Under the pieces are notes generated by a model. That model ran no database searches. It saw only the letters and a list, made by a program, of their open reading frames with translations, and was not told the DNA's origin. Source: Henricia sp. BOLD:AAB3569 (taxonomy: Eukaryota > Echinodermata > Asteroidea > Spinulosida > Echinasteridae). From it: a DNA stretch of 64,000 nucleotides. Numbering within the stretch: the first letter of the stretch is position 1; each line of letters starts with the position of its first letter. Positions 1-64,000 of this stretch are shown one piece after another. Position numbers and translations under genes: made by a program. The stretch lies in contig JBBELK010000095.1 in assembly GCA_037783545.1 (NCBI GenBank), positions 1,865,001-1,929,000 on the forward strand. The letters run 5' to 3'.

Positions 1-1420
1 TTAAAATATTTTTATATCTAGTATAGTTAGAGTGATTTTCTTCATTTGGTTTACAAATAAATTTACGGTACAATTTATTTTTAACATTAATTGATTTAAG
101 AAGAGACTCGGTTATCCATGGAGCGTTTGATTTGATTTTCTTGGCCCGAGTTTTTTTCTGTGGGATATTCTTGTCGTAGTATCCTATTAATATACGATAA
201 AAATTGCTATATGCGTCATTTACATTGTCCGATTCATGGACTGAAGACCAGTCTGCATGATGTAAGTCGGCATTCAATCTATCAATCCCTTCATTAGAGT
301 AATTACGCACAGATTGTACAATTTTTCTCGAAATTTTGTTTTTAATAGGTATTGATGTCGATACTGGCAAATGATCGCTTAGATCTGATATTAATATCAC
401 TGATTTGGGTACTGGTAAGATATTCGAAAATATATTATCAATTAAGGTTGCCGAGTTTTTGGTAATTCTTGTTGGTTTATCTACAAGAGGAACAAAGGAA
501 TGAGAATACATTGTTTCTAAGAAATCTTGAGTGTTGTTATTTTCGGAATTCAAAAGATTTATGTTAAGATCACCACAGATTAACCCCTTTTTATCGTTTG
601 AGGATAAATATCTCATAACATTTTGTAATTTGTCGGCAAAGTCAGTATAATTAGCTTTAGGGGGTTTGTAAATGACACCAGCTACAATGTTTTTAGCATT
701 ATCATTTTTAACTTCTATAAAAATTGATTCCATTGCGGTAGTAGAAATGCAAAATTCACTTTTGATTTCGTAAGTAATATCATTTTTGATGTAAACGGCA
801 ACACCGCCGCCACTTGTATAATTTCTATTTACTGTTTCGAGATTATAACCAGGAAGTGAAAATTGAGTTAGATTGTGGGATTCCTTAAGCCAAGTCTCTG
901 TTAGGGCAATTATGGAAAATTCCGAGAGAGACTGGAGAAGAGTTCGCAAACTTTCAAAGTTTTTTGAGAGGCTTCTGATGTTAAAATGTATTAAACTGAG
1001 ATTGGTGTCAAATGGACAATGGCTATGTTGGAGATTAAGGAACTCTTCAGGGCTGGCATATACACAATTTTGAAGTAAACTAACGGTGTTATCTGAATCA
1101 TGTATATCTTCATCTGTTAATGAGGGGGGATCGAGAATCAGTGAATCTATATAGTCTCGAAAGGGGGTTTGGTGAAGATTGATGCGGTCATTCATGACAT
1201 GTTGGAATTCCAGATTATCTAAATTATTAAAAGGCAAGTTTTCAGCTAGACACATGGGGCATATCCAAATGTCATCACTATTTGTCAGGTCAGTATAATC
1301 TCTGTGTGTCAGGTTTGTACATTTTAAGTGGATCCAAGTATTACAGATATCGCATAGTATTCCATTCTGGTTAGATTTTACCGGTTTTTTACAAAAAGAA
1401 CATGGACATTTAACTGGCAT
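1..1420 (-). CDS. LINE ORF2 N-terminal part: PHD finger plus AP-type endonuclease (partial, off the edge)
   Basis: The frame from ATG at 1420 stays open for 473 codons to the window edge. Residues 7-57 form a PHD finger with spacing C-x2-C-x12-C-x2-C-x4-H-x2-C-x19-C-x2-C. From about residue 141 there is an exonuclease-endonuclease-phosphatase domain with its key positions present: FNIRSL (N147), LTETW (E175), VIYKPP (Y251), CGDLN (D284, N286) and SDH (D349, H350). In this family the domain nicks target DNA to prime reverse transcription. The segment after about residue 360 is the linker towards the reverse transcriptase, which should follow outside the window. The start is the first ATG of the frame and lies just before the zinc finger. 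No stop or frameshift was found, so this half of ORF2 looks functional. Confidence 0.88.
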   Translation of the reverse strand, partial: MPVKCPCSFCKKPVKSNQNGILCDICNTWIHLKCTNLTHRDYTDLTNSDDIWICPMCLAENLPFNNLDNLEFQHVMNDRINLHQTPFRDYIDSLILDPPSLTDEDIHDSDNTVSLLQNCVYASPEEFLNLQHSHCPFDTNLSLIHFNIRSLSKNFESLRTLLQSLSEFSIIALTETWLKESHNLTQFSLPGYNLETVNRNYTSGGGVAVYIKNDITYEIKSEFCISTTAMESIFIEVKNDNAKNIVAGVIYKPPKANYTDFADKLQNVMRYLSSNDKKGLICGDLNINLLNSENNNTQDFLETMYSHSFVPLVDKPTRITKNSATLIDNIFSNILPVPKSVILISDLSDHLPVSTSIPIKNKISRKIVQSVRNYSNEGIDRLNADLHHADWSSVHESDNVNDAYSNFYRILIGYYDKNIPQKKTRAKKIKSNAPWITESLLKSINVKNKLYRKFICKPNEENHSNYTRYKNIL

Positions 1421-1956
1421 AATTGAGTAGGTATAAATAAATTAAATATAAAACGAAAATACGTTGAAATCGTACACAAACTACATGCAATGAGACAAGA
1501 AACGAAAAACCACAGACAAAAAAACATAAGGCTCCGTCAATAATAATTGGATGAAAATCCATAATGGGGGCAAAATAAATAAATAAAAAGCGAATATTGT
1601 TATAATAACGAAAAGTACTAGTAAAGAATCACATAACTGTACGCCACTGCAATTTAAAAAGTAGCCTAAGCCACACAATAATATCCAAACAAGAGATGAG
1701 GGCACAAGGCCCGGTGGCGTCTCTCATGGGACTCTTTATTAGGGTTATTTATAAGTCAAATCAAATCAAATCAAAGGGCAAACAAAATGGCTGATGATGT
1801 CAGAAAGCAAGCAGTGAGTAGGCCTAATAGACCGGCCCGGAGCCTTACGCACACAAAGGAACTGGCACACTATAGAACACACGTGAGCATGCCAATCCAA
1901 CCGCGCGCGAAAAACCCCAAACAGGTCCATGATCAGGCAAAACAAGATAAACAAAA
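1421..1956 (-). other. Spacer between LINE ORF1 and ORF2
   Basis: This 536-base stretch has no convincing coding frame. On the minus strand 1481-1705 it gives a 74-codon hydrophobic frame that looks like a by-product of T-rich sequence. It contains a TCAAA pentamer tract (1756-1775). The spacer is long for an ORF1-ORF2 gap, so a small insertion inside the LINE is possible. Confidence 0.6.
1756..1775 (+). repeat. (TCAAA)4 pentanucleotide tract
   Basis: Four perfect copies of TCAAA, preceded on the plus strand by an AT-rich stretch (about 1725-1755). Short simple repeats like this often form the 3' tail of LINEs and SINEs, so it may mark the end of a small plus-strand insertion in the spacer. 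It could equally be an ordinary microsatellite. Confidence 0.7.
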
Positions 1957-2856
1957 TCAGGTTAAATTATCAAGTTGCGGAAAGTTGGTGATGGTTTGCT
2001 TACGATTGTTGACAAGACAGATGACACGACCGTCAAGTGTCCAGGCTTTGGAGACGTGGGCGTTTCCTTGGGCAGCTTTGAGTAGCGCTTGACGGGTTTG
2101 AGTTAAGTTCTCGGTGATTCCCATGCCGGTTCCCTTCAGTGAACTTTTCATACCAAAAAGTTTACTTCTGACTGCATACCTGGCCAGCTTGACAATTACC
2201 GGCCTTGGTTTGCTCCTCCGACGAGAACCGCTGTCACTGACGCCAGGTCTCCCCAGTCGATGTGCGCGGTCTATGTCAGTCTTGGCTATGACCAATTGTG
2301 GCATGAGATTATTCAGCGTAGACACGACATTCCCGCAACAATCGCCTTTGTCATCGGATTCGTTGAGCCCATGAACAATCAAGCAGTTGCGTCTACTGTA
2401 TTGTTCCAGTTCGTCGATCTTGAATAGAAGACCTTGGCGGGCAGCTTCCATTGTGTTAATACGTTCTTCAACTGCAGTAATGGCCGCCGTGTTGACCTCG
2501 GTGTCCATTTTTAAAGACTCGTAGATTTCCTGTGTGACCTTGGGTTTAATGGTTGTCGTGATTTTGTTTATCAGCTTGTCTGATTCAGCAATTTTGTCTG
2601 CGAATTCACTGATACGTTTAGGTGACAAAATCTTGACAATTAACGCATCTGAAACAGCATCAGCAATCGAAGCTAATAAGGCAGAGTCAGACAGAATTGC
2701 CCTTTTTAGGTTGATCTTGAGCTGGTCGTCCACGGCGGTGGGCAGGGTGGGGTTGGTGCCGGTAGCAGATACCGGCGCTGCGTTCGGGGTTTCCTCGCCT
2801 GGGTTGTTGGCCGAACGGGCGGAAGATCTGAGTTTTTTGCCCTTAGAATCACTCAT
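1957..2856 (-). CDS. LINE ORF1 protein, coiled coil plus RNA-binding region
   Basis: Complete 299-residue frame. The N-terminus (about 1-45) is rich in S, A, P and N. A long heptad-like helical segment (about 108-155) ends in LEQYSRRN, the hallmark junction of LINE ORF1 proteins, and leads into an RRM-like region with VHGL (161-164) and DRAHRLG (196-202). The C-terminal part has the basic run SRRRSKPRP (211-219) and ITENLT (247-252) followed by KAWTLDGR (270-277), typical of the C-terminal nucleic-acid-binding domain. ORF1 proteins of this kind trimerise, coat the element's RNA and help form the ribonucleoprotein. It lies upstream of ORF2 on the same strand. The frame is intact and the ATG at 2856 is the first in frame. 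Confidence 0.88.
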   Translation of the reverse strand: MSDSKGKKLRSSARSANNPGEETPNAAPVSATGTNPTLPTAVDDQLKINLKRAILSDSALLASIADAVSDALIVKILSPKRISEFADKIAESDKLINKITTTIKPKVTQEIYESLKMDTEVNTAAITAVEERINTMEAARQGLLFKIDELEQYSRRNCLIVHGLNESDDKGDCCGNVVSTLNNLMPQLVIAKTDIDRAHRLGRPGVSDSGSRRRSKPRPVIVKLARYAVRSKLFGMKSSLKGTGMGITENLTQTRQALLKAAQGNAHVSKAWTLDGRVICLVNNRKQTITNFPQLDNLT

Positions 2857-2970
2857 TATTGTAAACCGGCTTATGCTAGCGATTATATTGAGGTTTGAAG
2901 ATGAAGACCGCCGAAGGGCAACCAGCTATTTGCTATTTTAGCTCATTTGAAAATGTTTTGACGGAGCGCC
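2857..2970 (-). promoter_or_regulatory. Presumed 5' leader / internal promoter of the LINE
   Basis: The 114 bases between the ORF1 start and the point where sequence matching the tandem unit resumes (ACAGATTCTAAG at 2971). Non-LTR elements usually carry their promoter here. No specific motif was identified. Presence of the leader suggests the copy is not 5'-truncated, but no reference copy is available for comparison. Confidence 0.45.
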
Positions 2971-3348
2971 ACAGATTCTAAGTTTTTATCCGGCTCTTCA
3001 CATCAAACCATTGTTAACAAACCTGAGATTTTTCAAATTCCAGATCAGATCCCTATTCCAGCAAAGTCAGCCACCGAAGCCAAAGCTGGCAGCAGACTCT
3101 GCCTTGCACTTGTTGTTTGCTTTGGTCACATCCTCCTGATTGCGTCCTGTGTCATGGCTGTCCTGTGGTCTGTTTACTCCGTCCATGGCTTCTGTTGGAG
3201 TGCCTTCTGGGAATGGGCTGCCACTTCCATCATCTCGGTGCTCATCCAGGCTGTCATCATAGACACACTTAAGGCCATCATTGTAACTTGTTTGAAGGGG
3301 CATCGCAACAAAAGGTCTACATCTGTACCTCATGCACTCATCCATTAA
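2971..3348 (+). pseudogene. 3' remnant of a polycystin-1-like gene (copy 0), cut off by the LINE
   Basis: Identical in layout to the end of the last exon of the downstream copies: it begins at codon 453 of the 577-codon protein and runs to the same TAA. Only the C-terminal 125 residues remain, covering the last two membrane segments and the basic tail. Sequence to the left is LINE, so the upstream exons are either beyond the LINE outside the window or lost. As seen, it cannot make the normal protein. The downstream 3' flank, including the UGUANAUA cluster, is intact. Confidence 0.85.
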
Positions 3349-3446
3349 ATTTGAACATTTCAGTTTTAAATCAGTGGCAGAATGATAGCTCATCTGGAAA
3401 AGGAGTTTTGGGATGAAGGTCATGTGACAGAAACATGCCAGGATCT

Positions 3447-3500
3447 TGTATATAGTTGTAAATATTGTGAATTTTGTAAATATTGTAAATATTGTATATA
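3447..3500 (+). promoter_or_regulatory. Cluster of five Pumilio-type UGUANAUA motifs in the 3' flank (copy 0)
   Basis: TGTATATA at 3447 and 3493 and TGTAAATA at 3457, 3475 and 3484, the last three sites spaced exactly 9 bases apart. UGUANAUA is the established consensus bound by PUF (Pumilio) proteins in 3' UTRs, which repress or localise mRNAs, often in germ cells. The cluster begins 99 bases after the stop codon on the sense strand. That it lies in the mature mRNA is inferred; an ATTAAA at 3344-3349, overlapping the stop, could end transcripts earlier. Confidence 0.5.
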
Positions 3501-3770
3501 TTGTTTTGTTGAGAAAAAACATACAAAATATAAAAAAAGGGGGTTGTGTGAAAACAAAATCACACCAACAGTTTAATCCTGCAGGATCCAAAACAGTGGA
3601 AAGGTAATCATTGATATTCCCAAAGTACGAAGACCTATTTCTATTCAGTGCACAATGTTGATCGTCAACTTCAAATCATGGTGAAAGGAATTTTTCTTTA
3701 CAAATTCAGTATGTAATCGTCATCAGTAAATAACAATAATTTGGAATTCCAACTAGGCATGCACAACATG

Positions 3771-3994
3771 GAAGTTTTGACAATTTCACCGAATCCAAAA
3801 TAATCCGCAGTCAACACCAGCAGAATGACACCTCAGTTGCTGAACACTTTAACTGTACTAATCACTTCATTTCTGACATGTCCATACAGAGCCCGAGGCT
3901 CTTGGTCGCCACCCAGACCCTGTTCGACTCAGCAGAGAGAAACTTTGGATTAAACGACTCGGCAGCATCCAGCCACATTGTCTCAACATCCAGG
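3771..3994 (+). pseudogene. Decayed GIY-YIG endonuclease-like retroelement fragment (remnant A)
   Basis: In the frame containing 3836-3877 the translation reads NDTSVAEHFN followed by H-x4-DM, the pattern seen in the C-terminal GIY-YIG endonuclease domains of Penelope-like and related retroelements (VAEHFN, then GH, then DM). A later FGLND (about 3944-3958) resembles the GLN motif near the end of such proteins. No catalytic GIY/YIG motif was found just upstream and there is no start, so this is an old fragment. It repeats in every unit: 13711, 23032, 32984, 42915, 52867 and 62819. Confidence 0.45.
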
Positions 3995-4016
3995 AGGAAA
4001 ATGATTAATGTTTTCA

Positions 4017-4215
4017 TTTTCTTCCTCCCATTTCAACCAACTTCCTTGATTATTTTTAACCCAAATATTCCTCATTTCTGTCTGCCCTTTTATACCCTAT
4101 TTCCCCTTTCTTTCCATCCCCTCCCCAACTAACGTCACCCCATTTCCTCAACCCAAACCCCCTCATTTCCCCAACCCCCCTCTTCCAGTCCTGCTTCCCC
4201 CTAGTCCAATTGCCT
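4017..4215 (+). repeat. Pyrimidine-rich, G-poor tract
   Basis: About 200 bases composed almost entirely of C, T and A with very few G on the plus strand, including runs such as CCCCTCCCCAAC and CCCCAACCCCCC. Strong strand asymmetry of this type can form triplex or R-loop structures and can pause polymerase. It lies about 0.7-0.9 kb downstream of the stop codon. A few substitutions (for example near 23429) separate the units. Confidence 0.6.
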
Positions 4216-4490
4216 CTAATGCTCACAGGCTCTTTTTTTAAAAAGAAACTTCAGCCTAGTCAACTTACCACCAATGTTAGTCTTGGATGTACCGGGAACA
4301 TTACAATAATTTTTCACTTAGACTTCCGATAAACTGCTAAGACTTTGTGTTGTAAGTACACAAATTTAGCAGTTTTATACCATTTAACGTGGAATTGTTA
4401 ACATCCATGCATTTAATGTGTCATAAATACCTGAATTTAATGTCAAAAACCATATTTTTGCTTCTCAGCTTGTCAAAGAATTATGTTTAC
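4216..4490. other. Intergenic AT-rich stretch with a 10-bp inverted repeat
   Basis: No gene seen. AAACTGCTAA and its complement TTAGCAGTTT (about 4331-4375) form a short perfect inverted repeat around a loop of some 25 bases, the type of stem found in MITE interiors. Confidence 0.5.
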
Positions 4491-4856
4491 TGGTCGCCAC
4501 TTATTCTTCTTAATATATGACTCAGGAATCACCAAAAAGTGCTAATAGTTTAAAGAGAAGTTTATTTACAAGTGATAACCATTAAACAATTTCCTTGAAA
4601 ATACTTCAACTTTTTCTGCCAAATCCCACAGGGCGCTTTCACAGGAGGTCAAAAGGTCACGGGTCACTATTGCTCGTCTTCCACAACGGGAGAGGACAAT
4701 AGAGCCAAGAGCCTTTCAGCTTGCAGCCACGTGCATTTCCCCACGTGGCTCTATTGTTATCTGCCATTCTAGAAGACAAGCAATATAGTGACTGTGACCT
4801 TTTGACCCCCTGTGAAAGCGCCCAATAGACTTAACAAGTCATCTCAGTGGCGACCA
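4491..4856. mobile_element. Outer MITE-like element with TGGTCGCCACT ends, carrying a nested MITE
   Basis: Perfect 11-bp terminal inverted repeats: TGGTCGCCACT at 4491-4501 and AGTGGCGACCA at 4846-4856. Inside lies a second inverted-repeat element (4631-4823); without it the outer element is about 173 bp, a normal MITE size. No transposase is present, so it is non-autonomous. No clear target-site duplication was found. In U5 the left end is mutated to TGGCCGCC. Other copies start at 14431, 23752, 33704, 43635, 53587 and 63539. Confidence 0.65.
4631..4823. mobile_element. Inner palindromic MITE, GGGCGCTTTCACAGG ends, arms of about 80 bp
   Basis: The left arm begins GGGCGCTTTCACAGG and the right arm ends CCTGTGAAAGCGCCC; complementarity continues inwards with few mismatches through GTCAAAAGGTCAC, TCACTAT, TGTCTTC and CAATAGAGCCA, nearly to the centre. 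It is 193 bp with a foldback structure and no coding capacity, as expected of a MITE. It sits inside the outer TGGTCGCCACT element, so it inserted later. It recurs in all units, for example 14571-14763 and 23892-24084. Confidence 0.75.
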
Positions 4857-5493
4857 ATGAATGGAATTCATGCCGCAACTTGCTTACACAATCTTTTTTT
4901 CCCTCAACAGGAACAGGAAACATAGAAGTCTTCTGATGATCATGGTTCACTTTTTAAATACAGAATGCCTAATAAAATTGTGCAAAATACAGCGATTTGA
5001 AGATAATTATACGCTTTATTGTATTAAAACTGAACAACAATGAGATATGCAGAAAATCTCAATTATTGCTCATTTGATCAAGTCATGTGACCATGGATGA
5101 AAACTAATGGGGTATTTTTTAACGAAGAAGAATAAAAATGTACATTATTGTTGTGAAGTTGGATGGCAAGATTATCAACCGTGTTGCCAGGAATCGATGG
5201 TGTTTTTTGGGATATAAACTGTTTTATTCTGCAATGTGGCACACAAACAAATTATGAAATATAAAGCCTTTCAAAACATGCCAATAGAGATATTTCGGAA
5301 AGTGAAACACATTTGATTTTCAGAGTAAAAACATTATTTAAAGAAATGGGCACTTGGGTAAAACACTCGTTTTCTATAACCATATCAGCTGATTGTAAAT
5401 AGGGGGAATTAATACTAGAAATAAATAATTTAAACGAAAAATTTGAGTGTCATGGTCTAATTTGTTTACAGCTTCTCATCGTGGCTTAATAAG
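4857..5493. other. Intergenic AT-rich stretch
   Basis: No gene or clear element seen. An AATAAA at 4971-4976 is the first canonical polyadenylation hexamer noticed downstream of the gene remnant, about 1.6 kb after the stop. Short frames here (for example 4861-5043) have no recognisable content. Confidence 0.5.
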
Positions 5494-5639
5494 GGGCAAT
5501 TTCCTGTTTAGAAGAAACATTTGCTTAGTACAAAAACATTTGCTTTGCAAAAAATTGGTAAGCAGTTAAAAACGAATTATGTCTTACAATGAACACAAGT
5601 TCACATACGTTTTTAACTGCTATTCCATTTTTGCAAAGC
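5494..5639. mobile_element. MITE-like element beginning GGGGCAATTTCC with an internal foldback
   Basis: It starts with GGGGCAATTTCC followed by TGTTTAGAAG, related to the GGGGCCAATTTCATAA terminus found elsewhere in the unit. The inner part is a foldback: left arm 5542-5574 (GCTTTGCAAAAA to AGCAGTTAAAAACG) pairs with right arm 5608-5639 (CGTTTTTAACTGCT to TTTTTGCAAAGC). The right boundary of the element is uncertain. Confidence 0.5.
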
Positions 5640-5992
5640 TAGTAAATTTTGTATGCAGTAAAATGTTCTGCTATGAAATCGTCTATTTGAATGAATAATG
5701 CAAACATCCTGGGGCAACTTGAAGTCTTATGTTTTTCTTTATTTTTCCCCTTGTGTTTTCCTGAAGTGTGATGCACCCCAAACAGTGCCCTCTTTCTGTG
5801 ATTTACTGCAATGAAATCTTCAAAGTTGAAAAAGGCTACATTTTATTGGTTTTACATCAAAACGAACAATAGTAATGTCTCAATAAACAAGTAATCCATC
5901 ATATGCAGCAAAGACTAGGCATAAAGTTGTTTAGCAGTCATGGGCTCACGAAAAAAGTTCTTGCGCCAATCTATGCCATAAGTGTCATGTGA
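5640..5992. other. Intergenic stretch without recognised content
   Basis: No gene, RNA or transposon terminus recognised. It contains one of the informative substitutions between units (5962: T in U0 and U3-U5, C in U1 and U2). Confidence 0.5.
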
Positions 5993-6197
5993 CCAGGGGC
6001 CAATTCTGTGATAATTAAATTTTTGCTTTGTAATATCGTTTACCAGTGAAAATTGTATCTCAAATTGTGCTTTAGAAACAGCAGAATATTAATGAACATC
6101 GCACACGATTTTGGCCGGTCACCCATTTTGGCAATATAAAGCAAATAAATCCTGTACTAGTACTTTTAATAAGCAAATGTTTGGAATTGGCCCCAGG
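5993..6197. mobile_element. MITE-like element with CCAGGGGCCAATTC ends
   Basis: The left end CCAGGGGCCAATTC (5993-6006) and right end GAATTGGCCCCAGG (6184-6197) are inverted repeats matching at 13 of 14 positions. The element is 205 bp, AT-rich inside and has no coding capacity. The terminus belongs to the same GGGGCCAATT group as the ends at 5494, 6971-6987 and 7983. No target duplication was established. Confidence 0.55.
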
Positions 6198-6376
6198 TGT
6201 CTAATGAGTATTTATGAAAGGAAACTCGGATTATTTTAATTCTTCATACATAGTCTTGGAATAAGCAAAAGTATGAAACTTTCATCATAAAAGAAGTGCT
6301 TATCCATAGTGACCAGTATTCAGATTGACTAGTTTCAATGTTGCTTGGCAGTGGGTCTTGATGGCAGGAGCTATTG
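6198..6376. other. Short intergenic gap between MITEs
   Basis: No feature recognised between the right end of the 205-bp element and the outer CRE-ended element. Confidence 0.5.
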
Positions 6377-6514
6377 AGTGACGTCACTTAAGGAGATCAA
6401 AAAAAACCAAGGTTGTATTGAATCAAGAAAACTGGCCATATTGGAACATTTGTCATGGTGTCTTCGTAATTTGAGCCAGAGAACCAATGATAGCAGAATC
6501 TCTAGTACATCCTT

Positions 6515-6527
6515 GTTGCTTAGCAAC
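6515..6527. promoter_or_regulatory. Perfect 13-bp palindrome resembling an RFX X-box
   Basis: GTTGCTTAGCAAC is a perfect inverted repeat of GTTGC around a TTA-like centre and is close to the X-box pattern (GTNRCC, short spacer, RGYAAC) bound by RFX factors, which drive ciliary genes. A further half-site, TTAGCAAC, follows at 6539-6546. It lies about 2.4 kb upstream of the gene start inside a transposon-derived segment, so function is speculative. Confidence 0.3.
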
Positions 6528-6553
6528 TGTATTTTCCTTAGCAACAAAGCCCA

Positions 6554-6697
6554 GCAGCCGATTTCACGAAACGTACGCAGTTGCGTAAGCCCACGTGCGC
6601 AATGTTTTATTGCGTAAGTCGCGCAACAATTTAGCGACGATAACACGCAAGCTGTGGGGCTTGCGCAAGCTGCGCACTCTTTCGTGAAATCGGCTGC
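6554..6697. mobile_element. Inner MITE with perfect 18-bp ends
   Basis: GCAGCCGATTTCACGAAA (6554-6571) is the exact reverse complement of 6680-6697. The element is 144 bp, rich in TTGCG/CGCAA motifs that fold back on themselves, and non-coding. The perfect ends and its position inside the more diverged CRE-ended element show that it arrived later. One base just inside the left end (6573) is G in U0 and U3 and T in the other units. Confidence 0.7.
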
Positions 6698-6846
6698 AAC
6701 ATGAATATTTATTTCAAACAAATCTAAACCGGAAAGACCAAATGCCTGCAGGTTATACTTGGATAAGGTTCTCCATGGGGTACTATTCCAAAATGGGCCA
6801 TTATCAATGTAGGTTTTGATAACAAATACAATTAAGTGACGTCACT

Positions 6847-6993
6847 AAAATAAAATAAAAGGCCGTTGCCTATACGTTGCATGACATCGAGAAACCTGGT
6901 GATGTCAAAAACTTATTTCAGATCAACTAGCAGCAGACCACCGCCCAAGCATTTTCTGCTAAACGGCGTTATGAAATTGGCCCCAGGCTGGAG
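6847..6993. mobile_element. Right end of a GGGGCCAATTTCATAA-type MITE
   Basis: TTATGAAATTGGCCCCAGG (6969-6987) is the reverse complement of the common GGGGCCAATTTCATAA terminus, preceded by TCTGCTAAAC (complement of the GTTTAGCAGA inner motif). The opposite end of this copy was not identified, so the left limit given here is only the start of the gap. Confidence 0.4.
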
Positions 6994-7135
6994 TCTATAG
7001 TGTAATCCGAGCAACATTTGGTGAGCCCGCCCTCTTGTGATTATTCCATTGTTACTGCGGTGTATTTCTATTGTGACGTCATGTAAATACCTTGGAGATA
7101 CACCGCAGTTTTCTTTCGTCGGATTAGTCTATAGG
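6994..7135. repeat. Imperfect 142-bp palindromic element
   Basis: The ends CTATAGTGTAATCCGA (6994-7009) and TCGGATTAGTCTATAG (7120-7135) are inverted repeats with 14 of 16 matches, and an inner pair, ACTGCGGTGTAT (7054-7065) and ATACACCGCAGT (7098-7109), is perfect. The inner hairpin loop holds a TGACGTCA palindrome (7074-7081). It may be a small MITE. In U1 the element is broken in that loop by the 631-bp deletion. Confidence 0.55.
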
Positions 7136-7460
7136 ATCCCTGGCCCTGTGAATGTGGGAAGTTGTATATCGGCGAGACTGGAAGGGACCTATACCCACCA
7201 GACTCGAAGAACAGAGAAGACTATGACAAATCAGCCATTGTCAAGCACTCCGTACAGTACAGCGAGGACATATCATCAACTGGGAAACCGCACAACTGAT
7301 AGCGCCCATCGACAGATGGCACCCAAGACGCATCAGGGAAGCCATCGAAATACACAAGCACGACACAGTACCCCAATACATTGGCTTCGACATCAGCAAT
7401 ATCTGGCACTCTCCATTAACCAACCAGATCGATGGATCACCTACACCCTAGGTCCTCCCC
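7130..7460 (+). pseudogene. Decayed Penelope-like GIY-YIG endonuclease fragment (remnant B)
   Basis: From 7147 one frame reads CECGKLYIGETGR and, a little later, DKSAIVKHS, the classic YIG core of the GIY-YIG endonuclease of Penelope-like elements. This frame meets a stop at 7297. The next frame carries the domain's continuation: INWETAQLI from about 7275, then RWHPRRIREAIEI, GFDISNIWHSPL and a stop near 7450. So the domain is split by at least one frameshift, with a further short disturbance before 7147. No reverse transcriptase precedes it. It is a dead retroelement 3' fragment, absent from U1. Equivalent spans start at 26391, 36343, 46274 and 56226. Confidence 0.7.
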
Positions 7461-8389
7461 CCACGACAGCCACTGCATACCACAATGACACGTACCAGTG
7501 AGCACACCACGGCCAGGCACAGAATTAAGAGCATAACCACGCCTCCTCAACCGTACCCAAGCCATTCAGCTTGAGTGAACACATTGTACACTGAATGCCC
7601 GCAACCATACTTATGGGTGCACCCAAGTAAACAGGAAGAGATCCGTGCGCGAGCTCATGAATATTTTGTATGCCTCAAGTTCTTCTTTATTGGGGAGAGT
7701 TGCGAGCTGAATGAGGGTGGTCTTGTGTATAATATGACCATCGTCGCGATGTTGGGTATTTTTTCTTGCAACCATAAACATTGTAGGCACTGTAGCTCCT
7801 AAAAGTGGCCCTATTTTGCTAGTAGCGTATGTGCCTTTGTTCCAAAATGGATGCTGGTCTGATTAGCAAGTTTCACTGCTGCAGGGGTTGTTTTGTTTCA
7901 AGTGGAAATTAGTGAATAAAAGTGACGGATTACCCCCATGAAATTGAACAGAATTGAAAAGATGAGACTTCAGTGAGTATTCCGGGGGCAATTTCATAAA
8001 GCTGTTTAGCAAAAATATTTGCTTAAATCAAAAATTTGTCTGCTTTATATATATGGGTTATAAAAATGGTTTAATTTCTTTTAAATACATTATTAGGGGT
8101 CGTTTAAAGTTGTCAACATTTTCAGTTCTACAAATAGTCGAAGACGGCCTGTGCGCTGTAAAATGTTGACATTTCATGCTAGGGCTATGCCTACTATATA
8201 CCGACACAAACAAAATTTTATTATAAAGTATGCCTATGGGGATCGAACTGTGACCATGGTGACTGCCCCCAATTACCAAGTTTGCAAACGTGGCATTTAA
8301 TCTCTGTTCGTGTCTCAGCTCACAGTCACAGCCATGTAAACGAAACTTGAGTTTTGACATTGAATTAATTAATCGCGATCCCAAAAGAA
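7461..8389. other. Intergenic stretch, with another GGGGGCAATTTCATAA terminus
   Basis: No host gene recognised. CGGGGGCAATTTCATAAAGC (7983-8002) with GTTTAGCA after it is a further end of the MITE family seen at 6987. A TATATATATG run lies at about 8046-8055. A 204-codon minus-strand frame (8058-8672) covers the right part but resembles nothing known and overlaps the likely promoter. U3 lacks 12 bases here (near 37061). Confidence 0.5.
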
Positions 8390-8530
8390 AAAGGAGGCGG
8401 GGCTGCCAGGGAGTCTCGGAGAGCGAAATCTGTCGATTCCAAGTCGTTGGAATGGAAAACAAAAGATCGTTCGACCGGCTGACGTCATTCCGCCCGCGCA
8501 CGTAGGTACGTGGCCCGCACCCGGCCCTGT
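8390..8530 (+). promoter_or_regulatory. GC-rich, CpG-rich stretch with GC box and CRE: probable promoter region of gene copy 1
   Basis: In an otherwise AT-rich intergenic region this block is GC-rich. It carries a GC box (GGAGGCGGGGC, 8393-8403), a perfect CRE palindrome TGACGTCA (8480-8487) and CCGCCCGCGCACG just after. A second CpG-rich patch lies at 8815-8860, about 100 bases before the first ATG. No TATA box at a fitting distance was identified and the transcription start is unknown. Equivalent blocks start at 17699, 27651, 37591, 47534 and 57486. Confidence 0.4.
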
Positions 8531-8959
8531 CCGTCTTCAAGGAAGTAACAAAAGGACTGCTAACCAGTCTATTCCCATAATTCCTCGCGAAAAGTATAGA
8601 AAGTCCACACTTTTTACTAGGCGTGCTCATGGAGTTCAACAAAAAGCAAAGAGAGGGTAAAGTTATCTTCACAAATTAACTAGTTTATTTGGATTTAATA
8701 GATTTAACCTAGCCCAGGAATGAAGTCTTCATGAAGCCAACGTTATACAGAGTTTTGAACGCCGAGTATAATTTTGCCAAGGAGATGGCATTCTCGCATC
8801 ACGCGTTGTCAAGCAAAAGAAAGTCGCGTTCGTCGCGCACGCGTCTTCGGCGGTAGGAAAATCGAATGTTGTTCTTACAATGTGACACTTTCGTTCATTG
8901 CTTATGCAGTGTTGCACGTGTTTGATTTGTTCCTATGAAATATTCTACAAAGTACTAGA

Positions 8960-11900
8960 ATGCGAATTTTGCTGACAATTGCGATATTTTTGGGAGCTTC
9001 GGTCATCAAGACTGCAAGGTGGGTTCTGGTTTATATTTTTAACATATTTTTCCTTGCATTATTTTCATTAGGCCTAGGTCTACCATGATTACTAGTTAGG
9101 TTAACATGGTTAAATTAACTTTAACCTTCAGGCAAGTTAGGTTGGCAGATTCATCAAATTTTCAAATTGCTCAAATCACATGAACTTTTTTAAAATTTAT
9201 TTTTACAATTGTAAAGTAAAGACTAGAGTAAACAAAAACAAACTGCAGTGATCAACACGAAACATTCTCCCAAAGAAATAGTAGGGGCCTAGGTTCTAAA
9301 ACTAGTCACAATTTGGAGGCACAAAAATGAATATAAAAAGGCTCTCATTGCAGATTGTGAATCTGCCTAGCCTAGTACCAGCCTACTGAGGATTGTTAAA
9401 TGTTGATGACTTGTCCCAACCACCAAGTTAACATTAATACTGGGTCTAGGCCCAGTAAGTTTTTGTTTTACTATTTTCTATATAGGCCTAGGCCTAAAAT
9501 AATTCAGTTAGACCTGAACAACCAAGTTTCCAAATAAAACAAAAAGGCCTAAATATTTTAGCGACAGCCAATCCTTTGTAATGACAATTGTATCCTTCTT
9601 TGCAGTTCCCAGACCCTGAGCACCATCTCGGGTCCCTTCCAGGGCAATCCTGCCATCTCTGCCCCGACTAGTGGTGACTGCCTCTCAACTGTTGATTGGC
9701 ATGATATCATCTTCATCACTGCAGTCCCGATAGCTGCTGGCTTTGGACTGCTGCTGCTTGCTGCCTTTCTCAAAGATCTCAGACAGGCTTGCAAGGTAGG
9801 CCGACAAGTCAACAAGTTTGTAAACTCACTGGCATTAAACAAATTCAACTTGGCTTTTTTATAGTCAGGATTCATTGTATTTAGTAATAGTAATATGATT
9901 TTTCCTTATATCTTTCCTTCAAACAGAGCAATGCAGCTCCTGGGTCCATCATAGATAATCGGGCTGAAAATGAATGCACCTATATCATAGACATAAACTA
10001 CGGCGGCCGTTCAAAATGGGGTTCATTCCTGCGTTGGTGTGTCTGGCACAAATCATGTCGCAGAATCGGAAGCACGTGTTTTGTGAGACTCCAAGGAACT
10101 ATTGGCTTCAGTGACTGGTAAGTTGATCAAGAAACTATTACATTCATTAAAAACAGATTACATGTTTGCACAACTTTTAAAAACAGGAACAACAGCATTA
10201 CATAACTAAAGAATCATGTCGATAAACTGCTTCGTAGAAATTTCAATCACATAGATGCAGTAATACTTCAGAAAAACTGAAAAATCCATGCAAGTTTTTG
10301 TTGTGGTTGCGTACCATTGCTATACATGTATCAACACTTTTAGTCCGATTTTTCTTGTCATAATTTTGGTTAACCTGCAAATGTTGTATTGGGGCTTTAA
10401 GAGGACCCTGTTATTTTGTTAAGGTGATAATTGTATTTCGTTATTGTTCGTTCTCTAGGATGATTTTTCGTCTGTTTCATGGACTGAATTCGGAACAGCA
10501 AACCCTAACAACACCTCAGTCCATCGGGGAAATTGTAACCGCGCAGGTACGCTTGGTGAAGATGCATCGACCGATTTTTGGATACCGCTTCCATACCAGT
10601 ATTGGAGCCCGTCTGCGAGGAATCATCAACAGGGCATGTGATACGTAAGTTTAGCTTCAATTTTTTCGTTTCTCCTATCTTGAACTATAGGATTTCACAA
10701 TCTCGTGGTTTTGACCTATAAATGGTATATTTGTCTACTTTTACTTGTGAAATAACGTGTGGGGGTTTTTCCTGAATGGTTGGCCTTGTTTAGTATATAT
10801 ACGCCAATCTGAGAGCTGAAGTCATGTTCCGTGTACGTCTGCCATAACTGGGAGCCATCCAGTGCCATGAACTGTGGGTTTTGTGTTGATGATAAGCTGT
10901 TACATTATGTTGTCACTTTCAACAATTTTGTGCGTTTATTTGCTTGCGAAGCCTATACGCGTACGGTTTGTGCGCTGTTCGATTTAACAACAACACAGAG
11001 CACCAAGTTCATGGCAGTGGATTCGTCTATACATGACTCTGAAATGACGTCACTTCCTACAAATTGTCACGTGCCTAAGGATCTTGAGTGTAATAGGCTG
11101 CGATGTATTTCGAACAAATTTCAAGCAAGATGCTCGTACTTGAATGCGTTATAGTACCATTTTCCCCGATACAAAGATGGCATCTGTGAGAGTGGTCAAT
11201 AGACACCGTCTCGAATAGCGGCCACCTTGTGGGGTAACTTTTTATATTTAAATTGAAAAGTTGATATAAAATTACAGATTTATAAGAAGTACAGATTTGA
11301 TAAAATAAAACCTCAAATTTTGAAGCGGGAAAGATTAAAGATTTTCCTAGAAAATACTTATAAAAATGTTCAGACAGTCTCATGTGTTTTGTGCTCAAAA
11401 TCTGATAAAGCCATTACTATAACTACTTAATTCTTTCCTTTAAATTTAGTCAATAATGTAAACACAAAATGTGCAACCATTCACGTCCTCAAGCAACAAA
11501 GAAACTGCCCTATACAAGATGGCAGCTATTCGATACGGTCTACATGTATATGGTGGTTCCGTACAAGATGTGAATTGCTGTAATTTTGACATTGTCCCTG
11601 ATGGCACTCTGTGAATTTGCGAAATATTGAATGATTACCTTTATGAACATTTTAAGAAAACTTATTCAGATTTTTTCGATCTAACTTAACAAAAAAACGA
11701 GAAAAAACCCAACACATTTATATGTACCACCTTGGATAACAAAATATTTGACCACCTACAACCTGACAACAAAAATAACATCAAAAATGTTTGTTAATGT
11801 CTCATTTAAATCCTTTTAAGAAGTCTTATAGCAATATTTGATGCCATGTAAGCCATCTGATCTAATGACTATTGTCTATAAGACCAAACATGATAAACAT

Positions 11901-13303
11901 AATATTGAGGGCATTATGATAAGCAATACCCACGTGAGTTGAGCATTATAGTTTTATATTTTGCACTTTGCACTCTAGTTTTACAGTTTATTAGTGCTAC
12001 GGCTCCCATTGCTTATATCTCATGATAATCATCAGCCCAGTTGCTGCTGAAGAGTAATGGTTTTTAATAAAACATTGTAATTCAATATTTTTTTCCAAGG
12101 CTGTACCTTTCAGAAATATGCAATAATTACATTTGTGAACATTTTAAAAACCATGACTTGATAATTTTGTCTATTTTTTTCTTGACATACTATAGTGAGA
12201 TCCACAATATTGATGTCAAGGATACGAAGACCAAGGAGCATTACAGCATCCATTACAGCAAGTACTGTGGTCCAAGCAGCGACGGCCTCTCATGTAATGA
12301 TAACGGAATCGCCACCAAGCTGCCACCGTTCCTGTTGCCGAAACCACCAAAAGCCAAGGCCAACTACATCTCCCACTTTTTCAAGAACGCACATACGTTC
12401 ACATCTACATTTATGCCTCGATATGAGGGCAACTTGACCGGTGTACGGCACGTCACCTGTCTGTTTGCCTGCATGAGTTACCCCATGCTTGCAGTGCAGT
12501 GGATATCAAAGCCACTGTTGGCTCCATCCCTTTGGGAGTCTGTGGTGCTCAGCCCCATGGACTATGACATCACCTTGGGGATGGTCATCAAGGCAGCAGG
12601 AGTCAGTGCTGTACTCCTGCCCGTCTTCTTCGCCACTGAAGTCTTGGGACGCGTCACTCCGACGATATACTCTTTATACAGACATACTCCTCTGGGACAG
12701 CCTGCTAAATGCAACGTCTTAAATAACAACTCTAATACTCTTACAGTAATTGAAATGCAATCCGATGAGGAGCAACCATCAACTAGTCAGGTTTTACCCG
12801 TTACGACTGATTATAATCCAATTCTTTCCACAGATTCTATAGTCATTGAAATGCCATCAGACGAGGAGCAATTATCAACTAGTCAGGTTTTACCCGTTAC
12901 AACTAATTCGAATGCAATTCTTTCTACAGATTCTAAGTTTTTATCCGGCTCTTCACATCAAACCATTGTTAACAAACCTGAGATTTTTCAAATTCCAGAT
13001 CAGATCCCTATTCCAGCAAAGTCAGCCACCGAAGCCAAAGCTGGCAGCAGACTCTGCCTTGCACTTGTTGTTTGCTTTGGTCACATCCTCCTGATTGCGT
13101 CCTGTGTCATGGCTGTCCTGTGGTCTGTTTACTCCGTCCATGGCTTCTGTTGGAGTGCCTTCTGGGAATGGGCTGCCACTTCCATCATCTCGGTGCTCAT
13201 CCAGGCTGTCATCATAGACACACTTAAGGCCATCATTGTAACTTGTTTGAAGGGGCATCGCAACAAAAGGTCTACATCTGTACCTCATGCACTCATCCAT
13301 TAA
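8960..13303 (+). CDS. Short polycystin-1-like membrane protein, gene copy 1 (5 exons, 577 aa)
   Basis: Coding exons: 8960-9018, 9606-9795, 9927-10117, 10459-10644, 12196-13303. All introns are GT-AG and the phases join without a break. Seen in the protein: signal peptide (about 1-19), short ectodomain, membrane segment (54-75), then a divergent PLAT-like region (about 101-232; STCFVRLQG, LTTPQSIGEI), membrane segments at about 294-313, 335-358, 495-519 and 534-559, and a basic tail. Basic residues after segments 1, 3 and 5 fit a lumenal N-terminus and cytosolic C-terminus. This order matches polycystin-1 from its first transmembrane helix to its fifth. GPS and REJ regions, the large ectodomain and the six-helix channel part are absent. 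A 32-residue duplication (393-423, 425-455; VIEM-x-SDEEQ) lies in the loop between segments 3 and 4. This copy has Ile at residue 92; others have Arg. Family call is by motif, not by search. Confidence 0.68.
9019..9605 (+). other. Intron 1 (copy 1)
   Basis: Donor AAG|GTGGGT and acceptor TTCTTTGCAG. It holds several AGGCCT/AGGCCTA runs (for example 9484-9498), a word frequent in echinoderm-type introns, but no gene or mobile element boundary was recognised. Confidence 0.65.
10859..11020. mobile_element. Intronic foldback element, CCAGTGCCATGAACT ends
   Basis: CCAGTGCCATGAACT (10859-10873) and AGTTCATGGCAGTGG (11006-11020) are inverted repeats with 14 of 15 matches, with patchy pairing inwards (GTGTTG against CAACAC). 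Pairing may also extend outwards (AGTCATGT near 10820 against ACATGACT near 11031), so the true limits may be wider. A TGACGTCA lies just outside at 11045-11052. Confidence 0.5.
11201..11541. mobile_element. Intronic foldback element with about 28-bp arms
   Basis: AGACACCGTCTCGAATAGCG plus GCCACCTTGT (11201-11230) is an imperfect reverse complement of 11514-11541 (ACAAGATGGCAGCTATTCGA, then TACGGTCT). The core TCGAATAGC and flanking blocks match. The arms are separated by about 280 AT-rich bases, consistent with a MITE. Present at the same place in intron 4 of all copies. Confidence 0.5.
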
Positions 13304-13401
13304 ATTTGAACATTTCAGTTTTAAATCAGTGGCAGAATGATAGCTCATCTGGAAAAGGAGTTTTGGGATGAAGGTCATGTGACAGAAACATGCCAGGATC
13401 T

Positions 13402-13455
13402 TGTATATAGTTGTAAATATTGTGAATTTTGTAAATATTGTAAATATTGTATATA
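13402..13455 (+). promoter_or_regulatory. UGUANAUA (Pumilio-type) cluster after gene copy 1
   Basis: Five sites at 13402, 13412, 13430, 13439 and 13448, starting 99 bases after the stop. Same arrangement as the copy 0 cluster; here it follows a complete gene, so it is a candidate 3' UTR control region. Confidence 0.5.
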
Positions 13456-16400
13456 TTGTTTTGTTGAGAAAAAACATACAAAATATAAAAAAGGGGGTTG
13501 TGTGAAAACAAAATCACACCAACAGTTTAATCCTGCAGGATCCAAAATCATTGATATTCCCAAAGTACGAAGACCTATTTCTATTCAGTGCACAATGTTG
13601 ATCGTCAACTTCAAATCATGGTGAAAGGAATTTTTCTTTACAAATTCAGTATGTAATCGTCATCAGTAAATAACAATAATTTGGAATTCCAACTAGGCAT
13701 GCACAACATGGAAGTTTTGACAATTTCACCGAATCCAAAATAATCCGCAGTCAACACCAGCAGAATGACACCTCAGTTGCTGAACACTTTAACTGTACTA
13801 ATCACTTCATTTCTGACATGTCCATACAGAGCCCGAGGCTCTTGGTCGCCACCCAGACCCTGTTCGACTCAGCAGAGAGAAACTTTGGATTAAACGACTC
13901 GGCAGCATCCAGCCACATTGTCTCAACATCCAGGAGGAAAATGATTAATGTTTTCATTTTCTTCCTCCCATTTCAACCAACTTCCTTGATTATTTTTAAC
14001 CCAAATATTCCTCATTTCTGTCTGCCCTTTTATACCCTATTTCCCCTTTCTTTCCATCCCCTCCCCAACTAACGTCACCCCATTTCCTCAACCCAAACCC
14101 CCTCATTTCCCCAACCCCCCTCTTCCAGTCCTGCTTCCCCCTAGTCCAATTGCCTCTAATGCTCACAGGCTCTTTTTTTAAAAAGAAACTTCAGCCTAGT
14201 CAACTTACCACCAATGTTAGTCTTGGATGTACCGGGAACATTACAATAATTTTTCACTTAGACTTCCGATAAACTGCTAAGACTTTGTGTTGTAAGTACA
14301 CAAATTTAGCAGTTTTATACCATTTAACGTGGAATTGTTAACATCCATGCATTTAATGTGTCATAAATACCTGAATTTAATGTCAAAAACCATATTTTTG
14401 CTTCTCAGCTTGTCAAAGAATTATGTTTACTGGTCGCCACTTATTCTTCTTAATATATGACTCAGGAATCACCAAAAAGTGCTAATAGTTTAAAGAGAAG
14501 TTTATTTACAAGTGATAACCATTAAACAATTTCCTTGAAAATACTTCAACTTTTTCTGCCAAATCCCACAGGGCGCTTTCACAGGAGGTCAAAAGGTCAC
14601 GGGTCACTATTGCTCGTCTTCCACAACGGGAGAGGACAATAGAGCCAAGAGCCTTTCAGCTTGCAGCCACGTGCATTTCCCCACGTGGCTCTATTGTTAT
14701 CTGCCATTCTAGAAGACAAGCAATATAGTGACTGTGACCTTTTGACCCCCTGTGAAAGCGCCCAATAGACTTAACAAGTCATCTCAGTGGCGACCAATGA
14801 ATGGAATTCATGCCGCAACTTGCTTACACAATCTTTTTTTCCCTCAACAGGAACAGGAAACATAGAAGTCTTCTGATGATCATGGTTCACTTTTTAAATA
14901 CAGAATGCCTAATAAAATTGTGCAAAATACAGCGATTTGAAGATAATTATACGCTTTATTGTATTAAAACTGAACAACAATGAGATATGCAGAAAATCTC
15001 AATTATTGCTCATTTGATCAAGTCATGTGACCATGGATGAAAACTAATGGGGTATTTTTTAACGAAGAAGAATAAAAATGTACATTATTGTTGTGAAGTT
15101 GGATGGCAAGATTATCAACCGTGTTGCCAGGAATCGATGGTGTTTTTTGGGATATAAACTGTTTTATTCTGCAATGTGGCACACAAACAAATTATGAAAT
15201 ATAAAGCCTTTCAAAACATGCCAATAGAGATATTTCGGAAAGTGAAACACATTTGATTTTCAGAGTAAAAACATTATTTAAAGAAATGGGCACTTGGGTA
15301 AAACACTCGTTTTCTATAACCATATCAGCTGATTGTAAATAGGGGGAATTAATACTAGAAATAAATAATTGAAACGAAAAATTTGAGTGTCATGGTCTAA
15401 TTTGTTTACAGCTTCTCATCGTGGCTTAATAAGGGGCAATTTCCTGTTTAGAAGAAACATTTGCTTAGTACAAAAACATTTGCTTTGCAAAAAATTGGTA
15501 AGCAGTTAAAAACGAATTATGTCTTACAATGAACACAAGTTCACATACGTTTTTAACTGCTATTCCATTTTTGCAAAGCTAGTAAATTTTGTATGCAGTA
15601 AAATGTTCTGCTATGAAATCGTCTATTTGAATGAATAATGCAAACATCCTGGGGCAACTTGAAGTCTTATGTTTTTCTTTATTTTTCCCCTTGTGTTTTC
15701 CTGAAGTGTGATGCACCCCAAACAGTGCCCTCTTTCTGTGATTTACTGCAATGAAATCTTCAAAGTTGAAAAAGGCTACATTTTATTGGTTTTACATCAA
15801 AACGAACAATAGTAATGTCTCAATAAACAAGTAATCCATCATATGCAGCAAAGACTAGGCATAAAGTTGTTTAGCAGTCATGGGCTCACGAAAAAAGTTC
15901 TCGCGCCAATCTATGCCATAAGTGTCATGTGACCAGGGGCCAATTCTGTGATAATTAAATTTTTGCTTTGTAATATCGTTTACCAGTGAAAATTGTATCT
16001 CAAATTGTGCTTTAGAAACAGCAGAATATTAATGAACATCGCACACGATTTTGGCCGGTCACCCATTTTGGCAATATAAAGCAAATAAATCCTGTACTAG
16101 TACTTTTAATAAGCAAATGTTTGGAATTGGCCCCAGGTGTCTAATGAGTATTTATGAAAGGAAACTCGGATTATTTTAATTCTTCATACATAGTCTTGGA
16201 ATAAGCAAAAGTATGAAACTTTCATCATAAAAGAAGTGCTTATCCATAGTGACCAGTATTCAGATTGACTAGTTTCAATGTTGCTTGGCAGTGGGTCTTG
16301 ATGGCAGGAGCTATTGAGTGACGTCACTTAAGGAGATCAAAAAAAACCAAGGTTGTATTGAATCAAGAAAACTGGCCATATTGGAACATTTGTCATGGTG

Positions 16401-17017
16401 TCTTCGTAATTTGAGCCAGAGAACCAATGATAGCAGAATCTCTAGTACATCCTTGTTGCTTAGCAACTGTATTTTCCTTAGCAACAAAGCCCAGCAGCCG
16501 ATTTCACGAAACTTACGCAGTTGCGTAAGCCCACGTGCGCAATGTTTTATTGCGTAAGTCGCGCAACAATTTAGCGACGATAACACGCAAGCTGTGGGGC
16601 TTGCGCAAGCTGCGCACTCTTTCGTGAAATCGGCTGCAACATGAATATTTATTTCAAACAAATCTAAACCGGAAAGACCAAATGCCTGCAGGTTATACTT
16701 GGATAAGGTTCTCCATGGGGTACTATTCCAAAATGGGCCATTATCAATGTAGGTTTTGATAACAAATACAATTAAGTGACGTCACTAAAATAAAATAAAA
16801 GGCCGTTGCCTATACGTTGCATGACATCGAGAAACCTGGTGATGTCAAAAACTTATTTCAGATCAACTAGCAGCAGACCACCGCCCAAGCATTTTCTGCT
16901 AAACGGCGTTATGAAATTGGCCCCAGGCTGGAGTCTATAGTGTAATCCGAGCAACATTTGGTGAGCCCGCCCTCTTGTGATTATTCCATTGTTACTGCGG
17001 TGTATTTCTATTGTGAC

Positions 17018-17019
17018 GA
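17018..17019. other. Junction of the 631-bp deletion in U1
   Basis: GTGACG is joined directly to AATGAGGG. In U0 these flanks are at 7078 and 7710, so bases equivalent to 7079-7709 are missing, removing the right half of the 142-bp palindrome and all of GIY-YIG remnant B. Only a single G of microhomology exists at the junction, as in end-joining. All other complete units retain the segment. Confidence 0.9.
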
Positions 17020-18268
17020 ATGAGGGTGGTCTTGTGTATAATATGACCATCGTCGCGATGTTGGGTATTTTTTCTTGCAACCATAAACATTGTAGGCACT
17101 GTAGCTCCTAAAAGTGGCCCTATTTTGCTAGTAGCGTATGTGCCTTTGTTCCAAAATGGATGCTGGTCTGATTAGCAAGTTTCACTGCTGCAGGGGTTGT
17201 TTTGTTTCAAGTGGAAATTAGTGAATAAAAGTGACGGATTACCCCCATGAAATTGAACAGAATTGAAAAGATGAGACTTCAGTGAGTATTCCGGGGGCAA
17301 TTTCATAAAGCTGTTTAGCAAAAATATTTGCTTAAATCAAAAATTTGTCTGCTTTATATATATGGGTTATAAAAATGGTTTAATTTCTTTTAAATACATT
17401 ATTAGGGGTCGTTTAAAGTTGTCAACATTTTCAGTTCTACAAATAGTCGAAGACGGCCTGTGCGCTGTAAAATGTTGACATTTCATGCTAGGGCTATGCC
17501 TACTATATACCGACACAAACAAAATTTTATTATAAAGTATGCCTATGGGGATCGAACTGTGACCATGGTGACTGCCCCCAATTACCAAGTTTGCAAACGT
17601 GGCATTTAATCTCTGTTCGTGTCTCAGCTCACAGTCACAGCCATGTAAACGAAACTTGAGTTTTGACATTGAATTAATTAATCGCGATCCCAAAAGAAAA
17701 AGGAGGCGGGGCTGCCAGGGAGTCTCGGAGAGCGAAATCTGTCGATTCCAAGTCGTTGGAATGGAAAACAAAAGATCGTTCGACCGGCTGACGTCATTCC
17801 GCCCGCGCACGTAGGTACGTGGCCCGCACCCGGCCCTGTCCGTCTTCAAGGAAGTAACAAAAGGACTGCTAACCAGTCTATTCCCATAATTCCTCGCGAA
17901 AAGTATAGAAAGTCCACACTTTTTACTAGGCGTGCTCATGGAGTTCAACAAAAAGCAAAGAGAGGGTAAAGTTATCTTCACAAATTAACTAGTTTATTTG
18001 GATTTAATAGATTTAACCTAGCCCAGGAATGAAGTCTTCATGAAGCCAACGTTATACAGAGTTTTGAACGCCGAGTATAATTTTGCCAAGGAGATGGCAT
18101 TCTCGCATCACGCGTTGTCAAGCAAAAGAAAGTCGCGTTCGTCGCGCACGCGTCTTCGGCGGTAGGAAAATCGAATGTTGTTCTTACAATGTGACACTTT
18201 CGTTCATTGCTTATGCAGTGTTGCACGTGTTTGATTTGTTCCTATGAAATCTTCTACAAAGTACTAGA

Positions 18269-21200
18269 ATGCGAATTTTGCTGACAATTGCGATATTTTT
18301 GGGAGCTTCGGTCATCAAGACTGCAAGGTGGGTTCTGGTTTATATTTTTAACATATTTTTCCTTGCATTATTTTCATTAGGCCTAGGTCTACCATGATTA
18401 CTAGTTAGGTTAACATGGTTAAATTAACTTTAACCTTCAGGCAAGTTAGGTTGGCAGATTCATCAAATTTTCAAATTGCTCAAATCACATGAACTTTTTT
18501 AAAATTAATTTTTACAATTGTAAAGTAAAGACTAGAGTAAACAAAAACAAACTGCAGTGATCAACACGAAACATTCTCCCAAAGAAATAGTAGGGGCCTA
18601 GGTTCTAAAACTAGTCACAATTTGGAGGCACAAAAATGAATATAAAAAGGCTCTCATTGCAGATTGTGAATCTGCCTAGCCTAGTACCAGCCTACTGAGG
18701 ATTGTTAAATGTTGATGACTTGTCCCAACCACCAAGTTAACATTAATACTGGGTCTAGGCCCAGTAAGTTTTTGTTTTACTATTTTCTATATAGGCCTAG
18801 GCCTAAAATAATTCAGTTAGACCTGAACAACCAAGTTTCCAAATAAAACAAAAAGGCCTAAATATTTTAGCGACAGCCAATCCTTTGTAATGACAATTGT
18901 ATCCTTCTTTGCAGTTCCCAGACCCTGAGCACCATCTCGGGTCCCTTCCAGGGCAATCCTGCCATCTCTGCCCCGACTAGTGGTGACTGCCTCTCAACTG
19001 TTGATTGGCATGATATCATCTTCATCACTGCAGTCCCGATAGCTGCTGGCTTTGGACTGCTGCTGCTTGCTGCCTTTCTCAAAGATCTCAGACAGGCTTG
19101 CAAGGTAGGCCGACAAGTCAACAAGTTTGTAAACTCACTGGCATTAAACAAATTCAACTTGGCTTTTTTATAGTCAGGATTCATTGTATTTAGTAATAGT
19201 AATATGATTTTTCCTTATATCTTTCCTTCAAACAGAGCAATGCAGCTCCTGGGTCCATCAGAGATAATCGGGCTGAAAATGAATGCACCTATATCATAGA
19301 CATAAACTACGGCGGCCGTTCAAAATGGGGTTCATTCCTGCGTTGGTGTGTCTGGCACAAATCATGTCGCAGAATCGGAAGCACGTGTTTTGTGAGACTC
19401 CAAGGAACTATTGGCTTCAGTGACTGGTAAGTTGATCAAGAAACTATTACATTCATTAAAAACAGATTACATGTTTGCACAACTTTTAAAAACAGGAACA
19501 ACAGCATTACATAACTAAAGAATCATGTCGATAAACTGCTTCGTAGAAATTTCAATCACATAGATGCAGTAATACTTCAGAAAAACTGAAAAATCCATGC
19601 AAGTTTTTGTTGTGGTTGCGTACCATTGCTATACATGTATCAACACTTTTAGTCCGATTTTTCTTGTCATAATTTTGGTTAACCTGCAAATGTTGTATTG
19701 GGGCTTTAAGAGGACCCTGTTATTTTGTTAAGGTGATAATTGTATTTCGTTATTGTTCGTTCTCTAGGATGATTTTTCGTCTGTTTCATGGACTGAATTC
19801 GGAACAGCAAACCCTAACAACACCTCAGTCCATCGGGGAAATTGTAACCGCGCAGGTACGCTTGGTGAAGATGCATCGACCGATTTTTGGATACCGCTTC
19901 CATACCAGTATTGGAGCCCGTCTGCGAGGAATCATCAACAGGGCATGTGATACGTAAGTTTAGCTTCAATTTTTTCGTTTCTCCTATCTTGAACTAGGAT
20001 TTCACAATCTCGTGGTTTTGACCTATCAATGGTATATTTGTCTACTTTTACTTGTGAAATAACGTGTGGGGGTTTTTCCTGAATGGTTGGCCTTGTTTAG
20101 TATATATACGCCAATCTGAGAGCTGAAGTCATGTTCCGTGTACGTCTGCCATAACTGGGAGCCATCCAGTGCCATGAACTGTGGGTTTTGTGTTGATGAT
20201 AAGCTGTTACATTATGTTGTCACTTTCAACAATTTTGTGCGTTTATTTGCTTGCGAAGCCTATACGCGTACGGTTTGTGCGCTGTTCGATTTAACAACAA
20301 CACAGAGCACCAAGTTCATGGCAGTGGATTCGTCTATACATGACTCTGAAATGACGTCACTTCCTACAAATTGTCACGTGCCTAAGGATCTTGAGTGTAA
20401 TAGGCTGCGATGTATTTCGAACAAATTTCAAGCAAGATGCTCGTACTTGAATGCGTTATAGTACCATTTTCCCCGATACAAAGATGGCATCTGTGAGAGT
20501 GGTCAATAGACACCGTCTCGAATAGCGGCCACCTTGTGGGGTAACTTTTTATATTTAAATTGAAAAGTTGATATAAAATTACAGATTTATAAGAAGTACA
20601 GATTTGATAAAATAAAACCTCAAATTTTGAAGCGGGAAAGATTAAAGATTTTCCTAGAAAATACTTATAAAAATGTTCAGACAGTCTCATGTGTTTTGTG
20701 CTCAAAATCTGATAAAGCCATTACTATAACTACTTAATTCTTTCCTTTAAATTTAGTCAATAATGTAAACACAAAATGTGCAACCATTCACGTCCTCAAG
20801 CAACAAAGAAACTGCCCTATACAAGATGGCAGCTATTCGATACGGTCTACATGTATATGGTGGTTCCGTACAAGATGTGAATTGCTGTAATTTTGACATT
20901 GTCCCTGATGGCACTCTGTGAATTTGCGAAATATTGAATGATTACCTTTATGAACATTTTAAGAAAACTTATTCAGATTTGTTCGATCTAACTTAACAAA
21001 AAAACGAGAAAAAACCCAACACATTTATATGTACCACCTTGGATAACAAAATATTTGACCACCTACAACCTGACAACAAAAATAACATCAAAAATGTTTG
21101 TTAATGTCTCATTTAAATCCTTTTAAGAAGTCTTATAGCAATATTTGATGCCATGTAAGCCATCTGATCTAATGACTATTGTCTATAAGACCAAACATGA

Positions 21201-22610
21201 TAAACATAATATTGAGGGCATTATGATAAGCAATACCCACGTGAGTTGAGCATTATAGTTTTATATTTTGCACTTTGCACTCTAGTTTTACAGTTTATTA
21301 GTGCTACGGCTCCCATTGCTTATATCTCATGATAATCATCAGCCCAGTTGCTGCTGAAGAGTAATGGTTTTTAATAAAACATTGTAATTCAATATTTTTT
21401 TCCAAGGCTATACCTTTCAGAAATATGCAATAATTACATTTGTGAACATTTTAAAAACCATGACTTGATAATTTTGTCTATTTATTTCTTGACATACTAT
21501 AGTGAGATCCACAATATTGATGTCAAGGATACGAAGACCAAGGAGCATTACAGCATCCATTACAGCAAGTACTGTGGTCCAAGCAGCGACGGCCTCTCAT
21601 GTAATGATAACGGAATCGCCACCAAGCTGCCACCGTTCCTGTTGCCGAAACCACCAAAAGCCAAGGCCAACTACATCTCCCACTTTTTCAAGAACGCACA
21701 TACGTTCACATCTACATTTATGCCTCGATATGAGGGCAACTTGACCGGTGTACGGCACGTCACCTGTCTGTTTGCCTGCATGAGTTACCCCATGCTTGCA
21801 GTGCAGTGGATATCAAAGCCACTGTTGGCTCCATCCCTTTGGGAGTCTGTGGTGCTCAGCCCCATGGACTATGACATCACCTTGGGGATGGTCATCAAGG
21901 CAGCAGGAGTCAGTGCTGTACTCCTGCCCGTCTTCTTCGCCACTGAAGTCTTGGGACGCGTCACTCCGACGATATACTCTTTATACAGACATACTCCTCT
22001 GGGACAGCCTGCTAAATGCAACGTCTTAAATAACAACTCTAATACTCTTACAGTAATTGAAATGCAATCCGATGAGGAGCAACCATCAACTAGTCAGGTT
22101 TTACCCGTTACGACTGATTATAATCCAATTCTTTCCACAGATTCTATAGTCATTGAAATGCCATCAGACGAGGAGCAATTATCAACTAGTCAGGTTTTAC
22201 CCGTTACAACTAATTCGAATGCAATTCTTTCTACAGATTCTAAGTTTTTATCCGGCTCTTCACATCAAACCATTGTTAACAAACCTGAGATTTTTCAAAT
22301 TCCAGATCAGATCCCTATTCCAGCAAAGTCAGCCACCGAAGCCAAAGCTGGCAGCAGACTCTGCCTTGCACTTGTTGTTTGCTTTGGTCACATCCTCCTG
22401 ATTGCGTCCTGTGTCATGGCTGTCCTGTGGTCTGTTTACTCCGTCCATGGCTTCTGTTGGAGTGCCTTCTGGGAATGGGCTGCCACTTCCATCATCTCGG
22501 TGCTCATCCAGGCTGTCATCATAGACACACTTAAGGCCATCATTGTAACTTGTTTGAAGGGGCATCGCAACAAAAGGTCTACATCTGTACCTCATGCACT
22601 CATCCATTAA
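18269..22610 (+). CDS. Short polycystin-1-like membrane protein, gene copy 2
   Basis: Exons 18269-18327, 18915-19104, 19236-19426, 19768-19953, 21503-22610, with the same splice sites and 577-residue frame as copy 1. It encodes Arg at residue 92 and appears to represent the consensus protein of the array. The acceptor-side pyrimidine stretch of intron 4 has one T-to-A change (21484), which may slightly weaken splicing. Its upstream region is the one shortened by 631 bp, moving distal upstream elements closer to the promoter, while the GC-rich block at 17699-17839 is intact. Nothing else sets this copy apart. Confidence 0.68.
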
Positions 22611-22708
22611 ATTTGAACATTTCAGTTTTAAATCAGTGGCAGAATGATAGCTCATCTGGAAAAGGAGTTTTGGGATGAAGGTCATGTGACAGAAACATGC
22701 CAGGATCT

Positions 22709-22762
22709 TGTATATAGTTGTAAATATTGTGAATTTTGTAAATATTGTAAATATTGTATATA
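22709..22762 (+). promoter_or_regulatory. UGUANAUA (Pumilio-type) cluster after gene copy 2
   Basis: Five sites in the same arrangement as after copy 1, starting 99 bases past the stop. Confidence 0.5.
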
Positions 22763-25700
22763 TTGTTTTGTTGAGAAAAAACATACAAAATATAAAAAAG
22801 GGGGTTGTGTGAAAACAAAATCACACCAACAGTTTAATCCTGCAGGATCCAAAACAGTGGAAAGGTAATCATTGATATTCCCAAAGTACGAAGACCTATT
22901 TCTATTCAGTGCACAATGTTGATCGTCAACTTCAAATCATGGTGAAAGGAATTTTTCTTTACAAATTCAGTATGTAATCGTCATCAGTAAATAACAATAA
23001 TTTGGAATTCCAACTAGGCATGCACAACATGGAAGTTTTGACAATTTCACCGAATCCAAAATAATCCGCAGTCAACACCAGCAGAATGACACCTCAGTTG
23101 CTGAACACTTTAACTGTACTAATCACTTCATTTCTGACATGTCCATACAGAGCCCGAGGCTCTTGGTCGCCACCCAGACCCTGTTCGACTCGGCAGAGAG
23201 AAACTTTGGATTAAACGACTCGGCAGCATCCAGCCACATTGTCTCAACATCCAGGAGGAAAATGATTAATGTTTTCATTTTCTTCCTCCCATTTCAACCA
23301 ACTTCCTTGATTATTTTTAACCCAAATATTCCTCATTTCTGTCTGCCCTTTTATACCCTATTTCCCCTTTCTTTCCATCCCCTCCCCAACTAACGTCACC
23401 CCATTTCCTCAACCCAAACCCCCTCATTTTCCCAACCCCCCTCTTCCAGTCCTGCTTCCCCCTAGTCCAATTGCCTCTAATGCTCACAGGCTCTTTTTTT
23501 AAAAAGAAACTTCAGCCTAGTCAACTTACCACCAATGTTAGTCTTGGATGTACCGGGAACATTACAATAATTTTTCACTTAGACTTCCGATAAACTGCTA
23601 AGACTTTGTGTTGTAAGTACACAAATTTAGCAGTTTTATACCATTTAACGTGGAATTGTTAACATCCATGCATTTAATGTGTCATAAATACCTGAATTTA
23701 ATGTCAAAAACCATATTTTTGCTTCTCAGCTTGTCAAAGAATTATGTTTACTGGTCGCCACTTATTCTTCTTAATATATGACTCAGGAATCACCAAAAAG
23801 TGCTAATAGTTTAAAGAGAAGTTTATTTACAAGTGATAACCATTAAACAATTTCCTTGAAAATACTTCAACTTTTTCTGCCAAATCCCACAGGGCGCTTT
23901 CACAGGAGGTCAAAAGGTCACGGGTCACTATTGCTCGTCTTCCACAACGGGAGAGGACAATAGAGCCAAGAGCCTTTCAGCTTGCAGCCACGTGCATTTC
24001 CCCACGTGGCTCTATTGTTATCTGCCATTCTAGAAGACAAGCAATATAGTGACTGTGACCTTTTGACCCCCTGTGAAAGCGCCCAATAGACTTAACAAGT
24101 CATCTCAGTGGCGACCAATGAATGGAATTCATGCCGCAACTTGCTTACACAATCTTTTTTTCCCTCAACAGGAACAGGAAACATAGAAGTCTTCTGATGA
24201 TCATGGTTCACTTTTTAAATACAGAATGCCTAATAAAATTGTGCAAAATACAGCGATTTGAAGATAATTATACGCTTTATTGTATTAAAACTGAACAACA
24301 ATGAGATATGCAGAAAATCTCAATTATTGCTCATTTGATCAAGTCATGTGACCATGGATGAAAACTAATGGGGTATTTTTTAACGAAGAAGAATAAAAAT
24401 GTACATTATTGTTGTGAAGTTGGATGGCAAGATTATCAACCGTGTTGCCAGGAATCGATGGTGTTTTTTGGGATATAAACTGTTTTATTCTGCAATGTGG
24501 CACACAAACAAATTATGAAATATAAAGCCTTTCAAAACATGCCAATAGAGATATTTCGGAAAGTGAAACACATTTGATTTTCAGAGTAAAAACATTATTT
24601 AAAGAAATGGGCACTTGGGTAAAACACTCGTTTTCTATAACCATATCAGCTGATTGTAAATAGGGGGAATTAATACTAGAAATAAATAATTGAAACGAAA
24701 AATTTGAGTGTCATGGTCTAATTTGTTTACAGCTTCTCATCGTGGCTTAATAAGGGGCAATTTCCTGTTTAGAAGAAACATTTGCTTAGTACAAAAACAT
24801 TTGCTTTGCAAAAAATTGGTAAGCAGTTAAAAACGAATTATGTCTTACAATGAACACAAGTTCACATACGTTTTTAACTGCTATTCCATTTTTGCAAAGC
24901 TAGTAAATTTTGTATGCAGTAAAATGTTCTGCTATGAAATCGTCTATTTGAATGAATAATGCAAACATCCTGGGGCAACTTGAAGTCTTATGTTTTTCTT
25001 TATTTTTCCCCTTGTGTTTTCCTGAAGTGTGATGCACCCCAAACAGTGCCCTCTTTCTGTGATTTACTGCAATGAAATCTTCAAAGTTGAAAAAGGCTAC
25101 ATTTTATTGGTTTTACATCAAAACGAACAATAGTAATGTCTCAATAAACAAGTAATCCATCATATGCAGCAAAGACTAGGCATAAAGTTGTTTAGCAGTC
25201 ATGGGCTCACGAAAAAAGTTCTCGCGCCAATCTATGCCATAAGTGTCATGTGACCAGGGGCCAATTCTGTGATAATTAAATTTTTGCTTTGTAATATCGT
25301 TTACCAGTGAAAATTGTATCTCAAATTGTGCTTTAGAAACAGCAGAATATTAATGAACATCGCACACGATTTTGGCCGGTCACCCATTTTGGCAATATAA
25401 AGCAAATAAATCCTGTACTAGTACTTTTAATAAGCAAATGTTTGGAATTGGCCCCAGGTGTCTAATGAGTATTTATGAAAGGAAACTCGGATTATTTTAA
25501 TTCTTCATACATAGTCTTGGAATAAGCAAAAGTATGAAACTTTCATCATAAAAGAAGTGCTTATCCATAGTGACCAGTATTCAGATTGACTAGTTTCAAT
25601 GTTGCTTGGCAGTGGGTCTTGATGGCAGGAGCTATTGAGTGACGTCACTTAAGGAGATCAAAAAAAACCAAGGTTGTATTGAATCAAGAAAACTGGCCAT

Positions 25701-28220
25701 ATTGGAACATTTGTCATGGTGTCTTCGTAATTTGAGCCAGAGAACCAATGATAGCAGAATCTCTAGTACATCCTTGTTGCTTAGCAACTGTATTTTCCTT
25801 AGCAACAAAGCCCAGCAGCCGATTTCACGAAACTTACGCAGTTGCGTAAGCCCACGTGCGCAATGTTTTATTGCGTAAGTCGCGCAACAATTTAGCGACG
25901 ATAACACGCAAGCTGTGGGGCTTGCGCAAGCTGCGCACTCTTTCGTGAAATCGGCTGCAACATGAATATTTATTTCAAACAAATCTAAACCGGAAAGACC
26001 AAATGCCTGCAGGTTATACTTGGATAAGGTTCTCCATGGGGTACTATTCCAAAATGGGCCATTATCAATGTAGGTTTTGATAACAAATACAATTAAGTGA
26101 CGTCACTAAAATAAAATAAAAGGCCGTTGCCTATACGTTGCATGACATCGAGAAACCTGGTGATGTCAAAAACTTATTTCAGATCAACTAGCAGCAGACC
26201 ACCGCCCAAGCATTTTCTGCTAAACGGCGTTATGAAATTGGCCCCAGGCTGGAGTCTATAGTGTAATCCGAGCAACATTTGGTGAGCCCGCCCTCTTGTG
26301 ATTATTCCATTGTTACTGCGGTGTATTTCTATTGTGACGTCATGTAAATACCTTGGAGATACACCGCAGTTTTCTTTCGTCGGATTAGTCTATAGGATCC
26401 CTGGCCCTGTGAATGTGGGAAGTTGTATATCGGCGAGACTGGAAGGGACCTATACCCACCAGACTCGAAGAACAGAGAAGACTATGACAAATCAGCCATT
26501 GTCAAGCACTCCGTACAGTACAGCGAGGACATATCATCAACTGGGAAACCGCACAACTGATAGCGCCCATCGACAGATGGCACCCAAGACGCATCAGGGA
26601 AGCCATCGAAATACACAAGCACGACACAGTACCCCAATACATTGGCTTCGACATCAGCAATATCTGGCACTCTCCATTAACCAACCAGATCGATGGATCA
26701 CCTACACCCTAGGTCCTCCCCCCACGACAGCCACTGCATGCCACAATGACACGTACCAGTGAGCACACCACGGCCAGGCACAGAATTAAGAGCATAACCA
26801 CGCCTCCTCAACCGTACCCAAGCCATTCAGCTTGAGTGAACACATTGTACACTGAATGCCCGCAACCATACTTATGGGTGCACCCAAGTAAACAGGAAGA
26901 GATCCGTGCGCGAGCTCATGAATATTTTGTATGCCTCAAGTTCTTCTTTATTGGGGAGAGTTGCGAGCTGAATGAGGGTGGTCTTGTGTATAATATGACC
27001 ATCGTCGCGATGTTGGGTATTTTTTCTTGCAACCATAAACATTGTAGGCACTGTAGCTCCTAAAAGTGGCCCTATTTTGCTAGTAGCGTATGTGCCTTTG
27101 TTCCAAAATGGATGCTGGTCTGATTAGCAAGTTTCACTGCTGCAGGGGTTGTTTTGTTTCAAGTGGAAATTAGTGAATAAAAGTGACGGATTACCCCCAT
27201 GAAATTGAACAGAATTGAAAAGATGAGACTTCAGTGAGTATTCCGGGGGCAATTTCATAAAGCTGTTTAGCAAAAATATTTGCTTAAATCAAAAATTTGT
27301 CTGCTTTATATATATGGGTTATAAAAATGGTTTAATTTCTTTTAAATACATTATTAGGGGTCGTTTAAAGTTGTCAACATTTTCAGTTCTACAAATAGTC
27401 GAAGACGGCCTGTGCGCTGTAAAATGTTGACATTTCATGCTAGGGCTATGCCTACTATATACCGACACAAACAAAATTTTATTATAAAGTATGCCTATGG
27501 GGATCGAACTGTGACCATGGTGACTGCCCCCAATTACCAAGTTTGCAAACGTGGCATTTAATCTCTGTTCGTGTCTCAGCTCACAGTCACAGCCATGTAA
27601 ACGAAACTTGAGTTTTGACATTGAATTAATTAATCGCGATCCCAAAAGAAAAAGGAGGCGGGGCTGCCAGGGAGTCTCGGAGAGCGAAATCTGTCGATTC
27701 CAAGTCGTTGGAATGGAAAACAAAAGATCGTTCGACCGGCTGACGTCATTCCGCCCGCGCACGTAGGTACGTGGCCCGCACCCGGCCCTGTCCGTCTTCA
27801 AGGAAGTAACAAAAGGACTGCTAACCAGTCTATTCCCATAATTCCTCGCGAAAAGTATAGAAAGTCCACACTTTTTACTAGGCGTGCTCATGGAGTTCAA
27901 CAAAAAGCAAAGAGAGGGTAAAGTTATCTTCACAAATTAACTAGTTTATTTGGATTTAATAGATTTAACCTAGCCCAGGAATGAAGTCTTCATGAAGCCA
28001 ACGTTATACAGAGTTTTGAACGCCGAGTATAATTTTGCCAAGGAGATGGCATTCTCGCATCACGCGTTGTCAAGCAAAAGAAAGTCGCGTTCGTCGCGCA
28101 CGCGTCTTCGGCGGTAGGAAAATCGAATGTTGTTCTTACAATGTGACACTTTCGTTCATTGCTTATGCAGTGTTGCACGTGTTTGATTTGTTCCTATGAA
28201 ATCTTCTACAAAGTACTAGA

Positions 28221-31200
28221 ATGCGAATTTTGCTGACAATTGCGATATTTTTGGGAGCTTCGGTCATCAAGACTGCAAGGTGGGTTCTGGTTTATATTTT
28301 TAACATATTTTTCCTTGCATTATTTTCATTAGGCCTAGGTCTACCATGATTACTAGTTAGGTTAACATGGTTAAATTAACTTTAACCTTCAGGCAAGTTA
28401 GGTTGGCAGATTCATCAAATTTTCAAATTGCTCAAATCACATGAACTTTTTTAAAATTTATTTTTACAATTGTAAAGTAAAGACTAGAGTAAACAAAAAC
28501 AAACTGCAGTGATCAACACGAAACATTCTCCCAAAGAAATAGTAGGGGCCTAGGTTCTAAAACTAGTCACAATTTGGAGGCACAAAAATGAATATAAAAA
28601 GGCTCTCATTGCAGATTGTGAATCTGCCGAGCCTAGTACCAGCCTACTGAGGATTGTTAAATGTTGATGACTTGTCCCAACCACCAAGTTAACATTAATA
28701 CTGGGTCTAGGCCCAGTAAGTTTTTGTTTTACTATTTTCTATATAGGCCTAGGCCTAAAATAATTCAGTTAGACCTGAACAACCAAGTTTCCAAATAAAA
28801 CAAAAAGGCCTAAATATTTTAGCGACAGCCAATCCTTTGTAATGACAATTGTATCCTTCTTTGCAGTTCCCAGACCCTGAGCACCATCTCGGGTCCCTTC
28901 CAGGGCAATCCTGCCATCTCTGCCCCGACTAGTGGTGACTGCCTCTCAACTGTTGATTGGCATGATATCATCTTCATCACTGCAGTCCCGATAGCTGCTG
29001 GCTTTGGACTGCTGCTGCTTGCTGCCTTTCTCAAAGATCTCAGACAGGCTTGCAAGGTAGGCCGACAAGTCAACAAGTTTGTAAACTCACTGGCATTAAA
29101 CAAATTCAACTTGGCTTTTTTATAGTCAGGATTCATTGTATTTAGTAATAGTAATATGATTTTTCCTTATATCTTTCCTTCAAACAGAGCAATGCAGCTC
29201 CTGGGTCCATCAGAGATAATCGGGCTGAAAATGAATGCACCTATATCATAGACATAAACTACGGCGGCCGTTCAAAATGGGGTTCATTCCTGCGTTGGTG
29301 TGTCTGGCACAAATCATGTCGCAGAATCGGAAGCACGTGTTTTGTGAGACTCCAAGGAACTATTGGCTTCAGTGACTGGTAAGTTGATCAAGAAACTATT
29401 ACATTCATTAAAAACAGATTACATGTTTGCACAACTTTTAAAAACAGGAACAACAGCATTACATAACTAAAGAATCATGTCGATAAACTGCTTCGTAGAA
29501 ATTTCAATCACATAGATGCAGTAATACTTCAGAAAAACTGAAAAATCCATGCAAGTTTTTGTTGTGGTTGCGTACCATTGCTATACATGTATCAACACTT
29601 TTAGTCCGATTTTTCTTGTCATAATTTTGGTTAACCTGCAAATGTTGTATTGGGGCTTTAAGAGGACCCTGTTATTTTGTTAAGGTGATAATTGTATTTC
29701 GTTATTGTTCGTTCTCTAGGATGATTTTTCGTCTGTTTCATGGACTGAATTCGGAACAGCAAACCCTAACAACACCTCAGTCCATCGGGGAAATTGTAAC
29801 CGCGCAGGTACGCTTGGTGAAGATGCATCGACCGATTTTTGGATACCGCTTCCATACCAGTATTGGAGCCCGTCTGCGAGGAATCATCAACAGGGCATGT
29901 GATACGTAAGTTTAGCTTCAATTTTTTCGTTTCTCCTATCTTGAACTAGGATTTCACAATCTCGTGGTTTTGACCTATAAATGGTATATTTGTCTACTTT
30001 TACTTGTGAAATAACGTGTGGGGGTTTTTCCTGAATGGTTGGCCTTGTTTAGTATATATACGCCAATCTGAGAGCTGAAGTCATGTTCCGTGTACGTCTG
30101 TCATAACTGGGAGCCATCCAGTGCCATGAACTGTGGGTTTTGTGTTGATGATAAGCTGTTACATTATGTTGTCACTTTCAACAATTTTGTGCGTTTATTT
30201 GCTTGCGAAGCCTATACGCGTACGGTTTGTGCGCTGTTCGATTTAACAACAACACAGAGCACCAAGTTCATGGCAGTGGATTCGTCTATACATGACTCTG
30301 AAATGACGTCACTTCCTACAAATTGTCACGTGCCTAAGGATCTTGAGTGTAATAGGCTGCGATGTATTTCGAACAAATTTCAAGCAAGATGCTCGTACTT
30401 GAATGCGTTATAGTACCATTTCCCCCGATACAAAGATGGCATCTGTGAGAGTGGTCAATAGACACCGTCTCGAATAGCGGCCACCTTGTGGGGTAACTTT
30501 TTATATTTAAATTGAAAAGTTGATATAAAATTACAGATTTATAAGAAGTACAGATTTGATAAAATAAAACCTCAAATTTTGAAGCGGGAAAGATTAAAGA
30601 TTTTCCTAGAAAATACTTATAAAAATGTTCAGACAGTCTCATGTGTTTTGTGCTCAAAATCTGATAAAGCCATTACTATAACTACTTAATTCTTTCCTTT
30701 AAATTTAGTCAATAATGTAAACACAAAATGTGCAACCATTCACGTCCTCAAGCAACAAAGAAACTGCCCTATACAAGATGGCAGCTATTCGATACGGTCT
30801 ACATGTATATGGTGGTTCCGTACAAGATGTGAATTGCTGTAATTTTGACATTGTCCCTGATGGCACTCTGTGAATTTGCGAAATATTGAATGATTACCTT
30901 TATGAACATTTTAAGAAAACTTATTCAGATTTTTTCGATCTAACTTAACAAAAAAACGAGAAAAAACCCAACACATTTATATGTACCACCTTGGATAACA
31001 AAATATTTGACCACCTACAACCTGACAACAAAAATAACATCAAAAATTTTTGTTAATGTCTCATTTAAATCCTTTTAAGAAGTCTTATAGCAATATTTGA
31101 TGCCATGTAAGCCATCTGATCTAATGACTATTGTCTATAAGACCAAACATGATAAACATAATATTGAGGGCATTATGATAAGCAATACCCACGTGAGTTG

Positions 31201-32562
31201 AGCATTATAGTTTTATATTTTGCACTTTGCACTCTAGTTTTACAGTTTATTAGTGCTACGGCTCCCATTGCTTATATCTCATGATAATCATCAGCCCAGT
31301 TGCTGCTGAAGAGTAATGGTTTTTAATAAAACATTGTAATTCAATATTTTTTTCCAAGGCTGTACCTTTCAGAAATATGCAATAATTACATTTGTGAACA
31401 TTTTAAAAACCATGACTTGATAATTTTGTCTATTTTTTTCTTGACATACTATAGTGAGATCCACAATATTGATGTCAAGGATACGAAGACCAAGGAGCAT
31501 TACAGCATCCATTACAGCAAGTACTGTGGTCCAAGCAGCGACGGCCTCTCATGTAATGATAACGGAATCGCCACCAAGCTGCCACCGTTCCTGTTGCCGA
31601 AACCACCAAAAGCCAAGGCCAACTACATCTCCCACTTTTTCAAGAACGCACATACGTTCACATCTACATTTATGCCTCGATATGAGGGCAACTTGACCGG
31701 TGTACGGCACGTCACCTGTCTGTTTGCCTGCATGAGTTACCCCATGCTTGCAGTGCAGTGGATATCAAAGCCACTGTTGGCTCCATCCCTTTGGGAGTCT
31801 GTGGTGCTCAGCCCCATGGACTATGACATCACCTTGGGGATGGTCATCAAGGCAGCAGGAGTCAGTGCTGTACTCCTGCCCGTCTTCTTCGCCACTGAAG
31901 TCTTGGGACGCGTCACTCCGACGATATACTCTTTATACAGACATACTCCTCTGGGACAGCCTGCTAAATGCAACGTCTTAAATAACAACTCTAATACTCT
32001 TACAGTAATTGAAATGCAATCCGATGAGGAGCAACCATCAACTAGTCAGGTTTTACCCGTTACGACTGATTATAATCCAATTCTTTCCACAGATTCTATA
32101 GTCATTGAAATGCCATCAGACGAGGAGCAATTATCAACTAGTCAGGTTTTACCCGTTACAACTAATTCGAATGCAATTCTTTCTACAGATTCTAAGTTTT
32201 TATCCGGCTCTTCACATCAAACCATTGTTAACAAACCTGAGATTTTTCAAATTCCAGATCAGATCCCTATTCCAGCAAAGTCAGCCACCGAAGCCAAAGC
32301 TGGCAGCAGACTCTGCCTTGCACTTGTTGTTTGCTTTGGTCACATCCTCCTGATTGCGTCCTGTGTCATGGCTGTCCTGTGGTCTGTTTACTCCGTCCAT
32401 GGCTTCTGTTGGAGTGCCTTCTGGGAATGGGCTGCCACTTCCATCATCTCGGTGCTCATCCAGGCTGTCATCATAGACACACTTAAGGCCATCATTGTAA
32501 CTTGTTTGAAGGGGCATCGCAACAAAAGGTCTACATCTGTACCTCATGCACTCATCCATTAA
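28221..32562 (+). CDS. Short polycystin-1-like membrane protein, gene copy 3
   Basis: Exons 28221-28279, 28867-29056, 29188-29378, 29720-29905, 31455-32562. The predicted protein is the same 577 residues as copy 2, with signal peptide, five membrane segments and PLAT-like region unchanged. Differences from its neighbours that I noticed are intronic only (for example T at 30101 and an extra C in the run at 30420). Its upstream unit U2 is full length, so it has the complete set of intergenic elements. Intron 4 carries T at 30933, where copies 2, 5 and 6 have G. Confidence 0.68.
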
Positions 32563-32660
32563 ATTTGAACATTTCAGTTTTAAATCAGTGGCAGAATGAT
32601 AGCTCATCTGGAAAAGGAGTTTTGGGATGAAGGTCATGTGACAGAAACATGCCAGGATCT

Positions 32661-32714
32661 TGTATATAGTTGTAAATATTGTGAATTTTGTAAATATTGT
32701 AAATATTGTATATA
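32661..32714 (+). promoter_or_regulatory. UGUANAUA (Pumilio-type) cluster after gene copy 3
   Basis: Five sites in the same arrangement as after copy 1. Confidence 0.5.
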
Positions 32715-35700
32715 TTGTTTTGTTGAGAAAAAACATACAAAATATAAAAAAGGGGGTTGTGTGAAAACAAAATCACACCAACAGTTTAATCCTGCAGGAT
32801 CCAAAACAGTGGAAAGGTAATCATTGATATTCCCAAAGTACGAAGACCTATTTCTATTCAGTGCACAATGTTGATCGTCAACTTCAAATCATGGTGAAAG
32901 GAATTTTTCTTTACAAATTCAGTATGTAATCGTCATCAGTAAATAACAATAATTTGGAATTCCAACTAGGCATGCACAACATGGAAGTTTTGACAATTTC
33001 ACCGAATCCAAAATAATCCGCAGTCAACACCAGCAGAATGACACCTCAGTTGCTGAACACTTTAACTGTACTAATCACTTCATTTCTGACATGTCCATAC
33101 AGAGCCCGAGGCTCTTGGTCGCCACCCAGACCCTGTTCGACTCAGCAGAGAGAAACTTTGGATTAAACGACTCGGCAGCATCCAGCCACATTGTCTCAAC
33201 ATCCAGGAGGAAAATGATTAATGTTTTCATTTTCTTCCTCCCATTTCAACCAACTTCCTTGATTATTTTTAACCCAAATATTCCTCATTTCTGTCTGCCC
33301 TTTTATACCCTATTTCCCCTTTCTTTCCATCCCCTCCCCAACTAACGTCACCCCATTTCCTCAACCCAAACCCCCTCATTTCCCCAACCCCCCTCTTCCA
33401 GTCCTGCTTCCCCCTAGTCCAATTGCCTCTAATGCTCACAGGCTCTTTTTTTAAAAAGAAACTTCAGCCTAGTCAACTTACCACCAATGTTAGTCTTGGA
33501 TGTACCGGGAACATTACAATAATTTTTCACTTAGACTTCCGATAAACTGCTAAGACTTTGTGTTGTAAGTACACAAATTTAGCAGTTTTATACCATTTAA
33601 CGTGGAATTGTTAACATCCATGCATTTAATGTGTCATAAATACCTGAATTTAATGTCAAAAACCATATTTTTGCTTCTCAGCTTGTCAAAGAATTATGTT
33701 TACTGGTCGCCACTTATTCTTCTTAATATATGACTCAGGAATCACCAAAAAGTGCTAATAGTTTAAAGAGAAGTTTATTTACAAGTGATAACCATTAAAC
33801 AATTTCCTTGAAAATACTTCAACTTTTTCTGCCAAATCCCACAGGGCGCTTTCACAGGAGGTCAAAAGGTCACGGGTCACTATTGCTCGTCTTCCACAAC
33901 GGGAGAGGACAATAGAGCCAAGAGCCTTTCAGCTTGCAGCCACGTGCATTTCCCCACGTGGCTCTATTGTTATCTGCCATTCTAGAAGACAAGCAATATA
34001 GTGACTGTGACCTTTTGACCCCCTGTGAAAGCGCCCAATAGACTTAACAAGTCATCTCAGTGGCGACCAATGAATGGAATTCATGCCGCAACTTGCTTAC
34101 ACAATCTTTTTTTCCCTCAACAGGAACAGGAAACATAGAAGTCTTCTGATGATCATGGTTCACTTTTTAAATACAGAATGCCTAATAAAATTGTGCAAAA
34201 TACAGCGATTTGAAGATAATTATACGCTTTATTGTATTAAAACTGAACAACAATGAGATATGCAGAAAATCTCAATTATTGCTCATTTGATCAAGTCATG
34301 TGACCATGGATGAAAACTAATGGGGTATTTTTTAACGAAGAAGAATAAAAATGTACATTATTGTTGTGAAGTTGGATGGCAAGATTATCAACCGTGTTGC
34401 CAGGAATCGATGGTGTTTTTTGGGATATAAACTGTTTTATTCTGCAATGTGGCACACAAACAAATTATGAAATATAAAGCCTTTCAAAACATGCCAATAG
34501 AGATATTTCGGAAAGTGAAACACATTTGATTTTCAGAGTAAAAACATTATTTAAAGAAATGGGCACTTGGGTAAAACACTCGTTTTCTATAACCATATCA
34601 GCTGATTGTAAATAGGGGGAATTAATACTAGAAATAAATAATTGAAACGAAAAATTTGAGTGTCATGGTCTAATTTGTTTACAGCTTCTCATCGTGGCTT
34701 AATAAGGGGCAATTTCCTGTTTAGAAGAAACATTTGCTTAGTACAAAAACATTTGCTTTGCAAAAAATTGGTAAGCAGTTAAAAACGAATTATGTCTTAC
34801 AATGAACACAAGTTCACATACGTTTTTAACTGCTATTCCATTTTTGCAAAGCTAGTAAATTTTGTATGCAGTAAAATGTTCTGCTATGAAATCGTCTATT
34901 TGAATGAATAATGCAAACATCCTGGGGCAACTTGAAGTCTTATGTTTTTCTTTATTTTTCCCCTTGTGTTTTCCTGAAGTGTGATGCACCCCAAACAGTG
35001 CCCTCTTTCTGTGATTTACTGCAATGAAATCTTCAAAGTTGAAAAAGGCTACATTTTATTGGTTTTACATCAAAACGAACAATAGTAATGTCTCAATAAA
35101 CAAGTAATCCATCATATGCAGCAAAGACTAGGCATAAAGTTGTTTAGCAGTCATGGGCTCACGAAAAAAGTTCTTGCGCCAATCTATGCCATAAGTGTCA
35201 TGTGACCAGGGGCCAATTCTGTGATAATTAAATTTTTGCTTTGTAATATCGTTTACCAGTGAAAATTGTATCTCAAATTGTGCTTTAGAAACAGCAGAAT
35301 ATTAATGAACATCGCACACGATTTTGGCCGGTCACCCATTTTGGCAATATAAAGCAAATAAATCCTGTACTAGTACTTTTAATAAGCAAATGTTTGGAAT
35401 TGGCCCCAGGTGTCTAATGAGTATTTATGAAAGGAAACTCGGATTATTTTAATTCTTCATACATAGTCTTGGAATAAGCAAAAGTATGAAACTTTCATCA
35501 TAAAAGAAGTGCTTATCCATAGTGACCAGTATTCAGATTGACTAGTTTCAATGTTGCTTGGCAGTGGGTCTTGATGGCAGGAGCTATTGAGTGACGTCAC
35601 TTAAGGAGATCAAAAAAAACCAAGGTTGTATTGAATCAAGAAAACTGGCCATATTGGAACATTTGTCATGGTGTCTTCGTAATTTGAGCCAGAGAACCAA

Positions 35701-38160
35701 TGATAGCAGAATCTCTAGTACATCCTTGTTGCTTAGCAACTGTATTTTCCTTAGCAACAAAGCCCAGCAGCCGATTTCACGAAACGTACGCAGTTGCGTA
35801 AGCCCACGTGCGCAATGTTTTATTGCGTAAGTCGCGCAACAATTTAGCGACGATAACACGCAAGCTGTGGGGCTTGCGCAAGCTGCGCACTCTTTCGTGA
35901 AATCGGCTGCAACATGAATATTTATTTCAAACAAATCTAAACCGGAAAGACCAAATGCCTGCAGGTTATACTTGGATAAGGTTCTCCATGGGGTACTATT
36001 CCAAAATGGGCCATTATCAATGTAGGTTTTGATAACAAATACAATTAAGTGACGTCACTAAAATAAAATAAAAGGCCGTTGCCTATACGTTGCATGACAT
36101 CGAGAAACCTGGTGATGTCAAAAACTTATTTCAGATCAACTAGCAGCAGACCACCGCCCAAGCATTTTCTGCTAAACGGCGTTATGAAATTGGCCCCAGG
36201 CTGGAGTCTATAGTGTAATCCGAGCAACATTTGGTGAGCCCGCCCTCTTGTGATTATTCCATTGTTACTGCGGTGTATTTCTATTGTGACGTCATGTAAA
36301 TACCTTGGAGATACACCGCAGTTTTCTTTCGTCGGATTAGTCTATAGGATCCCTGGCCCTGTGAATGTGGGAAGTTGTATATCGGCGAGACTGGAAGGGA
36401 CCTATACCCACCAGACTCGAAGAACAGAGAAGACTATGACAAATCAGCCATTGTCAAGCACTCCGTACAGTACAGCGAGGACATATCATCAACTGGGAAA
36501 CCGCACAACTGATAGCGCCCATCGACAGATGGCACCCAAGACGCATCAGGGAAGCCATCGAAATACACAAGCACGACACAGTACCCCAATACATTGGCTT
36601 CGACATCAGCAATATCTGGCACTCTCCATTAACCAACCAGATCGATGGATCACCTACACCCTAGGTCCTCCCCCCACGACAGCCACTGCATGCCACAATG
36701 ACACGTACCAGTGAGCACACCACGGCCAGGCACAGAATTAAGAGCATAACCACGCCTCCTCAACCGTACCCAAGCCATTCAGCTTGAGTGAACACATTGT
36801 ACACTGAATGCCCGCAACCATACTTATGGGTGCACCCAAGTAAACAGGAAGAGATCCGTGCGCGAGCTCATGAATATTTTGTATGCCTCAAGTTCTTCTT
36901 TATTGGGGAGAGTTGCGAGCTGAATGAGGGTGGTCTTGTGTATAATATGACCATCGTCGCGATGTTGGGTATTTTTTCTTGCAACCATAAACATTGTAGG
37001 CACTGTAGCTCCTAAAAGTGGCCCTATTTTGCTAGTAGCGTATGTGCCTTTGTTCCAAAATGATTAGCAAGTTTCACTGCTGCAGGGGTTGTTTTGTTTC
37101 AAGTGGAAATTAGTGAATAAAAGTGACGGATTACCCCCATGAAATTGAACAGAATTGAAAAGATGAGACTTCAGTGAGTATTCCGGGGGAAATTTCATAA
37201 AGCTGTTTAGCAAAAATATTTGCTTAAATCAAAAATTTGTCTGCTTTATATATATGGGTTATAAAAATGGTTTAATTTCTTTTAAATACATTATTAGGGG
37301 TCGTTTAAAGTTGTCAACATTTTCAGTTCTACAAATAGTCGAAGACGGCCTGTGCGCTGTAAAATGTTGACATTTCATGCTAGGGCTATGCCTACTATAT
37401 ACCGACACAAACAAAATTTTATTATAAAGTATGCCTATGGGGATCGAACTGTGACCATGGTGACTGCCCCCAATTACCAAGTTTGCAAACGTGGCATTTA
37501 ATCTCTGTTCGTGTCTCAGCTCACAGTCACAGCCATGTAAACGAAACTTGAGTTTTGACATTGAATTAATTAATCGCGATCCCAAAAGAAAAAGGAGGCG
37601 GGGCTGCCAGGGAGTCTCGGAGAGCGAAATCTGTCGATTCCAAGTCGTTGGAATGGAAAACAAAAGATCGTTCGACCGGCTGACGTCATTCCGCCCGCGC
37701 ACGTAGGTACGTGGCCCGCACCCGGCCCTGTCCGTCTTCAAGGAAGTAACAAAAGGACTGCTAACCAGTCTATTCCCATAATTCCTCGCGAAAAGTATAG
37801 AAAGTCCACACTTTTTACTAGGCGTGCTCATGGAGTTCAACAAAAAGCAAAGAGAGGGTAAAGTTATCTTCACAAATTAACTAGTTTATTTGGATTTAAT
37901 AGATTTAACCTAGCCCAGGAATGAAGTCTTCATGAAGCCAACGTTATACAGAGTTTTGAACGCCGAGTATAATTTTGCCAAGGAGATGGCATTCTCGCAT
38001 CACGCGTTGTCAAGCAAAAGAAAGTCGCGTTCGTCGCGCACGCGTCTTCGGCGGTAGGAAAATCGAATGTTGTTCTTACAATGTGACACTTTCGTTCATT
38101 GCTTATGCAGTGTTGCACGTGTTTGATTTGTTCCTATGAAATCTTCTACAAAGTACTAGA

Positions 38161-41100
38161 ATGCGAATTTTGCTGACAATTGCGATATTTTTGGGAGCTT
38201 CGGTCATCAAGACTGCAAGGTGGGTTCTGGTTTATATTTTTAACATATTTTTCCTTGCATTATTTTCATTAGGCCTAGGTCTACCATGATTACTAGTTAG
38301 GTTAACATGGTTAAATTAACTTTAACCTTCAGGCAAGTTAGGTTGGCAGATTCATCAAATTTTCAAATTGCTCAAATCACATGAACTTTTTTAAAATTTA
38401 TTTTTACAATTGTAAAGTAAAGACTAGAGTAAACAAAAACAAACTGCAGTGATCAACACGAAACATTCTCCCAAAGAAATAGTAGGGGCCTAGGTTCTAA
38501 AACTAGTCACAATTTGGAGGCACAAAAATGAATATAAAAAGGCTCTCATTGCAGATTGTGAATCTGCCTAGCCTAGTACCAGCCTACTGAGGATTGTTAA
38601 ATGTTGATGACTTGTCCCAACCACCAAGTTAACATTAATACTGGGTCTAGGCCCAGTAAGTTTTTGTTTTACTATTTTCTATATAGGCCTAGGCCTAAAA
38701 TAATTCAGTTAGACCTGAACAACCAAGTTTCCAAATAAAACAAAAAGGCCTAAATATTTTAGCGACAGCCAATCCTTTGTAATGACAATTGTATCCTTCT
38801 TTGCAGTTCCCAGACCCTGAGCACCATCTCGGGTCCCTTCCAGGGCAATCCTGCCATCTCTGCCCCGACTAGTGGTGACTGCCTCTCAACTGTTGATTGG
38901 CATGATATCATCTTCATCACTGCAGTCCCGATAGCTGCTGGCTTTGGACTGCTGCTGCTTGCTGCCTTTCTCAAAGATCTCAGACAGGCTTGCAAGGTAG
39001 GCCGACAAGTCAACAAGTTTGTAAACTCACTGGCATTAAACAAATTCAACTTGGCTTTTTTATAGTCAGGATTCATTGTATTTAGTAATAGTAATATGAT
39101 TTTTCCTTATATCTTTCCTTCAAACAGAGCAATGCAGCTCCTGGGTCCATCAGAGATAATCGGGCTGAAAATGAATGCACCTATATCATAGACATAAACT
39201 ACGGCGGCCGTTCAAAATGGGGTTCATTCCTGCGTTGGTGTGTCTGGCACAAATCATGTCGCAGAATCGGAAGCACGTGTTTTGTGAGACTCCAAGGAAC
39301 TATTGGCTTCAGTGACTGGTAAGTTGATCAAGAAACTATTACATTCATTAAAAACAGATTACATGTTTGCACAACTTTTAAAAACAGGAACAACAGCATT
39401 ACATAACTAAAGAATCATGTCGATAAACTGCTTCGTAGAAATTTCAATCACATAGATGCAGTAATACTTCAGAAAAACTGAAAAATCCATGCAAGTTTTT
39501 GTTGTGGTTGCGTACCATTGCTATACATGTATCAACACTTTTAGTCCGATTTTTCTTGTCATAATTTTGGTTAACCTGCAAATGTTGTATTGGGGCTTTA
39601 AGAGGACCCTGTTATTTTGTTAAGGTGATAATTGTATTTCGTTATTGTTCGTTCTCTAGGATGATTTTTCGTCTGTTTCATGGACTGAATTCGGAACAGC
39701 AAACCCTAACAACACCTCAGTCCATCGGGGAAATTGTAACCGCGCAGGTACGCTTGGTGAAGATGCATCGACCGATTTTTGGATACCGCTTCCATACCAG
39801 TATTGGAGCCCGTCTGCGAGGAATCATCAACAGGGCATGTGATACGTAAGTTTAGCTTCAATTTTTTCGTTTCTCCTATCTTGAACTAGGATTTCACAAT
39901 CTCGTGGTTTTGACCTATAAATGGTATATTTGTCTACTTTTACTTGTGAAATAACGTGTGGGGGTTTTTCCTGAATGGTTGGCCTTGTTTAGTATATATA
40001 CGCCAATCTGAGAGCTGAAGTCATGTTCCGTGTACGTCTGCCATAACTGGGAGCCATCCAGTGCCATGAACTGTGGGTTTTGTGTTGATGATAAGCTGTT
40101 ACATTATGTTGTCACTTTCAACAATTTTGTGCGTTTATTTGCTTGCGAAGCCTATACGCGTACGGTTTGTGCGCTGTTCGATTTAACAACAACACAGAGC
40201 ACCAAGTTCATGGCAGTGGATTCGTCTATACATGACTCTGAAATGACGTCACTTCCTACAAATTGTCACGTGCCTAAGGATCTTGAGTGTAATAGGCTGC
40301 GATGTATTTCGAACAAATTTCAAGCAAGATGCTCGTACTTGAATGCGTTATAGTACCATTTTCCCCGATACAAAGATGGCATCTGTGAGAGTGGTCAATA
40401 GACACCGTCTCGAATAGCGGCCACCTTGTGGGGTAACTTTTTATATTTAAATTGAAAAGTTGATATAAAATTACAGATTTATAAGAAGTACAGATTTGAT
40501 AAAATAAAACCTCAAATTTTGAAGCGGGAAAGATTAAAGATTTTCCTAGAAAATACTTATAAAAATGTTCAGACAGTCTCATGTGTTTTGTGCTCAAAAT
40601 CTGATAAAGCCATTACTATAACTACTTAATTCTTTCCTTTAAATTTAGTCAATAATGTAAACACAAAATGTGCAACCATTCACGTCCTCAAGCAACAAAG
40701 AAACTGCCCTATACAAGATGGCAGCTATTCGATACGGTCTACATGTATATGGTGGTTCCGTACAAGATGTGAATTGCTGTAATTTTGACATTGTCCCTGA
40801 TGGCACTCTGTGAATTTGCGAAATATTGAATGATTACCTTTATGAACATTTTAAGAAAACTTATTCAGATTTTTTCGATCTAACTTAACAAAAAAACGAG
40901 AAAAAACCCAACACATTTATATGTACCACCTTGGATAACAAAATATTTGACCACCTACAACCTGACAACAAAAATAACATCAAAAATGTTTGTTAATGTC
41001 TCATTTAAATCCTTTTAAGAAGTCTTATAGCAATATTTGATGCCATGTAAGCCATCTGATCTAATGACTATTGTCTATAAGACCAAACATGATAAACATA

Positions 41101-42502
41101 ATATTGAGGGCATTATGATAAGCAATACCCACGTGAGTTGAGCATTATAGTTTTATATTTTGCACTTTGCACTCTAGTTTTACAGTTTATTAGTGCTACG
41201 GCTCCCATTGCTTATATCTCATGGTAATCATCAGCCCAGTTGCTGCTGAAGAGTAATGGTTTTTAATAAAACATTGTAATTCAATATTTTTTTCCAAGGC
41301 TGTACCTTTCAGAAATATGCAATAATTACATTTGTGAACATTTTAAAAACCATGACTTGATAATTTTGTCTATTTTTTTCTTGACATACTATAGTGAGAT
41401 CCACAATATTGATGTCAAGGATACGAAGACCAAGGAGCATTACAGCATCCATTACAGCAAGTACTGTGGTCCAAGCAGCGACGGCCTCTCATGTAATGAT
41501 AACGGAATCGCCACCAAGCTGCCACCGTTCCTGTTGCCGAAACCACCAAAAGCCAAGGCCAACTACATCTCCCACTTTTTCAAGAACGCACATACGTTCA
41601 CATCTACATTTATGCCTCGATATGAGGGCAACTTGACCGGTGTACGGCACGTCACCTGTCTGTTTGCCTGCATGAGTTACCCCATGCTTGCAGTGCAGTG
41701 GATATCAAAGCCACTGTTGGCTCCATCCCTTTGGGAGTCTGTGGTGCTCAGCCCCATGGACTATGACATCACCTTGGGGATGGTCATCAAGGCAGCAGGA
41801 GTCAGTGCTGTACTCCTGCCCGTCTTCTTCGCCACTGAAGTCTTGGGACGCGTCACTCCGACGATATACTCTTTATACAGACATACTCCTCTGGGACAGC
41901 CTGCTAAATGCAACGTCTTAAATAACAACTCTAATACTCTTACAGTAATTGAAATGCAATCCGATGAGGAGCAACCATCAACTAGTCAGGTTTTACCCGT
42001 TACGACTGATTATAATCCAATTCTTTCCACAGATTCTATAGTCATTGAAATGCCATCAGACGAGGAGCAATTATCAACTAGTCAGGTTTTACCCGTTACA
42101 ACTAATTCGAATGCAATTCTTTCTACAGATTCTAAGTTTTTATCCGGCTCTTCACATCAAACCATTGTTAACAAACCTGAGATTTTTCAAATTCCAGATC
42201 AGATCCCTATTCCAGCAAAGTCAGCCACCGAAGCCAAAGCTGGCAGCAGACTCTGCCTTGCACTTGTTGTTTGCTTTGGTCACATCCTCCTGATTGCGTC
42301 CTGTGTCATGGCTGTCCTGTGGTCTGTTTACTCCGTCCATGGCTTCTGTTGGAGTGCCTTCTGGGAATGGGCTGCCACTTCCATCATCTCGGTGCTCATC
42401 CAGGCTGTCATCATAGACACACTTAAGGCCATCATTGTAACTTGTTTGAAGGGGCATCGCAACAAAAGGTCTACATCTGTACCTCATGCACTCATCCATT
42501 AA
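38161..42502 (+). CDS. Short polycystin-1-like membrane protein, gene copy 4
   Basis: Exons 38161-38219, 38807-38996, 39128-39318, 39660-39845, 41395-42502. The protein is identical to copies 2, 3 and 5 as far as I can read. One intron 4 change (A to G at about 41224) is private to this copy. Its 3' flank is the only one with a contracted UGUANAUA cluster (four sites instead of five), so its mRNA could be controlled slightly differently if the motif is active. Confidence 0.68.
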
Positions 42503-42600
42503 ATTTGAACATTTCAGTTTTAAATCAGTGGCAGAATGATAGCTCATCTGGAAAAGGAGTTTTGGGATGAAGGTCATGTGACAGAAACATGCCAGGATCT

Positions 42601-42645
42601 TGTATATAGTTGTAAATATTGTGAATTTTGTAAATATTGTATATA
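42601..42645 (+). promoter_or_regulatory. UGUANAUA (Pumilio-type) cluster after gene copy 4, one site lost
   Basis: Only four sites (42601, 42611, 42629 and 42638). One 9-base repeat carrying a TGTAAATA is missing compared with all other units. Confidence 0.5.
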
Positions 42646-45600
42646 TTGTTTTGTTGAGAAAAAACATACAAAATATAAAAAAGGGGGTTGTGTGAAAACA
42701 AAATCACACCAACAGTTTAATCCTGCAGGATCCAAAACAGTGGAAAGGTAATCATTGATATTCCCAAAGTACGAAGACCTATTTCTATTCAGTGCACAAT
42801 GTTGATCGTCAACTTCAAATCATGGTGAAAGGAATTTTTCTTTACAAATTCAGTATGTAATCGTCATCAGTAAATAACAATAATTTGGAATTCCAACTAG
42901 GCATGCACAACATGGAAGTTTTGACAATTTCACCGAATCCAAAATAATCCGCAGTCAACACCAGCAGAATGACACCTCAGTTGCTGAACACTTTAACTGT
43001 ACTAATCACTTCATTTCTGACATGTCCATACAGAGCCCGAGGCTCTTGGTCGCCACCCAGACCCTGTTCGACTCAGCAGAGAGAAACTTTGGATTAAACG
43101 ACTCGGCAGCATCCAGCCACATTGTCTCAACATCCAGGAGGAAAATGATTAATGTTTTCATTTTCTTCCTCCCATTTCAACCAACTTCCTTGATTATTTT
43201 TAACCCAAATATTCCTCATTTCTGTCTGCCCTTTTATACCCTATTTCCCCTTTCTTTCCATCCCCTCCCCAACTAACGTCACCCCATTTCCTCAACCCAA
43301 ACCCCCTCATTTCCCCAACCCCCCTCTTCCAGTCCTGCTTCCCCCTAGTCCAATTGCCTCTAATGCTCACAGGCTCTTTTTTTAAAAAGAAACTTCAGCC
43401 TAGTCAACTTACCACCAATGTTAGTCTTGGATGTACCGGGAACATTACAATAATTTTTCACTTAGACTTCCGATAAACTGCTAAGACTTTGTGTTGTAAG
43501 TACACAAATTTAGCAGTTTTATACCATTTAACGTGGAATTGTTAACATCCATGCATTTAATGTGTCATAAATACCTGAATTTAATGTCAAAAACCATATT
43601 TTTGCTTCTCAGCTTGTCAAAGAATTATGTTTACTGGTCGCCACTTATTCTTCTTAATATATGACTCAGGAATCACCAAAAAGTGCTAATAGTTTAAAGA
43701 GAAGTTTATTTACAAGTGATAACCATTAAACAATTTCCTTGAAAATACTTCAACTTTTTCTGCCAAATCCCACAGGGCGCTTTCACAGGAGGTCAAAAGG
43801 TCACGGGTCACTATTGCTCGTCTTCCACAACGGGAGAGGACAATAGAGCCAAGAGCCTTTCAGCTTGCAGCCACGTGCATTTCCCCACGTGGCTCTATTG
43901 TTATCTGCCATTCTAGAAGACAAGCAATATAGTGACTGTGACCTTTTGACCCCCTGTGAAAGCGCCCAATAGACTTAACAAGTCATCTCAGTGGCGACCA
44001 ATGAATGGAATTCATGCCGCAACTTGCTTACACAATCTTTTTTTCCCTCAACAGGAACAGGAAACATAGAAGTCTTCTGATGATCATGGTTCACTTTTTA
44101 AATACAGAATGCCTAATAAAATTGTGCAAAATACAGCGATTTGAAGATAATTATACGCTTTATTGTATTAAAACTGAACAACAATGAGATATGCAGAAAA
44201 TCTCAATTATTGCTCATTTGATCAAGTCATGTGACCATGGATGAAAACTAATGGGGTATTTTTTAACGAAGAAGAATAAAAATGTACATTATTGTTGTGA
44301 AGTTGGATGGCAAGATTATCAACCGTGTTGCCAGGAATCGATGGTGTTTTTTGGGATATAAACTGTTTTATTCTGCAATGTGGCACACAAACAAATTATG
44401 AAATATAAAGCCTTTCAAAACATGCCAATAGAGATATTTCGGAAAGTGAAACACATTTGATTTTCAGAGTAAAAACATTATTTAAAGAAATGGGCACTTG
44501 GGTAAAACACTCGTTTTCTATAACCATATCAGCTGATTGTAAATAGGGGGAATTAATACTAGAAATAAATAATTGAAACGAAAAATTTGAGTGTCATGGT
44601 CTAATTTGTTTACAGCTTCTCATCGTGGCTTAATAAGGGGCAATTTCCTGTTTAGAAGAAACATTTGCTTAGTACAAAAACATTTGCTTTGCAAAAAATT
44701 GGTAAGCAGTTAAAAACGAATTATGTCTTACAATGAACACAAGTTCACATACGTTTTTAACTGCTATTCCATTTTTGCAAAGCTAGTAAATTTTGTATGC
44801 AGTAAAATGTTCTGCTATGAAATCGTCTATTTGAATGAATAATGCAAACATCCTGGGGCAACTTGAAGTCTTATGTTTTTCTTTATTTTTCCCCTTGTGT
44901 TTTCCTGAAGTGTGATGCACCCCAAACAGTGCCCTCTTTCTGTGATTTACTGCAATGAAATCTTCAAAGTTGAAAAAGGCTACATTTTATTGGTTTTACA
45001 TCAAAACGAACAATAGTAATGTCTCAATAAACAAGTAATCCATCATATGCAGCAAAGACTAGGCATAAAGTTGTTTAGCAGTCATGGGCTCACGAAAAAA
45101 GTTCTTGCGCCAATCTATGCCATAAGTGTCATGTGACCAGGGGCCAATTCTGTGATAATTAAATTTTTGCTTTGTAATATCGTTTACCAGTGAAAATTGT
45201 ATCTCAAATTGTGCTTTAGAAACAGCAGAATATTAATGAACATCGCACACGATTTTGGCCGGTCACCCATTTTGGCAATATAAAGCAAATAAATCCTGTA
45301 CTAGTACTTTTAATAAGCAAATGTTTGGAATTGGCCCCAGGTGTCTAATGAGTATTTATGAAAGGAAACTCGGATTATTTTAATTCTTCATACATAGTCT
45401 TGGAATAAGCAAAAGTATGAAACTTTCATCATAAAAGAAGTGCTTATCCATAGTGACCAGTATTCAGATTGACTAGTTTCAATGTTGCTTGGCAGTGGGT
45501 CTTGATGGCAGGAGCTATTGAGTGACGTCACCTAAGGAGATCAAAAAAAACCAAGGTTGTATTGAATCAAGAAAACTGGCCATATTGGAACATTTGTCAT

Positions 45601-48103
45601 GGTGTCTTCGTAATTTGAGCCAGAGAACCAATGATAGCAGAATCTCTAGTACATCCTTGTTGCTTAGCAACTGTATTTTCCTTAGCAACAAAGCCCAGCA
45701 GCCGATTTCACGAAACTTACGCAGTTGCGTAAGCCCACGTGCGCAATGTTTTATTGCGTAAGTCGCGCAACAATTTAGCGACGATAACACGCAAGCTGTG
45801 GGGCTTGCGCAAGCTGCGCACTCTTTCGTGAAATCGGCTGCAACATGAATATTTATTTCAAACAAATCTAAACCGGAAAGACCAAATGCCTGCAGGTTAT
45901 ACTTGGATAAGGTTCTCCATGGGGTACTATTCCAAAATGGGCCATTATCAATGTAGGTTTTGATAACAAATACAATTAAGTGACGTCACTAAAATAAAAT
46001 AAAAGGCCGTTGCCTATACGTTGCATGACATCGAGAAACCTGGTGATGTCAAAAACTTATTTCAGATCAACTAGCAGCAGACCACCGCCCAAGCATTTTC
46101 TGCTAAACGGCGTTATGAAATTGGCCCCAGGCTGGAGTCTATAGTGTAATCCGAGCAACATTTGGTGAGCCCGCCCTCTTGTGATTATTCCATTGTTACT
46201 GCGGTGTATTTCTATTGTGACGTCATGTAAATACCTTGGAGATACACCGCAGTTTTCTTTCGTCGGATTAGTCTATAGGATCCCTGGCCCTGTGAATGTG
46301 GGAAGTTGTATATCGGCGAGACTGGAAGGGACCTATACCCACCAGACTCGAAGAACAGAGAAGACTATGACAAATCAGCCATTGTCAAGCACTCCGTACA
46401 GTACAGCGAGGACATATCATCAACTGGGAAACCGCACAACTGATAGCGCCCATCGACAGATGGCACCCAAGACGCATCAGGGAAGCCATCGAAATACACA
46501 AGCACGACACAGTACCCCAATACATTGGCTTCGACATCAGCAATATCTGGCACTCTCCATTAACCAACCAGATCGATGGATCACCTACACCCTAGGTCCT
46601 CCCCCCACGACAGCCACTGCATGCCACAATGACACGTACCAGTGAGCACACCACGGCCAGGCACAGAATTAAGAGCATAACCACGCCTCCTCAACCGTAC
46701 CCAAGCCATTCAGCTTGAGTGAACACATTGTACACTGAATGCCCGCAACCATACTTATGGGTGCACCCAAGTAAACAGGAAGAGATCCGTGCGCGAGCTC
46801 ATGAATATTTTGTATGCCTCAAGTTCTTCTTTATTGGGGAGAGTTGCGAGCTGAATGAGGGTGGTCTTGTGTATAATATGACCATCGTCGCGATGTTGGG
46901 TATTTTTTCTTGCAACCATAAACATTGTAGGCACTGTAGCTCCTAAAAGTGGCCCTATTTTGCTAGTAACGTATGTGCCTTTGTTCCAAAATGGATGCTG
47001 GTCTGATTAGCAAGTTTCACTGCTGCAGGGGTTGTTTTGTTTCAAGTGGAAATTAGTGAATAAAAGTGACGGATTACCCCCATGAAATTGAACAGAATTG
47101 AAAAGATGAGACTTCAGTGAGTATTCCGGGGGCAATTTCATAAAGCTGTTTAGCAAAAATATTTGCTTAAATCAAAAATTTGTCTGCTTTATATATATGG
47201 GTTATAAAAATGGTTTAATTTCTTTTAAATACATTATTAGGGGTCGTTTAAAGTTGTCAACATTTTCAGTTCTACAAATAGTCGAAGACGGCCTGTGCGC
47301 TGTAAAATGTTGACATTTCATGCTAGGGCTATGCCTACTATATACCGACACAAACAAAATGTTATTATAAAGTATGCCTATGGGGATCGAACTGTGACCA
47401 TGGTGACTGCCCCCAATTACCAAGTTTGCAAACGTGGCATTTAATCTCTGTTCGTGTCTCAGCTCACAGTCACAGCCATGTAAACGAAACTTGAGTTTTG
47501 ACATTGAATTAATTAATCGCGATCCCAAAAGAAAAAGGAGGCGGGGCTGCCAGGGAGTCTCGGAGAGCGAAATCTGTCGATTCCAAGTCGTTGGAATGGA
47601 AAACAAAAGATCGTTCGACCGGCTGACGTCATTCCGCCCGCGCACGTAGGTACGTGGCCCGCACCCGGCCCTGTCCGTCTTCAAGGAAGTAACAAAAGGA
47701 CTGCTAACCAGTCTATTCCCATAATTCCTCGCGAAAAGTATAGAAAGTCCACACTTTTTACTAGGCGTGCTCATGGAGTTCAACAAAAAGCAAAGAGAGG
47801 GTAAAGTTATCTTCACAAATTAACTAGTTTATTTGGATTTAATAGATTTAACCTAGCCCAGGAATGAAGTCTTCATGAAGCCAACGTTATACAGAGTTTT
47901 GAACGCCGAGTATAATTTTGCCAAGGAGATGGCATTCTCGCATCACGCGTTGTCAAGCAAAAGAAAGTCGCGTTCGTCGCGCACGCGTCTTCGGCGGTAG
48001 GAAAATCGAATGTTGTTCTTACAATGTGACACTTTCGTTCATTGCTTATGCAGTGTTGCACGTGTTTGATTTGTTCCTATGAAATCTTCTACAAAGTACT
48101 AGA

Positions 48104-51100
48104 ATGCGAATTTTGCTGACAATTGCGATATTTTTGGGAGCTTCGGTCATCAAGACTGCAAGGTGGGTTCTGGTTTATATTTTTAACATATTTTTCCTTG
48201 CATTATTTTCATTAGGCCTAGGTCTACCATGATTACTAGTTAGGTTAACATGGTTAAATTAACTTTAACCTTCAGGCAAGTTAGGTTGGCAGATTCATCA
48301 AATTTTCAAATTGCTCAAATCACATGAACTTTTTTAAAATTTATTTTTACAATTGTAAAGTAAAGACTAGAGTAAACAAAAACAAACTGCAGTGATCAAC
48401 ACGAAACATTCTCCCAAAGAAATAGTAGGGGCCTAGGTTCTAAAACTAGTCACAATTTGGAGGCACAAAAATGAATATAAAAAGGCTCTCATTGCAGATT
48501 GTGAATCTGCCTAGCCTAGTACCAGCCTACTGAGGATTGTTAAATGTTGATGACTTGTCCCAACCACCAAGTTAACATTAATACTGGGTCTAGGCCCAGT
48601 AAGTTTTTGTTTTACTATTTTCTATATAGGCCTAGGCCTAAAATAATTCAGTTAGACCTGAACAACCAAGTTTCCAAATAAAACAAAAAGGCCTAAATAT
48701 TTTAGCGACAGCCAATCCTTTGTAATGACAATTGTATCCTTCTTTGCAGTTCCCAGACCCTGAGCACCATCTCGGGTCCCTTCCAGGGCAATCCTGCCAT
48801 CTCTGCCCCGACTAGTGGTGACTGCCTCTCAACTGTTGATTGGCATGATATCATCTTCATCACTGCAGTCCCGATAGCTGCTGGCTTTGGACTGCTGCTG
48901 CTTGCTGCCTTTCTCAAAGATCTCAGACAGGCTTGCAAGGTAGGCCGACAAGTCAACAAGTTTGTAAACTCACTGGCATTAAACAAATTCAACTTGGCTT
49001 TTTTATAGTCAGGATTCATTGTATTTAGTAATAGTAATATGATTTTTCCTTATATCTTTCCTTCAAACAGAGCAATGCAGCTCCTGGGTCCATCAGAGAT
49101 AATCGGGCTGAAAATGAATGCACCTATATCATAGACATAAACTACGGCGGCCGTTCAAAATGGGGTTCATTCCTGCGTTGGTGTGTCTGGCACAAATCAT
49201 GTCGCAGAATCGGAAGCACGTGTTTTGTGAGACTCCAAGGAACTATTGGCTTCAGTGACTGGTAAGTTGATCAAGAAACTATTACATTCATTAAAAACAG
49301 ATTACATGTTTGCACAACTTTTAAAAACAGGAACAACAGCATTACATAACTAAAGAATCATGTCGATAAACTGCTTCGTAGAAATTTCAATCACATAGAT
49401 GCAATAATACTTCAGAAAAACTGAAAAATCCATGCAAGTTTTTGTTGTGGTTGCGTACCATTGCTATACATGTATCAACACTTTTAGTCCGATTTTTCTT
49501 GTCATAATTTTGGTTAACCTGCAAATGTTGTATTGGGGCTTTAAGAGGACCCTGTTATTTTGTTAAGGTGATAATTGTATTTCGTTATTGTTCGTTCTCT
49601 AGGATGATTTTTCGTCTGTTTCATGGACTGAATTCGGAACAGCAAACCCTAACAACACCTCAGTCCATCGGGGAAATTGTAACCGCGCAGGTACGCTTGG
49701 TGAAGATGCATCGACCGATTTTTGGATACCGCTTCCATACCAGTATTGGAGCCCGTCTGCGAGGAATCATCAACAGGGCATGTGATACGTAAGTTTAGCT
49801 TCAATTTTTTCGTTTCTCCTATCTTGAACTAGGATTTCACAATCTCGTGGTTTTGACCTATAAATGGTATATTTGTCTACTTTTACTTGTGAAATAACGT
49901 GTGGGGGTTTTTCCTGAATGGTTGGCCTTGTTTAGTATATATACGCCAATCTGAGAGCTGAAGTCATGTTCCGTGTACGTCTGCCATAACTGGGAGCCAT
50001 CCAGTGCCATGAACTGTGGGTTTTGTGTTGATGATAAGCTGTTACATTATGTTGTCACTTTCAACAATTTTGTGCGTTTATTTGCTTGCGAAGCCTATAC
50101 GCGTACGGTTTGTGCGCTGTTCGATTTAACAACAACACAGAGCACCAAGTTCATGGCAGTGGATTCGTCTATACATGACTCTGAAATGACGTCACTTCCT
50201 ACAAATTGTCACGTGCCTAAGGATCTTGAGTGTAATAGGCTGCGATGTATTTCGAACAAATTTCAAGCAAGATGCTCGTACTTGAATGCGTTATAGTACC
50301 ATTTTCCCCGATACAAAGATGGCATCTGTGAGAGTGGTCAATAGACACCGTCTCGAATAGCGGCCACCTTGTGGGGTAACTTTTTATATTTAAATTGAAA
50401 AGTTGATATAAAATTACAGATTTATAAGAAGTACAGATTTGATAAAATAAAACCTCAAATTTTGAAGCGGGAAAGATTAAAGATTTTCCTAGAAAATACT
50501 TATAAAAATGTTCAGACAGTCTCATGTGTTTTGTGCTCAAAATCTGATAAAGCCATTACTATAACTACTTAATTCTTTCCTTTAAATTTAGTCAATAATG
50601 TAAACACAAAATGTGCAACCATTCACGTCCTCAAGCAACAAAGAAACTGCCCTATACAAGATGGCAGCTATTCGATACGGTCTACATGTATATGGTGGTT
50701 CCGTACAAGATGTGAATTGCTGTAATTTTGACATTGTCCCTGATGGCACTCTGTGAATTTGCGAAATATTGAATGATTACCTTTATGAACATTTTAAGAA
50801 AACTTATTCAGATTTGTTCGATCTAACTTAACAAAAAAACGAGAAAAAACCCAACACATTTATATGTACCACCTTGGATAACAAAATATTTGACCACCTA
50901 CAACCTGACAACAAAAATAACATCAAAAATGTTTGTTAATGTCTCATTTAAATCCTTTTAAGAAGTCTTATAGCAATATTTGATGCCATGTAAGCCATCT
51001 GATCTAATGACTATTGTCTATAAGACCAAACATGATAAACATAATATTGAGGGCATTATGATAAGCAATACCCACGTGAGTTGAGCATTATAGTTTTATA

Positions 51101-52445
51101 TTTTGCACTTTGCACTCTAGTTTTACAGTTTATTAGTGCTACGGCTCCCATTGCTTATATCTCATGATAATCATCAGCCCAGTTGCTGCTGAAGAGTAAT
51201 GGTTTTTAATAAAACATTGTAATTCAATATTTTTTTCCAAGGCTGTACCTTTCAGAAATATGCAATAATTACATTTGTGAACATTTTAAAAACCATGACT
51301 TGATAATTTTGTCTATTTTTTTCTTGACATACTATAGTGAGATCCACAATATTGATGTCAAGGATACGAAGACCAAGGAGCATTACAGCATCCATTACAG
51401 CAAGTACTGTGGTCCAAGCAGCGACGGCCTCTCATGTAATGATAACGGAATCGCCACCAAGCTGCCACCGTTCCTGTTGCCGAAACCACCAAAAGCCAAG
51501 GCCAACTACATCTCCCACTTTTTCAAGAACGCACATACGTTCACATCTACATTTATGCCTCGATATGAGGGCAACTTGACCGGTGTACGGCACGTCACCT
51601 GTCTGTTTGCCTGCATGAGTTACCCCATGCTTGCAGTGCAGTGGATATCAAAGCCACTGTTGGCTCCATCCCTTTGGGAGTCTGTGGTGCTCAGCCCCAT
51701 GGACTATGACATCACCTTGGGGATGGTCATCAAGGCAGCAGGAGTCAGTGCTGTACTCCTGCCCGTCTTCTTCGCCACTGAAGTCTTGGGACGCGTCACT
51801 CCGACGATATACTCTTTATACAGACATACTCCTCTGGGACAGCCTGCTAAATGCAACGTCTTAAATAACAACTCTAATACTCTTACAGTAATTGAAATGC
51901 AATCCGATGAGGAGCAACCATCAACTAGTCAGGTTTTACCCGTTACGACTGATTATAATCCAATTCTTTCCACAGATTCTATAGTCATTGAAATGCCATC
52001 AGACGAGGAGCAATTATCAACTAGTCAGGTTTTACCCGTTACAACTAATTCGAATGCAATTCTTTCTACAGATTCTAAGTTTTTATCCGGCTCTTCACAT
52101 CAAACCATTGTTAACAAACCTGAGATTTTTCAAATTCCAGATCAGATCCCTATTCCAGCAAAGTCAGCCACCGAAGCCAAAGCTGGCAGCAGACTCTGCC
52201 TTGCACTTGTTGTTTGCTTTGGTCACATCCTCCTGATTGCGTCCTGTGTCATGGCTGTCCTGTGGTCTGTTTACTCCGTCCATGGCTTCTGTTGGAGTGC
52301 CTTCTGGGAATGGGCTGCCACTTCCATCATCTCGGTGCTCATCCAGGCTGTCATCATAGACACACTTAAGGCCATCATTGTAACTTGTTTGAAGGGGCAT
52401 CGCAACAAAAGGTCTACATCTGTACCTCATGCACTCATCCATTAA
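48104..52445 (+). CDS. Short polycystin-1-like membrane protein, gene copy 5
   Basis: Exons 48104-48162, 48750-48939, 49071-49261, 49603-49788, 51338-52445. Same 577-residue product as copies 2-4. Variants shared with copy 6 upstream of the gene (G at 47361, giving AAAATGTT) and in intron 4 (G at 50816, also in copy 2) group this copy partly with copy 6 and partly with copy 2, consistent with exchange between units. Confidence 0.68.
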
Positions 52446-52543
52446 ATTTGAACATTTCAGTTTTAAATCAGTGGCAGAATGATAGCTCATCTGGAAAAGG
52501 AGTTTTGGGATGAAGGTCATGTGACAGAAACATGCCAGGATCT

Positions 52544-52597
52544 TGTATATAGTTGTAAATATTGTGAATTTTGTAAATATTGTAAATATTGTATATA
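52544..52597 (+). promoter_or_regulatory. UGUANAUA (Pumilio-type) cluster after gene copy 5
   Basis: Five sites in the same arrangement as after copy 1. Confidence 0.5.
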
Positions 52598-55500
52598 TTG
52601 TTTTGTTGAGAAAAAACATACAAAATATAAAAAAGGGGGTTGTGTGAAAACAAAATCACACCAACAGTTTAATCCTGCAGGATCCAAAACAGTGGAAAGG
52701 TAATCATTGATATTCCCAAAGTACGAAGACCTATTTCTATTCAGTGCACAATGTTGATCGTCAACTTCAAATCATGGTGAAAGGAATTTTTCTTTACAAA
52801 TTCAGTATGTAATCGTCATCAGTAAATAACAATAATTTGGAATTCCAACTAGGCATGCACAACATGGAAGTTTTGACAATTTCACCGAATCCAAAATAAT
52901 CCGCAGTCAACACCAGCAGAATGACACCTCAGTTGCTGAACACTTTAACTGTACTAATCACTTCATTTCTGACATGTCCATACAGAGCCCGAGGCTCTTG
53001 GTCGCCACCCAGACCCTGTTCGACTCAGCAGAGAGAAACTTTGGATTAAACGACTCGGCAGCATCCAGCCACATTGTCTCAACATCCAGGAGGAAAATGA
53101 TTAATGTTTTCATTTTCTTCCTCCCATTTCAACCAACTTCCTTGATTATTTTTAACCCAAATATTCCTCATTTCTGTCTGCCCTTTTATACCCTATTTCC
53201 CCTTTCTTTCCATCCCCTCCCCAACTAACGTCACCCCATTTCCTCAACCCAAACCCCCTCATTTCCCCAACCCCCCTCTTCCAGTCCTGCTTCCCCCTAG
53301 TCCAATTGCCTCTAATGCTCACAGGCTCTTTTTTTTAAAAGAAACTTCAGCCTAGTCAACTTACCACCAATGTTAGTCTTGGATGTACCGGGAACATTAC
53401 AATAATTTTTCACTTAGACTTCCGATAAACTGCTAAGACTTTGTGTTGTAAGTACACAAATTTAGCAGTTTTATACCATTTAACGTGGAATTGTTAACAT
53501 CCATGCATTTAATGTGTCATAAATACCTGAATTTAATGTCAAAAACCATATTTTTGCTTCTCAGCTTGTCAAAGAATTATGTTTACTGGCCGCCACTTAT
53601 TCTTCTTAATATATGACTCAGGAATCACCAAAAAGTGCTAATAGTTTAAAGAGAAGTTTATTTACAAGTGATAACCATTAAACAATTTCCTTGAAAATAC
53701 TTCAACTTTTTCTGCCAAATCCCACAGGGCGCTTTCACAGGAGGTCAAAAGGTCACGGGTCACTATTGCTCGTCTTCCACAACGGGAGAGGACAATAGAG
53801 CCAAGAGCCTTTCAGCTTGCAGCCACGTGCATTTCCCCACGTGGCTCTATTGTTATCTGCCATTCTAGAAGACAAGCAATATAGTGACTGTGACCTTTTG
53901 ACCCCCTGTGAAAGCGCCCAATAGACTTAACAAGTCATCTCAGTGGCGACCAATGAATGGAATTCATGCCGCAACTTGCTTACACAATCTTTTTTTCCCT
54001 CAACAGGAACAGGAAACATAGAAGTCTTCTGATGATCATGGTTCACTTTTTAAATACAGAATGCCTAATAAAATTGTGCAAAATACAGCGATTTGAAGAT
54101 AATTATACGCTTTATTGTATTAAAACTGAACAACAATGAGATATGCAGAAAATCTCAATTATTGCTCATTTGATCAAGTCATGTGACCATGGATGAAAAC
54201 TAATGGGGTATTTTTTAACGAAGAAGAATAAAAATGTACATTATTGTTGTGAAGTTGGATGGCAAGATTATCAACCGTGTTGCCAGGAATCGATGGTGTT
54301 TTTTGGGATATAAACTGTTTTATTCTGCAATGTGGCACACAAACAAATTATGAAATATAAAGCCTTTCAAAACATGCCAATAGAGATATTTCGGAAAGTG
54401 AAACACATTTGATTTTCAGAGTAAAAACATTATTTAAAGAAATGGGCACTTGGGTAAAACACTCGTTTTCTATGACCATATCAGCTGATTGTAAATAGGG
54501 GGAATTAATACTAGAAATAAATAATTGAAACGAAAAATTTGAGTGTCATGGTCTAATTTGTTTACAGCTTCTCATCGTGGCTTAATAAGGGGCAATTTCC
54601 TGTTTAGAAGAAACATTTGCTTAGTACAAAAACATTTGCTTTGCAAAAAATTGGTAAGCAGTTAAAAACGAATTATGTCTTACAATGAACACAAGTTCAC
54701 ATACGTTTTTAACTGCTATTCCATTTTTGCAAAGCTAGTAAATTTTGTATGCAGTAAAATGTTCTGCTATGAAATCGTCTATTTGAATGAATAATGCAAA
54801 CATCCTGGGGCAACTTGAAGTCTTATGTTTTTCTTTATTTTTCCCCTTGTGTTTTCCTGAAGTGTGATGCACCCCAAACAGTGCCCTCTTTCTGTGATTT
54901 ACTGCAATGAAATCTTCAAAGTTGAAAAAGGCTACATTTTATTGGTTTTACATCAAAACGAACAATAGTAATGTCTCAATAAACAAGTAATCCATCATAT
55001 GCAGCAAAGACTAGGCATAAAGTTGTTTAGCAGTCATGGGCTCACGAAAAAAGTTCTTGCGCCAATCTATGCCATAAGTGTCATGTGACCAGGGGCCAAT
55101 TCTGTGATAATTAAATTTTTGCTTTGTAATATCGTTTACCAGTGAAAATTGTATCTCAAATTGTGCTTTAGAAACAGCAGAATATTAATGAACATCGCAC
55201 ACGATTTTGGCCGGTCACCCATTTTGGCAATATAAAGCAAATAAATCCTGTACTAGTACTTTTAATAAGCAAATGTTTGGAATTGGCCCCAGGTGTCTAA
55301 TGAGTATTTATGAAAGGAAACTCGGATTATTTTAATTCTTCATACATAGTCTTGGAATAAGCAAAAGTATGAAACTTTCATCATAAAAGAAGTGCTTATC
55401 CATAGTGACCAGTATTCAGATTGACTAGTTTCAATGTTGCTTGGCAGTGGGTCTTGATGGCAGGAGCTATTGAGTGACGTCACTTAAGGAGATCAAAAAA

Positions 55501-58055
55501 AACCAAGGTTGTATTGAATCAAGAAAACTGGCCATATTGGAACATTTGTCATGGTGTCTTCGTAATTTGAGCCAGAGAACCAATGATAGCAGAATCTCTA
55601 GTACATCCTTGTTGCTTAGCAACTGTATTTTCCTTAGCAACAAAGCCCAGCAGCCGATTTCACGAAACTTACGCAGTTGCGTAAGCCCACGTGCGCAATG
55701 TTTTATTGCGTAAGTCGCGCAACAATTTAGCGACGATAACACGCAAGCTGTGGGGCTTGCGCAAGCTGCGCACTCTTTCGTGAAATCGGCTGCAACATGA
55801 ATATTGATTTCAAACAAATCTAAACCGGAAAGACCAAATGCCTGCAGGTTATACTTGGATAAGGTTCTCCATGGGGTACTATTCCAAAATGGGCCATTAT
55901 CAATGTAGGTTTTGATAACAAATACAATTAAGTGACGTCACTAAAATAAAATAAAAGGCCGTTGCCTATACGTTGCATGACATCGAGAAACCTGGTGATG
56001 TCAAAAACTTATTTCAGATCAACTAGCAGCAGACCACCGCCCAAGCATTTTCTGCTAAACGGCGTTATGAAATTGGCCCCAGGCTGGAGTCTATAGTGTA
56101 ATCCGAGCAACATTTGGTGAGCCCGCCCTCTTGTGATTATTCCATTGTTACTGCGGTGTATTTCTATTGTGACGTCATGTAAATACCTTGGAGATACACC
56201 GCAGTTTTCTTTCGTCGGATTAGTCTATAGGATCCCTGGCCCTGTGAATGTGGGAAGTTGTATATCGGCGAGACTGGAAGGGACCTATACCCACCAGACT
56301 CGAAGAACAGAGAAGACTATGACAAATCAGCCATTGTCAAGCACTCCGTACAGTACAGCGAGGACATATCATCAACTGGGAAACCGCACAACTGATAGCG
56401 CCCATCGACAGATGGCACCCAAGACGCATCAGGGAAGCCATCGAAATACACAAGCACGACACAGTACCCCAATACATTGGCTTCGACATCAGCAATATCT
56501 GGCACTCTCCATTAACCAACCAGATCGATGGATCACCTACACCCTAGGTCCTCCCTCCACGACAGCCACTGCATGCCACAATGACACGTACCAGTGAGCA
56601 CACCACGGCCAGGCACAGAATTAAGAGCATAACCACGCCTCCTCAACCGTACCCAAGCCATTCAGCTTGAGTGAACACATTGTACACTGAATGCCCGCAA
56701 CCATACTTATGGGTGCACCCAAGTAAACAGGAAGAGATCCGTGCGCGAGCTCATGAATATTTTGTATGCCTCAAGTTCTTCTTTATTGGGGAGAGTTGCG
56801 AGCTGAATGAGGGTGGTCTTGTGTATAATATGACCATCGTCGCGATGTTGGGTATTTTTTCTTGCAACCATAAACATTGTAGGCACTGTAGCTCCTAAAA
56901 GTGGCCCTATTTTGCTAGTAGCGTATGTGCCTTTGTTCCAAAATGGATGCTGGTCTGATTAGCAAGTTTCACTGCTGCAGGGGTTGTTTTGTTTCAAGTG
57001 GAAATTAGTGAATAAAAGTGACGGATTACCCCCATGAAATTGAACAGAATTGAAAAGATGAGACTTCAGTGAGTATTCCGGGGGCAATTTCATAAAGCTG
57101 TTTAGCAAAAATATTTGCTTAAATCAAAAATTTGTCTGCTTTATATATATGGGTTATAAAAATGGTTTAATTTCTTTTAAATACATTATTAGGGGTCGTT
57201 TAAAGTTGTCAACATTTTCAGTTCTACAAATAGTCGAAGACGGCCTGTGCGCTGTAAAATGTTGACATTTCATGCTAGGGCTATGCCTACTATATACCGA
57301 CACAAACAAAATGTTATTATAAAGTATGCCTATGGGGATCGAACTGTGACCATGGTGACTGCCCCCAATTACCAAGTTTGCAAACGTGGCATTTAATCTC
57401 TGTTCGTGTCTCAGCTCACAGTCACAGCCATGTAAACGAAACTTGAGTTTTGACATTGAATTAATTAATCGCGATCCCAAAAGAAAAAGGAGGCGGGGCT
57501 GCCAGGGAGTCTCGGAGAGCGAAATCTGTCGATTCCAAGTCGTTGGAATGGAAAACAAAAGATCGTTCGACCGGCTGACGTCATTCCGCCCGCGCACGTA
57601 GGTACGTGGCCCGCACCCGGCCCTGTCCGTCTTCAAGGAAGTAACAAAAGGACTGCTAACCAGTCTATTCCCATAATTCCTCGCGAAAAGTATAGAAAGT
57701 CCACACTTTTTACTAGGCGTGCTCATGGAGTTCAACAAAAAGCAAAGAGAGGGTAAAGTTATCTTCACAAATTAACTAGTTTATTTGGATTTAATAGATT
57801 TAACCTAGCCCAGGAATGAAGTCTTCATGAAGCCAACGTTATACAGAGTTTTGAACGCCGAGTATAATTTTGCCAAGGAGATGGCATTCTCGCATCACGC
57901 GTTGTCAAGCAAAAGAAAGTCGCGTTCGTCGCGCACGCGTCTTCGGCGGTAGGAAAATCGAATGTTGTTCTTACAATGTGACACTTTCGTTCATTGCTTA
58001 TGCAGTGTTGCACGTGTTTGATTTGTTCCTATGAAATCTTCTACAAAGTACTAGA

Positions 58056-61000
58056 ATGCGAATTTTGCTGACAATTGCGATATTTTTGGGAGCTTTGGTC
58101 ATCAAGACTGCAAGGTGGGTTCTGGTTTATATTTTTAACATATTTTTCCTTGCATTATTTTCATTAGGCCTAGGTCTACCATGATTACTAGTTAGGTTAA
58201 CATGGTTAAATTAACTTTAACCTTCAGGCAAGTTAGGTTGGCAGATTCATCAAATTTTCAAATTGCTCAAATCACATGAACTTTTTTAAAATTTATTTTT
58301 ACAATTGTAAAGTAAAGACTAGAGTAAACAAAAACAAACTGCAGTGATCAACACGAAACATTCTCCCAAAGAAATAGTAGGGGCCTAGGTTCTAAAACTA
58401 GTCACAATTTGGAGGCACAAAAATGAATATAAAAAGGCTCTCATTGCAGATTGTGAATCTGCCTAGCCTAGTACCAGCCTACTGAGGATTGTTAAATGTT
58501 GATGACTTGTCCCAACCACCAAGTTAACATTAATACTGGGTCTAGGCCCAGTAAGTTTTTGTTTTACTATTTTCTATATAGGCCTAGGCCTAAAATAATT
58601 CAGTTAGACCTGAACAACCAAGTTTCCAAATAAAACAAAAAGGCCTAAATATTTTAGCGACAGCCAATCCTTTGTAATGACAATTGTATCCTTCTTTGCA
58701 GTTCCCAGACCCTGAGCACCATCTCGGGTCCCTTCCAGGGCAATCCTGCCATCTCTGCCCCGACTAGTGGTGACTGCCTCTCAACTGTTGATTGGCATGA
58801 TATCATCTTCATCACTGCAGTCCCGATAGCTGCTGGCTTTGGACTGCTGCTGCTTGCTGCCTTTCTCAAAGATCTCAGACAGGCTTGCAAGGTAGGCCGA
58901 CAAGTCAACAAGTTTGTAAACTCACTGGCATTAAACAAATTCAACTTGGCTTTTTTATAGTCAGGATTCATTGTATTTAGTAATAGTAATATGATTTTTC
59001 CTTATATCTTTCCTTCAAACAGAGCAATGCAGCTCCTGGGTCCATCAGAGATAATCGGGCTGAAAATGAATGCACCTATATCATAGACATAAACTACGGC
59101 GGCCGTTCAAAATGGGGTTCATTCCTGCGTTGGTGTGTCTGGCACAAATCATGTCGCAGAATCGGAAGCACGTGTTTTGTGAGACTCCAAGGAACTATTG
59201 GCTTCAGTGACTGGTAAGTTGATCAAGAAACTATTACATTCATTAAAAACAGATTACATGTTTGCACAACTTTTAAAAACAGGAACAACAGCATTACATA
59301 ACTAAAGAATCATGTCGATAAACTGCTTCGTAGAAATTTCAATCACATAGATGCAGTAATACTTCAGAAAAACTGAAAAATCCATGCAAGTTTTTGTTGT
59401 GGTTGCGTACCATTGCTATACATGTATCAACACTTTTAGTCCGATTTTTCTTGTCATAATTTTGGTTAACCTGCAAATGTTGTATTGGGGCTTTAAGAGG
59501 ACCCTGTTATTTTGTTAAGGTGATAATTGTATTTCGTTATTGTTCGTTCTCTAGGATGATTTTTCGTCTGTTTCATGGACTGAATTCGGAACAGCAAACC
59601 CTAACAACACCTCAGTCCATCGGGGAAATTGTAACCGCGCAGGTACGCTTGGTGAAGATGCATCGACCGATTTTTGGATACCGCTTCCATACCAGTATTG
59701 GAGCCCGTCTGCGAGGAATCATCAACAGGGCATGTGATACGTAAGTTTAGCTTCAATTTTTTCGTTTCTCCTATCTTGAACTAGGATTTCACAATCTCGT
59801 GGTTTTGACCTATAAATGGTATATTTGTCTACTTTTACTTGTGAAATAACGTGTGGGGGTTTTTCCTGAATGGTTGGCCTTGTTTAGTATATATACGCCA
59901 ATCTGAGAGCTGAAGTCATGTTCCGTGTACGTCTGCCATAACTGGGAGCCATCCAGTGCCATGAACTGTGGGTTTTGTGTTGATGATAAGCTGTTACATT
60001 ATGTTGTCACTTTCAACAATTTTGTGCGTTTATTTGCTTGCGAAGCCTATACGCGTACGGTTTGTGCGCTGTTCGATTTAACAACAACACAGAGCACCAA
60101 GTTCATGGCAGTGGATTCGTCTATACATGACTCTGAAATGACGTCACTTCCTACAAATTGTCACGTGCCTAAGGATCTTGAGTGTAATAGGCTGCGATGT
60201 ATTTCGAACAAATTTCAAGCAAGATGCTCGTACTTGAATGCGTTATAGTACCATTTTCCCCGATACAAAGATGGCATCTGTGAGAGTGGTCAATAGACAC
60301 CGTCTCGAATAGCGGCCACCTTGTGGGGTAACTTTTTATATTTAAATTGAAAAGTTGATATAAAATTACAGATTTATAAGAAGTACAGATTTGATAAAAT
60401 AAAACCTCAAATTTTGAAGCGGGAAAGATTAAAGATTTTCCTAGAAAATACTTATAAAAATGTTCAGACAGTCTCATGTGTTTTGTGCTCAAAATCTGAT
60501 AAAGCCATTACTATAACTACTTAATTCTTTCCTTTAAATTTAGTCAATAATATAAACACAAAATGTGCAACCATTCACGTCCTCAAGCAACAAAGAAACT
60601 GCCCTATACAAGATGGCAGCTATTCGATACGGTCTACATGTATATGGTGGTTCCGTACAAGATGTGAATTGCTGTAATTTTGACATTGTCCCTGATGGCA
60701 CTCTGTGAATTTGCGAAATATTGAATGATTACCTTTATGAACATTTTAAGAAAACTTATTCAGATTTGTTCGATCTAACTTAACAAAAAAACGAGAAAAA
60801 ACCCAACACATTTATATGTACCACCTTGGATAACAAAATATTTGACCACCTACAACCTGACAACAAAAATAACATCAAAAATGTTTGTTAATGTCTCATT
60901 TAAATCCTTTTAAGAAGTCTTATAGCAATATTTGATGCCATGTAAGCCATCTGATCTAATGACTATTGTCTATAAGACCAAACATGATAAACATAATATT

Positions 61001-62397
61001 GAGGGCATTATGATAAGCAATACCCACGTGAGTTGAGCATTATAGTTTTATATTTTGCACTTTGCACTCTAGTTTTACAGTTTATTAGTGCTACGGCTCC
61101 CATTGCTTATATCTCATGATAATCATCAGCCCAGTTGCTGCTGAAGAGTAATGGTTTTTAATAAAACATTGTAATTCAATATTTTTTTCCAAGGCTGTAC
61201 CTTTCAGAAATATGCAATAATTACATTTGTGAACATTTTAAAAACCATGACTTGATAATTTTGTCTATTTTTTTCTTGACATACTATAGTGAGATCCACA
61301 ATATTGATGTCAAGGATACGAAGACCAAGGAGCATTACAGCATCCATTACAGCAAGTACTGTGGTCCAAGCAGCGACGGCCTCTCATGTAATGATAACGG
61401 AATCGCCACCAAGCTGCCACCGTTCCTGTTGCCGAAACCACCAAAAGCCAAGGCCAACTACATCTCCCACTTTTTCAAGAACGCACATACGTTCACATCT
61501 ACATTTATGCCTCGATATGAGGGCAACTTGACCGGTGTACGGCACGTCACCTGTCTGTTTGCCTGCATGAGTTACCCCATGCTTGCAGTGCAGTGGATAT
61601 CAAAGCCACTGTTGGCTCCATCCCTTTGGGAGTCTGTGGTGCTCAGCCCCATGGACTATGACATCACCTTGGGGATGGTCATCAAGGCAGCAGGAGTCAG
61701 TGCTGTACTCCTGCCCGTCTTCTTCGCCACTGAAGTCTTGGGACGCGTCACTCCGACGATATACTCTTTATACAGACATACTCCTCTGGGACAGCCTGCT
61801 AAATGCAACGTCTTAAATAACAACTCTAATACTCTTACAGTAATTGAAATGCAATCCGATGAGGAGCAACCATCAACTAGTCAGGTTTTACCCGTTACGA
61901 CTGATTATAATCCAATTCTTTCCACAGATTCTATAGTCATTGAAATGCCATCAGACGAGGAGCAATTATCAACTAGTCAGGTTTTACCCGTTACAACTAA
62001 TTCGAATGCAATTCTTTCTACAGATTCTAAGTTTTTATCCGGCTCTTCACATGAAACCATTGTTAACAAACCTGAGATTTTTCAAATTCCAGATCAGATC
62101 CCTATTCCAGCAAAGTCAGCCACCGAAGCCAAAGCTGGCAGCAGACTCTGCCTTGCACTTGTTGTTTGCTTTGGTCACATCCTCCTGATTGCGTCCTGTG
62201 TCATGGCTGTCCTGTGGTCTGTTTACTCCGTCCATGGCTTCTGTTGGAGTGCCTTCTGGGAATGGGCTGCCACTTCCATCATCTCGGTGCTCATCCAGGC
62301 TGTCATCATAGACACACTTAAGGCCATCATTGTAACTTGTTTGAAGGGGCATCGCAACAAAAGGTCTACATCTGTACCTCATGCACTCATCCATTAA
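58056..62397 (+). CDS. Short polycystin-1-like membrane protein, gene copy 6
   Basis: Exons 58056-58114, 58702-58891, 59023-59213, 59555-59740, 61290-62397. The most divergent protein of the array, with two private changes: Ser to Leu at residue 14 in the signal peptide (TCG to TTG) and Gln to Glu at residue 464 in the cytosolic loop before the fourth membrane segment. Leu in the hydrophobic core should keep the signal peptide functional. Reading frame, splice sites and all membrane segments are intact. Confidence 0.68.
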
Positions 62398-64000
62398 ATT
62401 TGAACATTTCAGTTTTAAATCAGTGGCAGAATGATAGCTCATCTGGAAAAGGAGTTTTGGGATGAAGGTCATGTGACAGAAACATGCCAGGATCTTGTAT
62501 ATAGTTGTAAATATTGTGAATTTTGTAAATATTGTAAATATTGTATATATTGTTTTGTTGAGAAAAAACATACAAAATATAAAAAAGGGGGTTGTGTGAA
62601 AACAAAATCACACCAACAGTTTAATCCTGCAGGATCCAAAACAGTGGAAAGGTAATCATTGATATTCCCAAAGTACGAAGACCTATTTCTATTCAGTGCA
62701 CAATGTTGATCGTCAACTTCAAATCATGGTGAAAGGAATTTTTCTTTACAAATTCAGTATGTAATCGTCATCAGTAAATAACAATAATTTGGAATTCCAA
62801 CTAGGCATGCACAACATGGAAGTTTTGACAATTTCACCGAATCCAAAATAATCCGCAGTCAACACCAGCAGAATGACACCTCAGTTGCTGAACACTTTAA
62901 CTGTACTAATCACTTCATTTCTAACATGTCCATACAGAGCCCGAGGCTCTTGGTCGCCACCCAGACCCTGTTCGACTCAGCAGAGAGAAACTTTGGATTA
63001 AACGACTCGGCAGCATCCAGCCACATTGTCTCAACATCCAGGAGGAAAATGATTAATGTTTTCATTTTCTTCCTCCCATTTCAACCAACTTCCTTGATTA
63101 TTTTTAACCCAAATATTCCTCATTTCTGTCTGCCCTTTTATACCCTATTTCCCCTTTCTTTCCATCCCCTCCCCAACTAACGTCACCCCATTTCCTCAAC
63201 CCAAACCCCCTCATTTCCCCAACCCCCCTCTTCCAGTCCTGCTTCCCCCTAGTCCAATTGCCTCTAATGCTCACAGGCTCTTTTTTTAAAAAGAAACTTC
63301 AGCCTAGTCAACTTACCACCAATGTTAGTCTTGGATGTACCGGGAACATTACAATAATTTTTCACTTAGACTTCCGATAAACTGCTAAGACTTTGTGTTG
63401 TAAGTACACAAATTTAGCAGTTTTATACCATTTAACGTGGAATTGTTAACATCCATGCATTTAATGTGTCATAAATACCTGAATTTAATGTCAAAAACCA
63501 TATTTTTGCTTCTCAGCTTGTCAAAGAATTATGTTTACTGGTCGCCACTTATTCTTCTTAATATATGACTCAGGAATCACCAAAAAGTGCTAATAGTTTA
63601 AAGAGAAGTTTATTTACAAGTGATAACCATTAAACAATTTCCTTGAAAATACTTCAACTTTTTCTGCCAAATCCCACAGGGCGCTTTCACAGGAGGTCAA
63701 AAGGTCACGGGTCACTATTGCTCGTCTTCCACAACGGGAGAGGACAATAGAGCCAAGAGCCTTTCAGCTTGCAGCCACGTGCATTTCCCCACGTGGCTCT
63801 ATTGTTATCTGCCATTCTAGAAGACAAGCAATATAGTGACTGTGACCTTTTGACCCCCTGTGAAAGCGCCCAATAGACTTAACAAGTCATCTCAGTGGCG
63901 ACCAATGAATGGAATTCATGCCGCAACTTGCTTACACAATCTTTTTTTCCCTCAACAGGAACAGGAAACATAGAAGCCTTCTGATGATCATGGTTCACTT
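62398..64000 (+). repeat. Tandem unit U6, first 1603 bp, running off the right edge
   Basis: Same 3' flank as other units: UGUANAUA cluster 62496-62549, GIY-YIG remnant A 62819-63042, pyrimidine tract 63065-63263 and the nested MITE pair 63539-63904 (inner 63679-63871). The window ends before the next gene would begin (expected about 4 kb further on), so the array continues at least this far. Confidence 0.93.
62496..62549 (+). promoter_or_regulatory. UGUANAUA (Pumilio-type) cluster after gene copy 6
   Basis: Five sites in the same arrangement as after copy 1. Confidence 0.5.

Follow-up and report, generated by a model that had tools for sequence, protein, structure and literature searches.

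Arrays of dozens of near-identical gene copies are familiar for rRNA and histone genes and are rare for genes encoding membrane proteins; near-identical multi-copy arrays are also known from sex-linked or germline amplicons. For coral genomes, tandem expansions by non-allelic recombination have been proposed, and that study describes the gene repertoire as diverse, in contrast to the near-identical copies reported here (PMC12314368). The sea urchin SpREJ proteins include members of the PKD1 family without the 11-transmembrane (TM) form. Among them, SpREJ7 has six TM segments, SpREJ2 has two, SpREJ1, 8 and 9 have one and SpREJ10 has none (PMC1934368). The protein described here would resemble them in this respect, but it gave no Pfam match to the REJ domain (PF02010), which is the criterion for SpREJ proteins. 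In a limited literature search, no publication describing tandemly arrayed polycystin genes came up.

The closest architecture is the TM1-PLAT-TM2-5 part of polycystin-1, represented by human PKD1 (PDB 6a70) and by the PKD1 genes on contigs C1 and C370 of this genome. In both proteins, TM1 appears to be followed by a PLAT-like block, then by TM2-TM3, a variable linker and TM4-TM5. Unlike polycystin-1, the array protein lacks the ectodomain, the GPS, the REJ domain and the TM6-11 channel half, its PLAT is unrecognisable by Pfam and its gene is multi-copy. Because the GPS, the ectodomain and the channel half are absent, we do not class it as a polycystin-1. The best explanation of the locus as a whole, to which we assign a probability of roughly 0.6, is that a short membrane protein derived from PKD1 has been multiplied in an array that serves dosage.

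A tandem array of a five-exon gene

The window, i.e. the whole stretch of 64,000 nucleotides that was analysed, corresponds to positions 1865001-1929000 of contig C95 in an assembly of 740.7 Mb and 2104 contigs. Self-comparison revealed a direct (head-to-tail) repeat up to the right edge of the window, with 99.56-99.85% identity between its long matching stretches, which contains six complete five-exon copies and a broken seventh copy at the left edge (Table 1). The exon-1 ATG codons, at the starts of the six genes in Table 1, are spaced by 9309, 9952, 9940, 9943 and 9952 bp; the 9309-bp unit is 643 bp shorter, chiefly through a single 631-bp deletion. An earlier note had claimed at least six near-identical tandem copies, which the self-comparison confirmed, the real number being far higher (at least 52 on C95). 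Its five-exon model also stood, with 577 codons in all six complete window copies and GT-AG borders in all 24 introns. The statement that every copy keeps an open frame applies to these six, but neither to the seventh copy, which is cut by a retrotransposon, nor to two of the 21 complete C95 copies that were read.

Table 1. Features of the window (window coordinates)
Feature	Position	Strand	Remark
Non-LTR retrotransposon, 5' part (PHD finger and endonuclease)	1..2970	-	Inserted into gene copy
ORF1-like frame of non-LTR retrotransposon	1957-2925	-	
Tandem array	2971..64000	+	Belongs to a C95 array that spans at least 538 kb
Seventh gene copy (broken), reduced to the 3' part of exon 5	2971..3348	+	Sequence comparison
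Gene copy 1 from start to stop codon, 577 aa	8960..13303	+	Spliced frame
Copy 1 exons	8960-9018, 9606-9795, 9927-10117, 10459-10644, 12196-13303	+	
96-bp in-frame double repeat (32-aa repeat), exon-5 linker	12745..12935	+	Present in all six window copies
Promoter-like CpG-rich block 5' of copy 2	17600..18268	+	CpG o/e 1.27 (copy 2 unit)
Gene copy 2, 577 aa	18269..22610	+	Spliced frame
Gene copy 3, 577 aa	28221..32562	+	Spliced frame
Gene copy 4, 577 aa	38161..42502	+	Spliced frame
Gene copy 5, 577 aa	48104..52445	+	Spliced frame
Gene copy 6, 577 aa	58056..62397	+	Spliced frame

Three replacements account for all coding differences among the six window copies. The longest open stretch comprises 410 codons, compared with at most 245 in 200 simulated units, and the exons are richer in GC than the introns (0.42-0.54 versus 0.31-0.35). 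Thus, the open frame is not due to chance. Use of an alternative upstream acceptor at 12100 would yield a protein of 609 instead of 577 aa. The CpG o/e of the 669 bases 5' of the copy 2 ATG, measured for this unit only, exceeds the values of 0.44-0.70 in six larger regions of the units; the block is nearly identical in the other window units, and some other 400-base windows in the units also reach about 1.0-1.2. There is no TATA match in the block, which holds what we take to be a CRE-like sequence. The first array copy on C95 has a divergent upstream sequence (16.8% differences over 660 bases). A 205-codon open frame on the minus strand (8058-8675), which has no Pfam match and whose length was reached in one of 500 simulations, lies over a CpG-rich promoter-like block. 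Frames on the plus strand at 7037-7501, likewise without a Pfam match, recall what is presumably the GIY-YIG tail of a Penelope-like element. An Rfam search found nothing, and no relatives were found by a search among viral contigs.

Beyond the window, the array begins near position 1,652,384 of C95 and matches persist to the contig end at 2,190,701. It therefore extends over at least 538 kb and is open rightward, the span being set by these two points with the sequence between them read in part. In a search of the genome with the exon-5 protein, 111 of 457 candidates were scored and 118 matches listed. Among these, at least 93 have a full-length, stop-free exon 5, of which 50 lie on C95 and 43 on seven other contigs (C159, 28; C1094, 5; C1491, 3; C708, C585 and C69, 2 each; C293, 1). 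On C95, exon 5 is disrupted in two additional copies, in one by a 17-bp deletion and in the other by the retrotransposon, so that this contig carries at least 52 copies. The remaining matches listed are five partial ones, seven loci (14 rows) without part of the linker and six members of a subfamily of about 65% identity (C175, two; C886, three; C667, one). Some of the contigs bearing copies may be alternative haplotypes. On C159 the copies lie on both strands and include a run spaced near 9,025 bp rather than 9,950 bp. The linker part missing from the seven loci, which lie on C708, C159, C585 and C293, corresponds to about residues 197-275 of the exon-5 protein. A second tandem repeat is present on the minus strand of C95 at 1620001-1630000 (locus L023), where two copies are spaced by 2,069 bp; it is made up of degenerate pieces of exon 5, which contain stops as well as frameshifts and are about 89% identical to the array.

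Most copies are intact. Among the 21 complete C95 copies that were read, 19 are intact, and the other two are broken by a stop at codon 179 and by the 17-bp deletion. Outside these 21, one copy is split by the retrotransposon and one was covered in part only. One of the intact copies has a changed first base of exon 4 and shows two amino acid differences (residues 148 and 467) that are absent from the other intact copies. The retrotransposon is 5,275 bp long in total (window 1-2970 plus locus L018 from position 7696), and its insertion was accompanied by the loss of about 1.8 kb of the array unit. The near identity of the units might suggest an assembly artefact, or an extrachromosomal circle that was read as a tandem array. 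We regard this as very improbable because the copies bear private substitutions, indels and insertions, the left array end passes into other DNA, the edge copies are more diverged and matching exon 5 sequences are present on other contigs.

Probable relationship to polycystin-1

Pfam detected no PLAT, GPS, REJ or channel domain in the spliced protein, a PDB sequence search with it gave no match and Pfam found no PLAT in the C175 protein. In a PKD1 gene from the same genome, this library did detect PLAT (E value 2.6e-20). The PLAT profile search (PF01477) that the earlier note had proposed as a check was thus negative for the spliced protein; genome-wide, it gave 26 matches (43 candidates), none of them on array contigs. 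A genome-wide search with PF08016 gave 22 matches (39 candidates), none on the contigs listed with the array gene. The array protein stops after TM5 and has no TM6-11 polycystin channel domain. A dense cluster of PLAT-domain matches on a single strand was observed at C40:1796538-1834068. Single-sequence AlphaFold2 gave a poor model of exon 5 (pLDDT 45.7), in which two pairs of long helices surround a disordered linker and some shorter helices are present.

By comparing profiles with hhalign, the family (array, C175 and C69) could be aligned to PKD1 (C1, human and C370) with an E value of 0.009 over 243 collinear columns, in the order TM1 end, PLAT (exons 3-4), TM2 and TM3. The score was matched by three of 400 shuffles (none of 60 in the first set), the five best of which span at most 109 columns, and reversed PKD1 scored 21.9 compared with 29.0 for the true profile. 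Two smaller PKD1 profiles had been tried before this one, which must be kept in mind in judging the resulting P of about 0.01. The smaller profiles, which combined human PKD1 either with a PKD1L2-like sequence or with C370 (20 of 100 shuffles as good), were not significant. The same applies to the larger profile when compared with TM2-TM3 by itself (14 of 200) and to pairwise comparisons of the whole protein, in which 142 of 1000 and 67 of 500 shuffles were as good. In pairwise comparison with human PKD1, the exon-5 TM2-TM3 block was the only tested block above the shuffles (one of 1000 as good; three of 500 in a repeat), and for TM2-TM3 of the C175 protein five of 500 shuffles were as good. 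The corresponding numbers for TM2-TM3 were 175 and 68 of 500 with C1 PKD1, and 65 and 22 of 500 with C370. TM2-TM3 was in register in all six comparisons (as in 12.6-39% of shuffles), PLAT in three of six (0.4-3.4%) and TM4-TM5 in two of four (10.6-19.6%).

The array gene and the C1 PKD1 gene also have features of gene structure in common. T209, whose codon is interrupted by the phase-2 intron 4, aligns to a tryptophan that is likewise interrupted by a phase-2 intron of the C1 gene. Moreover, both genes encode TM2-TM5 in a single open stretch. Introns played no part in building the profile alignment that matched these positions. The C370 PKD1 gene has no intron at the aligned position of intron 4.

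It is also conceivable that the family has no kinship with polycystin-1 and represents a lineage-specific multi-TM protein, the likeness being due to convergent hydrophobicity. The lack of Pfam and PDB matches, the mostly non-significant pairwise tests and the failure of hydropathy to call TM2 fit this idea. The collinear profile alignment, the match in intron position and phase and the register of TM2-TM3 in six of six comparisons speak against it, and we consider it distinctly unlikely. Descent from PKD1 is likely, not proven. Of the descriptions "polycystin-1-like" and "short form" in the earlier note, the first survives solely as distant descent, based on the profile comparison, the register and the shared phase-2 intron, as there is no Pfam PLAT, whereas "short form" was apt, the protein having neither ectodomain nor channel half. 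According to the PKD1-derived reading, loss of the large ectodomain exons and of the channel half would have reduced a polycystin-1 gene to five exons that encode a short membrane protein. This protein would begin with a signal peptide and about 33 residues outside the cell, followed by TM1, an intracellular PLAT-like block that is strongly degenerate, TM2-TM3, a variable linker and TM4-TM5, after which comes the stop.

Divergence among copies and selection

The copies are locally homogenised. Over 20 copies, the mean gene divergence is 0.127% in the core and 0.439% at the left edge, and 0.578% between core and edge. This local sharing, together with the more diverged edge, is the pattern expected from unequal crossing-over. 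The repeat unit, which is about 10 kb long and includes a CpG-rich promoter-like block, may have been multiplied by unequal crossing-over (non-allelic homologous recombination), and the same process would keep the copies nearly identical.

Within the array, no constraint at the protein level was detected: the coding variants among 18 intact copies, i.e. without the copy with the changed exon-4 base, are 16 replacement and two silent ones (P 0.27 for the ratio versus neutral). In a comparison of 14 copies, variable sites were rarer in coding sequence than in introns (16 of 1734 versus 71 of 2608 sites, P 2e-5). However, this contrast need not mean selection on the protein, because silent sites likewise vary less than introns (P 0.003).

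Between subfamilies, TM2-TM3 is under purifying selection. The C175 paralog has five exons, GT-AG introns of phases 2/0/2/2 and a 608-aa frame, with exons 3 and 4 differing in length from those of the array by +18 and -3. The omega between array and C175 is 0.72 overall (P 0.011) and 0.31 for TM2-TM3 (P 0.0002), and is not significant in the other five segments, including TM4-TM5 with 1.64. Between array and C69 it is 0.52 (P 0.055). The dS between array and C175 is 0.084 in exon 1-2 and 0.059 in TM4-TM5, compared with 0.353 in TM2-TM3, and the very low values suggest gene conversion between the subfamilies. The exon-5 linker is hypervariable between array and C175.

These data bear on a passive, satellite-like expansion, in which unequal exchange multiplied a 10-kb block with the gene as a passenger that is intact only since the copies are young. 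The ratio of 16 replacement to two silent variants within the array, the group means of between-copy divergence of at most 0.58%, the two broken copies among the 21 fully read plus the one split by the retrotransposon and the degenerate exon-5 repeats left of the array are all in line with it. On the other hand, the one C175-subfamily member that was read is still open at a dS of about 0.3 with constrained TM2-TM3, and the full-length, stop-free exon-5 matches listed on seven other contigs also speak against a mere passenger. We therefore consider passive expansion unlikely, while granting it some weight.

Topology, likely role and significance

A hydropathy scan called the signal peptide, TM1, TM3, TM4 and TM5. 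It did not call TM2, for which the alignment to PKD1 suggests a true membrane helix, so that the protein probably has five TM segments. About 33 residues separate the signal peptide from TM1, leaving room for neither a GPS nor a large ectodomain, and 30 of the 33 mature N-terminal residues are identical in a paralog of 61-65% identity. Judging from PKD1 topology as generally described and as given in PMC1934368, the outside part would comprise these residues plus short loops, and the TM3-TM4 linker, the fastest-changing part, is predicted to lie inside the cell.

The tiny, conserved outside part and the variable linker inside argue against recognition of ligands or gametes and for a uniform product. 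The gamete-recognition role suggested by the earlier note is thus unlikely. The same outside part weighs against an amplicon, sex-linked or germline, whose gene evolves fast in a gamete or drive role. This explanation is improbable, although the presumed CRE-like sequence in the promoter block and the occurrence of near-identical arrays in such settings speak in its favour. The likeliest role of the PKD1-derived protein is a putative dosage role, which fits the data but is unproven: the array gene is presumably expressed, and the many identical copies would allow a single protein to be produced in large amounts. This protein might associate or compete with complexes of full-length PKD1 or PKD2.

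Tentatively, and at slightly less than even odds, the family may be a new class: a five-TM derivative of polycystin-1 without channel and ectodomain, encoded by about a hundred near-identical genes in several arrays that concerted evolution keeps uniform, and hence an rDNA-like supply of an animal membrane protein. Short-read assemblies would probably collapse such an array. If expressed, the gene would be a natural experiment on the function of polycystin-1 TM1-TM5 when the receptor head and the channel are missing, and it would also allow dosage and concerted evolution to be studied in a gene that encodes a protein.
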